A DNA stretch of 44,053 nt from the IMG/VR virus record IMGVR_UViG_3300005841_000047, positions 1 to 44,053 of that record; one strand, written 5' to 3'. Below, piece after piece: positions 1 to 44,053 of the stretch. The DNA comes from a virus. Each line of letters begins with the position of its first letter. Positions within the stretch are counted from its first letter, which is position 1. The notes beneath the pieces were generated by a model, which had not been told where the DNA came from, made no database searches, and saw only the letters and a program-made list of their open reading frames with translations. The translations under genes were made by a program, and so were the position numbers.

Positions 1-295
1 GGTTCCGCGTTCCCGAGTTTTTGGTTTACGCCGTGGTGCGTATTCAATTATCGAATGCGAACCGAAATTAGAGCCATGACCCTCGGAATCGTCTTCAGTC
101 GGCCGGCGTATTGTAGCGGCGCGAAATGATTGCAAAGGGTGCACGAAATAACTGCAAAGGGTCGCGGTGTCGCTTTGGCACACCCGCAAATGTGTAGCGG
201 CTGCCGGTCCGTTGGAAAGGGTAATCTGATCCCCAATGCAGCCATGCTGCCGGGAGGCTGCCCGTGAGGCGCTATAGGGCTGCTTGGCTTCAGGA
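1..295. other. Gene-free right-end region of the phage genome (window left edge)
   Basis: No convincing gene is present between the window start and the stop codon of the tail tip gene. The stretch holds two close copies of the end motif at 121-161 and a weaker resemblance at about 62-76 (CCGAAATTAGAGCC). It should contain the phage terminus and perhaps a few bases of host DNA. No clear terminator for the late operon was recognised. Confidence 0.6.
121..161 (+). repeat. Transposase end-binding-like sites, window-left end
   Basis: Two direct copies, GCGAAATGATTGCAAAGGG at 121-139 and GCACGAAATAACTGCAAAG at 141-159, share the core GAAAT(A/G)A-TGCAAAGGG with about 20-bp phasing. Inverted versions occur at the other end of the element, at 43794-43814 and 43826-43846. 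Paired, phased and inverted at opposite ends is what Mu-family transposase sites look like. The role is inferred from position and symmetry. Confidence 0.7.
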
Positions 296-3200
296 TCATG
301 GCAGATACTTTCCTCCTCCTCCGCCTTCTGACTCGTAGCTGTAGTGCTCGGCGATGATCGAGCTGTCGGTCATTCCAACCTTCGTCGCCCTGGCATAGAG
401 GGTCCGGTTCCGTGCCACGCTGATCGGCCCAGAATAGGTCAGCCATCCTCCGCCAACGGCCGCATACAACGCCATGATTTGATACTCGATCGTCGCGCCT
501 GCGGTACTGCAGGTAAGGGCCACCGATTTCGGGTAGGCAGTGTAAGTGCCGCCATGGGGCATGGCGATAGGCGTCGCGACCGTGCCGGCGCTGGTCAGAA
601 TCAACAGTGTCACTTCATCCCCGCCGCCGACCGGCGTGAGGGGCACTTCGATAACGCGATTGGCCAGGTCGCGGATGACGAGCAGGATTCTCCATTCGCC
701 GTCAGTCGGCAGGCTAAACTTGCCTGTCGATCCCACCTTGGTTCCCGACGGTGGGAAAGCATCATGCCAAATGGGGGGCAATTCCACAGAGCCCAGGCGG
801 GCGACCAGGCGCGCATCCACAAGATCGGCGTTTGCGTCCCGCAGTTCGAATGTGAATTCGAACTCGTCAGTCGGCAGGTAGCTTGTGGTGAAGTCGGTGA
901 GGTCAGCGCCGTTGACCAGCAGGATCTGCCATGTTGCGGATGGAGCGTAGGGATCGCTGAAGGTGAACTCGGTGTCGGGACAGATGTCCGGGTCAGATAG
1001 ATCCGCCTCGCCGGCGGCGTTGAAACTCTGCAATCGGAGGGTGGCTATGGCTCCAGTCTGCGCGTAGGAGGCAAATTTGTCGGCTGTGTAAGGCACAAGG
1101 TCGCCGCGGAACAGGATGAACATCCGATCGTCGGTGCTGAAGGCTCGTTTGCCGATGCCGAATCGACCGCGCCGAACCTGGAGCTTGTACACGTCTGCAT
1201 CGAGGCGAATGGCCTTCAGGGCCATGATCTCGAATTGGGTCGCATCAGCCGCGTCGAACACACAGACCAATAGGTTGGCGTCGTTGACGGCGTCGGCGGT
1301 CTGGGTCTGGCTGATCTTGTCCAGGTCGGGCTGCCGGATGCGCGGATCCAGATCCATCTGGAGGGTCTCCGAATCGTCGTCGTCCAACGGGATCACTGTG
1401 CCGTCGGTGTCGGCTGTGGGGCTCTCGTCCGCCCCGACACTCGGATAGGTGAACGTCGTGGCGTCCACCACAGTGACCACAACGTCCGCGGCGTCGTAAT
1501 CAGCGCCGCCAAGGCCGGTGATCTGGACGTGTTGCCCGCTGCTAAGGCCGTGCGCGGCGCCAGTGACGATGGTGGCCGCATCGTCAGCCCGTTCGCGCGA
1601 GGCGGTTGCGCTCGGCGCAGGCAGGTCGTAGTCCTGGTGCAGCGTGCCATACACCGCCCATTGCCGTTGCTCGCCGAGTTGGAAGAACAGATCGGCATCA
1701 TCACGCCTGAGCCATGGGCGCAAGCCGATCGTCACGGCCGAAGATCGCGCGGCCAGGATCACAATCTGGAAATCCGTCCCGCCAACTAGAGCAGGAGGCG
1801 GCTGCACGATCTGGAACATTTCGATTTCCTCGGGCAACGGAAACGCAGAGCCGCCTGGTTCAGCGCGCGTGGGTTGGTAAGGAATCTGGGCAATCGCGCG
1901 CTCGCTCTGGAAACGCATCGTCACACGGCCGGCTGGAGGTTTGGCAAGGGTCTTCTGCGTGCAACGACAGACGACTGACATCGCCACTGCGTCATGAGTC
2001 AGTAAGAATAGATCACCAGGCTTGATGCTGGCGGCTTTCTCGGCCCGAACGGCGAGGGTGCCGGCGATGCCAGGCTCGGCGGCGACCTTGCCCCATTCCG
2101 CCGCATGCGTGCTGGCCTGTTGCGGCCGCGTGATGAATGGGCGCTCGATGTTCAACGGGCGCGGATCGCCTGTCACAGCCATGTTCCACGAACTGACATA
2201 GGGCGCGGAGTCGGACTTGAACGCGCGATCGCGGTTGTTGAACCGCAAATAGGTCTGGTTCGCTGTATCCGGCCAGCCGTTGGCGTCCCAGGCGATCTCT
2301 TCGACCAGGTCATGGTAGTCAATCGTTGTGGCGGCCGTGAATGCCGGCGGAGCTGCGTCATGGAGGAAATGACCGGCTTCGACGGCGCCGGCGATGTTGA
2401 ACCTGGCCCAGCCGTCGTAGTAAGCGAGGAGATTGGCCAGGAGCGATCGGGCAGTCTGTGCGCGGTCCAACACAGGTGAGATGTAAGTGCGCGCGGAATC
2501 GTCGCCCAGCTCATCCGCCAGCGCTTGCCAGGTTATGGCGTCGCAGAACGAATCTGCCTGCGCCAGGCCGAAGACCGGATCGGACAGCAGATCGGCTTCG
2601 ACGCATTTGGGGTTGGCCTGGCCGTCGGCATCGAGCGCGGCCGCATCGCCGTCGATCACGGTTTGATTTGGCTCGCGGCGGACGACCACCTCGACATTGG
2701 GAGCAGTGGTGCGCTCGCGGCCGAACAGAAAATCCTTGAGGACCAGTACGGCCTGGTGGCGATAGGGCGGATGTCCGTTTGCGAGCAGCACCGTCTCACC
2801 GGTTTCGACCACGATCGGAGTGATGAGGCCATTGGTGTCGGCTGACGTGCCCTGGTTCGGGCCGCTATTATTATAGGCCAGGGTCGTGCTGTCGATCACC
2901 TCCACAATCACGTCAGGAACGTTGTAACCCACCCCTGCCCCGGTAAAGCCGCTGATCTTCACATGCTGGCCGGTGGTCAGACCGTGTGGCGTTCCTGTGA
3001 CTAGGCGCGCGACAGAAGAGTGCCGCGCGCGGGAAGCGGTCGCGATCGGAGCCGGGATTGAGTCCGGGCCTTGCAACACCTGGTCGGCAGTGCCCCAATA
3101 CAGATATGCCTGGCCCCAATTCTCGATGCTGAATGGGTATGGGTTGGGCTGGTCCGCGCGGGCGACGCTATAGCTTGTCCATTTGGTTGGATCAGGCGGG

Positions 3201-3436
3201 GCGTTGCCGGAGTCCGAAGTATGGGCCGAGGTGCAGCGCCAGACGCGGAAGGCGTAATGGACCAGGTCGCCGACGGCGTAATCGTGGTCTGCGATCCAGA
3301 TGGGTGCGGCCGGCCAGGCGAGTTTGCCGTCGATGATGACAGCGACCAGCTCGTCCACAGGGCCGGCGCAGACAACGCCGGCGATCGAGCCGAAGTAGTC
3401 GTGAGCTTTGCCGCTGTCGCCTTTGCCTTTGCCCAT
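296..3436 (-). CDS. Phage tail tip / host attachment protein (lambda J-like) with carbohydrate-binding modules
   Basis: This 1046-residue protein is the last gene of the tail operon, where siphoviruses encode the central tail tip protein. The N-terminus resembles J-type tip proteins. A CBM5/12-like segment with conserved aromatic residues lies at about 45-92. Two copies of a module of about 80 residues, each with HGL(T/S)(T/S)GQHV, lie at about 130-208 and 603-685 and resemble FCCH-type tail domains. The C-terminal 80 residues (about 958-1037) resemble the chitobiase/hexosaminidase C-terminal fold. The 22-bp space from the preceding gene is made of GATTTRC heptamers. It probably recognises host surface glycans; the receptor cannot be inferred. 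Confidence 0.8.
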   Translation of the reverse strand: MGKGKGDSGKAHDYFGSIAGVVCAGPVDELVAVIIDGKLAWPAAPIWIADHDYAVGDLVHYAFRVWRCTSAHTSDSGNAPPDPTKWTSYSVARADQPNPYPFSIENWGQAYLYWGTADQVLQGPDSIPAPIATASRARHSSVARLVTGTPHGLTTGQHVKISGFTGAGVGYNVPDVIVEVIDSTTLAYNNSGPNQGTSADTNGLITPIVVETGETVLLANGHPPYRHQAVLVLKDFLFGRERTTAPNVEVVVRREPNQTVIDGDAAALDADGQANPKCVEADLLSDPVFGLAQADSFCDAITWQALADELGDDSARTYISPVLDRAQTARSLLANLLAYYDGWARFNIAGAVEAGHFLHDAAPPAFTAATTIDYHDLVEEIAWDANGWPDTANQTYLRFNNRDRAFKSDSAPYVSSWNMAVTGDPRPLNIERPFITRPQQASTHAAEWGKVAAEPGIAGTLAVRAEKAASIKPGDLFLLTHDAVAMSVVCRCTQKTLAKPPAGRVTMRFQSERAIAQIPYQPTRAEPGGSAFPLPEEIEMFQIVQPPPALVGGTDFQIVILAARSSAVTIGLRPWLRRDDADLFFQLGEQRQWAVYGTLHQDYDLPAPSATASRERADDAATIVTGAAHGLSSGQHVQITGLGGADYDAADVVVTVVDATTFTYPSVGADESPTADTDGTVIPLDDDDSETLQMDLDPRIRQPDLDKISQTQTADAVNDANLLVCVFDAADATQFEIMALKAIRLDADVYKLQVRRGRFGIGKRAFSTDDRMFILFRGDLVPYTADKFASYAQTGAIATLRLQSFNAAGEADLSDPDICPDTEFTFSDPYAPSATWQILLVNGADLTDFTTSYLPTDEFEFTFELRDANADLVDARLVARLGSVELPPIWHDAFPPSGTKVGSTGKFSLPTDGEWRILLVIRDLANRVIEVPLTPVGGGDEVTLLILTSAGTVATPIAMPHGGTYTAYPKSVALTCSTAGATIEYQIMALYAAVGGGWLTYSGPISVARNRTLYARATKVGMTDSSIIAEHYSYESEGGGGGKYLP

Positions 3437-3440
3437 AGTG

Positions 3441-3468
3441 GATTTGCGATTTGCGATTTACGATTTAC
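3441..3468. repeat. Heptamer array GATTTRC x4
   Basis: Four contiguous 7-bp units (GATTTGC, GATTTGC, GATTTAC, GATTTAC) fill the gap between the stop of the zinc/HTH gene and the start of the tail tip gene. They also encode the last residues of the former. Confidence 0.85.
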
Positions 3469-3886
3469 GCGCCGGGTACCAGCTCGAGCAGCCGCCGCGC
3501 GTGCGATGGGCAATGAGCACTCCATGCGCTTCTAGCTTGGTGAGCCAGTAGCGCACCTGGCGTTGAGGCTTCTGGAGCTTGCGGGCGATAGTGGTTGTGA
3601 GCGCACCGACGAATTGTTCAGGCTTGCCCTTCCACCAGTCCCCAGAACACACGTTTGCCATGTACGCCGTGTTGGTCTCCACGATTCCGCGCACGCAGTC
3701 CAACAGCCCAGGGATTGGCTCGCGAACGTAGAACTCCTCACTGCCGCATTTCGGGCAGACGCCTTTTGCCGCGCCTGGTCCCAGCTCGCGATGCGGTACT
3801 TGGAGCAGTTGCTCCTGACGGCCTTCCCAGCCACACTTGCGGGTGTGACAGCAGATCCACATTTCCGCTTCGCCTACAGCATTCAT
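3458..3886 (-). CDS. Small zinc-ribbon and winged-helix-like protein
   Basis: The 142-residue product has an N-terminal Cys pair region (WICCHTRKCGW) followed by CPKC about 30 residues later, so one zinc-ribbon is plausible. The C-terminal half (KPQRQVRYWLTKLEAHGVL) looks like a winged helix. The start is chosen at 3886 because ATGA overlaps the stop of the upstream gene and a GGGGAAG ribosome site precedes it; an upstream in-frame extension is shadow sequence. It lies between tail assembly genes and the tip protein, an unexpected place for a DNA-binding-like protein. It may be a late regulator or a tail assembly factor; the function is unknown. Confidence 0.65.
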   Translation of the reverse strand: MNAVGEAEMWICCHTRKCGWEGRQEQLLQVPHRELGPGAAKGVCPKCGSEEFYVREPIPGLLDCVRGIVETNTAYMANVCSGDWWKGKPEQFVGALTTTIARKLQKPQRQVRYWLTKLEAHGVLIAHRTRGGCSSWYPARKS

Positions 3887-4083
3887 TTCTTCCCCGGCCT
3901 TTCGTCGGGCGCTTCGCGCGTGAATTGATTGTAGGCCGGACTGATCCAGCGCAGGGCGACCTTGAACTCGCCGCAGCCCCAGGGGACCACCGTGCCGGCT
4001 TCGTTGGTGGAGAGGTCGGCTTCGCCGATGTTGGCTGGATCGGGATCGTCCGCCGGCAGATTGGGTTTGGCGGATTTGCTCAC
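3883..4083 (-). CDS. Small hypothetical tail-module protein
   Basis: This 66-residue acidic protein starts at a GTG whose GTGA overlaps the stop of the preceding gene, and it ends in an ATGA overlap with the next. This tight coupling is the main evidence that it is real. It has no transmembrane segment or recognised motif. Tail operons of Mu-like siphophages often carry such small genes before the tip protein, but no role can be assigned. Confidence 0.6.
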   Translation of the reverse strand: MSKSAKPNLPADDPDPANIGEADLSTNEAGTVVPWGCGEFKVALRWISPAYNQFTREAPDERPGKK

Positions 4084-4301
4084 GCTTTGTCGGTGGCTGG
4101 TTGCAGGTTGTGGGTTGGGGGTTGTTTGGCAGCGATTGTTGCAGCCCGAATCGTGGCGAGTAGATCCCGGAATTTGGGTAGGTCCATATCACCCATTGCA
4201 TCAAGCCGACGCGCAAGTGTTGCCCAGGCGACGGCAGCTTGCTGTGGCGTGAGAAGTGACGCCCGCCTGCCCATGAAGTAGCACTTGTCGCGGCGCGTCA
4301 T
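4080..4301 (-). CDS. Small hypothetical helical protein
   Basis: The 73-residue product starts MTRRDKCYFMG and has a helical centre (QQAAVAWATLARRLDAMG). Its C-terminal 15 residues (PPTHNLQPATDKA) are encoded by a heptamer array of xxGGTTG units at 4097-4124, so the tail of the protein is repeat-derived. The start follows the upstream stop by a few bases and the stop is coupled by GTGA to the next gene. Function unknown. Confidence 0.55.
   Translation of the reverse strand: MTRRDKCYFMGRRASLLTPQQAAVAWATLARRLDAMGDMDLPKFRDLLATIRAATIAAKQPPTHNLQPATDKA
4097..4124. repeat. Heptamer array (xxGGTTG) x4 inside a coding end
   Basis: Units CTGGTTG, CAGGTTG, TGGGTTG, GGGGTTG are contiguous and encode the C-terminus of the minus-strand gene ending at 4080. 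Confidence 0.8.
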
Positions 4302-4306
4302 GATGA

Positions 4307-4810
4307 TCAGATAAACTCCCCGTCCAGCGGCCGCCAGACGGCCGCAAGGCGGCTGGACCAGGTTGCATCGGACAAGCTGCTGATGATCGTGCCCATGCCG
4401 TCCAGGGCGTGGATAAACATGCCTCCAGTAAGGGCGCACCCCATGTGATGGATCGTGCGGTAGATCTGGAAGCCGAGCAGATCGCCGGGGACCGGGCCAC
4501 TGATCTCCAGGCGCTCAAATTCCGGGCGAGTGTCCAGGAACTCCAGCATTAGACTTCTGCGGCTGAACCGGGCGTGGGCCATGGGCACCTCCGGTACCGG
4601 TACGTCGCAGAAGCCGGCGCCGCGGTAGATCTCGGACACAAGCTTCTGGCAACTCACACCACCGCGCGGGCCTGGCATGTTGGAATTTGGGAAGAACGGC
4701 GTGCCGAGCCAGCGTTTTGCCTCGCGTTCGAGGGCTGTAATGCGATCGGAGGTGTTGAACCATGTTGAAGGCCTATCACCTATTGCCTCTTGCCCATCGC
4801 CTGTGTTCAT
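4307..4810 (-). CDS. NlpC/P60-family tail assembly peptidase
   Basis: The 167-residue product carries the NlpC/P60 signature. There is a catalytic Cys54 in GGVSCQKLV after a LGTPF motif, a His122 in IHHMG and a second His134 in FIHA, consistent with the Cys-His-polar triad. Such proteins (lambda K-like) act in tail assembly or as tail-borne murein hydrolases. The start at 4810 overlaps the upstream stop (ATGA) and has a GGGAGGG ribosome site. The first 15 or so residues (MNTGDGQEAIGDRPS) are encoded by a heptamer array, so the N-terminus is a repeat-derived extension ahead of the domain. It is the only recognisable murein-directed enzyme in the window. Confidence 0.85.
   Translation of the reverse strand: MNTGDGQEAIGDRPSTWFNTSDRITALEREAKRWLGTPFFPNSNMPGPRGGVSCQKLVSEIYRGAGFCDVPVPEVPMAHARFSRRSLMLEFLDTRPEFERLEISGPVPGDLLGFQIYRTIHHMGCALTGGMFIHALDGMGTIISSLSDATWSSRLAAVWRPLDGEFI
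4772..4806. repeat. Heptamer array CCTATYR-type x5 at a start codon
   Basis: Units CCTATCA, CCTATTG, CCTCTTG, CCCATCG, CCTGTG run right up to the start codon of the NlpC/P60 gene and are translated in frame as its N-terminus. Confidence 0.85.
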
Positions 4811-6894
4811 TTTTTCCCTCCCGCCACGGGTTGGCTGAGCTTGACCAGGCTCGGGTTGGCGGCGGGCAGGAAGGGATGACCGCCGAAGTTCAGATAATTG
4901 TCAAACTTGGCCTGGCACGTCTCGGCGCGCAGATCGCAGCCGGGCCAAAGCGCGACGTCGTCCTCGGCCTCGGGCAATGGATCGAACGGCCGGTTGAGCC
5001 ACACCGTCAAAGCGCCGACGACTACGTCCGTGCTGTTGAGAATGGCGCGGCGCTGTAGCGCGGCGCCGGTACCGAACTCAATCCAGCCACCGGAAAACCA
5101 ATGCTCGGCAAAGTCCACGGACGGCCCGGCCAGGGAATGCAACGCCAGGGCAAACGGGTAAGCCGCTGAAGGCGCCGAGAGAACCTGAGCAGTGAACTGC
5201 CAATCGTCCTTGTCCAGGCCGCAGCCGGGGGAAAACAACGCATGATTGCATGGGACCTGGAGATAGAAGCGCGGTATCTTGCGATCGAACACTGTGCTGG
5301 CAGTGACGGCTTTGGCCGCGATCTTCGCGCCCTGGAGTTTCACTGATGCAATCTCGCCGGTGAAGAGAACCTCTGCGTCAGTGACGACAGGAGGGACGCC
5401 CGTGCTACCCTGGCGGATTGTCAGCTTCAATGGCGCTTCCATCTTCAGCGTGGCGAATAGGAGCAAGGGTGAACAGACAGCCGCGCTGTCACCAGCGCTG
5501 CTACGGAGGAAGGCTGTCACCTGCACTGCGTCTTGTTCGAGCGCGATGCCTTGCTGGATGTCGCCGTGCTCGATCCTGGCGGCCGCGTAGATGTCATCGC
5601 CCAGTGTCACGTCCGTCTCGTAGCTGGTGTAGCGATCGGTGATCGTCTCGCCGCCCAGGTCGTGGGTGAATTCGTAGAGGTAACAACGCTGAGTGAGTTG
5701 GCCGAGTGTTTCCCCGATCGTTTCGCCGGTCGCTGGCGCGTATTCAGCCGGCAGCTCGATCAATTGCAGTGTCGCGGCGGCCGCGTGTGGATTTTGCCAG
5801 TCGATCTGGAGCGTGGGTTTGTCCAGGCGAACCAGGAGCAGCGGGGTGACGATGGTGTCTGCGCGTGAGTAGTCTGCCCCGATCGCGGCCAGGAGTGTGA
5901 CGGTTGTGTCGTCTAACGCCGACACGATGGCAGGCAGGATGCCTGCCCCACTATCGAGGAGCGCGATGTAATCGCCGACTTTCAGACTGTTGATGTCGGC
6001 GACCTGGAGGATGGTGTCGGCGGCGGCCACGTCGGCGGTGAGCTGCGCGGCGCTCATCCAGCCAGGTGTCCAGAACGATGCGCTGGCGTACTCGAGAAAG
6101 AAGCGCAAGAACTGGAATGCGGCCGATTGCCCGTCCAGGAAGTACGGCAGTTTGAATGCCCGGTGTGCTGCCTGCGGATAAAAGGTCTGCGCTTGCTGAC
6201 GTCCGAAGCCGATGCTTTCACGGAGCAAATTGAGCGCAACCGAATCTTCGATCCCGACGAAGTTGGCGCGGTACGGCAACAGCCTGGGCGCAGTCGAGTA
6301 GCCGGCCGGCGGCAGTGGGCCGGCGGTAAAGTCGGCTGCCGGCGGCACGAGGGCGTAACCCGCAGGGCCATCCTCGATGAACTGAACGTCGAATCTGAGT
6401 GTGTCAGTCGAGGTCCAGGTATGCTCGCGTTTGGCGAGCCGGCCCCAGAGCAACGGCGCGACCAGGACCTCGCCGGGTTCCGCATCGGGCCAGACGGGCG
6501 GTGTACTCGAGTAAATCTCCCACTGCGACCAATCTTCTTTCCAGACCAAGTAAAGCGCGGAGGTGGGAATGGGATCGATCCAGCGGACCGCTGCCGGCCA
6601 GAACGGGCAGAGAACCGGGGCCTCGCCGTCCAGGCTTTCAGGATCAGCGAGATTGCGTAGCGCACCAATGAGCTGTCGAGCATCAGCGCCGGATCGGGTG
6701 GCCTGGTACTCGAGCTGGCAGCGGAGCGTGGCCGAATGTGGCCGGCGCGTCTCGCGATTGCTCAGGCCCACGGCGCCGCCCTGGAGGATTGTGAAGGTGC
6801 TTTTGAGCGGCTGAAGCCAGTCGGGCGGATCGGCAAGCAGGACGACGGAGAGTTCGCCGATCGAGCCGCCGAAGTCGAAGGTCGTAGGGATCAT
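4807..6894 (-). CDS. Phage minor tail protein with BR0599/DUF2163-like C-terminus
   Basis: The 695-residue protein lies just before the NlpC/P60 gene, the usual position of distal tail proteins. The C-terminal part has the pattern of the phage BR0599 (DUF2163) family: a conserved Cys cluster (CNHALFSPGCGLDK), later WPGCDLRAETCQAKF, and the closing NFGGHPFLPA. The N-terminal half is a separate structural domain with several Trp-rich segments. The start at 6894 is an ATGA overlap with the upstream gene. It probably forms part of the distal tail or baseplate hub; the family assignment is by pattern, not search. Confidence 0.75.
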   Translation of the reverse strand: MIPTTFDFGGSIGELSVVLLADPPDWLQPLKSTFTILQGGAVGLSNRETRRPHSATLRCQLEYQATRSGADARQLIGALRNLADPESLDGEAPVLCPFWPAAVRWIDPIPTSALYLVWKEDWSQWEIYSSTPPVWPDAEPGEVLVAPLLWGRLAKREHTWTSTDTLRFDVQFIEDGPAGYALVPPAADFTAGPLPPAGYSTAPRLLPYRANFVGIEDSVALNLLRESIGFGRQQAQTFYPQAAHRAFKLPYFLDGQSAAFQFLRFFLEYASASFWTPGWMSAAQLTADVAAADTILQVADINSLKVGDYIALLDSGAGILPAIVSALDDTTVTLLAAIGADYSRADTIVTPLLLVRLDKPTLQIDWQNPHAAAATLQLIELPAEYAPATGETIGETLGQLTQRCYLYEFTHDLGGETITDRYTSYETDVTLGDDIYAAARIEHGDIQQGIALEQDAVQVTAFLRSSAGDSAAVCSPLLLFATLKMEAPLKLTIRQGSTGVPPVVTDAEVLFTGEIASVKLQGAKIAAKAVTASTVFDRKIPRFYLQVPCNHALFSPGCGLDKDDWQFTAQVLSAPSAAYPFALALHSLAGPSVDFAEHWFSGGWIEFGTGAALQRRAILNSTDVVVGALTVWLNRPFDPLPEAEDDVALWPGCDLRAETCQAKFDNYLNFGGHPFLPAANPSLVKLSQPVAGGKK

Positions 6895-7157
6895 TGTGTA
6901 ACCGCAAATGCACGCGGATGCCGACTTTCGTCAATCGGTGCTGGAAAGAGCGGTGTTATAGACCAAGCTCCCCCGACGCTGGACTCTAACGGTCCAACCG
7001 CTGCGTTGACCGCACCGCAGCTTGCCAGTGAAACGATCAACAGCGTCTTCGTGACCGCCTTCCAGTCGTCCCACGGCTGATGCCTACGAAACCCGAGCCG
7101 AACCAAGAGCCAGTGCCACGGCCTGAACCTCCGACGAAAGCCAATGTGAATTTTCAT
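6891..7157 (-). CDS. Small membrane-associated or lipoprotein-like protein
   Basis: The 88-residue protein has a basic aromatic N-terminus (about 35 residues), one hydrophobic segment (TLLIVSLASCGAVNAAVG) and a short tail. The segment contains LASC, which fits a lipobox, although the n-region is longer than usual. The start is the ATG that overlaps the upstream stop as ATGA. It follows a secreted LamG-like protein, so two consecutive genes in the tail operon encode exported-looking products. Function unknown; it could be an envelope-acting moron protein. Confidence 0.55.
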   Translation of the reverse strand: MKIHIGFRRRFRPWHWLLVRLGFRRHQPWDDWKAVTKTLLIVSLASCGAVNAAVGPLESSVGGAWSITPLFPAPIDESRHPRAFAVTQ

Positions 7158-7963
7158 AATCCCCAACGTGAAAAGTAAGTCTGCAAAATGGCTCGTTCAT
7201 CCGCTGAAAGCGCCTTGTCATAAATGAGGATTTCAAAAATATACCCGCTGAACCGGACGTTGGCTGTGCCGCTTCCGTTTATGTTTCCAGCCGCCCCAAG
7301 GTAGCCGATGTTCAGGTAACTCGGAACTACATGCGATGATAGGCTGCCTTGATCCACATTGTTGCGGAACATGAATGGGTTGCCTGAATTTTCCAAGGCG
7401 CACACCGAAAGCACGGTTCCCTTGTCACTTGCTAGTCCCGTCAGAACTGAGTTGTGCGTGCCAGCCGATGCCAGTGTTGTCAGAAGCATTGATGTATCTT
7501 GGTCTGCAAATCCGTCTGATGGGCCTCCGACAATCGATCCTCCCTGAAACTCTCCCGATGTCGTGGACGCCTTGATCACCGCTACCACCGTCCATACGTT
7601 TGTGTGAGTGAATGCGGAGTTTAGCAGAAGTGAGTTTTGTGTCGCGAACGACGTCAGGTTGGTGAACAAAACCCCCGGCAATCCATTCGCTACTCCCGTC
7701 TTGAAGGTCGGCCTCTGATTCGCTGTCGAGTTGGTGGCGATCAAACCGCCAATTAGGTCAACCCATTCTGTTCCGGTATTGCCTACTTTCGTTCCATCGG
7801 TGAGGCTGAGGCTGTCGGCTTTCCACCAATGCGTTAGTTGTGAAACACTGGTCGGTGAGATACTATTACTGAAAGCTTTCCTCCGACATGGAGCGGTTGC
7901 CATTTGTGCTTCGACAAACAGCATGGACCCGAGCAATGCGGCGAGTGCGAGTTGCTTTACCAT
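7154..7963 (-). CDS. Secreted LamG/concanavalin-like protein
   Basis: The 269-residue protein starts MVKQLALAALLGSMLFVEA, a plausible Sec signal peptide, and continues with a jelly-roll (LamG/ConA-like) sequence. The closing motif FSGYIFEILIYDKALS followed by ERAILQTYFSRWG is typical of Verrucomicrobia and Planctomycetes LamG-type domains. The start overlaps the previous stop by 7 bp (ATGGTAA). Its place directly after the tail fibre suggests a tail-associated adhesin or decoration, yet virion proteins rarely carry signal peptides. It may have been acquired from the host. Codon use looks somewhat less GC-biased than the neighbours. Confidence 0.7.
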   Translation of the reverse strand: MVKQLALAALLGSMLFVEAQMATAPCRRKAFSNSISPTSVSQLTHWWKADSLSLTDGTKVGNTGTEWVDLIGGLIATNSTANQRPTFKTGVANGLPGVLFTNLTSFATQNSLLLNSAFTHTNVWTVVAVIKASTTSGEFQGGSIVGGPSDGFADQDTSMLLTTLASAGTHNSVLTGLASDKGTVLSVCALENSGNPFMFRNNVDQGSLSSHVVPSYLNIGYLGAAGNINGSGTANVRFSGYIFEILIYDKALSADERAILQTYFSRWGL

Positions 7964-9666
7964 GATGCAGGTGCGGTCGAACTTTCCAGCCATTGAACCC
8001 TGGCCTTCAGCAGACGAACCGGAGTGTTGGTCCAGGTGTCTGACGCATTTGAACCCTGGCGCGAGATGTCGAACCAGATGCTATCGCCAACCGCAGGCGA
8101 GCCGCTGACCGTGATCGCGGGCGACGTGAACACCTGCATCACTTGTCCGGACGTGGCGAGACCGTTGGTGACAAAAACCTGTGTCCCGAAGATCGCGTTC
8201 GTTGCCGCCTCGCCCGGCGCGAGCGACCCCGCTTTAGCGCCCCACACGAGGTTCGTGATACCCGACGAATTAGTCGAATCGCACACCACATACAGCTTCA
8301 GCTTGACGATGCCTACGTCCCACACGTCGGGAAACGTGAGACTGAATCGCGTGCTCTGCGTCGCGGCATCAGCGAACGTCCATGAGTCGCTGAGCGTGTC
8401 GTTGACTGTGTTCGTGTAGGTGCCAGTAGTCGCGGCCGTCGGCCCGGCAAACATCGCGCCAGCCTCGATGGCCTGATCGCGGTAGATGCCAACGAAGCTG
8501 GGAGCTGAGTAGGAAGGATCAGCCCCCGCGCCGCCTGATGTGAGCGGGTAACCAGCAGTCCCAGGCGATAGGATTGCCCAGCCGCTTGCGCCCCGGTAAA
8601 GAACCGACCCGCGTGTGCTGCCTATCCAGTCCAACAATTGACTTCCAGTGATTTCCTCAGCATCGCCGGAGCCTGCGGTATTCCGACCAAGAGCGCGTTG
8701 TGTGGCGCTGACGTTTTGTAGCTTTGCGTAGGTTACCGAATCGTTCGCGATTGTGGTCGCCACTGCCCCGGCTGAGGTCGTCACGTCGCCTGTCAGCGCA
8801 GGCATCCGTGCCGCAGCGATCGTACCGCTGCCGATCTTGGCGGCGTCAAGCGACGGGATGTCAGCGGCGACGAGGGCGCGTGGCGCGAGCCCACCAGCCG
8901 TGCCATCCGGCGTGGCGAGCACCTGGTTGGCGGTTTGGCCACCGGCCGCGGTGACTACAAAGGAGCCGGTTGTGGTCACTGGACTGCCGCTGACCGATAG
9001 CCAGGAGGGCACTGTTAGCCCCACGCTGGTCACGGAGCCGGCGCCTGTGCCCAGGGCCACCCAGTTTGTGCCGTCGTAGAAATTGAGCGCGCCGCTGGTC
9101 GTGTTCAAAATAACCAGGCCGTTGGTTGCCGTGTAGGCGTCGCGTTGGGTCTGGGTGAGGCGTGGGATGCGCAGGCTCAGGCTGAAGATGCCGTTGCTGG
9201 CGGAAAGCGTAAGCAGGTTGGTGATCGAGTTGGTGTAACCGTTCAGGTCCATCGGCAGGTACGGGAACTTGAATTGGTAGAGCAACGTCTGCGTGATCAG
9301 AGCGGTGAGCTGATAGGTATTCGTGTTGTTCGGCACGGAGATCAGGAACCGATCGGCGTTGTCGATCTGGATGCGGTAATCGCCTTGCTGAAGCGTGATG
9401 GTGAACGTGCCGTTGGCTGCGCAGGTTTTGTTGATGACCTGGCCGCTGAGAAGGTTGGTGGTCAGCACCTGCGGATTGGACAGGGGCACGAAGCTGAGCC
9501 GGGCGGCGTAGCCTGTGCCGGTGGCGTTTTGGATTGTGCCGGTGACAGTCGCCGCATGCGCGGAGGAGATGGCAGATAGGAGATAGAAGATGAGGGCTGC
9601 TTTACGCGAATTTGCGCTAATTCGCGCCAATTCGCGTAAAACTCTTCCTGTTGCTTTTCGCTTCAT
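7957..9666 (-). CDS. Tail fibre-like protein with repeat-derived signal-peptide-like N-terminus
   Basis: The 569-residue protein has typical fibre composition, rich in Gly, Thr, Ser and Ala. A central region from about 200 to 380 matches fibre repeats (VTSVGLTVPSWLSVSGSPVT, ALTGDVTTSAGAVATTI, LGRNTAGSGDAEEI), and the C-terminal region is predicted beta-rich. The start at 9666 overlaps the tape measure stop (ATGA). Residues 7-39 are encoded by two repeat arrays (9566-9593 and 9602-9640). They read as a charged segment, then LIFYLLSAISSAHA ending in an AxA-type cleavage site, so repeat DNA has created an apparent export signal. The fibre or receptor-binding role is inferred from composition and position after the tape measure. 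Confidence 0.75.
   Translation of the reverse strand: MKRKATGRVLRELARISANSRKAALIFYLLSAISSAHAATVTGTIQNATGTGYAARLSFVPLSNPQVLTTNLLSGQVINKTCAANGTFTITLQQGDYRIQIDNADRFLISVPNNTNTYQLTALITQTLLYQFKFPYLPMDLNGYTNSITNLLTLSASNGIFSLSLRIPRLTQTQRDAYTATNGLVILNTTSGALNFYDGTNWVALGTGAGSVTSVGLTVPSWLSVSGSPVTTTGSFVVTAAGGQTANQVLATPDGTAGGLAPRALVAADIPSLDAAKIGSGTIAAARMPALTGDVTTSAGAVATTIANDSVTYAKLQNVSATQRALGRNTAGSGDAEEITGSQLLDWIGSTRGSVLYRGASGWAILSPGTAGYPLTSGGAGADPSYSAPSFVGIYRDQAIEAGAMFAGPTAATTGTYTNTVNDTLSDSWTFADAATQSTRFSLTFPDVWDVGIVKLKLYVVCDSTNSSGITNLVWGAKAGSLAPGEAATNAIFGTQVFVTNGLATSGQVMQVFTSPAITVSGSPAVGDSIWFDISRQGSNASDTWTNTPVRLLKARVQWLESSTAPASW
9566..9640. repeat. Two in-frame tandem arrays at the 5' end of the tail fibre gene
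   Basis: The first array has four 7-bp units (GAGATGG, CAGATAG, GAGATAG, AAGATGA, 9566-9593). The second (9602-9640) is built from AATTCGCGCC-like units of about 9-10 bp, also found at 31250-31296. Both are translated in the fibre gene. Confidence 0.8.
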
Positions 9667-11681
9667 GATCTTCCGGTGATGTTGTGGAGGTTGGCTTTGA
9701 CGACGTCCACGATGACGCTCTGGCCTTCCTGGTTTCTGAGCCAGTCGGCCATCTTCGCCTGGTCGTTGAACACGGCCACGGTCACTTGCTGATTGTTCTT
9801 GATGGACGGCGCCGCGGAACTGACGGCGGCGGCTTGTTGGACGGGCAGGCCGGCGTTGAGCGCGCTCACGAACCCTTCACCAACGTTGCTCAGGGCTTGC
9901 GCGTTGAGGATCGCTTCCTGGCCGCGTTCGTTGACGCGGATGAGTTGTTCGCCGCCACGCACGACGCCGCCTTCGGCGAACGCGCCAAAGGCAGAGGCCA
10001 GTGCCAGCGCAAGGATCGCCGCAAGCGCGACAGCGCCGATGATTGCGGCCGCGCCGTAGGACGCGGTGGACGCCAGCGCGGCGCCGGGCGCTTCGGCGGC
10101 CGCGCGTTGTACGGCCTGGACCTGTTGCTCGGTGTGGAACAGTTTCTGTAGTGCGCGCACGATCGTCATTTGGACGATCCACTGCACGACGACGCGGATC
10201 AGTTCGGTGATGATAGCGCGGCCAACTTGTTGGAATACCTGCGCCCAGGTCTTTGTCATATAGATGGCATCGACGATTGCGTCAGTCACACCGTTGACGC
10301 CGGTCTGGATGCTGTTCGTGAGAGCATCGGCAGCGTTGCGGGCGAAGCTGCCCCAGGAATCCGCGAGGGACTGAAGGTTGTCCCGCATCCGGGTCATGAA
10401 GGCCGTTTCGGAATCAATGTCGTGCAGTTTTTGCATGATCTCGGCGCGCTGCTTTTGCATCGCTAACACGTCGGCCTGGATGGCCAGATATTCCTGCGAC
10501 ACCAGCACGCCCTCGTCGGTGGCCACAAACTCGATTTGAGCGCGTTTGTTCAGTTCATCCTGGATGCGTTTGATGATTTGGAGCTGCTCCTGGTAACTGG
10601 CAACCAATCCGCGGTTCCGGGCCGTTTGGCTCGATGTGGAATCGCCTGCGATCCGGGCCGCGCGGGCCTGAGCGTCCGCGAGTAGTTTCTGCTGGGTCTC
10701 CAACATTGATCCGGCAGCCGGAGCGCCTTTCTCTCCGCGCGCTTTCCCATCCGCTTCCTCGACCTTTGAGTTGATGGAAGCAAACACTTCGTCCATCCGA
10801 TCAAGCGCCTCGGTGGCTGCCAGGGCGCCAACGCGCCAGGCTTCAAACGGGTCGCCTGTTTCCGCCAGTGTGCCGGCAAATTGGCCCAGGAACGCGCCGA
10901 TGGCTTCAAAGCTGCCGGCGACGGCCGTCGCGGCGGTGGCCAGCACTTTGAATACAACGACGATGGTTTGGATGATCGGCTTGAAGTTGTCCGAGCGTTT
11001 GGCGAACTCGATGAACCATTCCAACATTTTGTTCAGGGCGGGCAAAAGTTCCTTCGCGATGGTGTTGAAGAAGCCGCGGGCCACCAAGCCGACGCGATGC
11101 TGGTTGTCATTGAATTGTTCGGCGCTTTTGGCGAACGCCGGGCCGACGACCGCGCCTAATTCCTCCGCTTCCCGCACTTGCTCCCGGATTGCCTCACTGC
11201 CTTTGTTCAGGAACGGAATCATGTTCTGGCCAGCGCGGCCGAACCGATCAACGGCCAAGGAAACTTTCTCGGCGCCGTCAGGCATGCGAGCGAATTGATC
11301 CGCCAATTCCAAAAGCACGTCGGTTGTGTCGCGGCCGGCCTGGCCGGTCTTGACCATCCATTCGGAGAGCCCTTTGAGCCCGATCTGCAATTCCTGGAGC
11401 GAGACATCATCTGCGGCAGCCACAGTGCCCAGCCCGCTCAGTTCCTGAATTGCTGTGCCAGTCTTCTGGGCGAGTTTGCCGATGGCATCGGCCGCTTCGA
11501 TTGAGCGACGTGTGAACTCGACGATGGCGCCGACTGAAAGAGCAGCCACCAGTTTGCCTTTGAGTTCCTCAACGAACTTGCCGGCGCCCCCAAGTTTTTC
11601 CAGCGCATGGCCGACGCCTTCCAGCGCTTTGACCGCTTGCTGGTTCTCTCCGCTGATGACGAGTTGGACTAAGCCGGGCAT
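9663..11681 (-). CDS. Tail tape measure protein
   Basis: The 672-residue protein has the expected build. It has an N-terminal alpha-helical region (AVKALEGVGHALEKLGGAG), a long coiled-coil and Ala/Gln/Glu-rich centre, and a hydrophobic block around 570-600 (AAIIGAVALAAILALALASA) followed by FAEGGVVRGGEQLIRVNE, the classic C-terminal tape measure motif. The start is placed at 11681 (MPGLVQLVISG), just 3 bases after the upstream stop. It follows the frameshifted chaperone, the conserved order in siphoviruses. At this size the tail would be around 100 nm by the usual length rule, which is an inference. Confidence 0.88.
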   Translation of the reverse strand: MPGLVQLVISGENQQAVKALEGVGHALEKLGGAGKFVEELKGKLVAALSVGAIVEFTRRSIEAADAIGKLAQKTGTAIQELSGLGTVAAADDVSLQELQIGLKGLSEWMVKTGQAGRDTTDVLLELADQFARMPDGAEKVSLAVDRFGRAGQNMIPFLNKGSEAIREQVREAEELGAVVGPAFAKSAEQFNDNQHRVGLVARGFFNTIAKELLPALNKMLEWFIEFAKRSDNFKPIIQTIVVVFKVLATAATAVAGSFEAIGAFLGQFAGTLAETGDPFEAWRVGALAATEALDRMDEVFASINSKVEEADGKARGEKGAPAAGSMLETQQKLLADAQARAARIAGDSTSSQTARNRGLVASYQEQLQIIKRIQDELNKRAQIEFVATDEGVLVSQEYLAIQADVLAMQKQRAEIMQKLHDIDSETAFMTRMRDNLQSLADSWGSFARNAADALTNSIQTGVNGVTDAIVDAIYMTKTWAQVFQQVGRAIITELIRVVVQWIVQMTIVRALQKLFHTEQQVQAVQRAAAEAPGAALASTASYGAAAIIGAVALAAILALALASAFGAFAEGGVVRGGEQLIRVNERGQEAILNAQALSNVGEGFVSALNAGLPVQQAAAVSSAAPSIKNNQQVTVAVFNDQAKMADWLRNQEGQSVIVDVVKANLHNITGRS

Positions 11682-11683
11682 GG

Positions 11684-11965
11684 TCAGATTTCCGTCACTT
11701 GCAGCTTGGCGATGCGCCAGCCGTTGGCTTCCCAGTAGTTCCCTAGCTTCTTGGTCAGGAGTTCGGCGACGTTCGCTTTGGTGAGATCGAGGTAAGTCCA
11801 GATCGCTCCGGCGCCGTATGGACTGATGGCGCACCACCAGACTTCGTTAAGAGGCTTTGGAGAAGGCGATAGGCGATGGGCGATAGGCGATGGGCGGCGG
11901 CTTGACCTCTTGCCTATGGCCTGTTGCCTATCGCCTGCGCGGCGCGCTTTTTTCGAGGCGCTCAC
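11684..11965 (-). CDS. Small tail-module protein with repeat-encoded N-terminus
   Basis: The 93-residue product begins at a GTG just after the end of the chaperone zero frame. Residues 10-36 are encoded by back-to-back heptamer arrays (11865-11937), and no alternative ATG or GTG lies between them and the domain LNEVWWCAISPYGAGAIWTY. The conserved-looking part is therefore residues 39-93, and the first third is probably non-functional filler. It sits between chaperone and tape measure, where some phages have a small accessory tail protein. Function unknown. Confidence 0.6.
   Translation of the reverse strand: MSASKKARRAGDRQQAIGKRSSRRPSPIAHRLSPSPKPLNEVWWCAISPYGAGAIWTYLDLTKANVAELLTKKLGNYWEANGWRIAKLQVTEI
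11865..11937. repeat. Opposed heptamer arrays forming a potential hairpin
   Basis: GGCGATA/GGCGATG units (11865-11892) face CCTCTTG/CCTATGG/CCTGTTG/CCTATCG units (11906-11937), which are the same family on the other strand. The transcript could fold over the chaperone end and the start of the next gene. Confidence 0.8.
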
Positions 11966-12493
11966 AGGCTAGGTCACAGAAGAACTTGAGTTGGGCAAAG
12001 GTGAGTCCACGCGTGTCCGCATAGGTCCATCCCTGCCAGATGAGGAAATCGAGCGCTTGGCCGAGAGCGTGGTCGCCATCGGCGAACTGAAAGCCCCCTG
12101 CACGCGCTCGGCCACGCTTTTTCCCAGACGCACGAACTCCTCGTTGAACACGACTTCCAACGACGTATCCAACAACATTAGAAATTCTGTGCTGCTGCGC
12201 TGTTGCAGCCATGCACCTTCCACCTTTATCTCGTTGAGCGCACACGTCTGGCTGACCAGGTATTCGGCTAGCTCAGTGGAGTTGGAGACCAATGACGGCA
12301 ACTGGTCCAGGAATTTGGAACCGATCGCCGCGGCGTCCTGGGCCTTGGCCGCGCCGACGGCGCCACCGATCAGGCCGCTGACCTGGTGCGAGAGTTTCTC
12401 CAGGAATTGTTTCATGACCGGCCAGGGCAGATCGCGCACGATGACTTCAATGCCGCCGACCTGGACGGTCTTTTGGGGGTTGAGAATGGTCAT
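11928..12493 (-). CDS. Tail assembly chaperone, -1 frameshift fusion (GT-type)
   Basis: A -1 shift at 12119-12125 joins the first 125 residues of the zero-frame protein to 63 residues of the -1 frame, giving about 188 residues. The -1 segment (DFLIWQGWTYADTRGLTFAQ and a Cys-containing helix) looks like real protein, while the zero frame after the site is Ser-rich and low in structure. Position directly before the tape measure, two overlapping frames and a canonical slippery heptamer together match the lambda G/GT arrangement. The longer product would bind the tape measure during tail assembly. Confidence 0.8.
11969..12493 (-). CDS. Tail assembly chaperone, zero-frame product (G-type)
   Basis: The 174-residue product starts MTILNPQKTVQVGGIEVIV, a pattern usual for tail chaperones and related tube-adjacent proteins, and is mostly helical up to residue 125. 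The start is fixed by a 24-bp gap of heptamers after the upstream gene. It ends with SSSSVT, in a stretch where the alternative frame carries the conserved-looking sequence. It is expected to be made in excess over the frameshift product. Confidence 0.8.
   Translation of the reverse strand: MTILNPQKTVQVGGIEVIVRDLPWPVMKQFLEKLSHQVSGLIGGAVGAAKAQDAAAIGSKFLDQLPSLVSNSTELAEYLVSQTCALNEIKVEGAWLQQRSSTEFLMLLDTSLEVVFNEEFVRLGKSVAERVQGAFSSPMATTLSAKRSISSSGRDGPMRTRVDSPLPNSSSSVT
12119..12125 (-). other. Programmed -1 ribosomal frameshift site GGGAAAA
   Basis: On the minus strand the heptamer G_GGA_AAA is aligned to the zero frame as X_XXY_YYZ: the GGA codon begins 369 bases (123 codons) after the ATG. Lambda uses GGGAAAG at the same place in its G/T genes. 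After the shift the -1 frame is open for 63 residues. Confidence 0.75.
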
Positions 12494-12520
12494 AGGCGAT
12501 GGGCGATAGGTGATGGGTCA
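12493..12520. repeat. Heptamer array TAGGCGA/TGGGCGA x4
   Basis: Four 7-bp units span from the start codon of the chaperone to the stop of the preceding gene, so the whole intercistronic gap is repeat. Confidence 0.85.
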
Positions 12521-13327
12521 GTCGATCACGCCGGGGGCGAGGCTGGTGACGACGCCGGTCTCCTGGTCCACGGAGAATTGTTTGCCTGCATTCGTGCCGG
12601 CCGTGATCCGGGCGCGCACCAGGCCGGTGGCTTGCGCTTTGGCCGGCGCGCCAGCGCTGACCACATACACCCCGTTCTCGGCCGTTGTGGTCTGGCCTTT
12701 GAGCAGGTAGTAGTCGCCGTTTTCCAAGTCTTCGCCGTCCAGGGTGATCGGGCCTGCGCCCAGGTACCCTTCTTCTTCGCTATCCAGTTCCTGGTTGGTG
12801 CTTATTGCGACCTTGCAGACATAGGTAGCGTCGAAGGGCGGATCGGCAATCCTCAGCACCTCGGGCGGAGTCAGGTCGAAATTGCTCTCCGTAACGCGCG
12901 GCGTGGTGGTCTTCAGCTCGTAGAACCGCGGGCCGTCCTCGAATAAGGCTGGCGGCGGTGTGGCCAGGAAATAAGTCTTGCCGGCATTCGTCCCGGCCGT
13001 AATCGCCACTTTGAATTGCCTGGAATAACCGTCTATGCCTTCGCCGGGGCCGATGTGATCGGCGAAGACCGGCTCCCCCAACAGGCGGTCGGCGCCTTGC
13101 TCTTCGGTGCCGACGAGATAGAGACCATTTTCCGCGGGGTCATCCTGGCCGATGAACAGAATGACATCGCCGGCGTTCAGCTCCAGGGACTGGACCATGG
13201 CGCCGTCGCCAAGTGTGTCCGGGTCGGTCTGTGCGGTGATAGCGATTCTGGCCGCGGTGGCTGGCAAGACTTCGAGTGGGATTAGCTCAGGTTTGGCTGT
13301 GTCGAACGGGTCGAGTAAGAGACTCAT
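12518..13327 (-). CDS. Virion protein with duplicated fibre-type module
   Basis: The 269-residue protein holds two related halves. The motif GDVILFIGQDDPAENGLYLV recurs as GDYYLLKGQTTTAENGVYVV, and AITAGTNAGKTYFLA recurs as RITAGTNAGKQFSVD. The xGQTxxxENGxYVV pattern is widespread in phage fibre and receptor-binding proteins. It lies between tail tube and chaperone genes, so a tube decoration or an adhesion protein displayed along the tail is plausible. Gaps on both sides consist of heptamers. Family identity is not established. Confidence 0.7.
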   Translation of the reverse strand: MSLLLDPFDTAKPELIPLEVLPATAARIAITAQTDPDTLGDGAMVQSLELNAGDVILFIGQDDPAENGLYLVGTEEQGADRLLGEPVFADHIGPGEGIDGYSRQFKVAITAGTNAGKTYFLATPPPALFEDGPRFYELKTTTPRVTESNFDLTPPEVLRIADPPFDATYVCKVAISTNQELDSEEEGYLGAGPITLDGEDLENGDYYLLKGQTTTAENGVYVVSAGAPAKAQATGLVRARITAGTNAGKQFSVDQETGVVTSLAPGVID

Positions 13328-13371
13328 AGTAATCAGTAATCAGTGGTCCAGTAGTCAGTGGTCAGTGGTCA
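13328..13371. repeat. Heptamer array AGTAATC/AGTGGTC x6
   Basis: Units AGTAATC, AGTAATC, AGTGGTC(C), AGTAGTC, AGTGGTC, AGTGGTC fill the gap between the tail tube stop and the next start. A similar unit occurs at 30549-30572. Confidence 0.85.
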
Positions 13372-13917
13372 CGCCAACGTCCCGGTGTTGAGTGTGCTGT
13401 GCAGCACGCCGGCCGTGGCGGGCACGATCACTTGCTTGCTGTCGCTCGTGAAATCGATCTGGCCACTGACTTTGAGGGCGACGAAATAGTCGCACGTGTT
13501 GAACAGCGCGTCGTCGTTGTCGTACTGCTGAACGTGCAACCAGCCTTTGCGCAGCCGGCCGCCGGCGAGCGGATTGTATTGGGTGCTGTTGGAGTCCAGT
13601 GGCAGCGTGCCGAAGATAAGCTCGAAGGCGAGCGGGCTCATCTCCTCGAACGTGAAATCGAGTTGCAGCCCCACCTTGAGTTCGATCTCGTCGAAGAGCC
13701 GAAGCCGGCCCGGAGACGGCGCCCAGATTTCGGCTGAGGCGCTGCCTTTGGTGGGATCGGCTTTGAATCCGCTGATGACGCCGGTCTCGATCCAGGCGGG
13801 GTCTTCAGCGCTGGGTTTGGCAGTGCGGCCGGCTGTGCCGGCGCCGGGAACGGTGAAAGCGGCGCCGTCACGGAAGAACCAGGTGTGGGTGCCGATGCCT
13901 CTTGCTTGGGTTTGCAT
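13369..13917 (-). CDS. Major tail tube protein
   Basis: The 182-residue beta-rich protein has the size and features of siphovirus tube proteins: an early WFFRDGAAFTVPG segment, WIETGVISGFKADP, and FEEMSPLAFELIFGT, then a C-terminal beta region. It is placed after gp36/gp37-type genes and before the chaperone, the conserved order for Mu-like siphophages. Flanked by heptamer gaps on both sides. No sheath gene is present, supporting a non-contractile tail. Confidence 0.78.
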   Translation of the reverse strand: MQTQARGIGTHTWFFRDGAAFTVPGAGTAGRTAKPSAEDPAWIETGVISGFKADPTKGSASAEIWAPSPGRLRLFDEIELKVGLQLDFTFEEMSPLAFELIFGTLPLDSNSTQYNPLAGGRLRKGWLHVQQYDNDDALFNTCDYFVALKVSGQIDFTSDSKQVIVPATAGVLHSTLNTGTLA

Positions 13918-13924
13918 TAGATTT

Positions 13925-13950
13925 GTTGGTTGTTAGTTGTTAGTGGTCAG
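13925..13950. repeat. Heptamer array GTTGGTT/GTTAGTT x3-4
   Basis: Units GTTGGTT, GTTAGTT, GTTAGTG, GTCAGTT lie in the gap after the small helical gene and run into its last codons. Confidence 0.75.
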
Positions 13951-14173
13951 TTGCGGCGTTTCCTTCGAGAGCTTGGATCGCTTTGCCTAGTCGCATACGA
14001 GCGTCCTCCAAATGCCGATAAGCCAGCATGATATTCGCTTTGGTCTCGCCTGCATCCATCGTCGGCCCAGGAGCGAGAAAGACGGTGTGTTTCATCAGGG
14101 CCTTTACCCGTGCCGCCACGGAGCCGATTTCGGCACGTTCCCGGTCCAATATCTCTTGGAAGTGTTGTTCCAT
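13940..14173 (-). CDS. Small helical protein resembling the Acb2/Tad1 hairpin domain
   Basis: The 77-residue protein is predicted as two helices. The second, ANIMLAYRHLEDARMRLGKA, follows the pattern (L)AxxHLxxxxMxLxxAI seen in small phage proteins with the Acb2/Tad1 hairpin domain, whose studied members sequester cyclic nucleotide signals of CBASS or Thoeris. The first helix holds ERAEIGSVAARVKAL. Such genes often sit beside the tail tube gene, as here. The match is by eye and short; it may equally be an unrelated structural chaperone. Confidence 0.55.
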   Translation of the reverse strand: MEQHFQEILDRERAEIGSVAARVKALMKHTVFLAPGPTMDAGETKANIMLAYRHLEDARMRLGKAIQALEGNAATDH

Positions 14174-14190
14174 TTTATCCGGCCAGGTCG

Positions 14191-14748
14191 TTACCAGACA
14201 GGCGATCTGCCTATGTCCGCTTTCATCCAGCCGCCTTGCAGTTCGATCTCCAGCAGATACGCCAGGCGGCCGGGCATTTTTGTGCTGGTATCTTCCACCT
14301 GGAGCAGTGACCCGCGCGTAGGCGCGCAGACGATACCATTCGGTTGGGGCACGAGCAGGCCGATGATGGCTGGCAAGACCAGGTCGCGCAGAGCGAGCAA
14401 GCCCGGATTGGACTCGGACCCGATCAGCGCCTCCCTGCGTTTGCCCATCACCCGATCGGTGAACACGACATACAGCTCTTGCTTGCGATGAATGGTGAGC
14501 TGGCGATCGGCGCGCTGGGTCTCGAACGTGTCACTGGAATAGATCACCAGCGCGATCCGGCTCTCAGTGAGCAGGAGACGTTTGAATGCTTCGGGCAAAT
14601 CCAGGTCATCGAACAATTCGACGCGCTTGAACGCCAGCTCGTCGCCGGAAGGGCCAGCCCATACCAGCACGGAGATCGCCGCGAGCAACGCATCGAGCGC
14701 AGCTTTGGTCGAGCGCAGATGGTTCTCGGTGGGTTGGATGGTCAACAT
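14191..14748 (-). CDS. Mu gp37-like tail/neck protein
   Basis: From the ATG at 14748 the product is 185 residues and starts MLTIQPTENHLR. The pattern (helical N-terminus, then ELYVVFTDR, then a beta-rich C-terminus ending EIELQGGW) and the position directly after a gp36-like gene match the Mu gp37 family, probably a tail terminator or completion protein. An in-frame ATG at 14805 would add 19 residues entirely encoded by heptamers; neither start has a clear ribosome site. The whole 88-bp gap to the upstream gene is repeat. Confidence 0.7.
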   Translation of the reverse strand: MLTIQPTENHLRSTKAALDALLAAISVLVWAGPSGDELAFKRVELFDDLDLPEAFKRLLLTESRIALVIYSSDTFETQRADRQLTIHRKQELYVVFTDRVMGKRREALIGSESNPGLLALRDLVLPAIIGLLVPQPNGIVCAPTRGSLLQVEDTSTKMPGRLAYLLEIELQGGWMKADIGRSPVW

Positions 14749-14833
14749 AGGCGAGAGGCGAGAGGCGATAGGTGATAGGACAGAGGTAGCAGGCCGGTGG
14801 CCCATCGCCTATTGCCCATTGCCTCTTGCCTTG
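14748..14833. repeat. Opposed heptamer arrays between gp36- and gp37-like genes
   Basis: GGCGAGA/GGCGATA/GGTGATA units (14749-14780) face CCCATCG/CCTATTG/CCCATTG/CCTCTTG units (14801-14833). They fill the gap and could form a hairpin over the possible start codons. Confidence 0.8.
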
Positions 14834-14836
14834 TGT

Positions 14837-15205
14837 TCACCTTGGATTGATTTTGGGGTTGCTCCCGGATTTGCCACGGCCGGAGCCGGTCGTGTCCTGG
14901 GCGGATTGGAGGAATTTGCCGTCGCGAATGTCGCGCAGTTCATCCATGGCTTTGTCGTAGGCTTTGCTGATCTCGTCGGGGACCGGACCGGCCAAGGCGT
15001 ACGCATTGAACAATGCAATCCGCCGGACCAGGGCCTTGCGATCGTCTTCGCCCAGGTCGAAGCCGGCCGTGTAGCGTGCCACGGTGGATTCGGCCTCGGC
15101 GATCGCCGTGCTCAACGGATCTGTCTGGCCGGTGTTAGCCAGCGCGGCGGTGAGAAGGGCGAGCTTCTCATCGGTGAGCAACAGATCCTGGACGAGAAAA
15201 GCCAT
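14837..15205 (-). CDS. Mu gp36-like (DUF1320) protein
   Basis: The 122-residue protein has the gp36/DUF1320 layout: AIAEAESTVARYTAGFD, then an ALVRRIALFNAYAL helix, and DEISKAYDKAMDELRDIRDGK near the end. These proteins are head-tail connectors found just after capsid genes in Mu-like phages, and the context fits. The ATG follows a short palindromic element with no ribosome site visible. Confidence 0.8.
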   Translation of the reverse strand: MAFLVQDLLLTDEKLALLTAALANTGQTDPLSTAIAEAESTVARYTAGFDLGEDDRKALVRRIALFNAYALAGPVPDEISKAYDKAMDELRDIRDGKFLQSAQDTTGSGRGKSGSNPKINPR

Positions 15206-15213
15206 GGGATTTA

Positions 15214-15283
15214 GACACCGATTTCACGGATGGACACGGATGCCTGTCCCATTCTGTCGGTGATAATCTGTGGAATCCGTGTC
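15214..15283. repeat. Composite palindromic intercistronic element, copy 1
   Basis: About 70 bp bounded by inverted ends (GACACCGATTTCACGGAT on one side, GTGGAATCCGTGTC on the other) with an internal CATCCTGCCTGTC-type remnant and GTCGGTGATAATCTG. It occupies the gap between the DUF7210-like and gp36-like genes. Other full copies are at 25382-25464 and 32559-32640. Confidence 0.85.
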
Positions 15284-15288
15284 ACGAT

Positions 15289-15471
15289 TTACGCGCCTTT
15301 CTCTGCCCCTTCATCTTCCTTTTTGGCCTTCGGCTTGCCCTCGGCGATGATGTCGCGCTTGAGCAGATCAGCCGCGATGTCCTCGTCGTCGATGGCGATG
15401 GCCCCGCCTTTTTCAAGGAGCTTGCCCTTGAAAATCAGGTTGGATTTGAGTGTGTAGGTTTTGGCTGGCAT
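15289..15471 (-). CDS. Small head-associated protein (DUF7210-like)
   Basis: The 60-residue protein (start MPAKTYTLKSNLIFKGKLLE) has a beta-hairpin front with DDEDIAADLLKRDII and a Lys/Glu-rich tail. Proteins of this type commonly follow the major capsid gene in Mu-like and other siphophages. Whether it is structural is unknown. The lysine-rich C-terminus is likely flexible. Confidence 0.6.
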   Translation of the reverse strand: MPAKTYTLKSNLIFKGKLLEKGGAIAIDDEDIAADLLKRDIIAEGKPKAKKEDEGAEKGA

Positions 15472-15495
15472 AGGAGTTTTATGGTTCTGGGTCTG

Positions 15496-15993
15496 CTAGT
15501 AGCGTTGCGACCAGAAGACGGAGTTGGTGAGTATGTTCGTGTTGGCTGTGACAATCGAATAGAGCCGGATGCTCTTGAAGTTGTTCAGCGCATCGGCCGT
15601 CAGGTTGGTCGCGAGCACGTAGTTGGTCCCGATGGTCGTGAGGTTCAGTGTCATCACGTGCGGCGTGGACCAGGCCCAGTTCGTCCCGTCGGGCGAGACG
15701 TGGAAGTTGAGCGTGGCGACGTTGGTCACCGCGCCTGGAGTGAGCGAGGCCGTCAAGCCGATCCCGCGATCCTTGCTGATGTCGATGGAATTGGCCGCGA
15801 CGATGTACGTGGTGGCCCCTTGGAGCACGTTGGTCGTGCTGATCTGGGTGGCTTTGTAGGTGAGCATCTGCGCGTGCACGGGCAGCGGCGGCGGCACAAA
15901 TACCAGCAGCGGTAGTAGCAGGAGCGCGATGATCGTGAGTAGGAGCAGCCTGAAGGCTGAACTCCAACGGCGAGTGGTTTGGTTCGTGTTCAT
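15496..15993 (-). CDS. Exported-looking protein encoded beside the capsid gene
   Basis: From the ATG at 15993 the 165-residue product starts with a strong signal peptide: a basic n-region, a run of Leu and Ile (RLLLLTIIALLLLPLLVFV), and a VHA-Q site. The mature part is Thr/Asn-rich and beta-strand-like (LNFHVSPDGTNWAWSTPHVM). An alternative GTG at 16035 overlaps the capsid stop but adds residues encoded by a repeat. A secreted protein between the major capsid and head-completion genes is unusual. It may be a moron acting in the envelope or a decoration with accidental hydrophobicity. Confidence 0.65.
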   Translation of the reverse strand: MNTNQTTRRWSSAFRLLLLTIIALLLLPLLVFVPPPLPVHAQMLTYKATQISTTNVLQGATTYIVAANSIDISKDRGIGLTASLTPGAVTNVATLNFHVSPDGTNWAWSTPHVMTLNLTTIGTNYVLATNLTADALNNFKSIRLYSIVTANTNILTNSVFWSQRY

Positions 15994-16031
15994 GGTGGTT
16001 GTACTCAAGGTTACGTTTTGCGTTTCACGCC

Positions 16032-16970
16032 TCACGTCAGCACGTCGTTGATGCGGTAGCCGGCCTGGTCAAAGACCAGTTTCTCGTCGGTGAAATGCCG
16101 CGCCCGATGCACGTCGCTCGCCACCGGTTCATCGCGGTAGCTAACGATCTGGATCGGCACATCGTCCGCGCCGATGCTCCCGAAGTCGGACCAGAAAAAC
16201 GTCCGGCCGAGCGTCGGCACCATCAGGTCGCGGGCGGGATTCACGTGAGCCAGGATGACATCGTCACCCCAGATGTCCGCCGGTGTGAGGGCCTGGCCTT
16301 CCTGGGCGGTGTTGATGACTTGCTCGGCGACGGCAATCTCCGGCACTTCAAAATACGCCGCGAGCAATTGCAGACTGGTGATGCCGGTCGTGGTGTACTT
16401 CACACGCTCGGCGATGACCGGGTGAACGGAGAGGACGAGCCGAACGGCTTCGTTGATGATCATCAGAGTCGGTCGCCGGCCGCAATTTTTGCGGATGGCT
16501 TCCTTGGCGGTGTTCACGTCGCCTTTGGGGTCGGAGTTCGGATTGTCCCATTTGACCGCGACGCCGGCGTTGGGCACACCAGCCGAGGTGGCTAGTGTGT
16601 GCGCGCGCAGCTCGTGATTGATCTTGATGATGTCCGTGTTCCGGCGAATGGCCGAGATGTCCGCGTCGATGTAGTTGACGTACTTCCTGCGGATTTCGTC
16701 GGGGACCGGTTGTTCGGTGCCGTAATCGCGACAGGCGTAATTGTCATCGGCGATCTTGGGCACGCTGCGGGCGAACGCGCCGCCGGGCGCGTGGCGGATG
16801 TTCGTGGGCACGTCTAGTGCGTTCTCGCGTTTCCAGACGTAGTAATCGGAGCTGACCTCGGCGGAGGGGAAGACCGGGAACAAGCGGAGGCCGACGTAGC
16901 CGGTCTGGTCGCGCATGAACTGCACGGCGTGACCGCTCATCACCGGGTTTGCTGTGGCGGAGCTTTGCAT
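16032..16970 (-). CDS. Major capsid protein
   Basis: The 312-residue protein has capsid traits: KRENALDVPTNIRHAPGG near residues 47-64, a central alpha/beta region, a helix-rich segment with RRPTLMIINEAVRLVLSVHP, and closing strands including YRDEPVASDVHRARHF. Its position after a small decoration protein and the gpI-type protease/scaffold gene is the standard Mu-like order. It is likely an HK97-fold protein; no cleavage site could be assigned. Confidence 0.8.
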   Translation of the reverse strand: MQSSATANPVMSGHAVQFMRDQTGYVGLRLFPVFPSAEVSSDYYVWKRENALDVPTNIRHAPGGAFARSVPKIADDNYACRDYGTEQPVPDEIRRKYVNYIDADISAIRRNTDIIKINHELRAHTLATSAGVPNAGVAVKWDNPNSDPKGDVNTAKEAIRKNCGRRPTLMIINEAVRLVLSVHPVIAERVKYTTTGITSLQLLAAYFEVPEIAVAEQVINTAQEGQALTPADIWGDDVILAHVNPARDLMVPTLGRTFFWSDFGSIGADDVPIQIVSYRDEPVASDVHRARHFTDEKLVFDQAGYRINDVLT

Positions 16971-17012
16971 AGGGGGATTGGTGGATTATTAGATTGGTGG
17001 ATTGATGGATTA
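16971..17012. repeat. Octamer array TGGTGGAT/TATTAGAT x4-5
   Basis: Approximately 8-bp units ending in GGATT or AGATT fill the gap between the decoration protein stop and the capsid start codon. Confidence 0.8.
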
Positions 17013-17393
17013 AGCGAGCACGTCGAGGATCTCGCACACGTCACCGGCGACGGCGCCGGCGACCGGACTGAGCAGGTACCCGAGGGCGCGGCCGGAGCCC
17101 GCTTGATCGACGGCCTTGCCGCCGTTTTCGGCTTTAACGTCGGCCAGGTGCGCGATGGCGCCGTTGGCCCTGGCGCGGTAAGTGCCACCGCAGCCGAGCA
17201 GGCGCACGGACCATTCCTTGCCTCCTTGCAACCCCTGGTGCAGCACGCCAATGGCAAGGCCGTTGGTGTAGAGCTGGATCTTGCGAGAGCCGCCGACCAG
17301 CTCGACATAGTAATCTTCCTTGCCGACCAGGTCGGCAGGCACAGCCGCCTCGAAGGGCGCGTAGCGAGCGTCAATGTAGGTTTCTTTTCCCAT
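17010..17393 (-). CDS. Head decoration-like protein
   Basis: The 127-residue protein is small, beta-rich and Gly/Ala-rich (KIQLYTNGLAIGVLHQG, ending GYLLSPVAGAVAGDV), typical of DUF2190-like capsid decoration proteins encoded directly before the major capsid gene. The start ATG follows an array of GGTTGAT units, with no clear ribosome site. Identity is by context and composition. Confidence 0.65.
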   Translation of the reverse strand: MGKETYIDARYAPFEAAVPADLVGKEDYYVELVGGSRKIQLYTNGLAIGVLHQGLQGGKEWSVRLLGCGGTYRARANGAIAHLADVKAENGGKAVDQAGSGRALGYLLSPVAGAVAGDVCEILDVLA

Positions 17394-17405
17394 GTGTTGG
17401 TTCGT

Positions 17406-17426
17406 GGTTGATGGTTGATGGTTGAT
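17406..17426. repeat. Perfect heptamer array GGTTGAT x3
   Basis: Three identical 7-bp units in the 42-bp gap between the protease/scaffold gene and the decoration gene. The same unit recurs at 25746-25760. Confidence 0.9.
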
Positions 17427-17435
17427 TGGCGCGGG

Positions 17436-17975
17436 CTAATTCCTGGCAGCCGTCGCCAGGCTGCGCCGGTAATCTTCGTAGAGCGCAGGCTCGGCGCCGG
17501 CGATCTGCGTGGTGGCATCGGCGAAGGTGATTTTCTGCTGCGCAGCGAATGCCTTGGCCTTGATCACGAATTGGTGTTCACCGCCAACTTGCGCCGCTGT
17601 GACGGCCCCGCCCACTGAGCCGGCGCCAGCTCCGACCACGGTGCCCAGGGCCGGGTTGGCCTGGAGCGCATTGAGTGTTTCGGCCAGGGCGGGATCGGCG
17701 GCGATGGCGTTGATCCACTTTTCCTGGATCGCGGTGTTTTGCGGAGCGAGTTTGCCCGCTTTCACCGCGGCATCGACGATGGCTTTGGCGGATGCTTTTG
17801 CCCCTGCGCTGATGCTGCCTTCGAGCGTGGTGATCTTGGCTTTGAGCGCGGTGATCTCCCCGTCCTTGGCCGCGATTGTGGTGGTGGTGTCGGCTGCTGA
17901 GAGCTTGCGCTCCAGCTCAACGATCTTGTTCTGCGCGGCGACCAGGTCGGCCGCCAGTTTCTCGGCTGAGTCCAT
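17436..17975 (-). CDS. Nested scaffold product (Mu Z-like), internal start
   Basis: An in-frame ATG at residue 187 of the protease gene is preceded by AGAAAGGCAAGT, a reasonable ribosome site, and begins MDSAEKLAADLVAAQ, exactly where the coiled-coil scaffold part starts. Mu makes its scaffold Z this way from gene I. The product would be 179 residues. Expression is inferred. Confidence 0.55.
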   Translation of the reverse strand: MDSAEKLAADLVAAQNKIVELERKLSAADTTTTIAAKDGEITALKAKITTLEGSISAGAKASAKAIVDAAVKAGKLAPQNTAIQEKWINAIAADPALAETLNALQANPALGTVVGAGAGSVGGAVTAAQVGGEHQFVIKAKAFAAQQKITFADATTQIAGAEPALYEDYRRSLATAARN

Positions 17976-18533
17976 ACTTGCCTTTCTGTTTTGGTTGGTG
18001 GCGCCGGTTAGGTCTTGGCTGGCCACGATTGGTTGGATGGTTTTGAACGCGGCACGATTGACCAGGCCGCCCATGTTAAGGGGCGCGCCGGTCACCTCCC
18101 CCGCTGCGTTCACGAGGAACGAGGGAGAAAATCTGCGGAAGCCCGGCACTTTGCCGGAGAGAGATTGCTGGGTCCGATCGGACCATTCGGCCTTCACCCG
18201 CAGGCCACCGGTCTTGATGTCATCGCCGCCCCAGTAGAATTCCAACGGCCGGCCGCTCGCTTCGCCGTCCTCGTGGTTGAAGTCGAAATATGGGTAATCA
18301 CCCTGGCCGGAGGTCGCTTTGGAGCGCAGGTCCTGGAGCAGCCGGTTCATCCGCTCCGCTGTGCCAGCGTGGACGCGGACTGTGAGTGTGATCGGCTCGC
18401 CATCTTTGAGCGCTGTGATCTCGTGTTGTCCTGGCGGCATCCACTGGATGTCCGTCGGCACGGTAGCGCCGCCCAGGGGCAGTGGGAGACTCAGCCCCTC
18501 GCGCGCCCAGATGTGAGAATCATTCGTGTGCAT
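17436..18533 (-). CDS. Mu gpI-like prohead protease with C-terminal scaffold
   Basis: The 365-residue protein has an N-terminal protease-type domain, with WMPPGQHEI near 31, DYPYFDFNHEDG near 80 and FRRFSPSFLVN near 133, as in Mu gpI. A C-terminal scaffold-like coiled coil runs from about 187 (AAQNKIVELERKLSA) with an Ala-rich region. The start ATG lies inside a CACGAATG-type repeat and has no ribosome site. It precedes decoration and capsid genes as expected. A nested start at 17975 could give the separate scaffold. Confidence 0.8.
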   Translation of the reverse strand: MHTNDSHIWAREGLSLPLPLGGATVPTDIQWMPPGQHEITALKDGEPITLTVRVHAGTAERMNRLLQDLRSKATSGQGDYPYFDFNHEDGEASGRPLEFYWGGDDIKTGGLRVKAEWSDRTQQSLSGKVPGFRRFSPSFLVNAAGEVTGAPLNMGGLVNRAAFKTIQPIVASQDLTGATNQNRKASMDSAEKLAADLVAAQNKIVELERKLSAADTTTTIAAKDGEITALKAKITTLEGSISAGAKASAKAIVDAAVKAGKLAPQNTAIQEKWINAIAADPALAETLNALQANPALGTVVGAGAGSVGGAVTAAQVGGEHQFVIKAKAFAAQQKITFADATTQIAGAEPALYEDYRRSLATAARN

Positions 18534-18552
18534 TCGTGTCCATTCGTGGTTA
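18518..18552. repeat. CACGAATG-type direct repeats over a start codon
   Basis: On the minus strand, ACCACGAATGGACACGAATG and a third copy span the gap between the gpG-like stop and the gpI-like gene. The last unit supplies the ATG used as start and the first codons. Confidence 0.8.
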
Positions 18553-19152
18553 AACGGTCCCCTGCCCTGGCTGTTGGAGTTGGCGTTGCAGCGCTTTGTC
18601 CGCGGCCGTCAGCGCGGCTTGCTCCATCTGCTGCTCCGGCGGCAGCGCCTTCGGGTCCGGTTCCTGGTGGACGCTTGGGACCAGGACGTATTGCACGGTC
18701 AGGCCCTGGCCTTGGGCGCGGCTGGCGAGAATCGCGTGATCGTTTTGCTTGAGGAAAATCAGAGTGAGCCCGGTCTCAGCTTCGTAGGTTGCCGCCGTGC
18801 GGCCGTAGGCTTCGGGTGTTTGCGGGATGGTGAGCAACTTGGCCCGTTTGGCGCGGATCGTTCCGCCAAAGATTTTCTGGGCGATTAGCGGATGACTGAT
18901 CGCGACGGTGACAGTGGTGTCGCCTGCGACGACGGGGGCCTGGACGCTACCGGCGACCTCCAGCCAGAAGTGCGTGCGCGGTCCGCCGAGTTTGTTGGGC
19001 TGCTCGCGATCGCGTTGGCGATACCATTTCTTGAGCAGGTTCCCCACTGCCCGACCAGCTACCATCAGGATGCCGACCGGTCGGCGCGCCTGAGCGAGGA
19101 TGTTGCTCAGATAAACGCGCGCGTTGGATGAATCTATTTTGACGCCGATCAT
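18550..19152 (-). CDS. Mu gpG-like virion morphogenesis protein
   Basis: From the ATG at 19152 (ATGA overlap with the portal stop) the product is 200 residues: MIGVKIDSSNARVYLSNILA, then a helical basic region (AVGNLLKKWYRQRDRE), WLEVAGSVQAP and ISHPLIAQKIFGGTIR, the pattern of the phage virion morphogenesis (gpG/DUF1018-adjacent) family. In Mu the gene follows gpF; here it directly follows the portal because the gpF-like gene is elsewhere (26514-27989). It probably acts in head-tail joining. Confidence 0.7.
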   Translation of the reverse strand: MIGVKIDSSNARVYLSNILAQARRPVGILMVAGRAVGNLLKKWYRQRDREQPNKLGGPRTHFWLEVAGSVQAPVVAGDTTVTVAISHPLIAQKIFGGTIRAKRAKLLTIPQTPEAYGRTAATYEAETGLTLIFLKQNDHAILASRAQGQGLTVQYVLVPSVHQEPDPKALPPEQQMEQAALTAADKALQRQLQQPGQGTV

Positions 19153-20951
19153 GGCTTGGTCCGTGGTCCGTGGTCCGTGGTCCGTGGTCTTGTGGTCCTT
19201 CTTTGCATCGCGCCTTTCACGGCGCCGTTCACCACGGCGGCAGCCATGGCTTCTTCCATCGCTTTGGCCAGAGCATCGGCATCGAGCTTGTCGAATAGCT
19301 CGGGCAATTCGCGCCGGGCTTTGAGCAGGACGGCTTCGCCTTCGGTCCGCCACTCTTCATCGGTCATCTTGTCCGCCCGCCTGATGAGATCGCGGAAGAA
19401 GGGTTTCACGCCAGCGAGCCAGCGCGCTTGGACTGACGTGAGGTTTTCCAGGACGTGCTCGGTCAGTTGATCCGTCGCATCCTTCGCCTGGACCGGCGCG
19501 CCGTTTTCTTTCGGATAGCCGGTGGGACCGCCTGAAGGCGGAACTCCAACTGGAGCCGCGGGCCTTTGGATGATGTCCGCACCTGGCACAGGGCGTGGCA
19601 GGTTGTGGCGCTCGTAGGCAGCCTGCGCGTCAAACTCGAATCCGATGCGCGAGAGGATTTCGTCGCGCTCAGCTTTCTCTTTCGGCGTCTCTTCTTCTTC
19701 GCTTTCCGCCGGCGTCACCCAGGGACACTCCGAATCATCACCAAAGTTCAACCGGCAAAAGGCTGGGGCCAATTGATAACTGAGGATGGCGCAGACCCAA
19801 TCCAGCGCTGACCGTTTGCGTCCGCCCAGGATGCGTTCGTGTACTTCGCCCAGGGCGCGACTTCCTTGGTCACCTTCATCGCCGGTCAAGGTCTGCCCGA
19901 GGATGAGCATGCGCACCTGGCGATTGGCGCGGTCCAGGATGCTGGCTTGCGGCAGACTCTTTTCCCCGCCTTTGCCGGCTTCCTTCAGCTCGATGGTTGT
20001 ACCCGCCGGGAATGCGCCCCAGGCGGCGCTGCCCATGTTTTCGAGCATGTCGCAGATGTCCTGCAATAGACCTGGCCTGGCGGGGTCGTACGTGGCCCAG
20101 CGGATCGGGAGCCCGAAGATCTGGGCGAAGTTCAATAACCACTCCGCGGAAAAGTTCGATGCGGCCCACCACCAGGCAATCGCGCGGAGCAACGCGCCGC
20201 CGATCGGGTGACCGCTCTTGGCTTTGGCTATGCCGATCAGGAATTTGTCGGAAGGGAATTCCAGCCATTGGCCCTGTAGCCGCGCCTGTGAAGGCGCGGC
20301 TGTTATCTGCCCCTGCGCGATCTCAGAAGCGTTCAGCTTCAGCTCGGCGGAGTCCGCCGGGTACCCATAATAGCGCGGATGAATCCAACGCGTGTCACGC
20401 GGCGCGAGCATTGGGCTCGCGGTAAGGCCGGCGACAGCCCAATCAATTTCGAGGACTGAGATCCCTTTGCCCCAGGCATCGAGCAAATCTTTGATTGTGC
20501 CGCGCAGATCGTTTTCGTCGGACTGCGGCCGCGGCCGCATAGTCCAGAGTGTTTGCTCGAAGAGTTTGGCACGGCGTTGCGCTTCAGCGCTGGGTTCATC
20601 GCCCTTGAGAGCCCAGGGTTGAACGGTCAACTCGGCGCTGGCCACGTCGTCTTTGAGTTCCATCAGGGCGGTGAGCAACTCGGGCCAGGTTTCCTCCATC
20701 AGATTGAACAGTTGCCAGACGGCGACCAGGTCCCCGCCCAGGAGCGCACCGCGCAGGATGCCTTCGATGGCGTCGGGTGTGTAATTGCGCACACTGGTCG
20801 AGAGCCAACGGTCGCGCGCACTGGGCAGGATGATCCGGGTGATAGGCGATGGGGAAGAGGCGTTAGGCGATAGGGGGGCGGCAGCCCGGATCAGGCCGGC
20901 CCGGACAAGGCCGCGACCGGCTGCATGCACAATCTGGCGGAGCGGATTCAT
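19149..20951 (-). CDS. Portal protein (DUF935, Mu gp29-like)
   Basis: The 600-residue protein fits DUF935 portals: YTPDAIEGILRGALLGGDL, then LMEETWPELLTALMELKDDV, a central region with LLRAIAWWWAASNFSAEWLL and FGLPIRWATYDP, and a long C-terminal tail. It lies after the large terminase. The start is at MNPLRQIVHAAGRG; directly upstream is a repeat (ATCCGTGGAATCCGTGTCT) and no ribosome site. An N-terminal stretch (about residues 25-40) and the C-terminal 15 residues (TTDHGPRTTDHGPRTKP) are encoded by tandem repeats, and VGVPPSGGPTG near 480 comes from a host-type palindromic repeat. Confidence 0.88.
   Translation of the reverse strand: MNPLRQIVHAAGRGLVRAGLIRAAAPLSPNASSPSPITRIILPSARDRWLSTSVRNYTPDAIEGILRGALLGGDLVAVWQLFNLMEETWPELLTALMELKDDVASAELTVQPWALKGDEPSAEAQRRAKLFEQTLWTMRPRPQSDENDLRGTIKDLLDAWGKGISVLEIDWAVAGLTASPMLAPRDTRWIHPRYYGYPADSAELKLNASEIAQGQITAAPSQARLQGQWLEFPSDKFLIGIAKAKSGHPIGGALLRAIAWWWAASNFSAEWLLNFAQIFGLPIRWATYDPARPGLLQDICDMLENMGSAAWGAFPAGTTIELKEAGKGGEKSLPQASILDRANRQVRMLILGQTLTGDEGDQGSRALGEVHERILGGRKRSALDWVCAILSYQLAPAFCRLNFGDDSECPWVTPAESEEEETPKEKAERDEILSRIGFEFDAQAAYERHNLPRPVPGADIIQRPAAPVGVPPSGGPTGYPKENGAPVQAKDATDQLTEHVLENLTSVQARWLAGVKPFFRDLIRRADKMTDEEWRTEGEAVLLKARRELPELFDKLDADALAKAMEEAMAAAVVNGAVKGAMQRRTTRPRTTDHGPRTKP
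19157..19198. repeat. Heptamer array TGGTCCG x4 plus variants
   Basis: Four perfect TGGTCCG units (19157-19184) and two degenerate ones encode the C-terminus of the portal protein and run up to the coupled start of the next gene. Confidence 0.9.
20837..20880. repeat. Heptamer array of the GGCGATA family inside the portal gene
   Basis: GTGATAGGCGATGGGGAAGA and following units form a degenerate 7-bp periodic stretch. It is translated in frame near the portal N-terminus. Confidence 0.7.
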
Positions 20952-21044
20952 AGACACGGATTCCACGGATGAACACGGAGCCGCGCCAACGACTGGAGAA
21001 CCGGCAACTGGCCATGGAACAGGCTGATCCCATCGCAGCCGTTG

Positions 21045-21065
21045 GCGCAAAATGAATGCAAAGGG
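21045..21065 (+). promoter_or_regulatory. Internal copy of the terminal transposase-site motif
   Basis: The sequence GCGCAAAATGAATGCAAAGG matches the terminal motif (GCGAAATGATTGCAAAGGG) with one change in the AATGAWTGCAAAGGG core. It lies in the 121-bp non-coding gap between the zinc-finger gene and the portal, near the middle of the element. It could be an internal enhancer-like or transposase-bound site, or chance. Confidence 0.4.
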
Positions 21066-21072
21066 TTGGGTT

Positions 21073-21543
21073 TTACGCCCGAAAATCCCCGCTGAGCGCA
21101 GGGCCGGTGTCTTGGGCGCGGATTTGGCCCCCGAACGCTCCTAGCCCGGTTTCCAGGCGTACCGACGGCAGAATTTTCAGTCTGCTCAAGTACCGGATTT
21201 CGCGGCCGAAGGAATGGCGCCGGTCCCAATGCCTGGCTTTGCAGCGTTGGGAGCAGAATCGTGCCTCGGGTCGCTTGGCGCTCAGCGGTTGGCCGCACTC
21301 GGCACAGCGCTTGATCTGTTGCACCAGGTGCGCGAAGCGACACCTGGGTGAACAGAACTTTGCATTGGACATCGGCTCGCCACAGACAACGCAGAGCCTG
21401 ACTAATTGGCGTGGGTGTTGGGCTTTCCAGTGACGCGCGCGACACAGGCCCGAGCAATAACGTTGGTCCGGGCTTCGGGGTGTGAACGGTTCCAGACAGA
21501 AAGCGCAGCACGCGGGGGGCAATTCCATGGTCATTCTGCTCAT
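21073..21543 (-). CDS. Triple zinc-ribbon protein
   Basis: The 156-residue protein has three successive Cys4 modules: CAFC with CSGLC, CVVC with CSPRC, and CAEC with CSQRC. Two of them are followed by a similar RARHW-type segment. A basic tail follows. Such repeated small ribbons bind zinc and often nucleic acid. It lies between large terminase and portal, where Mu has no gene. The start is uncertain (21543 MSRMTM or 21534). About 200 bp upstream, back to the terminase stop, is open in another frame (see findings). Confidence 0.65.
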   Translation of the reverse strand: MSRMTMELPPACCAFCLEPFTPRSPDQRYCSGLCRARHWKAQHPRQLVRLCVVCGEPMSNAKFCSPRCRFAHLVQQIKRCAECGQPLSAKRPEARFCSQRCKARHWDRRHSFGREIRYLSRLKILPSVRLETGLGAFGGQIRAQDTGPALSGDFRA

Positions 21544-21746
21544 AATGATTGGATTGAGGGTTGGTCCCACTCGGCGCCGGCCCGCCTGGATCGGGCCGGT
21601 CGCCGTCTATCACATTCCCCGCGCGCGCCCAATAATCCAGGACAATGCGCCGCAGGCCGTCATCTGGCTGATGGCCACTCGCCAGACCGATCATGTTTTT
21701 TTGGTTAGCTCTAGTCATTCCGTGTGAATTCGTGAAATCAGTGTCT

Positions 21747-23333
21747 TCATGCTGCTTGCAGCCGACGGGGGACAAAGCGCGGTTTGAATTTCGGCGCGGC
21801 CAGGCGAATGCCGGCGGTGGTCTCGATTGCGCCGCTGGTGCTGGTCAATGCCCAGTCGGCAAGCTTGGTCGAGTCGAACGTGTCGCCGTGCGCGCCGTTG
21901 GGTGCGGGTTCACAAACGAATTCACCGCGCTCCTTTTTCACCAGCCGAAAGTCGTCCTTCACGTACCGCTCGGGCGGCAGGACCTCGTGGTTATCGTCGA
22001 ACTCAGCCACCAGCCGGCTGCCGAGGTACTGTTTCTTTGTCATCGGCTCAGGCACACCGGGTACTTCAAGAGTCTCGCTGGCGATCACCAGTTCGACGGG
22101 CAGCTCGCCGCCGAACTCATCGCGACAGTCCTGGGCGAAGTAACGCTCGTTGGTGGCGTCAATGCAGAGGCGCCGCGCCGGGCCGCCTTCTTTACGTCCG
22201 CGCACGGCAGCGATGATCCGGCCGAGCCGTTCCTGGGCGATCTTCGGATCTGTGGTCTTCCAGATCGCGATGAGCCGGCTGAATTTCTCTACGCCTACCT
22301 TTTCGCGCACGGTGACAGAGCTGGGGTTGCTCAGCTTCTTTGTGGTAGTGGCCACGTCGAAGCCGATACCCACGGGGCCGGGGCCAAGATGTTCCACAAG
22401 GAACGCGACGGCTTCGTCCAGGTCGCCATCGGAGTCGATGGAAATGAAGAGGCATTGGCCCACGCCGCGGCGCTGGGCGGTCTCCATCTGCATGTAGCCG
22501 ATCGCGGCTGTGCCGCCGGCTTTGAGCGAGAGTTTGTAGTTGCGGTCCCAGCCGTCCTTGTCGGGAGCAGTGCGCCGATCTTCCTGCGGCGCGATCTCTT
22601 CGCCGGTGACCAGGTGATAGACTTTCTTGCCGGCTTCGACGGCGTCGTCGATGTCCACACGATGGACCGGCATGCCGAATTCGTTTCGGTATTCGTGACC
22701 GGCAGCGTCGGGCTCGAACTCGACGCCGACCGGCGGGAGAAAAAACGGATAGCTGGCGTGGGTATCGTCCTTGGGCGGTGTGCCGCTCATGAGCAGATGA
22801 AAATCAGGATCGCTGGAAATAATCGGCTGCATGGCGGTGAACAGGTCGCCGAAGTCCGGGATGTCGCCGATCTCGTCCAGATACACTTCGCCGGACCAAC
22901 CGCGGGCGGTGGCCACGTTTGGCGCAATGACCTGCGTCCGGCTCGCCGTAGTGCGATCGTGATAGAGCCAAAACTCCAGCCGTTTGGACTCGAAGAGTTC
23001 GGTGAAATCGTCCGAGGTGATTTTGCCGGTGAGATTTTTGTCCGGCTTGTCATGGTCGCGCACCTGAAGATCCATCTTGGCTTTGCGCGCGCGTGTGTGC
23101 ATGTCGCGGAGGGCGCCCTGGAAGGTGGCCGAGTCTTTCATGATCAATTCCCGGCCCAGCAGCAGCGTGGCCGTGGCGAAGGTCACCAGGCGGCCGGGGT
23201 TCTTCATCATGGCGAAGAGCGAGCAGTCCGAGAGGTTCGTGGTCTTGCCGGTCTGCCGTGCCCAGAACCGAATGCTGGTGCGGTGCTGCACGTACAGCCG
23301 AATCGAGCGATCTTGATAGTCGCGCCTGGTCAT
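21747..23333 (-). CDS. Terminase large subunit (Mu gp28-like)
   Basis: From the ATG at 23333 (ATGA overlap with the small subunit) the protein is 528 residues. Walker A is ARQTGKTT at 25-32, Walker B is EVYLDEIGD near 150, followed by MSGTPPKDD (coupling motif). RNase H-type nuclease acidic residues lie in GIGFDVATT (about 324), LCIDATNE (about 389) and HGDTFDSTKLADWA (about 483). The ATPase packages DNA and the nuclease cuts it headful-style. The minus-strand reading frame stays open far upstream through the small-subunit gene, but that part is shadow. Confidence 0.9.
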   Translation of the reverse strand: MTRRDYQDRSIRLYVQHRTSIRFWARQTGKTTNLSDCSLFAMMKNPGRLVTFATATLLLGRELIMKDSATFQGALRDMHTRARKAKMDLQVRDHDKPDKNLTGKITSDDFTELFESKRLEFWLYHDRTTASRTQVIAPNVATARGWSGEVYLDEIGDIPDFGDLFTAMQPIISSDPDFHLLMSGTPPKDDTHASYPFFLPPVGVEFEPDAAGHEYRNEFGMPVHRVDIDDAVEAGKKVYHLVTGEEIAPQEDRRTAPDKDGWDRNYKLSLKAGGTAAIGYMQMETAQRRGVGQCLFISIDSDGDLDEAVAFLVEHLGPGPVGIGFDVATTTKKLSNPSSVTVREKVGVEKFSRLIAIWKTTDPKIAQERLGRIIAAVRGRKEGGPARRLCIDATNERYFAQDCRDEFGGELPVELVIASETLEVPGVPEPMTKKQYLGSRLVAEFDDNHEVLPPERYVKDDFRLVKKERGEFVCEPAPNGAHGDTFDSTKLADWALTSTSGAIETTAGIRLAAPKFKPRFVPRRLQAA

Positions 23334-23923
23334 GGTGCTTCCGCACGGGTCCCCGGTTTGAGTTGCCAGAGATCGCCGAACATCAGACTGCCGAGCTGCT
23401 CGATCTTCTCCGCGTTGCTGGAGCTGCTCGCCATTACGTCTTTGGCCCGCTGATCTTCGGCCCATTTGATGAACAGCTCGCAGGTGTCCCGCTGGAATTT
23501 CTGGAGCGACAGGCCGTGCTCCTCGCGGTCCAGGGCCAATCTCCGGTCTTTCTGCCGCAATTGACGCAGGGCGACGAACTGATCGAAGTCTTCCCGCTTC
23601 ACCGCATCGACCTCGAACGCGGTCTGCGCGACCAGGTTCAGTTGTTCCTCGTTCAGGTTGAGCTGCGGCAGCGTCGAGAGAACGGATTTCAATTCGTCCG
23701 CGATCGTGGCCGCTTCCCGCATCTGATGTTTGAGCCGCACATCCACATGCCACCAGGACCAGAAGCCCGAGAGCGCACCCACGGAGGCGGTGATGTCCTG
23801 CTCGGCGAGCCAGGCGCGGGTGTCCGCCAGTTTGTGGCTGCGCATGTACTCGATGATCTCGGCCTGGCGCTCTTCGGGCAGCGTCTTGAGCGAGGCATCG
23901 GCGCGTGGTTTCCGTGTGCTCAT
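23330..23923 (-). CDS. Terminase small subunit (Mu gp27 / DUF3486-like)
   Basis: The 197-residue protein has an N-terminal HTH-like region (LPEERQAEIIEYMRSHKLAD followed by TRAWLAEQDI) and a long helical part with FWSWWHVDVRLKH, matching gp27-like small terminases. It directly precedes and overlaps the large subunit. It probably recognises the packaging start at the phage end. It starts immediately after the receiver gene stop. Confidence 0.82.
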   Translation of the reverse strand: MSTRKPRADASLKTLPEERQAEIIEYMRSHKLADTRAWLAEQDITASVGALSGFWSWWHVDVRLKHQMREAATIADELKSVLSTLPQLNLNEEQLNLVAQTAFEVDAVKREDFDQFVALRQLRQKDRRLALDREEHGLSLQKFQRDTCELFIKWAEDQRAKDVMASSSSNAEKIEQLGSLMFGDLWQLKPGTRAEAP

Positions 23924-24382
23924 TCATTTCGTGAGGAAATCGGTTTCTAATTCCTGCTTGGTGCGGGTGATGATCTCTGTGGCTTCGCCCAGCTTGCGCG
24001 CCGACTGGGCGTGATTGAGCAATTGATTCAGGCGGCTGACCAGGACTTGCCCGTCCTTATCATCACGGCCCTTAATGAAGTAACCGCGCGCCCCGACGTT
24101 CAGCATTCGCTCGACGAAGTCCGGTTGTGTGTATCCGGTCACAATCACCGGCGGCTGGTCGGGATGCTCGGCCAGGACGCGGCCCAAAGTGTGTTCGCGG
24201 TCCGAATCCGGCAGGGTGAGGTCGAGCAGGACCAGATCAAAGCGGGCCTGGGCCATCATGGCGAGCCCATCGACAATGGTGCCGACTTCGACCAGGTCGA
24301 ACACATCGCCCAGTGCGGACCGCAATAAGAGGCGATCCTCTTCGTCGTCGTCGATCAGCAAGATGGATGGTTTGGGGTTCAC
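23924..24382 (-). CDS. Stand-alone CheY-like response regulator receiver
   Basis: The 152-residue protein is a complete receiver domain. It has the acidic pocket D11-D12-D13, phosphoacceptor Asp54 in LVLLDLTLPDSD, Thr82 in VIVTGYT, and Lys104 in YFIKG. A helical extension of about 35 residues (ARKLGEATEIITRTKQELET) follows, with no DNA-binding output domain. The start is a GTG overlapping the upstream stop (TAGTG), and the stop touches the small terminase start. A phosphorylation switch inside a phage packaging operon is very unusual. It may intercept a host histidine kinase. Confidence 0.88.
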   Translation of the reverse strand: MNPKPSILLIDDDEEDRLLLRSALGDVFDLVEVGTIVDGLAMMAQARFDLVLLDLTLPDSDREHTLGRVLAEHPDQPPVIVTGYTQPDFVERMLNVGARGYFIKGRDDKDGQVLVSRLNQLLNHAQSARKLGEATEIITRTKQELETDFLTK

Positions 24383-24654
24383 TAGGTCTGGGTGAGGTTG
24401 AGCAGTTCGGCGGTGCCGTTATCGGTGATCTTCCAGCGCACCGGCCCGCCCATCGCCGCATTGTGCACACCCATCACCAGGCGCCGCTCCTCCAGCGCCG
24501 ACAGGCAACCTTGCATCTCACTGGTCAACGGCGGCGGCTTGATCATCATTTGCACGTGCTGGAACAGGATCTTCTCGGGCAACAAATAATTGAGTTTCCC
24601 CGCGTCACTGAGCTTGCGGAGCATCTCCAGCTTGATTTCGATTTCGCGCTCCAT
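24382..24654 (-). CDS. Small winged-helix-like phage protein
   Basis: The 90-residue protein has a helical N-terminus with MLRKLSDAGKLNYLLPEKIL, then a recognition-like helix and a wing (GPVRWKITDNGTAELLNL). The size and position between the DUF2730-like gene and terminase match a small wHTH protein found in Mu-like phages (the VpaChn25-type family). Function unknown. It overlaps the next gene by one base. Confidence 0.6.
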   Translation of the reverse strand: MEREIEIKLEMLRKLSDAGKLNYLLPEKILFQHVQMMIKPPPLTSEMQGCLSALEERRLVMGVHNAAMGGPVRWKITDNGTAELLNLTQT

Positions 24655-24656
24655 GA

Positions 24657-25022
24657 TCAGGTCCTGGTGGTTTTGTCCCGGATGACGTCAACCGCACCGC
24701 GCAGCTCCGACACAGCGGAGAGCACGTGTTGAATGTCCTTGGTGAGAACGCGGGTCTGTTCATCGGTGGCTCTGGCCGCCGCGACTCGATCAAGTTTCAC
24801 TTCGGCCTTCAGCTCGCGGATTTCCGCGCCAAGTGCCTTGACTTCGTCCTTAGTGGCGTGCTCGGCGAGGATGTTCACCGCGCGGCGCTCGGGATCGCCG
24901 TGGGCCGTTTTCCAGAACTTCAGCGCGTCCAACCCCACGCGCAGCACCATTCCACCGCCAATCACGAGCAGGCCCACGAGTGCCTGCTCCGATGTAACCT
25001 GGATGGCTTCGGCGAAGATCAT
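24657..25022 (-). CDS. Membrane-anchored coiled-coil protein (DUF2730-like)
   Basis: The 121-residue protein has one N-terminal transmembrane segment (ALVGLLVIGGGMVLRVGLDAL) followed by a coiled coil (KALGAEIRELKAEVKLDRVA). This is the layout of DUF2730 (Mu gp25) proteins next to lysis genes. ATGA overlap with the spanin-like lipoprotein gene upstream. Its role in Mu is not known. Confidence 0.68.
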   Translation of the reverse strand: MIFAEAIQVTSEQALVGLLVIGGGMVLRVGLDALKFWKTAHGDPERRAVNILAEHATKDEVKALGAEIRELKAEVKLDRVAAARATDEQTRVLTKDIQHVLSAVSELRGAVDVIRDKTTRT

Positions 25023-25297
25023 TTGGACTGTTCTTTGAGGATGGCGTCCGCCACCGCGCGGCGGTACCGCTGATAGAGCGCGTCGCTCATGAACCAGCCG
25101 TCACACGGGGCCTGGAATGTCTGGCCGGCCGGCAGCCGGGTCAGGGCTTGGTCCGCGCTGATCACTCTTGGCCCGCTGCAAGCGCTCAAGCTCATCGAGA
25201 TCAGCAGCGCCATGCTCGCCAGCCGCCACGCCGCTCCCGCGCGCGAGGTCCGCGTCGGCTTGTTTGTAGCGATCGCGATGTTGTTGCAACGGGTCAT
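25019..25297 (-). CDS. Outer-membrane lipoprotein, Rz1-like spanin subunit (candidate)
   Basis: The protein contains a lipoprotein signal, MALLISMSLSAC, with a lipobox LSAC. The mature part is about 53 residues (CSGPRVISADQALTRLPAGQ onward) with a short helical end. It overlaps the preceding TM protein in a different frame, as Rz1 genes overlap Rz. The start may be 25297 (long basic n-region) or 25213 (MALLIS). It is not proline-rich, so the spanin assignment is by architecture only. Confidence 0.6.
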   Translation of the reverse strand: MTRCNNIAIATNKPTRTSRAGAAWRLASMALLISMSLSACSGPRVISADQALTRLPAGQTFQAPCDGWFMSDALYQRYRRAVADAILKEQSK

Positions 25298-25379
25298 CAG
25301 CTTTTGCAGCGCGGCGTTTGATCCACCAAACCAAGAGCGGCACGAGAGCGGCGAGCAGCGCAATGATCCCGGTGGCCAT
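25101..25379 (-). CDS. Inner-membrane spanin Rz-like protein (candidate)
   Basis: The 92-residue protein has an N-terminal TM segment (IIALLAALVPLLVWWI) with basic residues behind it, then a charged helix (QQHRDRYKQADADLARG). The lipoprotein gene overlaps its 3' part in another frame, giving the Rz/Rz1 pattern. Its ATG comes 2 bases after a palindromic element, without a ribosome site. The periplasmic helix is short for Rz. Confidence 0.55.
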   Translation of the reverse strand: MATGIIALLAALVPLLVWWIKRRAAKADDPLQQHRDRYKQADADLARGSGVAAGEHGAADLDELERLQRAKSDQRGPSPDPAAGRPDIPGPV

Positions 25380-25381
25380 TA

Positions 25382-25464
25382 GACACGGATTTCACGGATG
25401 AACATGGATGACAGGCAGGATGCCTGTCCCACTCTGGTCGGTGATAATCTGTGGAATCCGTGTC
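25382..25464. repeat. Composite palindromic intercistronic element, copy 2 (complete)
   Basis: 83 bp with terminal inverted repeats (GACACGGATTTCACGGATG against GTGGAATCCGTGTC), an inner palindrome GACAGGCAGGATGCCTGTC, and GTCGGTGATAATCTG. It lies exactly between the holin-like stop (25465-25467) and the spanin-like start codon (25377-25379), with only 2 extra bases. Confidence 0.9.
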
Positions 25465-25818
25465 TCACTTTTTTTGAGGCGGCTTGAGCGCCGGCAGTTT
25501 GATTGAGCCGAGCAAGTCCAAACCGATCGAGAGCCATTTGTAGATCGGGCCGGCCTCGAACTTGAGCACCGCCACGTCATCGTCCGGGTTGGGCGTTTGC
25601 TTGGTGTACCACTCGATGGCGAGCATGATTGGCTTGAGCAAAATGCGGAGGCTGCCGACGGCCAGGAGTACGGTGGCAAGCCAAGGATATTGCGTGACCA
25701 GGCCGATGATGAAACCGGTGAGCCCTTCCGGGGTTGCTGATGGAGGGTTGATGGTTGATGGATCTACGGCGTCCTGAGACAGGGCGCTGCCAAACACCAA
25801 ACACCAAACACCAAACAT
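25465..25818 (-). CDS. Holin-like membrane protein with repeat-encoded N-terminus
   Basis: The 117-residue product has a first hydrophobic segment (MFGVWCLVFGSALSQ) encoded by GTTTGGT heptamers, a TM segment (GFIIGLVTQYPWLATVLLAV) and a third hydrophobic region near the C-terminus (GPIYKWLSIGLDLLG). A second array (CCATCAA units) encodes STINPPSATP. It lies upstream of the spanin-like pair, so a holin or related membrane protein is plausible. The real protein may start later, since the first 30 residues are repeat-derived. Confidence 0.55.
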   Translation of the reverse strand: MFGVWCLVFGSALSQDAVDPSTINPPSATPEGLTGFIIGLVTQYPWLATVLLAVGSLRILLKPIMLAIEWYTKQTPNPDDDVAVLKFEAGPIYKWLSIGLDLLGSIKLPALKPPQKK

Positions 25819-25858
25819 CAAGAGGAATCGAAAATCGAAAATCGAAAATCTGAAATTG
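25746..25858. repeat. Three heptamer families around one start codon
   Basis: GGTTGAT units (25746-25760), CAAACAC x4 (25791-25818, including the start codon) and CGAAAAT x3 with variants (25829-25858) follow each other. The first two are translated in the holin-like gene. Confidence 0.85.
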
Positions 25859-26037
25859 AGAAGGCCGGGACAGACTAGGAGGTTAACCCGCGACCGCTGA
25901 GCAGAGCAGCACGGGACGGAGGCGTCCATCCCGGCCAAAGGACCTGGCCGGAGTCTAATAGTATGGGTCACCGTCGGCCGGCCGGAAGGAGATACTCTGC
26001 TCATGCACGTGTTTTCGCACGAGCAGGGGGCAAACGC
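25859..26037. promoter_or_regulatory. Non-coding gap with hairpin and box shared with 32490-32540
   Basis: This 179-bp gap lies after an HTH gene. On the minus strand it has a stem-loop at 25997-26026 (CTGCTCGTGC pairing with GCATGAGCAG with one wobble) without a U-run. A box with ACGGTG, CATAC and GACTCCGGCCAGG follows (25930-25975) and is also present near 32487-32528. It may hold a promoter or terminator for the lysis/packaging block, or just host-type repeats. Confidence 0.4.
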
Positions 26038-26301
26038 CTAATGCTGGGTTGGCTCTATAGGGTCCATTGAGAAATTTTTTTTGAGGAACCGTTCGTATTC
26101 TTCCATGGGGATGCGCCAGAACTTCCGCTCGTTGGTGCCGACGTTGATGGCGAGAAGCTTTCCTTCGTCGATCAGGTTGCGCACGTGCTGCTCGGTGATT
26201 CGCAGTTTCTCAGCCACCTCGGAAACGTATAGGGTGCTGCGCCCGGCGAAGAGCAGGGCGCCAAACTCTTGTTGTGTGGTTTGCTCGATGTGGTTGCTCA
26301 T
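26038..26301 (-). CDS. Excisionase/MerR-type HTH protein
   Basis: The 87-residue protein has a clear winged HTH of the excisionase type: LYVSEVAEKLRITEQHVRNL followed by IDEGKLLAINVGTNERKFWR and EEYERFL. It has a GGAGG ribosome site. Placed between the gpF-like gene and the lysis block and followed by a 179-bp non-coding gap, it may activate late transcription, the role of Mor/C in Mu; neither of those was recognised here. Confidence 0.72.
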   Translation of the reverse strand: MSNHIEQTTQQEFGALLFAGRSTLYVSEVAEKLRITEQHVRNLIDEGKLLAINVGTNERKFWRIPMEEYERFLKKNFSMDPIEPTQH

Positions 26302-26325
26302 GCTCGCCTCCGTTTTGGGGTTGGG

Positions 26326-26517
26326 TCATTCCTCGAAAAATTTCAGCGGCTTCAGCCGCGCGATCACTTCGCCTTTGTCCATCACCACGACGTTGCCTTC
26401 CGCATCGATGGCAGGCGTGTCGCCGATCAGCCCGGCGTAACGGCCGGCCGTCTCGCGGTCGTAGCCTTGGCTCATGATCTCAGCCACCAATTCTTTGAAT
26501 GCTTCCAGGTCCATCAT
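26326..26517 (-). CDS. Small acidic protein
   Basis: The 63-residue protein (MMDLEAFKELVAEIMSQGYD and a hairpin GNVVVMDKGEVIARLKPL) is coupled to the preceding stop by ATGA overlap. No family recognised. Its position next to the metallopeptidase-like head protein suggests a partner or an immunity-like role, which is a guess. Confidence 0.55.
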   Translation of the reverse strand: MMDLEAFKELVAEIMSQGYDRETAGRYAGLIGDTPAIDAEGNVVVMDKGEVIARLKPLKFFEE

Positions 26518-27989
26518 AACCACCCCAGTTTGGTAAACAGTTTGTCGATTGCCTGCGCGATCGGCGCGAAGTCTTCCGGCGTCCACTGCTCAAATTCGGC
26601 CTTCGCCAACCGCGCTTTCAGTTGCGTCTTCAACGGCTCGCTGTGAGAGCGCTCGGTAATGTATTGGCTGTACGCCCGAGCCCAGATTTCTTTGTCGCTC
26701 AACAAATAATTCTGAATGTGATCGCGGATGTCCCAAGAGGTTGTGGCTGCCATCTTCGCTTGCAATCCAGCAATCGCCTGGGTCTGTCTGGCCGCGTCCA
26801 GGACTTCCTTGAGTTCACCTGTTTGGCTGGCGTACGCCCCCTTTGATCCGATGCCTTCGAGGTCCAGAAAATGCCCGGACTCATGCACGGTGGTCAGCGC
26901 CGGCCAGTCTCCGCTGGTGCGCACGCCGATGTGGTTGGCGGTTGATTTTCCGTCCGGGCCAATGTTCCGCTGAAAATAGCCGTAGCTCGATTTCTTGCTG
27001 CTGCGCAGCGGTATCTTCGGCAGGTTCCCATCATCATGCACCTCATCCATCGCCGCGATGCCGACTTGCACCTGTGTCCGCAGGTTTCCTTTCACCTTGA
27101 GATCAAGCGCGGCTGATACCGGGTTGGTCCGCTCTGTGGGCTTGGGTGCCTCAACGGTTGCCTCTTCGCCCTGGCCCTTCCAGCGCATCGTGTCGCCTTC
27201 GAGCACGAGCTGGTCCCCGAACGCGGCTTTCCATTTCTCAATCAGCTCCGGCTCGATACCGTCGGTGCTCGCCTTCAGATTGTCGTTGAAATCTTCCGGC
27301 GCCGGTGGCGTGACGGCCTCGCCGGGTTTGAGCAGCCCCAATGATTCAGTCTCGTCGCGGTCCGCGTCCTCGACATCATGGCCGCAGCCCCAACCCCACG
27401 GACCCCAGGGCACGCCGAAGTCTTGATTGATGGCCTTCCAGATCGAACTGGTTTTCAGAAACACTTTATCCTCGAACTGGGCGTGCCAATCCCGCGGTTC
27501 CTTCACGTCTATCACGCGGAGGAAGCGTTGCGCCGGGTAAGCGTCCAACACATCCGGGTCGAGCCCCTGTTTGCGATATCCGTAACTTTGGGCCTGCTTG
27601 ACCTGGGTGTTGAAGATCAGTTCAAGCCGTTTCTGCGAGGTAATATCTTTCAGGCCGCCGCGGTCATCGGGCGGGACCAGGTCAGCCATGCCTTCCTTGA
27701 TCGCGAACTCGCGCATGAGTTCGACGAAGCGCGCGCGGCCGCCGATCTTGAGAGCAGTCTCGCCGTTCGGCAGAGTCTCGCGATTGCCCGCAAGGAAATC
27801 GTTGATCCCGTCCATGCCGCGTTGGAGGAAGCGGCCGTTCTCGATGCGCGATGAAAAGAACGCGCGCTCGAGCAATGCCGTGGGCACGTCTGCCCATTCG
27901 CTGGAGCTGAGCGGGGCGGTGATGATGGTCTTGCTCCCGAGTTTGTCGCGGGCTTCTTCGAAGGGCAAAGGTTGGACGAAAACGCTCAC
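26514..27989 (-). CDS. Mu gpF-like head protein with C-terminal zinc metallopeptidase domain
   Basis: From the GTG at 27989 (GTGA overlap) the protein is 491 residues. Residues about 119-220 match the gpF/SPP1 gp7 pattern: RLELIFNTQ, LDPDVLDAYPAQRFLRV, RDWHAQFEDKVF and WGPWGWGCGHDVEDADRDE. The C-terminal part has a zincin signature, HESGH at 369-373 with a likely third ligand Glu434 in KEIWARAYSQY. gpF-like proteins fused to effector enzymes are known. Here the gene lies upstream of the lysis block, not after the portal. A shorter protein with the same gpF-like motif is encoded at 40352-40999 on the other strand. Confidence 0.78.
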   Translation of the reverse strand: MSVFVQPLPFEEARDKLGSKTIITAPLSSSEWADVPTALLERAFFSSRIENGRFLQRGMDGINDFLAGNRETLPNGETALKIGGRARFVELMREFAIKEGMADLVPPDDRGGLKDITSQKRLELIFNTQVKQAQSYGYRKQGLDPDVLDAYPAQRFLRVIDVKEPRDWHAQFEDKVFLKTSSIWKAINQDFGVPWGPWGWGCGHDVEDADRDETESLGLLKPGEAVTPPAPEDFNDNLKASTDGIEPELIEKWKAAFGDQLVLEGDTMRWKGQGEEATVEAPKPTERTNPVSAALDLKVKGNLRTQVQVGIAAMDEVHDDGNLPKIPLRSSKKSSYGYFQRNIGPDGKSTANHIGVRTSGDWPALTTVHESGHFLDLEGIGSKGAYASQTGELKEVLDAARQTQAIAGLQAKMAATTSWDIRDHIQNYLLSDKEIWARAYSQYITERSHSEPLKTQLKARLAKAEFEQWTPEDFAPIAQAIDKLFTKLGWL

Positions 27990-28537
27990 TGTTGGTTGTC
28001 GGTTGCGGGTGGTGGGTTGTCCGTTGTTAGTGGCACGGGCGTCTCCGCCCGTGTGTTCATCTGAATCGCGTCGCACCGGGCGAGAGCTTCCGTTTGCTCG
28101 GCTTCTGAGCGCATGTATTTCGCCGCTGCCCGGAGGTGCCAGTCGCAATTGAGGCCGAACTCGACGGTGCAACGCTTGCCGTCTTTCATCGTGCGCACTG
28201 TGATCTCGCCACAATCCATGCAGATGGATACGTGGTGCTCCTCCTGGAAGCCGGGGCCACTGCCTCGCATGCCACTGATCGTCTCGGCGCGATGATGCTT
28301 GCAAGCGGACGGGCTGATCATCTTTTGATTGAACCAGTCCGCAGGCTGGCCGACTTGCAACGCAAAGCCTGTGGCATAGAGATCAGTCACTGGCCCGACA
28401 CTTTCAACGTACACCTGGGCAGCATGCCGAGGGGCGTCAGCGGCGATGATGTGATGACTGCGCTGCCCGCGCCAGTTTGCCACGACGCGATAGAGCCGCT
28501 TGCCCATTAGATCGAGAGGTTTCCAGACGATGTTCAT
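27986..28537 (-). CDS. Hypothetical protein with a possible metal site
   Basis: The 183-residue protein has a beta-rich N-terminus (MGKRLYRVVANWRGQRSHHI), a Cys/His cluster (CKHHRAE, CMDCGE) and a helical region with HLRAAAKYMRSEAEQTE. The C-terminal 20 residues (PLTTDNPPPATDNQQ) are encoded by heptamers of the ACAACCC type. It overlaps the next gene (GTGA). Function unknown. Confidence 0.55.
   Translation of the reverse strand: MNIVWKPLDLMGKRLYRVVANWRGQRSHHIIAADAPRHAAQVYVESVGPVTDLYATGFALQVGQPADWFNQKMISPSACKHHRAETISGMRGSGPGFQEEHHVSICMDCGEITVRTMKDGKRCTVEFGLNCDWHLRAAAKYMRSEAEQTEALARCDAIQMNTRAETPVPLTTDNPPPATDNQQ
28000..28025. repeat. Degenerate heptamer array of the GGTTGYC type
   Basis: Units such as GGTTGTC, GGTTGCG, GGTGGTG, GGTTGTC encode the C-terminus of the minus-strand gene that ends at 27986. 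Confidence 0.65.
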
Positions 28538-28912
28538 TTAATCCGTGGTCAGAATTCCGTTGCCGCTCCGCACCTTCTGCCGGCGATAGAACACCTTGTC
28601 GGCTTCGAGTATCCGGGCGGTCATGTAGTCAGCCTGGCTCTTCATCCAGTTGCGCCAGTGGTTGTACTCCTCGACCATCATTTCTTCGACCAGCTTGTAC
28701 CCGCGTTGGCCGCCGGCCACGCGTCCCTTGCTTGCGGCCGCCATGGCGCGCAGCCAGCGTTTGTTCGAGTCGTTCACTGAATGCTTGGCGTGCTGCAATA
28801 TTTCGGCCGCTGTCATCCAGTCCATGCCCGCCAGCATGCGCACCAGCCACTCGACGTTCGGATCGTCCGGGGCAACGGTGAATAGCTCGGGTTGCTGATT
28901 GGCTGCGGTCAT
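28538..28912 (-). CDS. Hypothetical helical protein
   Basis: The 124-residue protein starts MTAANQQPELF at an ATGA overlap with the J-domain gene. It has an HTH-like segment (MTAAEILQHAKHSVNDSNKR and WLRAMAAASKG), then a charged helical part with YNHWRNWMKSQADYMTARI. DNA binding is possible. No family recognised. Confidence 0.6.
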   Translation of the reverse strand: MTAANQQPELFTVAPDDPNVEWLVRMLAGMDWMTAAEILQHAKHSVNDSNKRWLRAMAAASKGRVAGGQRGYKLVEEMMVEEYNHWRNWMKSQADYMTARILEADKVFYRRQKVRSGNGILTTD

Positions 28913-29562
28913 AATGGCCCGACCGGCTCGGTCTTGAACCGGGCCAGCGCCTGGTCGTAGGCCAGCTTGAGCCGGACCCACGATTCATGGTCACCGCCCT
29001 TGTCCGGGTGCGCGACTTTCGCCAGCTTGTTGAATGCAGTCTCGATTTCCTTCTGCCCGGCGTCGGGGTCCACTTTCAGAATGTCCCACCACGCACCGCC
29101 GCCGGTCCGCTCAGGAATTGCAAGGTAGCCTCTGAACGATTGTTCGATGTTTGTGCAACCCCACCTTTCTCTGGCGCGCTGCGCTTCGATGTCCTTCCCG
29201 ATCGCATACAAATTCCAGGACACCTTGACCCAACGATCGCAGGTGAGGACCACGTGACGCTCGACCTTCTTTCCCGACTGGACGAAGTCCAGTTTGAAAT
29301 AGACCGCGGCGGCCGGGTCCTTTGGTTCAGGCCCATCGATTCGACCGGAGCCGGATTTCTTGAACGGCACATTGATCGAGATGATCACTCGGTCATCGAG
29401 TTCCTCGTGGTGGCGATTGTTCAGCCGGTTGATCTCGGCCAAAACGAAGCCGATTGAAAACGGCAGAGTTTTCGGCGCGAACTGCGGCACGCCTCGTTCC
29501 TGCGGAGCGCGCCGCGCCACGTTGTCTGGCCAGCAAAGAGGATGTCGTGTGATCTCGCCCAT
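28909..29562 (-). CDS. J-domain protein
   Basis: The 217-residue protein ends in a J domain: WWDILKVDPDAGQKEIETAF, then KLAKVAHPDKGGDHES with the HPD motif at 185-187, and a closing helix. J domains stimulate Hsp70 (DnaK) ATPase. The N-terminal 150 residues (WPDNVARR, then a strand-rich region ending CDRWVKVSWNLYAIG) belong to a phage/mobile-element type of J protein. It may recruit host DnaK for replication or transposition complexes. The last residues (KTEPVGPL) are encoded by the GACCxAGCCGGTCGGGCC repeat. Confidence 0.82.
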   Translation of the reverse strand: MGEITRHPLCWPDNVARRAPQERGVPQFAPKTLPFSIGFVLAEINRLNNRHHEELDDRVIISINVPFKKSGSGRIDGPEPKDPAAAVYFKLDFVQSGKKVERHVVLTCDRWVKVSWNLYAIGKDIEAQRARERWGCTNIEQSFRGYLAIPERTGGGAWWDILKVDPDAGQKEIETAFNKLAKVAHPDKGGDHESWVRLKLAYDQALARFKTEPVGPL

Positions 29563-29567
29563 GGGGT

Positions 29568-29753
29568 TCAGAATTTCAGCCGCTCACCGTAGCGCTCGAT
29601 CATCCGATCGATGGCCTCGCGTTGCTTGGGCGTGAAGACATGGCGCCTCGGGAGGTTGCTCTCCAGAAAGTCCGCTTCCCAATCGCTGACCTCGAAGTCC
29701 GCCATGTCCAGGGCGTTCAAGAATGCGACTCGGTCGGCGTCGGTGTAGGGCAT
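29568..29753 (-). CDS. Small hypothetical protein
   Basis: The 61-residue protein (MPYTDADRVAFLNALDMADF with a C-terminal FTPKQREAIDRMIERYGERL) looks like a short helical protein. It ends LKF-stop, with the same 15 bp over the stop (GCTGAAATTCTGAAC) as the gene just upstream. Function unknown. Confidence 0.55.
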   Translation of the reverse strand: MPYTDADRVAFLNALDMADFEVSDWEADFLESNLPRRHVFTPKQREAIDRMIERYGERLKF

Positions 29754-29756
29754 AGT

Positions 29757-29972
29757 TCAGAATTTCAGCTTTCCACTGTTGTGCGCCCTCGCGACAGCCG
29801 CGAACATGGCCACCAGAGCGCGTTTGGTTTTCTTGCTCATCGCGTGCCATTCGCGTTGCTTGATGTGCACTTCAAAGCGGGCCTGGCGGAAGGCTCTGTC
29901 GTCGAGCGCTGCCTGGTCACTCTTCAGTGAGGTCCTCTGTTCCCTCTGTTTGCTCCTGTTCATTTTTTTCAT
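29757..29972 (-). CDS. Small basic protein
   Basis: The 71-residue basic protein (MKKMNRSKQREQRTSLKSDQ and a helical C-terminal half with KKTKRALVAMFAAVARAHNS) may bind nucleic acid. An internal ATG at 29963 is an alternative start. The 5' end contains AACAGAGG-type direct repeats that are translated. Function unknown. Confidence 0.5.
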   Translation of the reverse strand: MKKMNRSKQREQRTSLKSDQAALDDRAFRQARFEVHIKQREWHAMSKKTKRALVAMFAAVARAHNSGKLKF

Positions 29973-29974
29973 GT

Positions 29975-29999
29975 TGGTGGCCCGACCGGCTAGGTCTCA
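29975..29999 (-). repeat. GACCTAGCCGGTCGGGCC-type intercistronic element, copy 1
   Basis: On the minus strand, GACCTAGCCGGTCGGGCCAC plus CA follows the stop codon TGA of the upstream gene directly and fills the gap to the next start. A further exact copy is at 31858-31882, and a translated copy at 28914-28932. Confidence 0.85.
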
Positions 30000-30548
30000 A
30001 AAAGGCGCGTTGGCCGGGTCCAGTTGAAGCTTCCGCCGCCGCCGGCTTTCGAGCGTGACCCGGAGCTGCCTGAGCTGCCCGATCTCCAGGTCTTCCCAAA
30101 ACGGCGAGGTGTAATCATCGGGGAATTTGCCTTTGCAGACCTGATCGATGTATGCGAACGGCGCCATCCGTTTGATCCCGACGATCAGCACGCGTCGCTC
30201 GTCCCGGCCGGGATCTTCCCAATTCATGATTGCGTCCAGGTCGTTGGGCTCGATCAATAGCTTGAACAAGGTGAACACGCGCGAGCACTCGCGCCTGGGC
30301 TCCAGATCGATATGGCCTTTGTCCCGGCCGATGGCGTGAATGTGGCAGCCGTGCCGCAGATCATCGGCAGTGACACTGCGGTGGTTCTGCCGCGCGCGAG
30401 TCTCCGCGCACTGCCACACGGCGACGTGATGTTTGCTGGTGTCGCGCTGGGCATCAGGCGCGACGCGGCCTTTTAGGAAACGCCAGTCGTTGACGTGACA
30501 GACGCGGGACCAAAGGCGCCAGTAGTAGGTTGCTTGTTTTTCGGTCAT
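29997..30548 (-). CDS. Hypothetical middle-region protein
   Basis: The 183-residue protein starts MTEKQATYYWRLWSRVCHVN and has VTADDLRHGCHIHAIGRDKG in the centre and a helical end (EIGQLRQLRVTLESRRRRK). It seems conserved in character (Trp-, His- and Cys-containing alpha-helical protein) but no family was recognised. A GemA/gp16-type regulator was considered from the C-terminal pattern and the position, without support elsewhere. Confidence 0.6.
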   Translation of the reverse strand: MTEKQATYYWRLWSRVCHVNDWRFLKGRVAPDAQRDTSKHHVAVWQCAETRARQNHRSVTADDLRHGCHIHAIGRDKGHIDLEPRRECSRVFTLFKLLIEPNDLDAIMNWEDPGRDERRVLIVGIKRMAPFAYIDQVCKGKFPDDYTSPFWEDLEIGQLRQLRVTLESRRRRKLQLDPANAPF

Positions 30549-30572
30549 TAGTAATCAGTAGTAATCAGTCAG
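30549..30572. repeat. Heptamer array AGTAATC type
   Basis: AGTAATC, AGTAGTAATC and AGTCAGTGGTCC fill the 34-bp gap between the DnaA-like gene stop and the next start. It is related to the array at 13328-13371. Confidence 0.75.
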
Positions 30573-30582
30573 TGGTCCGGTC

Positions 30583-31098
30583 TCAGTCGTGGCGGTAATG
30601 TGGGGCGGGCATCTTGCCTGCCTGAGGCAGGTTGGACAAACATGCACGCGTCTTCTGTTCGAGCTTCCTTACCAGCGCGGCGAACCGCGGTTCGGTTTCC
30701 ATTCGGTTCTTCACGGCGTGGATTGAGTGAATCATGGTGCCATGATCTCTCCCTCCCATCATTTGGCCCATTGATGAGAGACTCGCCGCCGAGCAACAAC
30801 GTAGGAGCCAGACGGTGACGTGACGCGGCCAGGTGAACTGCTCTTCCCTGCTACGCCCGAAAACTTCAGTTTCCGAAACTTTGAACTCCTCGCAGGTCAA
30901 TTCGAGGATCTTCACTAGCGCCTCGTCCATCGCCGCAGCGATCGATTCCATGAATTCGACTCGGTCCTTGAGCCGATGCAATCGCTTCAATTTCCGCAGG
31001 CGCTCTTCCATCGCGGCGATCTCCGCGTCAATATCGATGCCATTGCCGCTTGCGTGTCCGGCTCCGTTGTTGTTGCTCGCTGTGGTTGGCTCATTCAT
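30583..31098 (-). CDS. DnaA domain IV-like DNA-binding protein
   Basis: From the ATG at 31098 (GGAGGA ribosome site) the product is 171 residues. It has a disordered N-terminus, a coiled region (EERLRKLKRLHRLKDRV), and a DnaA domain IV-type segment: CEEFKVSETEVFGRSREEQF, then PRHVTVWLLRCCSAASLSSM and the signature GGRDHGTMIHSI. Domain IV binds the DnaA box, with GGRDHxTVxHA contacting DNA. The AAA+ domain is absent. The last 15 residues come from a host-type palindromic repeat. It may bind host oriC-type sites or regulate phage replication. Confidence 0.8.
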   Translation of the reverse strand: MNEPTTASNNNGAGHASGNGIDIDAEIAAMEERLRKLKRLHRLKDRVEFMESIAAAMDEALVKILELTCEEFKVSETEVFGRSREEQFTWPRHVTVWLLRCCSAASLSSMGQMMGGRDHGTMIHSIHAVKNRMETEPRFAALVRKLEQKTRACLSNLPQAGKMPAPHYRHD

Positions 31099-31111
31099 CG
31101 TTTCCTCCGTT

Positions 31112-31324
31112 TCATAGGTGGTCCTCGATCGCGCCGAGGGCGTCGCGCAGCTTGTCCTCGCACCAGGTAAAGGCATCGGCAAGGAGCGCCACCGCGCAGC
31201 CAAACAGGCCGATGTAAATGAAAAGCGTCAGCCAGAAAACCAGGCAAAGCTGCCTTACGCCAATTCGCGCCAATTCGCGCCAATTCGCGTAAACTGCTTT
31301 GGTTGCTTTGTCGGTTGGGTTCAT
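31112..31324 (-). CDS. Small membrane protein with repeat-encoded N-terminus
   Basis: The 70-residue protein has one TM segment (LCLVFWLTLFIYIGLFGCAV) and a short helical end. Residues 10-25 (VYANWRELARIGVRQ) are encoded by AATTGGCGCG-type repeats, the same family as in the tail fibre gene. The start has an ATGA overlap and a GGAGGGA ribosome site. Function unknown. Confidence 0.55.
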   Translation of the reverse strand: MNPTDKATKAVYANWRELARIGVRQLCLVFWLTLFIYIGLFGCAVALLADAFTWCEDKLRDALGAIEDHL

Positions 31325-31848
31325 GGCCGCTCCCTCCGTTCCGGCGGGATGAATTCCAACTTCAAGGCTGTGAAAATCTCCTGCTCCGTGGCGCAGGCCA
31401 GGCACCCATAAACTCCGCGCCGGGGGCACTTCCCAAATACCCCGTGATGCGGATTCCAGCTCAGCCCCAGCTTTTTGGCGTGTTCAATCAGCCAGATGTT
31501 GTGCTCTTTACTGCCGGTCCGACACAGCAGCAGGCTGCCGAAGTTTGTGGGTGTGGCGCTGAACAAGTCGCGCTTGGGTTGATGTGCCAGCCACAGGTCA
31601 AGCTGCACGTCATTCGCCAGGCGTGTCAGGATGACTTCCTTGCCATCGCTGATTGGGTGTGTGCGAGTCAGCACGCGTTGGCGCAGGGTGACGTAATCCC
31701 CGCGCTTTGGCAGACAGACGATGTCGATGTCATTCACCAGCGGCCGGCGGCGCCGGATGCTGCCGGCGATCTCGATCCGCTCACAGTAGGGAGCGAGCGC
31801 CGCGACGATTTTGGCGGCGAGCTTGTCGGCTTTATCGAGTTGGATCAT
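31321..31848 (-). CDS. Family X DNA polymerase-like nucleotidyltransferase
   Basis: The 175-residue protein matches the palm domain of family X polymerases: RIEIAGSIRRRRPLVNDIDI with the GS motif at 29-30 and metal-binding Asp40 and Asp42, then VQLDLWLA with the third Asp84. A C-terminal thumb-like part follows (GLSWNPHHGVFG ... TEQEIFTALKLEFIPPE). The N-terminal 8-kDa/fingers part and PHP domain are missing. All three catalytic acids are present, so it may be active in gap filling or in nucleotide transfer. It could serve repair of transposition intermediates. Confidence 0.82.
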   Translation of the reverse strand: MIQLDKADKLAAKIVAALAPYCERIEIAGSIRRRRPLVNDIDIVCLPKRGDYVTLRQRVLTRTHPISDGKEVILTRLANDVQLDLWLAHQPKRDLFSATPTNFGSLLLCRTGSKEHNIWLIEHAKKLGLSWNPHHGVFGKCPRRGVYGCLACATEQEIFTALKLEFIPPERRERP

Positions 31849-31857
31849 GTGCAGTTG

Positions 31858-31882
31858 TGGTGGCCCGACCGGCTAGGTCTCA
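31858..31882 (-). repeat. GACCTAGCCGGTCGGGCC-type intercistronic element, copy 2
   Basis: Identical to the copy at 29975-29999. It begins right at the stop codon of the Gam-like gene and lies upstream of the polymerase-like gene. Confidence 0.85.
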
Positions 31883-32425
31883 CGCTGCCTCCTTCGCCAC
31901 GGCTTCCTTGACCGCCTTGCCCATGTCCACCTTGGCGGCGACCACGGAGAAGTTATCGTTGGGCACGCGATCGATGCGGAGTTTTTTGAGCGTGGCATCA
32001 TCCAGTTTTTCGAGCGCTTCGATGTTCAGCTCCTCATGCGCCCGCACGTAGTCCACGCGCTTGAACTCAGGATTTTCCTGGGCGAGCTTGTCGAGCAGCA
32101 ACAGGGTGACTTCTTCGTTCTTCACCTCCAGCTTGATCGATGCGTGGAATTTGACGGTGCCGTACGGGGTCTTGATGCTGCGCCGCTTTTCGGAAAACCA
32201 ATCGGGATGGCTCAGGGCGATGACTTCCAGCGCGGTTTCAGTTTGAGCGAGCGTGTGCTGGAGTTGGGCATACTCGGTTTTGTGCGCGTCGATCAATTCG
32301 AGCAATGACCCGTTGGCCGATGCTTCGAGTTCGTCCAAGCGATTGGAGGCTTCCGAATAAACGGCCAACAGATTGACCATGTTCGTGAAGTCTTCAGACG
32401 TGGGTTGTGTGGTTTTTGCAGGCAT
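31880..32425 (-). CDS. gam: Host-nuclease inhibitor Gam-like protein
   Basis: From the ATG at 32425 the product is 181 residues. The long N-terminal helical part and the C-terminal pattern (PYGTVKFHAS, LLLLDKLAQENPEFKRVDYV, HEELNIEALEKLDDATLKKL, ending RIDRVPNDNFSV) match Mu Gam, a Ku-like protein that binds and protects DNA ends. Location after the transposase and ATPase genes is the Mu order. It is separated from the upstream gene by a repeat-rich 218-bp gap. Confidence 0.85.
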   Translation of the reverse strand: MPAKTTQPTSEDFTNMVNLLAVYSEASNRLDELEASANGSLLELIDAHKTEYAQLQHTLAQTETALEVIALSHPDWFSEKRRSIKTPYGTVKFHASIKLEVKNEEVTLLLLDKLAQENPEFKRVDYVRAHEELNIEALEKLDDATLKKLRIDRVPNDNFSVVAAKVDMGKAVKEAVAKEAA

Positions 32426-32643
32426 AGCTTTTGTTGGTTTAGACACGGATTTCACGGATGAACACGGAGGGAACAGCGCGCGGCGGTCCTGGCCGGAGTC
32501 GTATGACACCGTTATTTTCCGGCCAGGTCCAGCCCCGCGCGCTGAGTGGTTGGTCATAGACACGAATTTCACGGATTGACCACGGATGGCCGACAGGCAG
32601 GCCGTCACCCTGGTCGGTGATAATCTGTGTAATCCGTGTCTCA
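32426..32643. repeat. Repeat-filled gap upstream of gam
   Basis: No gene. It contains a half-element (GACACGGATTTCACGGATGA at 32442), the ACGGTG/CATAC/GACTCCGGCC box (32487-32528) and the full composite element copy 3 (32559-32640). The box could hold a promoter for the middle genes but no clear -35/-10 pair was seen. Confidence 0.6.
32559..32640. repeat. Composite palindromic intercistronic element, copy 3
   Basis: Ends GACACGAATTTCACGGAT and GTGTAATCCGTGTC, inner GACAGGCAGGCCGTC, and GTCGGTGATAATCTG. It lies immediately next to the stop codon of the zinc-ribbon gene at 32644. Confidence 0.85.
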
Positions 32644-32841
32644 TCATTGCCCTTCTTTCTTCTGCTGCGCCTCAAGCAGGGCGATGGCGTGCGCTTCGCG
32701 ACTCCAGCGATCGACGATGCCGTAATAAACATCGTTGCAGCTCGGACACTTGATCTTGACCTCAACGCAGTCGATTTGGCGGAACCCAATCTCGGCGTTC
32801 CGGCCGGCATCGAATGGCGCACCGCATTTCTCGCATCTCAT
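32644..32841 (-). CDS. Small zinc-ribbon protein
   Basis: The 65-residue protein has two Cys pairs, MRCEKCGAPF and IKCPSCNDVY, about 27 residues apart, forming one zinc ribbon. A charged helical tail follows. The start is an ATGA overlap with the upstream gene. Function unknown. Confidence 0.65.
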   Translation of the reverse strand: MRCEKCGAPFDAGRNAEIGFRQIDCVEVKIKCPSCNDVYYGIVDRWSREAHAIALLEAQQKKEGQ

Positions 32842-33035
32842 CGCCGGCCTCCTTGTTGCGTTGGCGCAGGCGCGAGCCGGAAATTGAATTCCTCCTGCAC
32901 TTCGAAATCACCGAGCACACGGCGCGTGAAGTCCAGAGCGGCCTGCTCGTTGCGGAAGTCGCCGACGCGACCGCCGTTTGCGAGCACGCGGACCCATCGG
33001 CTGCGCCGTTGTATCGTGATGATCGGCTTGCTCAT
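32838..33035 (-). CDS. Small hypothetical protein
   Basis: The 65-residue protein (MSKPIITIQRRSRWVRVLAN, VGDFRNEQAALDFTRRVLGD) has a beta-beta-helix character, reminiscent of DUF2188-type small proteins. GGAGG ribosome site; the gap to the ATPase gene is part of a CACGAATTCACACGG repeat. Function unknown. Confidence 0.6.
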   Translation of the reverse strand: MSKPIITIQRRSRWVRVLANGGRVGDFRNEQAALDFTRRVLGDFEVQEEFNFRLAPAPTQQGGRR

Positions 33036-33067
33036 TTTGCCTCCGTGTGAATTCGTGGAATCGGTGT

Positions 33068-34207
33068 CTAGTCCTCTTCAATGCACGCTTTGATGTGCCC
33101 GATAGTCAGCGGCGCCTTCTTCCGCTCAGCCGCCACCTTGGCGCTCTGCAACACCTCGAACAGCGCCCGGATGCGGCCGCGTTCCTTCGAGATTTTCATC
33201 AGCTCTTCCAAGTGCCGCTCCGCGTCGCGCAGCCCGAAGGCGGTGGCGATCTTGAGCACGTCTTCTTCGGGCGGGTAATCCGGCAGCCGGAGGAAATTCC
33301 GGCGCCCGCCCGCGCGCCCCTCGAATTGCTCGAAGTAACCTTTGATGAACTGCTCGACGAAGAGCCGCTCGCCGGTGGGTGTCATGCTCAGGATGATGGT
33401 GCATTTGCTCTCGTCCTGAAGCCGGCGCAGGAAGGCGAATGGCGGCTGGTTGTGCCCGCGTTTCTCGTTGTACATGTCCTGGGCGTTATCCACGATGATG
33501 CAGGACCGGTCATTGACCTGGGTGAATACCTTAATCCGCTTGGCGGAGTTGCCATAGGTGAGCGCCACGCCGTAGCGCAACGCCAGGTGCGCGATCAGTT
33601 CGGTGAGTGACCCGTTCTCGGGCGCTTCCACGTGCGCCACCAGGCCGAAGGGATGCCGCGCTGCGAACTCGCGAAAGGCGGCGCTTTTGCCCGAGCCGGT
33701 CTCGCCCACGATCACACCGAATCTGTTTACCCGATCGACGGCCATCCGCGTCTCGATGTAATCAAACTCCGCGCGCGCCACGCTCGTTTCGATGAACGGA
33801 ATCTTGCCCGCCTGCGCCCGCAGGCGCGCGTCCTGGCGCAAGGCGCTGATGGCCCGAAGCAGTTTGCTCTTGCTGAGGATCGGCGAGGGCAGCGGGTTGC
33901 CCTCCGCGTCAGTGTTCCAGCGGCCGCGCAGGATTTTGCTCCAATTGGTTTTGTCGATGTCGATGCCGAGCTTGGCCGCCCGGCTGGCGAGCACTTCCAT
34001 GCTGCGGCCGCAATCTTCGCGAAGGTAGCCGCCCAACCAAAGGACCGGCTCGCGCAATTCATCGTCGTAACCTTCGATCACCTGGCCCAGCCCGTGCAGG
34101 TCCAGGCGCATTGGCCCTAGATGATGTTGGCTGACGCGCTCGTCGTTGTCGCTTGTGGGTTGGGACGTGTGGGTCCGTGCTCCCAGGTCTATCACTGTTG
34201 TGCTCAT
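33068..34207 (-). CDS. MuB-like transposition ATPase
   Basis: The 379-residue AAA+ protein has Walker A GETGSGKS at about 165-172 in a GVIVGETGSGKSAAF strand-loop, Walker B CIIVDNAQD near 238, and a sensor-type LSMTPTGERLF. The N-terminal 120 residues are helical, as in MuB, which binds target DNA there. It lies just after the transposase with start ATG directly behind the stop, and a GGAGG site. In Mu, B captures target DNA, stimulates the transposase and gives target immunity. Confidence 0.87.
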   Translation of the reverse strand: MSTTVIDLGARTHTSQPTSDNDERVSQHHLGPMRLDLHGLGQVIEGYDDELREPVLWLGGYLREDCGRSMEVLASRAAKLGIDIDKTNWSKILRGRWNTDAEGNPLPSPILSKSKLLRAISALRQDARLRAQAGKIPFIETSVARAEFDYIETRMAVDRVNRFGVIVGETGSGKSAAFREFAARHPFGLVAHVEAPENGSLTELIAHLALRYGVALTYGNSAKRIKVFTQVNDRSCIIVDNAQDMYNEKRGHNQPPFAFLRRLQDESKCTIILSMTPTGERLFVEQFIKGYFEQFEGRAGGRRNFLRLPDYPPEEDVLKIATAFGLRDAERHLEELMKISKERGRIRALFEVLQSAKVAAERKKAPLTIGHIKACIEED

Positions 34208-36424
34208 TTATTCCTCCGTATGGTTGTTGGTTGTCTGACTGGCTCGCGTGGCGAGCACTTGTTCCTTCAGGCGCGCCTGGCGCCGTGCCCATTGATCAGG
34301 TGTTGGAGCTGCCAGGCTGGTGGCCCGGCCGTTAGGCCGGACCGCCTGAAATTTCGTGGTTGTGGTTCCATTGTCCCGTGGTCCCGTGGTCCCGTGGTCC
34401 CGTGGTCCTGTGTTGTCCGTGGCCACGCGCACGACAGCGCCCTGACCATCCCGCGCTTCACTGACGCTGGCTTTGACCTGACCATCCAGCCCCAGAGCCC
34501 GTGTCTCGCGCCGGCAGGCCGCGCGCGCCAGGCGCAGGGATTGATTACTCCGCTGCGCCGCTTCCTCGCTGTAACCGAGGCTGGCCCGCGCGTAGGGGGT
34601 CAAATCCCCCACGAGCCCCGCCCGGCAAATGACTTCTCCGGGACGGAACCCGTGGTAGTCCTCCAGCGACACGATGGTCGCTTCGCATTGCTCAGCGGCC
34701 GGATCAAAATAGAGCTGCACTTTGCGCCCGTTCCAGCGCCAGAGATCTTCAGTCGCGAAGTAGAACGGGACTTTCGGGCCATCGTCCAGGAGCGGTAACC
34801 CGCCGCCGACCGAGCCGCCGGACACGGTCCATTGCCGCACGTAGGGCGCGAAGAGAAATTCCATCTCCGCCGGCAGCGGCGTCCAGGGGCGCTCGGCGGC
34901 ATGTTCTTTGAACCGGAGTTCCGGCACCCAATGGCCGTAAATCTTGGATTGGATGGTGTCCCGGTTGTGCATGGCCAGGGCGGCGTCAAGGGCCTTGATG
35001 ATCTGGGCCAGGCTCGGGAAATGGTCGCGCGGATCGGCCCGGCCGGCTCTGCACTTTTCAACGAGCCGATTTTCTTCCTCCATCTCGCCGCGGTACCGGC
35101 CCATTTGCGCCTGGCCGCCTGGCCCGTTGAGCACGCTCAGATAGGTCCAGAGTTTGTTGAACGCGCCTTCGATGTGCGGCTTTTGGTTGGGCTGATAGAC
35201 GGTTTGCAAGCCCACGCCGAGTGTCCTCAGCAGGTTCACCACGTTGTTTGCTTCCCAGGAGCCGCGCTCGAACCGGAATTCGTCAGGCAAGCCGTGCGCA
35301 CGCGCCACCAGGTGGATCAAGCTGCGGATGTCTTCTTCGCGATAGCTGCCGCGCGGCCGGCAGACGAGTTGATAACCCGCCATGAAATGGCTCCAGCCTG
35401 CCTCCATCGCCGGCAGGAATTGCCAGCGCCCTATGCGCACGCCGAACTTGTCACTGCACCGGTCCCCGCCCATCGGCCAGGGCAGCCAGCCGACGAAATT
35501 CACCGTGCCGTCATCGCTCTCGATCACCCGCCGCCGATCATTCTTGTCGCCGAAGAACGCGCCGACGGTACCGGCGAATTGTGAGGCGGCGTTCTTCGGC
35601 TGGCGGCGTTGCTGGGTGTGAGCTTTGGTGACACGTTCGAGCACGCGTTTGATGAACCCAGGCACGCGGCTGCTGCACTCCAGCGCGGCCAGGATTTTCC
35701 CGCGCACTTCGTCGCGTGTGTCCGGGTGATGAGCGAGAAATTTCGCGGTCGTCCGCATCGAGCCGCTCCACTTGTCTTTGTTCGAGCGTTGATAGAGGTC
35801 CTTGACCACGCGTTCTTCCGCCTCGTTCAATTCCAGGGCGCGGCGCCGGCCGCTCTTGTGCCGGTCCGGAATGAGGGACCCGCGTGCAGCCAGGCGCGCG
35901 CGCCAGCGCGAGTAGGTGGCAGCGCTGATCCCGGCCTGCTCGCGCGCATCGCCGATCGGGCAGCCGGCGGCGACCAGGGCGTCGATCCGGGCGAGGATGG
36001 CCGACCGGCGCAGCGCCTCAGTCAGTTCATTTGTGCTGCGCCCTTCGATGGGTAGCGCGCCCGACTCGGGCGCTCCGGTCGGCGACTCGCCGACCGGCTC
36101 CACACTGGAAATGGGCTGGGGGTTGGCGCCAACCCCCAAGCCCGACCCTTCAGGACACTCTGCCGTTCCCGAAGTTTCCCCCGCTTTCGCGAGTGCATCC
36201 GGGGCACCTACCGGCAGACCTTGGGGTAATGTGGTGACGGCTGGAACGGTGGCGACGGCCTCCTTGGGCTTGGTTCCAATACAATTTGCCTGGGATTCGC
36301 AGCCGTCAAAATCCGTGCTATGTTCAGGAGCAAGAAAGGACTCCGATGCACAGGGGCTAATTTCTGTCAGCGCAGGGCCGGCTTCCGGTTGGCCCTGCGT
36401 TGCTGTTTGGAGGTCAGGTTTCAT
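34208..36424 (-). CDS. MuA-like DDE transposase
   Basis: From the ATG at 36424 the protein is 738 residues. It has a repeat-rich linker (about 1-140), an HTH (ALVAAGCPIGDAREQAGISA, TYSRWRARL), helical DNA-binding regions and an RNase H-like core: VIESDDGTVNFVGW, DKFGVRIGRWQFLPAM, then FRFERGSWEANNVVN and QKPHIEGAFNKLW. First acid Asp (DDGT) and last Glu (HIEGAF) are present. At the middle position the usual DxG is ERG, a Glu (see findings). A beta-barrel-type region with WTVSGGSVGGGLPLLDDGP follows. The C-terminus holds repeat-encoded GPRDHGTT units. It cuts and joins the phage ends. Confidence 0.88.
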   Translation of the reverse strand: MKPDLQTATQGQPEAGPALTEISPCASESFLAPEHSTDFDGCESQANCIGTKPKEAVATVPAVTTLPQGLPVGAPDALAKAGETSGTAECPEGSGLGVGANPQPISSVEPVGESPTGAPESGALPIEGRSTNELTEALRRSAILARIDALVAAGCPIGDAREQAGISAATYSRWRARLAARGSLIPDRHKSGRRRALELNEAEERVVKDLYQRSNKDKWSGSMRTTAKFLAHHPDTRDEVRGKILAALECSSRVPGFIKRVLERVTKAHTQQRRQPKNAASQFAGTVGAFFGDKNDRRRVIESDDGTVNFVGWLPWPMGGDRCSDKFGVRIGRWQFLPAMEAGWSHFMAGYQLVCRPRGSYREEDIRSLIHLVARAHGLPDEFRFERGSWEANNVVNLLRTLGVGLQTVYQPNQKPHIEGAFNKLWTYLSVLNGPGGQAQMGRYRGEMEEENRLVEKCRAGRADPRDHFPSLAQIIKALDAALAMHNRDTIQSKIYGHWVPELRFKEHAAERPWTPLPAEMEFLFAPYVRQWTVSGGSVGGGLPLLDDGPKVPFYFATEDLWRWNGRKVQLYFDPAAEQCEATIVSLEDYHGFRPGEVICRAGLVGDLTPYARASLGYSEEAAQRSNQSLRLARAACRRETRALGLDGQVKASVSEARDGQGAVVRVATDNTGPRDHGTTGPRDNGTTTTKFQAVRPNGRATSLAAPTPDQWARRQARLKEQVLATRASQTTNNHTEE
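34373..34412. repeat. Octamer array GTCCCGTG x4-5 inside the transposase gene
   Basis: Four GTCCCGTG units and a GTCCTGTG variant are translated in frame as GPRDHGTT-type repeats in the transposase C-terminal region. Confidence 0.9.
36048..36100. repeat. GESPTGAPESG-coding repeat, one of two copies
   Basis: A palindrome-rich segment (GGCGAGTCGCCGACCGGAG with GCCCGAGTCGGGCGC) encodes GESPTGAPESGALP in the transposase. A related copy at 36485-36540 lies in the gene upstream. These look like a host-type palindromic family. Confidence 0.7.
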
Positions 36425-36629
36425 GGGTTCCTGTGGGTGGCACAGGCGTCTCGCCTGTGAGTATCGGTTTGTCCTGAGCCTCCGTCTCCGTTTGCTGGGT
36501 GGCACGCCCGACTCGGGCGTTCTGCTCGGCGACTCGCCGAGCAGCTTGCTCAGCCACGAGCTGGCGGATACGACGCCGCCCGCGCTCGTAACCGCGCGCC
36601 AATCCACGTGCTGACAGTCCGCCGTTCAT
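36414..36629 (-). CDS. Small basic protein with repeat-encoded C-terminus
   Basis: The 71-residue protein (MNGGLSARGLARGYERGRRR, QLVAEQAARRVAEQNARVGR) is a basic helix and may bind DNA. Its C-terminus (KPILTGETPVPPTGTHET) is encoded by ACAGGCGAGACGCCTGT, a palindromic repeat. ATGA overlap with the upstream gene, 11-bp overlap with the transposase start. Function unknown. Confidence 0.55.
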   Translation of the reverse strand: MNGGLSARGLARGYERGRRRIRQLVAEQAARRVAEQNARVGRATQQTETEAQDKPILTGETPVPPTGTHET

Positions 36630-36934
36630 TGCACCGATTGTGTGTGGTGGGTTGCGGGTTGTGAGTTGGCCGTCCCGACCTGGTGGCCCGGCCGGCCAGG
36701 TCCGAGGTCCGCGCAAAATTTGTAGGCACCTAAAATCTCCAACTCCGCTTGAATCTCCGCCGCTGAACATCCGGCGTGCTGCAATGCCTCAATGAAATGG
36801 CGCCGGCACAGCCCGTGACTCGCGGCCGGGCTTATGACGGGCCAGACGGCTTGGGACCTGGCCGGTGGGGCCATTAGTTCTTCACACGCCGCACAGACGC
36901 GCCCGATGGGTGATGGATCGATGTCAGGTGTCAT
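36626..36934 (-). CDS. Small Cys/His-containing protein
   Basis: The 102-residue protein has CAACEEL near the start and GLCRRHFIEALQHAGC later, which could bind zinc. The C-terminal 25 residues (HQVGTANSQPATHHTQSVQ and before) are encoded by GGTTG-type heptamers and a CGGCCGGGCCACC element. Coupled at both ends by ATGA. Function unknown. Confidence 0.55.
   Translation of the reverse strand: MTPDIDPSPIGRVCAACEELMAPPARSQAVWPVISPAASHGLCRRHFIEALQHAGCSAAEIQAELEILGAYKFCADLGPGRPGHQVGTANSQPATHHTQSVQ
36645..36670. repeat. Heptamer array GGGTTGY x3
   Basis: GGGTTGC, GGGTTGT and GAGTTGG units with GTGGT neighbours lie at the 3' end of the small Cys/His gene. Confidence 0.7.
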
Positions 36935-37932
36935 TGTTCGTCCTCCGCTTCCTCCGCCAGTTTCTCGAACCATTTGGCCAGTTTGTTCCGGCTCACGTCG
37001 GCCAGCGTCCGCCACTGGTCCGGGTTCAAGCGCCGTTTACCGCGGTTCAACGCTCGCAAATCTTCCAGGCACTTCTTGTCATCCGCGCCGCTGAGCGATT
37101 CCCAATCGCGCACCCGGACGGCCAGGGTCTTCGCCGCGCGGAAGCATTGCTTGAATGGTTTGCTCCGGAACTCGGACGGCGTCAGGCCGGCATGTTTGCG
37201 CGTGCTTTCTTCACCCGCGCGGCCGCTGAGCACGTTCCAAAAACTGGCTTTGCCGGAGAGTAGCTTCGGCTCCCATTGCGCACGCGCTTCGGGTTGGTCG
37301 GCGAAGTGTTTGAGGACCTCCTGACACCGCTGAAATTCCTTCCGGTTGATGCCCAGTTTTTCGGCCAATTGGCTGAGAGTGACGCCCGAGGGGACACTTG
37401 TCTCCTCGGACTTTGACAAGGGTTTACGTAAATTTTTGACCCTATTCTCTCGATACTCCTCCAGCATCGGCATCCACACGTCCCGAGTCCGATAAATGCG
37501 CGCCCAGACCGATAGGTGCCGTCGGTGCATCAAGCTGTCCAGGATCACCTGTTCCCGGTCGCCTTCGCGGCAGCGCATCACGGGCACGGTCTTGACCCGG
37601 TCAGGGAATCGTCTCGCGGCGCGCAACCGGCGCCGGCCGTCCCAGACAAACCGGCTGTCCGGGCTGACCTTGAGCGGATCGAGCACGCCGTGCTCAGCCA
37701 CATTGTCGATGAGCGCCATTTCCTCCGGCGCCTGGAGTTCTTCCAGCGGCCATAGCTTGTCGAGTTCCGGGTCGTTCTTGAGCGTGATCGGATCGATCCA
37801 CTGGATGGTGGCACAGGCATCCTGCCTGTGAGTTTCTCCGTTCTTGCCCGCCCGGCCGGGGCTTTTGGAATCCAAAACCTTTTGCGTTTGCAAAGACTGG
37901 TTGAAGCTGGTGCTTTGATCGTGGTGGGCCAT
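36931..37932 (-). CDS. ParB-like nuclease domain protein
   Basis: From the ATG at 37932 (GGAGGAATAAAA site) the protein is 333 residues. A ParB/Srx-like domain covers about 45-130: LWPLEELQAPEEMALIDNVA, GVLDPLKVSPDSRFVWDGRR (GxxRR-type motif) and VILDSLMHRRHLS. An HTH follows (SQLAEKLGINRKEFQRCQEV), then a helical C-terminus. Mu-like phages commonly carry such a gene near the transposase, although its role is unknown. Residues 30-40 (THRQDACATIQ) come from a CAGGCAGGATGCCTGT palindromic repeat. Confidence 0.8.
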   Translation of the reverse strand: MAHHDQSTSFNQSLQTQKVLDSKSPGRAGKNGETHRQDACATIQWIDPITLKNDPELDKLWPLEELQAPEEMALIDNVAEHGVLDPLKVSPDSRFVWDGRRRLRAARRFPDRVKTVPVMRCREGDREQVILDSLMHRRHLSVWARIYRTRDVWMPMLEEYRENRVKNLRKPLSKSEETSVPSGVTLSQLAEKLGINRKEFQRCQEVLKHFADQPEARAQWEPKLLSGKASFWNVLSGRAGEESTRKHAGLTPSEFRSKPFKQCFRAAKTLAVRVRDWESLSGADDKKCLEDLRALNRGKRRLNPDQWRTLADVSRNKLAKWFEKLAEEAEDEQ

Positions 37933-37934
37933 TT

Positions 37935-38408
37935 TTATTCCTCCGTGGTTTCTCGGGTCTCGCTCGGCGGATAATCCATCTCGACCGGCACGAACGCTTC
38001 CACCACTTTCGCGCCGGCATCTCCCAGGTTGTAAACCTTGAGCCAATCCATCGCGTGCTGCGCCATGGTGCGCGTCGTCAAAGGCCGGCAATGCCAGCGA
38101 TCACAATCGGTCTGGACCCGGTAATCGACTCCGCCTTCAGCGCGTGAGACAAGCAGCAGGCGCATCCCGTGCAACTCCTTGATCGTGGTGGAAAGGTTGG
38201 CCACCGACATACCGGTGAGTTCCTTCAGGACGCCCAGCTTCGGTATGCGAACGGATTCCAGGCCCCAGCCGTAGCTCAACTGGACGATCCAGAAGAGCAC
38301 CTTCAAATGCTGTTTGCTCAGATCGAACCGCAGCAGGTCTTCGCGCACGGCCTGGGCCAGCGCCCTGTAGTCTGGCTCCGATTGGCGCAACGCATTTCCG
38401 CCGTTCAT
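37935..38408 (-). CDS. Replication protein O-type winged-helix protein
   Basis: The 157-residue protein has a phage replication O N-terminal-like domain: LLRFDLSKQHLKVLFWIVQL, SYGWGLE, IPKLGVLKELTGMSVANLST and TIKELHGMRLL, a typical winged helix. The C-terminus is different and lacks a primase or helicase part. It may be a DNA-binding regulator of early genes. GGGAGG ribosome site; coupled to the upstream stop by ATGA. Confidence 0.72.
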   Translation of the reverse strand: MNGGNALRQSEPDYRALAQAVREDLLRFDLSKQHLKVLFWIVQLSYGWGLESVRIPKLGVLKELTGMSVANLSTTIKELHGMRLLLVSRAEGGVDYRVQTDCDRWHCRPLTTRTMAQHAMDWLKVYNLGDAGAKVVEAFVPVEMDYPPSETRETTEE

Positions 38409-38626
38409 CGCGCGCCTCCCTTCAAGCGCCGCGTGGTGCGCTCGTGAAAAACTTCCCGACGCAACCGCCCGGCTTCCTCGCGCACGCGAACGGCTTCTTC
38501 CACCGCCGTCTCCAACTCCAGGTCGGTGAGCGATTGCAATCCGTCCGCGCTCCGCAATGCGTGACCGTTGAAGCGCGCCTCAATACGCCTGAGGATTTTG
38601 CGACGTAGCTCTGCGTCATTGCTCAT
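38405..38626 (-). CDS. Small helical protein
   Basis: From the ATG at 38626 (GGAGGAACC site) the product is 73 residues, nearly all helix (MSNDAELRRKILRRIEARFN, DLELETAVEEAVRVREEAGR). A coiled-coil or HTH partner is possible. Function unknown. Ends in an ATGA overlap. Confidence 0.6.
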   Translation of the reverse strand: MSNDAELRRKILRRIEARFNGHALRSADGLQSLTDLELETAVEEAVRVREEAGRLRREVFHERTTRRLKGGAR

Positions 38627-38892
38627 GGTTCCTCCGTTTTGCGCGGCCGAAACGGCGCCGCTGGTTAGTAGTAGAACAGGCATCCTGCCTGTCCAATGGC
38701 CCGATCGGCTAAGTTCCCCGGCGCGGAATACAGGCCCTCCCGACCTGCGAACTGTTGGCTGAGGTTCATCGGGGCCGCGCCGGGGAAAGTGAGGACCAAG
38801 CGCGCTCTTTGAGTGCGCGTCGTTACCGAGCGCGCCAGGCCCGAAGGGTCGGGTCTGCGCCAAGTCCGCTGAGGGTCGCGCTTGGTCCAAAG
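38627..38892. other. Non-coding gap with two large inverted repeats
   Basis: No supported gene. It holds a 13-bp perfect inverted repeat TTCCCCGGCGCGG (38714-38726 with 38775-38787) and a 12-bp one GGACCAAGCGCG (38793-38804 with 38877-38888), placed directly one after the other. A CAGGCATCCTGCCTG palindrome (about 38680) and a CCGATCGGGCCAT-like remnant are also present. It may be a structured RNA, a protein-binding region or stacked host repeats. Confidence 0.65.
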
Positions 38893-39093
38893 TCATATCA
38901 CAGGAAATTCTGGTTGCCTGAGCATTCCATGGCTGGCCATCAGCCGCTCATGGCACAAGTCGCAGTATGGTTTCAACCCGCCTGGCGGGCCGCACATTGA
39001 GCGCGTGATTGGGAACTCGCAGATCGAGCACGGCCCGAAACCCCGGTACTTGGGCCGGCGCGAGGGCATGGATTTTGAGCGGGCTCCCATCAT
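38893..39093 (-). CDS. Small C4-type zinc-finger protein
   Basis: From the ATG at 39093 (GGAGG, ATGA overlap) the product is 66 residues. It has CSICEFPITRSMCGPPGGLK and CDLCHERLM, a DksA/TraR-type C4 arrangement with the second pair about 22 residues after the first. TraR-like phage proteins modify RNA polymerase; the coiled-coil region with acidic tip is absent, so only zinc binding is supported. Confidence 0.65.
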   Translation of the reverse strand: MMGARSKSMPSRRPKYRGFGPCSICEFPITRSMCGPPGGLKPYCDLCHERLMASHGMLRQPEFPVI

Positions 39094-39395
39094 GCCTCCG
39101 GGGGATTGATGACAATTGGCACTTGGCCGTGAACATATCGAATGACCGGGCTGCCACGTGGTGGCTCTTCCACCTCCGGCGGTAAAAACGCCTTGCGGAC
39201 TTTCTCCACGTCCTCGCCGTACAACGTGGCCGCTGCCTCGGTCAAAAGCGCGAAGGTTTGAGTTCCGATGCCGAGATGCCAAGCCACCTTTGGGTTATCG
39301 CGAATTGTTTCCAGCGCGTGCCGGATCGCGCGCTTGGCCTGGTCAATTGGTGGCACGCCTTCCATCTGTCGATTGCTCATGAGTGAGTCGCTCAT
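39090..39395 (-). CDS. Small hypothetical early protein
   Basis: From the ATG at 39395, 10 bp after the upstream stop, the product is 101 residues. The helix-rich part (AKRAIRHALETIRDNPKVAW, LTEAAATLYGEDVEKVRKAF) is followed by a short strand-rich tail. No family recognised. An alternative ATG at 39377 exists. Confidence 0.6.
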   Translation of the reverse strand: MSDSLMSNRQMEGVPPIDQAKRAIRHALETIRDNPKVAWHLGIGTQTFALLTEAAATLYGEDVEKVRKAFLPPEVEEPPRGSPVIRYVHGQVPIVINPPEA

Positions 39396-39405
39396 TCCTC
39401 GACTC

Positions 39406-39684
39406 CTACACCCGCTCTGTGGTTGTGGGAACGTGACAAGAGTGGACAGGGGCAGGACAAGAGCTGACAGCGGTGGTTCCAATCCGCTCAGCGTGCCCGC
39501 GCGGCATCACGTAGCACGGCGGGCAGTAATTGAATTTCGCGCCGCAGCTCGCGCACTTGATGTTCTCGGTGAGTCCGCCTTGCGGCCCGTGCAGGAATTG
39601 TCTGCCGCCGCAGTCGGGACAATGCCCCGCATTGAGCGACAGGCGCACAGCGTCAAAAGGGATCGTATTGGCTTGAATGCTCAT
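39406..39684 (-). CDS. Small zinc-ribbon early protein
   Basis: The 92-residue protein has three Cys pairs: CPDCGGRQF, CASCGAKFNYCPPC. The first two would form a ribbon. GGAGC-type ribosome site. Function unknown; it is one of several small Cys-rich proteins in the phage. Confidence 0.6.
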   Translation of the reverse strand: MSIQANTIPFDAVRLSLNAGHCPDCGGRQFLHGPQGGLTENIKCASCGAKFNYCPPCYVMPRGHAERIGTTAVSSCPAPVHSCHVPTTTERV

Positions 39685-39706
39685 CAGGCGCTCCGCAAAA
39701 AATCAG

Positions 39707-39925
39707 TCAGCGTGCAGCCTCTGCCGGCAGCGGCAGAGTCGGGACAGGAGCTGAGGTTTCGAGGATCTGCTTGACGTAGAAGAGAAGCGCCTGCTCGGCG
39801 GCGAAGCCAACCTTCATGCCGCGCCGGCTGACGGCCTTCGTAAAATGTTGGTGAACCCGAGGGGTGACGTTGACCGCGGAAAGCCGGGTTCGCTTTTCTC
39901 GCTTGGTATTTCGCAAAGTTCTCAT
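39707..39925 (-). CDS. Ribbon-helix-helix-like early protein
   Basis: From the ATG at 39925 (TTG at 39931 is an alternative) the product is about 72 residues. RLSAVNVTPRVHQHFTKAVS followed by RRGMKVGFAAEQALLFYVKQ fits a CopG/Arc-type fold: a short strand, then two helices. It is the first gene of the leftward operon, only about 10 bp behind the predicted transcription start, so the mRNA would be almost leaderless. It may be an early autoregulator (Ner-like in role). Confidence 0.6.
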   Translation of the reverse strand: MRTLRNTKREKRTRLSAVNVTPRVHQHFTKAVSRRGMKVGFAAEQALLFYVKQILETSAPVPTLPLPAEAAR

Positions 39926-39932
39926 TTTCAAC

Positions 39933-39953
39933 TTGACCCTATTATATGGTCAA
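39933..39953. promoter_or_regulatory. Palindromic operator overlapping the early promoter
   Basis: TTGACC at 39933-39938 and GGTCAA at 39948-39953 form a perfect 6-bp inverted repeat with a 9-bp centre that contains the promoter -10 element. A further GGTC half-site follows at 39958. A repressor bound here would block the leftward promoter. Confidence 0.65.
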
Positions 39954-39969
39954 ATAAGGTCTAGTTCAA
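39941..39969 (-). promoter_or_regulatory. Early leftward sigma70-type promoter
   Basis: On the minus strand, TTGAAC (39969-39964) and TATAAT (39946-39941) are separated by exactly 17 bp. The predicted start of transcription is near 39934, about 9 bases before the ATG at 39925. The region is the only AT-rich island in the early part of the genome. Confidence 0.75.
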
Positions 39970-40012
39970 TAATTTTTTTGCTTAATCATTAGCCCCCTGA
40001 TTCACTGGCGTT

Positions 40013-40339
40013 GTGCCAGAGCCGGGCTACAAAAGCGTGACTTTGACGAAGGACGTAAAAGCAATGGTGCAGAGCTTGGCTAAGCTCCTCGGCTGGTCGG
40101 AGAACCAGATCATCGAAGCTTGCGTTGGCCAAATTATCGAACAAAGCAAGCTTCCACCGGAGGAACGGTCGCTGCCGGCCATCATCCACTATGCATGGGA
40201 GCGCAGGCAGGCAGCTCAGAAGAAGGCTGGAGGGGCAGCCGGGGGAGGAACACCAGGCCAAACGGCTAAGGTTGGGTTAACGCCCAACGCATCGGACGCT
40301 TTTCCATCACCTAGGAATCCGCCGCTGAAGAGCAGGTGA
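40013..40339 (+). CDS. Ribbon-helix-helix-like protein, candidate repressor
   Basis: The 108-residue protein starts at a GTG. YKSVTLTKDVKAMVQSLAKL followed by LGWSENQIIEACVGQIIEQ fits an RHH-type N-terminal domain (strand KSVTLT and two helices). The C-terminal half is low complexity and Gly/Pro-rich. Divergent from the early operon and beside its operator, it occupies the position of the Mu repressor c. That it is the repressor is inferred from position alone. Confidence 0.6.
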   Translation: MPEPGYKSVTLTKDVKAMVQSLAKLLGWSENQIIEACVGQIIEQSKLPPEERSLPAIIHYAWERRQAAQKKAGGAAGGGTPGQTAKVGLTPNASDAFPSPRNPPLKSR

Positions 40340-40351
40340 GGGCGAGGCCGA

Positions 40352-40999
40352 ATGAAGATCGAGGATACAATCGCGAACGCCGCTGCTGATGCCTTCTTTC
40401 CAGACCCGGACATTTCAGCCTCACTCAGAAAACGGCTACTCCTTGTGTTGACGCCATATCAGCGTCCGAAGTTCGTGAGTGATTGTTTACAGCTTCTCCG
40501 ACAAGCCGGTCATACAACCGTCAGGGGAACAATCAAAGACTTCGCCAGCGAGGCGCGCCTAAACCTGTTTTTCGACACCGTCAAAAGCCTGCAATCCAAT
40601 TCCCGATATTGGATGTCGGGAATGGACCCAGATGTCTTGGAGGGGTTCCCAGCACAAGCACTAGTTCGGGTGCTTACCGATGTTCCTGAGCGAATCGATT
40701 GGCCAAGCCGTTGGCTATCGGAGGGCGGGCGTTTGTTCGAAGGAAGAATGATTGCCCTGAAGTGGGAGCCCATCTGGAGCAAGATCAGCGAATTTGAACT
40801 CCCCTGGCCGCCCTTCCAATTAGGCAGCGGATACGACGTTGAGGACGTGGACTGCGACGAAGCGCGCTCGTTGGGCTTCAGCATACCGACGAACCTGAGA
40901 GCCAAGGTGACCATCGGCCAAGACAGGGACGCTCTTCGGCAACGATTCTCCGCAGCTCTCAACAAACTCATCAGCACGCCTCCGGTACTGCCACCATGA
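40352..40999 (+). CDS. Stand-alone gpF-like domain protein (paralogue of the virion head protein)
   Basis: The 215-residue protein shares an unusual region with the gpF-like head protein at 26514-27989. MDPDVLEGFPAQALVRV matches LDPDVLDAYPAQRFLRV, and WPPFQLGSGYDVEDVDCDEA matches WGPWGWGCGHDVEDADRDE, with SLGF against SLGL after it (residues about 69-177 here, 119-220 there). The metallopeptidase domain is missing and the Cys of the GCG motif is Ser. GAGG-type ribosome site; ATGA overlap with a membrane protein gene. A decoy or immunity protein acting on heads is one idea; function unknown. Confidence 0.7.
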   Translation: MKIEDTIANAAADAFFPDPDISASLRKRLLLVLTPYQRPKFVSDCLQLLRQAGHTTVRGTIKDFASEARLNLFFDTVKSLQSNSRYWMSGMDPDVLEGFPAQALVRVLTDVPERIDWPSRWLSEGGRLFEGRMIALKWEPIWSKISEFELPWPPFQLGSGYDVEDVDCDEARSLGFSIPTNLRAKVTIGQDRDALRQRFSAALNKLISTPPVLPP

Positions 41000-41400
41000 A
41001 CCCGTTCGATTCGTACGCCCCAGGCAGCCTGGCTCACCGCGAAGTGAAAGAGGAGCCAGCCACGTATTTGGAAAGGATACGCAAGCAATCGTGTTACAAA
41101 ACGCTGCGGTCGCTGGTCTCACTTCTGACCGCTGTGATTGCCTGCGGTGGCATCGTAACCGTGGCCGTAGCGATCAAGGCATTCACGCTCCTGGCAGGAA
41201 GCCAGACTGAGGCGTTGCAAATCGGGAGCGCCCAATGGCGCGTCACCTTTCTGGGGGCTCTGGGATTCCTGTTGTCCGGCCTCTTCACTATCGTCGTGGC
41301 GATCGCATTCCGCCAAGCCTCGCTCGCCCTGGTTGACATTGCCGACATGCTGATCGACCGCGGCCGGAAGCAATGGCAGTTCAGCGGCGAATCACAGTGA
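40996..41400 (+). CDS. Two-TM membrane protein
   Basis: The 134-residue protein has two hydrophobic segments (SLLTAVIACGGIVTVAVAIK and FLGALGFLLSGLFTIVVAIA) and a helical end. Coupled by ATGA to the gpF-like gene, so the two are probably co-translated. In phage cargo, such soluble/membrane pairs are often superinfection-exclusion or defence modules, which is only an inference here. Confidence 0.65.
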   Translation: MNPFDSYAPGSLAHREVKEEPATYLERIRKQSCYKTLRSLVSLLTAVIACGGIVTVAVAIKAFTLLAGSQTEALQIGSAQWRVTFLGALGFLLSGLFTIVVAIAFRQASLALVDIADMLIDRGRKQWQFSGESQ

Positions 41401-41421
41401 TGCGCCCTTTTTCACCACCAC

Positions 41422-41850
41422 ATGCCGCCCGAGAAATTGGCCCTGAAAACTGTCCTGGAAACTCTGGGCGCTGAGCTGCGCCGCTCTGCAGAGGCGCTAA
41501 AAGCTCTGCCAGCGAATAGCCGCGAGGCTCTGACCGCACAACAGGTTGAGGAACGCCTCGCTCGCGAAGCCGATCCCAACATGCGCGAAAGAGTGACCGC
41601 AGCGATCGTGCACTACTCGCATCACCTGAATTGGCCTCTGCTCTCGCAGGTGGAAGCCTCGTTTGTATATGAGCGGCTGAACGAGGCGGTCGCATTCGGT
41701 CGCTGGCTGCTAGCAAAAGCAGTCCCAGATCAGCCAAGATTTGATCAAGTCTGGATGGAATGGTTGCTCATCGAATACTGGAATTATGCAGGGCGGGCAC
41801 GGTGGCGGGATAGGCTGACAAGTCTTGTGGGAGATGACCTGCCTCAATGA
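41422..41850 (+). CDS. Helical cargo protein of unknown function
   Basis: The 142-residue protein is helix-rich (LETLGAELRRSAEALKALPA, VEERLAREADPNMRERVTAA) with an aromatic C-terminal region (WMEWLLIEYWNYAGRARWRD). It has no TM segment and no motif that I recognise. It starts 21 bp after the upstream gene, without a good ribosome site. Confidence 0.55.
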   Translation: MPPEKLALKTVLETLGAELRRSAEALKALPANSREALTAQQVEERLAREADPNMRERVTAAIVHYSHHLNWPLLSQVEASFVYERLNEAVAFGRWLLAKAVPDQPRFDQVWMEWLLIEYWNYAGRARWRDRLTSLVGDDLPQ

Positions 41851-42092
41851 GGCCGCGGCGGTAGAATCCGGTCAGGTTAGCACTTGCAAATCCATGTTGG
41901 GACTGCTTCCATGAAGCCTTCCAATGCACCATTTGTTGCGATCAACAAGAGCGCGTTGGATTGAGCAGAACTGAGCAGGAAAAGATGGATAAACGGAGAG
42001 GACTAGGAGGGTAGGGGGCGTCCCATTATACGCTTGGTTTCTTCTTCAAAGCAGGGGCCTTACCCTCGACTTCCCACCCGAAACCGACATAT
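41851..42092 (+). promoter_or_regulatory. Gap before the second cargo pair
   Basis: A 242-bp stretch without gene, less GC-rich than its surroundings. It should hold a promoter for the pair 42093-43690 but no convincing -35/-10 pair was found. No repeat of the heptamer families is obvious. Confidence 0.4.
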
Positions 42093-43091
42093 ATGAGAGA
42101 ACAAAGGAAACTGATCTATAAGGATGCCGCCGGTGCAGGTACCGGTACCTTGCAGTCAGCGCTCACCGCGGCACTCGCACGTTTTCCCAAAGTCCCGTCG
42201 CGCCTTCAGAAACTGGGGACAGATAATAGCAGGGTCCAATTCATCAACCTAACTCGACTCAGCCAGGGAATGTTGATCGGGGTCTTTCACAAGTTGACAC
42301 CTGGCGCGGCCCAACAGGTTATTGAGATGGGCGAGGAAAAGCCGGAATGGCCCGTCGCATTAGTGCCAGCGAAGTCGGCAGAGAAGCCCAACAGGGAGTT
42401 TATTTCAGGCAGCCTCTACTTCGGGATTTGGAAAAACCACGTCATCCTTCATCAATCCGTCGCATGCAGAGCCTCTCACTTTCAGGAGCATCTGTCTTGG
42501 TTACTCTCCCGGCAAAAGCCCGGCGCTGAAAAGGGAGCGACGGCGCCCCAGCTCCTAATATCGCTGGGTGATCCTATAAACGAAAAGGTGCGCAAGAATC
42601 CCAAAACCCATGCCAAACGGGTTGTCCTTGGCAGTTCATTGAAGAGTGGCCCTGCACAGCCGCCGTCGAAGGCGACAAGCACCAAAGCAAAGTTCACTCT
42701 GAAAGGCGGCTTGTGGCAGGCAATCAAAAGCATCCTTATAGAAGTTAAAGGGGAGGTCCCCGCATTCCTCCTCGACGATCAGCTCGGGGAGGATGACATT
42801 CATGGAGCCTTGGAACTCTGGTGTTCCAAACGAAAAGCGGAAACCACCGCCGGTGAGGTGCTGGCCGGGTTGGGCCGGGCACTGAGCGATTCCAATGCGG
42901 ATTACACCGTCGTACTTGCCGATGGCACAAAGATTGAGAGAACCGAGATGAAAGTTGAGGATTATTTCTCGGTCGAATGCGTCCAGCGCCAACCGGTAGC
43001 GGAATCGCTTTTTGGATCGATGGTTGATTACCTGAAGCGGCTAATCGATAATCAGACTGTGATCGAGAAAGAAAGCTTCGGCAACCTGTGA
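42093..43091 (+). CDS. Soluble cargo protein (possibly DUF6731-like), unknown function
   Basis: The 332-residue protein has alpha/beta character (SRVQFINLTRLSQGMLIGVF, FISGSLYFGIWKNHVILHQS, ASHFQEHLSWLL) with a linker rich in Lys and Pro near 195-215, then a C-terminal part (GEVPAFLLDDQLG, VVLADGTKIERTEMKVEDYF). The N-terminal pattern resembles DUF6731-type proteins found in defence-like contexts, but this is a weak, by-eye resemblance. It overlaps a membrane protein gene by GTGA. Confidence 0.6.
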   Translation: MREQRKLIYKDAAGAGTGTLQSALTAALARFPKVPSRLQKLGTDNSRVQFINLTRLSQGMLIGVFHKLTPGAAQQVIEMGEEKPEWPVALVPAKSAEKPNREFISGSLYFGIWKNHVILHQSVACRASHFQEHLSWLLSRQKPGAEKGATAPQLLISLGDPINEKVRKNPKTHAKRVVLGSSLKSGPAQPPSKATSTKAKFTLKGGLWQAIKSILIEVKGEVPAFLLDDQLGEDDIHGALELWCSKRKAETTAGEVLAGLGRALSDSNADYTVVLADGTKIERTEMKVEDYFSVECVQRQPVAESLFGSMVDYLKRLIDNQTVIEKESFGNL

Positions 43092-43690
43092 AAGGTTTCA
43101 CGGCCATACGAGGCGTTCTCGGTGCGCTTCTTGTCGGCGCCGTAGCTTGGTTGGTGGTTATGCTCGGCATCAGAATCAGCATTCCGCCAAAGGTTCACGG
43201 TGCTCTTCTCGGGGCTGCCGCGATAGTATTTTCAATTTCTGAGGTCCACTTCCGCAACCTGCTGAGCGAACTCAACACTCTCTTTCGACGGGCCTCCTAT
43301 TCTGTCTGGCAAACGGAAAAACTTCAGCAAATCGTGCCGCAGGTACGCAGTAAAGTATGGCGGTCCTGGATGATCGCGCTCATCCTCAAATCCGCCGTAA
43401 TTTTCGCAGGCGCCCTTCTTCAGTGGGATGGTCTGCCTGGAACAATTGGCTTTTGCCTTTTGTTCGTTGGCTACGTCTGTCTTTTCTATTCTGGGCTCCT
43501 TTCGCTAAGCGCTTGGAGACATTTCCGAGGACTGGAAGCGCAGTGCGATGCCATCTATGCCGAGGAGATCGCTCGCAAGGAGCGCAAGAAATTGCACTCC
43601 GAAATCGAAAGTGAGAGGCCGCACGATTTCGCTGCTGATGAAACCCTCCAGGGTTACACTAAGTCAGCGCCCGGCTCTGGGAGTGGCTGA
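43088..43690 (+). CDS. Multi-TM membrane partner protein
   Basis: The 200-residue protein starts at GTG overlapping the upstream stop. It has four probable TM segments: GVLGALLVGAVAWLVVMLGI, a second near 38-52 (ALLGAAAIVFSIS), then ALILKSAVIFAGALLQ and GFCLLFVGYVCLFYSGLLSL. Two cytosolic or periplasmic helical parts follow, the C-terminal one charged (EIARKERKKLHSEIESER). The paired soluble/membrane layout resembles abortive infection or exclusion modules. No family recognised. Confidence 0.62.
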   Translation: MKGFTAIRGVLGALLVGAVAWLVVMLGIRISIPPKVHGALLGAAAIVFSISEVHFRNLLSELNTLFRRASYSVWQTEKLQQIVPQVRSKVWRSWMIALILKSAVIFAGALLQWDGLPGTIGFCLLFVGYVCLFYSGLLSLSAWRHFRGLEAQCDAIYAEEIARKERKKLHSEIESERPHDFAADETLQGYTKSAPGSGSG

Positions 43691-43771
43691 CGGCGGGTTC
43701 AACGCTCGGGCGGCTTAGCTGCTGCCCTCCTGCACTCCAACTGCGTCCACTATGCAGTCCCCGGCCGGCGA

Positions 43772-43926
43772 CCCTTTCGGTCACTCCAATCCACCCTTTG
43801 CAATCATTCCGTGCGGGCCAGCCTGGCGCTTTGCAATCATTCCGTGCCGTTCCCCCATTCGGCCTTCACAAACCCCACAGCTTCATTATCCTTCACCTTA
43901 TTTCACGATCGCTCAATCATTTCGGC
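43772..43926 (-). repeat. Transposase end-binding-like sites, window-right end
   Basis: On the minus strand, GCACGGAATGATTGCAAAGG (43794-43814) and GCACGGAATGATTGCAAAGC (43826-43846) are inverted with respect to the sites at 121-161. A degenerate version GGAGTGACCGAAAGGG is at 43772-43787, and GCCGAAATGATTGAGCGA is at 43909-43926. Multiple phased sites at each end are typical of MuA-type ends. Confidence 0.7.
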
Positions 43927-43959
43927 CTGCTGTGACGCCGACCAACTGAGGACGATTCT

Positions 43960-43984
43960 CCCTCTCCCATCCGATGGGAGAGGG
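43960..43984. repeat. Host-type hairpin CCCTCTCCCATC / GATGGGAGAGGG
   Basis: A perfect 12-bp inverted repeat with a 1-bp centre followed by CCGGGGTGAGGG. This is a widespread bacterial intergenic palindrome type and it probably marks host DNA just outside the prophage. Confidence 0.6.
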
Positions 43985-44053
43985 CCGGGGTGAGGGTGAA
44001 TGTGCCTCAAAATCCGAAGTTATTTTGCACGAGTCCTTAATCTGAAACGCTTT

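Follow-up and report, generated by a model that had tools for sequence, protein, structure and literature searches.

Short degenerate tandem arrays have been noted at some twenty gene junctions of one phage genome, which raises the question of how such sequences come to lie at so many borders and what they do there. The window analysed is the whole of record IMGVR_UViG_3300005841_000047 (44,053 bases), a Mu-like transposable phage whose named genes, including the tail genes, all lie on the minus strand:

34208-36607, minus strand: MuA-like transposase (phrog_310, 2.2e-24)
33068-34207, minus strand: MuB-type protein
31880-32647, minus strand: Gam
26514-28304, minus strand: minor head protein
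19149-20951, minus strand: portal protein, with the start at 20951 inferred from homology
16032-16970, minus strand: major head protein (phrog_1005, 3.2e-60)
9663-11837, minus strand: tape measure

Two sister phages were compared with the window, namely S1 (G001, IMGVR_UViG_3300020005_000015; 94% identity in the head protein, 74% in the portal) and S2 (G002, IMGVR_UViG_3300005177_000001; portal 65% identical). The portal profile was positive in 19 of 387 genomes of Verrucomicrobiota, the sole phylum searched with it. MuA as a query found no relatives, peptide patterns of the portal gave no match in genome contigs, and the phage collection held only head proteins less than 60% identical.

Tandem Repeats Finder (score at least 30) reported a repeat on or next to 19 of the 20 sites named in the first-pass annotation, with 25746-25858 counted as three arrays; the remaining site, 4772, fell below the threshold and is visible by eye. 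A strict detector, based on self-match at lags 5-12 with a single cost for every mismatch, kept 14 of the 20; the six that it missed (4772, 9566, 12493, 20837, 25746 and 36645) consist of few or imperfect units. Further arrays lie beyond that list at 9601-9636, 18521-18548 and 31258-31289 (period 10) and at 14792-14831 (period 7). Computation shows that the arrays are real, since the window holds 18 strict arrays versus a mean of 0.45 and a maximum of 2 in 20 dinucleotide shuffles, and the corresponding counts are 46 versus a mean of 0.1 in S1 and 33 versus 0.5 in S2. A period of nearly always 7 bp had been proposed; it applies to 12 of the 18 strict arrays of the window, but periods of 8 (two arrays) and 10 (four) also occur. 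Period 7 accounts for 26 of 33 arrays in S2 and 16 of 46 in S1, where periods of 8, 9 and 10 are frequent. Distinct unit necklaces of periods 7-10 number 61 in the window, 62 in S1 and 68 in S2. The claim that each locus has its own unit was too strong, because GATAGGC/GATGGGC and GACCACT/GACCACG units each recur at several window junctions. The fraction of transitions among unit-to-unit changes was 0.58, 0.45 and 0.34, and 0.28 at four-fold sites; the changes carry no single mutational signature, and a first impression of transition-only variation between units is false by these measurements. The arrays of the window are as follows:

3441-3469, minus strand: AAATCGC/AAATCGT array, period 7, 4 nt upstream of the ATG of gene 296-3436
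4092-4124, minus strand: ACAACCC/TGCAACC-type array with period 7, lying 8 nt upstream of a GTG start
4772-4802, minus strand: degenerate AGGCGATGGGC/AGGCAAT array adjoining an ATGA overlap, downstream, with start and frame ambiguous; below the threshold of both detectors and read from the sequence
9564-9636, minus strand: two arrays at one junction, of ATCTYCT type with period 7 (9564-9591) and of CGCGAATTRG with period 10 (9601-9636), the latter partly palindromic
11864-11937, minus strand: inverted cassette with arms AGGCGATAGGC and GCCTATCGCCCATCGCC, preceding the tape-measure gene
about 12494-12517, minus strand: CCTATCGCCCATCG array spanning the whole stop-to-ATG gap of genes 12518-13327 and 11969-12493
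about 13328-13371, minus strand: ACTGACC/ACTGATT array that takes up the entire gap from stop to ATG and also covers part of the stop codon upstream
13923-13953, minus strand: ACTAACA/ACTGACC array, 5 nt upstream of an ATG
14747-14831, minus strand: opposed array pair, with a GGCAATR arm (14792-14831) and a CCTATCG arm (14749-14779)
16969-17011, minus strand: AATCCACC array with period 8 that extends into the major head protein ATG
17398-17426, minus strand: AACCATC array, 4 nt upstream of the ATG of a scaffold-like gene
18521-18548, minus strand: CACGAATGGA array, period 10, across the start of gene 17436-18533
19157-19198, minus strand: ACCACGG array coding the portal C-terminus (RPRTTDHGPRTK), 4 nt upstream of the next ATG
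20841-20874, minus strand: CCTATCGCCTAACG array coding the portal N-terminal linker
25746-25856, minus strand: three arrays within gene 25465-26004
27990-28027, minus strand: ACAACCG array whose end directly abuts the GTG of gene 26514-27989
30545-30569, minus strand: ACTGATT/ACTACTGATT array running into an ATG
31258-31289, minus strand: palindromic CGCGAATTGG array, period 10, related to 9601-9636
34362-34412, minus strand: in-frame GGACCACG array with period 8, close to the C-terminus of MuA
36638-36668, minus strand: weak CACAACC array upstream of an ATG, outside the strict set

At 4307-4810 and 4515-4763 (minus strand), overlapping frames both appear to be supported, the first by a PHROG minor-tail match and the second, shorter one by alignment with an S1 frame.

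Placement was counted for periods 7-10 (18 of 18 arrays in the window, 43 of 46 in S1 and 29 of 33 in S2), with start codons set by homology among the three phages and not by arrays or experiment. Arrays lying mostly within stop-to-start gaps make up 10 of 18 in the window (random mean 1.33, maximum 6 in 2000 trials), 25 of 43 in S1 (random 2.64) and 8 of 29 in S2 (random 0.63), and two window gaps, at 12494-12517 and 13328-13368, consist of the array alone. The 3' end falls within 12 nt of a start for 8 of the 18 window arrays (random mean 0.44, maximum 5 in 5000 trials), for 9 in S1 (random 1.00) and for 10 in S2 (random 0.58). The suspected enrichment at stop/start junctions therefore holds against random placement in all three phages. 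The stronger wording, that almost all arrays lie at borders or just inside a gene end, is right in that placement exceeds chance, but the arrays at 34362-34412, 20841-20874 and 25746-25856 are inside genes. Closeness to a start is by itself no proof of function, because in a tight gap any filler ends near a start.

Arrays inside genes are read in frame, and they contradict a view of the arrays as junction-only features. The MuA tail contains in-frame arrays with different units in the window (residues 738-754) and in S1 (residues 692-712 of the open frame), and the portal N-terminal linker is coded by an array of CCTATCG type in the window and by CCATCAAT units in S1. The portal C-terminus of the window (RPRTTDHGPRTK) and two portal loops of S2 are likewise array-coded. 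In gene 25465-26004, a hydrophobic segment is coded by arrays in the window (25790-25821 and 25826-25856), S1 and S2, from three different repeats, and this gene is a natural case of coding sequence built from repeats. The presence of in-frame arrays within genes indicates that the junction enrichment is at least partly a matter of tolerance.

Comparison of the sisters at the same junctions revealed that the arrays are mostly not conserved. When the three phage pairs are pooled, so that one junction can count more than once, both phages carry an array at 22 orthologous-junction pairs, and 20 of these have no unit in common; in 32 other pairs one phage alone has an array, in 35 neither has, and 4 lack a start call. 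Upstream of the head protein, for example, the window carries AATCCACC units, S1 an AAGGCT/TTCAGC cassette plus AATCCACT, and S2 AATCGTA; the window and S1 at this junction form one of the two unit-sharing pairs. Across whole genomes there is some unit sharing within this family, with 8 shared units between the window and S1 versus 1.5 in shuffles, 12 versus 4.3 between the window and S2, and 4 versus 1.5 (largest shuffle 7) between S1 and S2.

Not all arrays stand alone; some are arms of inverted cassettes that occur at several junctions. Self-comparison revealed inverted elements of about 60-130 bp, with degenerate tandem arrays as arms, at several junctions per genome. Identity reaches 98% over 104 bp between two S1 cassettes, 30945-31048 and 33731-33834, and is about 70-91% in other same-direction pairs; three places in the window carry a CACGGATTCCACAGATT-type cassette (74-83%), and S2 has several copies of a GGGTCTC...CAGACCC cassette (76-82%). 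The S1 arm pattern matches 14 of 387 Verrucomicrobiota genomes versus 0 of 387 for a reversed-pattern control, and 8 of the 20 loci read by eye contain an inverted element of this kind whose loop differs; the cassettes are therefore not confined to phages. MITEs, REPINs and Rickettsia palindromic elements are dispersed inverted short elements, the Rickettsia ones being found in frame within genes too. The cassettes resemble them in being dispersed, inverted and intergenic, and inverted ends with presence at several sites are clearest in S1; unlike in those elements, the arms here are tandem arrays. Flanks read by eye gave no clear target duplication and no clean empty site, which leaves insertion a putative step. 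Drosophila foldback elements have inverted arms composed of short, degenerate subrepeats in tandem, with a loop of variable kind between the arms; the likeness is structural only, as size, host and mechanism differ. 'Purine arm first' was rejected as a signal of orientation, since inverted pairs look identical from either strand. As separate observations, a related small palindrome, AGTGGGACAGGC..GCCTGTC, lies within the loops of several cassettes (window, about 25380-25465; S1 locus L014, 28535-28638 and 30945-31048) and also upstream of other S1 starts away from cassettes, and S1 (locus L013) carries a direct duplication of about 100 bp (14887-14984 and 15188-15287, 85%) that does not resemble the arrays.

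Cyanobacterial STRR heptamers, of which several different ones occur in tandem per genome, had been suggested as a parallel. Part of the arrays here bear this out, being degenerate intergenic tandem heptamers with several different units per genome; the host group of STRR differs, being cyanobacteria, and no phage example of STRR was met in the literature searched. Three heptanucleotides of Calothrix are mentioned in PMC4692102, and the parts of that study consulted also describe GGGAATC in Xanthomonas and GGGGA(C/T)T in Nostoc, which form intergenic heptamer arrays as here, with the G-rich strand coding near stops and non-coding near starts; the polarity at starts is the same as in these phages. 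Unlike here, each of those genomes has one unit, most Xanthomonas GGGAATC arrays lie between the same genes in two species with varying length and sequence, and the repeats were absent from the plasmids examined in that study. The same source offers slippage as the origin of the heptamer excess known in bacterial genomes, and plain replication slippage in place, in which every array expands locally from a duplication that occurred by chance, without dispersal, would also suit the varying copy number of the arrays seen here. As a sole origin it is nevertheless doubtful: whole cassettes recur across junctions of one phage, at up to 98% over 104 bp, and simple slippage does not make inverted partner arrays. 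We infer that copying and replication slippage together may make the arrays.

At start codons, the arrays have a distinctive composition. An array ends within 12 nt of 27 of the 111 starts in the three phages, 22 of them ending 0-11 nt upstream and 5 overlapping the start, and on the coding strand C exceeds G in 26 of these 27 (nominal p 4e-7), whereas arrays away from starts are divided (C>G in 33, G>C in 25, 5 ties); p values are nominal because arrays with related units are not independent. The G fraction of the 35 nt upstream of the start is 0.11 for array-led genes versus 0.27 for the others. A Shine-Dalgarno match of at least 4 nt was found at 0 of 27 array-led starts versus 15 of 84 others (Fisher p 0.02). 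Since 69 of the 84 array-free genes also have no Shine-Dalgarno sequence, arrays are dispensable for such starts. Predicted folding (106 of 111 starts, omitting TTG starts and those close to the end of a record) gave an unpaired fraction at -20 to +5 of 0.73 for 27 array-led starts versus 0.55 for 79 others with an 80-nt fold (p 8e-7), and of 0.61 versus 0.49 with a 210-nt fold. This agrees with the report, as far as consulted, that a local absence of structure lets translation proceed without a ribosome site (PMC3121790). The earlier proposal that arrays replace ribosome sites or act as spacers is compatible with these data, in that the arrays occupy the ribosome-site position and have no Shine-Dalgarno match. 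A strict either-or between array and Shine-Dalgarno is contradicted by S1 20920 and S2 21877, where a cassette or array lies further upstream with a Shine-Dalgarno sequence between it and the start. In two further viral records, L143 (IMGVR_UViG_3300003465_000017) and L144 (IMGVR_UViG_3300040736_000109), a start is closely preceded by a GGCGATA array that a loop separates from an opposed one, each record having a GGAG-type ribosome site between the opposed array and the start codon. The array-poor relatives G194 and G267 have a G-poor leader at the head-protein start, by eye without a Shine-Dalgarno sequence, and the leader constraint may therefore predate the arrays. The composition bias at starts probably reflects selection for initiation.

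The closest bacterial counterparts of the arrays are the GGGAATC repeats described above and the TAACTGA direct repeats of Beggiatoaceae, cyanobacteria and Bacteroidetes (MacGregor 2015, PMC4679880). According to the portions of that report consulted, the TAACTGA repeats are 7-bp, mostly intergenic tandem units, present 2-6 times per array in the main genome, in forward orientation, ending near a start codon and mostly without a ribosome-binding site. Here, that orientation and absence of ribosome sites are confined to the 27 start-adjacent arrays (26 with C>G, none with Shine-Dalgarno). The TAACTGA system has one favoured unit, with related heptamers being rare, and is bacterial (PMC4679880), in contrast to a phage with many unrelated units, cassettes and in-gene arrays; no unit is favoured among the 61, 62 and 68 necklaces of the window, S1 and S2, and the window has no exact TAACTGA tandem pair, with one match at 2 mismatches. 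An RNA-binding protein of the S1, cold-shock or Csr type has been proposed for those repeats (PMC4679880, in the part consulted), and a host or phage protein of such a type might recognise the start-adjacent arrays here for sequence-specific post-transcriptional control. The similar placement of the TAACTGA repeats, the position of all 27 arrays at 0-11 nt before the start (22) or overlapping it (5), and the common composition of 26 of them speak for this. Such control is nonetheless quite unlikely, because a single protein would need to recognise the many different units present in one phage and, at the same gene, in its sisters, and because in-gene arrays have no such position relative to a start.

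Among phages, start-associated sequences (SAS/ESAS) of cluster K mycobacteriophages come nearest (PMC3203893). The sections of that work consulted describe phage-borne repeated sites, typically 3-7 bp before starts and almost without exception oriented alike, about half of the sites having inverted repeats upstream, which is a further likeness to the arrays here. SAS/ESAS differ in having one 13-bp consensus with AGGAG and, for ESAS, conservation at the same gene families (PMC3203893, same sections), whereas the present arrays have no Shine-Dalgarno sequence, consist of tandem units and are replaced between sisters, with 2 of 22 pairs sharing a unit. The SAS/ESAS consensus GGGATAGGAGCCC has one match in the window at 2 mismatches, where 1.25 are expected by chance. 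Heptamer arrays near starts in bacteria and repeated start-associated sites in phages are thus already known; as accounts of these arrays, TAACTGA and SAS/ESAS each fail on a defining feature, be it the favoured unit, the consensus or the conservation of sites at given genes. The top hits of searches in open-licence literature included no paper on a phage with numerous unrelated units that are replaced, which is weak evidence of novelty.

The inverted structures might act in the message itself, as hairpins of REP/BIME type that stabilise or process polycistronic mRNA. Upstream of starts, 22 such structures exceed shuffles (5 in the window, 14 in S1 and 3 in S2), some of them not made of arrays, and in S1 all but one of the 14 start no more than 50 nt from the preceding stop codon, a position that suits such hairpins. 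Their pairing makes this reading very unlikely: in mRNA sense, the 22 structures contain 611 Watson-Crick pairs, and among the mismatched ones A.C (62) far outnumbers G.U (15; other 57), whereas selection for RNA pairing would favour G.U; in addition, many start-adjacent arrays have no partner arm. That common border arrays serve as recombination linkers promoting module exchange between phages is scarcely credible, because, despite related arrays at several borders of one genome, a unit is common to just 2 of 22 sister pairs and could not guide exchange at matching places, and arrays occur within genes too.

Beyond the sisters, a phage with such arrays had been thought undescribed, and it is not unique: the window unit GACCACK in three copies is alone present at 77 stretches of IMG/VR contigs. 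The GACCACK viral loci contain 515 arrays in 677 kb, the loci having been chosen for holding at least one array. Of 94 GACCACK arrays in viral contigs, 30 have a start codon just 3', 16 have one at the other end on the other strand, and 4 have both (p 0.03). In Verrucomicrobiota, the same search gave 98 matches in 11 of 387 genomes, and it says little because the backwards control gave 201 matches in 4 of 387 genomes, 199 of them in two genomes; RACCAYS in three copies gave 10 matches in 3 of 15 genomes versus 9 in 1 of 15 for its backwards control. Pattern GGCGATRGGCGATRGGCGATRGG matches at least 118 stretches in records of many phyla, some within long open frames. Other units at these loci overlap those of the three phages in 27 cases versus 17.4 (sd 3.5; largest of 300 shuffles 27), only slightly above letter-shuffled units, and a universal unit vocabulary across phyla is not claimed.

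Among portal-bearing relatives, the more distant G403 (portal 47% identical) is array-rich and three others (43%, 43% and 41%) are not. Relatives without arrays exist: the portal-bearing stretches of G127, G026, G194, G267 and G156 have 0-1 arrays per 20 kb, and that of G276 has 1-3. In these counts, made with periods 7, 8 and 10, the end of G323 contig C23 with portal and terminase genes contains 22 arrays in 37.7 kb, versus 10 arrays in 280 kb over 14 other stretches of that genome, two of them on contig C23. The G323 stretches at the C25 end, C29 and C35 (L225-L228) are as dense in arrays as the prophage, and phage-specific enrichment in G323 was therefore dropped; they have no gene in common with the family of the window except for one weak 28% tblastn match (C25), and a PHROGs scan of 8 proteins from C25 and C29 matched no virion family. 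In C25, C29 and C35, several GGTGATCRGTGATC arrays lie behind stop codons, in coding-strand orientation.

Collectively, we lean, by a modest degree, towards the reading that the arrays are copied, rapidly replaced filler that is tolerated at borders and in linkers and screened at starts for Shine-Dalgarno-independent initiation. In this mechanism, short arrays and inverted array pairs (arm, loop, complementary arm) would arise or arrive repeatedly in this Mu-like lineage and would be copied among junctions with changing unit number. They would persist where extra DNA is tolerated, that is, in stop-to-start gaps, gene ends, in-frame linkers and a hydrophobic segment. Selection at starts would keep arrays with little folding whose coding strand is rich in C and A and poor in G; an array would thereby become the de facto leader, at which ribosomes may start without a Shine-Dalgarno sequence. 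An alternative scenario, which we regard as unlikely, is that a dedicated process, a prokaryotic counterpart of foldback-like elements, writes arrays and their inverted partners into tolerated phage and bacterial sites, where phages use them as leaders, linkers and hydrophobic segments; if true, this would mean that new coding sequence is made out of tandem repeats.

Leaders without a Shine-Dalgarno sequence are common, and what makes them work is an unsettled question, for which this lineage provides natural replicates, with one gene preceded by unrelated leaders that are alike only in low G and openness. It likewise offers coding sequence, in the form of a hydrophobic segment, linkers and tails, derived from different repeats at the same place in sisters, and it supplies comparisons for the origin of 7-10 bp arrays and their inverted partners.

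Follow-up and report, generated by a model that had tools for sequence, protein, structure and literature searches.

The stretch of viral DNA analyzed here (the window, 44,053 nt) encodes a stand-alone MuF-like protein (40352-40999; hereafter the cargo), sharing a homologous core with the minor head/pilot proteins of phages such as Mu gpF and SPP1 gp7, on the strand opposite to the virion genes and behind a putative lysogeny switch. Proteins of this kind recur behind regulator genes in prophages of verrucomicrobial genomes and also occur outside recognized prophages. We assign a probability of a little under two in five to the reading that the cargo is a cytoplasmic or otherwise soluble MuF decoy that spoils portal/pilot loading in superinfecting phages.

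A stand-alone MuF-like gene in a Mu-like phage

The window holds a Mu-like phage of verrucomicrobial type, with MuA-type end repeats in inverted orientation at both ends; the phage is therefore essentially complete and the cargo lies inside it. The minus strand carries transposase-like, MuB-like, Mu Gam-like, portal, large terminase, major head and tape-measure genes. The loci related to this phage come from verrucomicrobial genomes, and the nearest named relatives of its resident gpF-like protein over the whole length are those of Akkermansia phages. The outermost bases of the record resemble host flank, and a perfect 12-bp inverted repeat is located at 43960-43984. The early region of this transposing phage also encodes a small protein (30583-31203) in which a Pfam model recognizes the C-terminal HTH domain of DnaA (Bac_DnaA_C, E 3.3e-16). 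The features discussed below are as follows.

119..162, +: end repeats of MuA type (GCGCGAAATGATTGCAAAGGGT, GCACGAAATAACTGCAAAGGGT), marking one terminus of the phage
26514..27989, -: resident virion gpF-like protein (phrog_4529, E 1.8e-13; phrog_220, E 1.2e-5)
39707..39931, -: small ribbon-helix-helix-like gene, divergent, called from its sequence and from the same arrangement in G007
40013..40339, +: ribbon-helix-helix-like regulator, likely the first operon gene (phrog_3887, transcriptional regulator, E 0.011, weak)
40352..40999, +: cargo, stand-alone MuF-like protein of 215 aa, intact ORF, MuF core at residues about 58-180
40996..41400, +: two-TM protein, hydrophobic segments at residues 36-69 and 82-116
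41422..41850, +: 142-aa gene of the same run, no family matched
42093..43091, +: 332-aa protein of phage family phrog_3482, of unknown function (E 4.1e-28)
43088..43690, +: 200-aa membrane protein at the phage end, overlapping the preceding phrog_3482 gene, three hydrophobic segments
43796..43924, -: end repeats of MuA type in inverted orientation (CTTTGCAATCATTCCGTGC twice, CCTTATTTCACG), marking the opposite terminus

BLASTP aligns 124 aa of the cargo with the resident gpF (44% identity, E 4e-24), and a six-frame search of the record matched one other place, again the resident gpF (E 3.9e-22). The first-pass annotation had aligned the two proteins by eye and had described the cargo as lacking the peptidase part; both segments that it quoted fall inside the BLASTP alignment, and the match stops before the C-terminal half of gpF. 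The two comparisons that it had proposed bear out this relationship. Profile-profile alignment of the stand-alone and virion MuF sets yielded a probability of 99.8 (E 1.6e-27, 142 columns), and the cores of the cargo model (mean pLDDT 82.7, residues about 61-180 mostly above 90) and of the less confident gpF model are predicted to share the same order of helices and strands. The best viral structure matches of the cargo model include head-morphogenesis/minor capsid proteins. Fold searches of solved structures in the PDB returned no usable match to the cargo and no recognizable DNA-binding fold and, with no similar solved structure, portal binding by the cargo cannot be modeled from a template. 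All near-invariant positions of a 55-sequence family (P100, W117, K137, W142, P151, P154, G160 and G175) are kept in the cargo, as would be expected if a binding surface had been preserved.

Outside the core, the cargo presents N-terminal helices and a C-terminal helix of its own. It has no virion N-terminal FSA-type motif region, no membrane segment by hydropathy and no C-terminal toxin/effector domain, and the protein ends 36 aa past the core. No family in Pfam, PHROG or PADLOC matched the cargo, and PADLOC defense models matched neither the cargo nor its four downstream genes, four orphan MuFs and the lipoprotein of L170. Similarly, PF04233 (Phage_Mu_F) matched none of 13 records at E 10, virion copies included, with controls that did match; this null says little about the fold, because the verrucomicrobial MuF branch lies beyond that model. 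Scans of viral and genome contigs with the single cargo protein revealed no close relative, and relatives surfaced only when alignments were used.

The resident gpF is composed of an N-terminal virion part, a MuF-like core (27303-27749) and a C-terminal metallopeptidase-like domain, and the phrog_220 family that it matches (E 1.2e-5) comprises minor head proteins and DNA pilots. Its sequence places it among the MuF-like minor head/pilot proteins, in a verrucomicrobial branch that is out of the reach of PF04233. Members of this branch are built of a conserved core followed by variable C-terminal parts, with a metallopeptidase in most near relatives, which is also the build of MuF polymorphic toxins (PMC5576092) and of polyvalent injected proteins (PMC5512222). 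Among the gpF relatives, we observed a 900-aa version (L007 9752-12457), one with an alternative C-terminus (L018 9548-11350) and one with a possible ADP-ribosyltransferase-like end and an adjoining integrase (L055 9935-10783). The differing C-termini of these three proteins suggest domain swapping of the kind seen in MuF polymorphic toxins.

The cargo lies outside the head/packaging module, with one phage end on one side of it and, on the other, two small, divergent regulator-like genes (39707 and 40013) that probably constitute the lysogeny switch. It is not beside the portal (19.1-21.1 kb) or the terminase (21.7-23.9 kb), which are both on the minus strand, with the cargo at 40.4 kb on the plus strand; in the survey of Jamet et al. 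2017 (PMC5576092), 85-87% of muf genes neighbor a portal or terminase gene. The position opposite to the virion and transposase genes, near the repressor region, had been recognized from the sequence and is confirmed, with regulator calls that are weak: the one for 40013 draws on a weak sequence match and on the synteny of G007, which shows the same divergent arrangement (L040 4608-4793, -; 4851-5141, +). The 40013 gene ends 12 bp before the cargo start, and the start codon of the two-TM gene overlaps the stop codon of the cargo (ATGA at 40996); as initially proposed, the two proteins are likely co-translated. Neither the two-TM protein nor the 42093 protein has a relative in the viral contigs. 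The closest relative of the window, G001, holds in the cargo slot only a lipoprotein gene, opposite to the early genes and with no MuF (L042 786-1322).

Origin and recurrence of stand-alone MuF proteins

The cargo was initially described as a copy of the resident gpF with Ser in place of Cys in its GCG motif. This is literally true of the pair and misleading as to its direction: among 84 dereplicated, typed virion homologues, the G-S/C-G motif presents Ser in 77 and Cys in 7, all of them in the resident gpF clade, and Cys is therefore the derived state. Furthermore, the cargo keeps a segment, RW..EGGRLFEGRMIALK, that is absent from the resident gpF clade and present in some form in all stand-alone copies and in nearly all virion homologues. 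The best relatives of the cargo are head proteins of other phages, at 51% identity, and the resident gpF ranks 92nd among its MuF hits. The RW segment, the Ser state and this rank argue against derivation from the resident gpF and led us to reject a recent duplication. The tree alone, inferred from about 160 columns, does not reject a grouping of cargo and resident gpF (AU p 0.33), nor does it reject the alternative grouping. Taken as a whole, the cargo sequence is best explained by descent from a different MuF lineage and not by decay of a duplicate of the resident gpF.

We performed profile searches on related phages and on about 1,100 look-ups of same-phylum genomes, which are draft genomes and some of which were counted in more than one search. 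These searches identified, in verrucomicrobial phages and genomes, 12 stand-alone MuF proteins, cargo included, and one decayed remnant; short virion-type copies inside structural clusters (L261, L264, L260, L259) were not counted. The FSA-type virion N-terminal motif, recognizable in nearly all complete virion copies, is found in none of the 12. On the tree, 8 changes are needed, 4 of them forced by well-supported branches, which favors independent origins, although a single origin is still compatible with the tree (one clade not rejected, AU p 0.14). The gene orders around the copies in phages and prophages other than that of the window, and around the truncated copy of L165, are as follows.

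L170: S24 repressor, lipoprotein, MuF, lysis genes; a Mu-like transposase lies across the switch
L177: HTH, zinc-ribbon-MuF (5598-6356), signal-peptide protein; this prophage also encodes MuB and a terminase
L169: HTH, MuF, later a TM gene
L071: HTH, MuF, holin, endolysin
L135: HTH-like gene, MuF
L165, 5814-6983: immediately after a vWA/PP2C/kinase trio, a lipoprotein, then a stand-alone MuF that is truncated and has an in-frame TGA
G007, remnant: RHH-like gene, BamE-domain lipoprotein, decayed MuF fragment

The prophage copies thus sit behind repressor or HTH genes, often beside a lipoprotein or membrane gene. A regulator lies directly or two genes upstream with Pfam backing in L170 (S24 repressor), L177, L169 and L071, and by eye or through a weak match in the window, L135 and G007. 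Among ten randomly drawn virion MuF genes, none had a recognizable regulator directly upstream. The recurrence of this neighborhood in other prophages fits a lysogenic role against superinfection. For two of the copies, those of L170 and L177, the nearest relative is the virion MuF of the same prophage.

Five stand-alone MuFs lie outside recognized prophages. Two are orthologues of 226 aa from a pair of genomes in one family, each flanked by era and uvrA (L191 1441-2121; L194 1336-2016), with no phage genes around them. They are 77% identical and differ by 68 nonsynonymous and 90 synonymous changes (dS about 1.05), and their dN/dS of 0.137, compared to 0.089 for era and 0.062 for uvrA in the same genome pair, indicates that these coding sequences are under purifying selection. 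The era-uvrA MuF is present in 2 of 11 genomes of that family; an empty site was sought in seven members of the family, in none of which uvrA was found beside era. The remaining three are a MuF in a small locus with HTH genes (L192/L213, G630), a GYF_2-MuF fusion beside moaA (L205 1033-1926) and a zinc-ribbon-MuF-TPR protein with a further zinc-finger-like part (L210 1219-2451). A wide distribution outside prophages in an unrelated role had been named as evidence against the initial proposal; such copies do exist, and they are too few for an unrelated, widespread role.

Candidate functions of the cargo

As a decoy, the stand-alone core would be expressed in the lysogen, from the lysogenic side of the Mu-like prophage, and would imitate the portal-binding core of virion MuF/pilot proteins, competing for the portal of the superinfecting phage or for the pilot protein itself; with few functional MuF proteins loaded, the progeny would infect poorly and the lysogen would be protected. 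In SPP1, the MuF protein gp7 reaches the procapsid through the portal gp6 and supports infectivity rather than assembly (PMC6316719), so that a free core would most plausibly compete for the portal or pilot site. The poisoning of head assembly initially suggested is possible and was overstated, given that SPP1 without gp7 assembles normally and about 25% of its virions are infectious, a cost of about fourfold (PMC6316719). With the MuF protein dispensable for assembly and a fourfold loss at stake, the effect of a decoy could be small. Prophage proteins that target virion proteins are a proven strategy, as illustrated by Tab (PMC10884400), Tai (PMC11364771) and SieA (PMC10883804). Further observations speak against the decoy or restrict it: the GYF_2 and zinc-ribbon/TPR fusions in chromosomes could point to another role, the cargo matches no PADLOC defense family, and a decoy in L170 and L177, where the copy is nearest to the phage's own virion MuF, would threaten the prophage's own progeny unless it were off at induction.

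In favor of an exclusion role, the envelope genes that occupy the cargo slot in relatives of the window are of a kind typical of exclusion modules: G001 has a lipoprotein there, and G007 a BamE-domain lipoprotein with the decayed MuF fragment. An alternative is that a MuF mimic and its membrane or lipoprotein neighbor act jointly at the envelope and jam the pilot protein ejected by an incoming phage, or its DNA channel, as P22 SieA or Ltp would. The overlap of the cargo with the two-TM gene, the lipoproteins directly before MuF in L170, L165 and G007 and the signal-peptide protein after MuF in L177 would agree with such an entry block, which we nevertheless regard as unlikely: these envelope neighbors are not recognizably related to each other and are absent at era-uvrA, L205 and L210, the closest relative of the window has its lipoprotein without a MuF, and the cargo itself lacks a membrane segment. 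Stand-alone MuFs are also found where such neighbors are missing, which makes it more likely that the two-TM gene and the other membrane genes of the slot serve exclusion or lysogenic conversion separately than that the cargo depends on them. The MuF core might instead have taken on a new role as a co-factor for host genes or for the lysogeny repressor, which would explain both its place behind HTH genes and its zinc-ribbon fusions; the GYF_2 fusion and the title of a reference cited by PMC6316719, which names SPP1 gp7 a DNA-binding protein, are in line with this. The era-uvrA and moaA-side copies have no adjoining regulator, however, and with no DNA-binding fold recognized in the cargo a regulatory role appears rather improbable. 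Much the same can be said of a host or lysogen function unrelated to phage defense, such as envelope homeostasis, which accounts for the non-prophage copies with adaptor domains but not for the prophage copies in the phage immunity region.

Two further explanations carry still less weight. The decayed G007 fragment, the truncated L165 copy with its in-frame stop and the sporadic distribution are what would be expected of functionless passengers, that is, head-gene fragments copied into cargo slots by illegitimate recombination and slowly lost. The intact cargo ORF with all its near-invariant residues, the dN/dS of the era-uvrA pair and the repeated placement behind regulators make this quite improbable. 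The first-pass annotation had also proposed that the cargo neutralizes an incoming effector, a reading that we consider highly improbable. Homology to part of the same protein would favor an immunity role of the cargo, directed at the effector half of the MuF-type proteins that related phages inject, but the cargo has no counterpart of the effector/peptidase half, and nothing suggests immunity-protein behavior. It resembles the carrier domain and not a toxin-binding partner, and would lack effector specificity because carrier domains vary less than C-terminal parts. A MuF toxin gene is usually followed immediately by its immunity gene, a small ORF (PMC5576092), whereas the cargo lies 12 kb from gpF on the other strand.

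Relation to known phage and host systems

The cargo shares with MuF minor head/pilot proteins a homologous core and structure matches to head morphogenesis proteins, and the resident gpF, with its variable C-terminal domain, behaves like the carrier of a MuF polymorphic toxin (PMC5576092). Unlike virion MuF proteins and MuF toxins, the cargo has neither the N-terminal motif nor an effector domain and is encoded outside the packaging module on the other strand. It resembles Tab and Tai, a group of virion-assembly blockers of prophages and satellites (PMC10884400, PMC11364771), in being a prophage-borne protein that spoils virion formation of related phages, an activity that for the cargo is only proposed. 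Tab of JBD26 is likewise encoded opposite to the late genes, in its case with its own promoter (PMC10884400). The targets of Tab and Tai are tail proteins, and Tab has no similarity to any protein of known function, whereas the cargo, by its sequence, is itself derived from a virion protein. With SieA and Ltp (PMC10883804, PMC3952083), the cargo would share lysogenic expression, an adjoining envelope protein and, possibly, ejection proteins as the target; SieA, however, is a membrane protein that acts alone (PMC10883804), and the cargo is predicted to be soluble and is related to the ejected or portal-bound protein itself.

Up to now, MuF proteins have been known as virion parts and toxin carriers encoded in the packaging module, and the open-access literature yielded no report of stand-alone, orphan or domesticated MuF genes in immunity regions or chromosomes; as far as that literature shows, their occurrence beside repressors and in chromosomes is new here. 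Further cases may be sought through the presence of the core, the absence of the FSA motif and a location outside the packaging module. Copies beside repressors, and copies maintained in chromosomes by selection, would imply that phage structural proteins have been put to a new use, which may be directed against phages. A broader and more doubtful proposition, which we put forward tentatively, is that prophages and bacteria have repeatedly extracted portal-binding/pilot domains of MuF type from virion genes and kept them as stand-alone antiviral mimics, both in prophage immunity operons and as chromosomal genes; these would be the prokaryotic equivalent of capsid proteins domesticated as restriction factors. 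Animals offer a parallel in Fv1-like domesticated viral structural proteins, with a viral structural gene kept in the host genome under selection. The parallel is only an analogy, in which restriction by the stand-alone MuFs would be hypothetical. Given the recurrence of free copies beside repressors and in chromosomes, bacteria and prophages may have turned a part of the virion into a weapon against phages.
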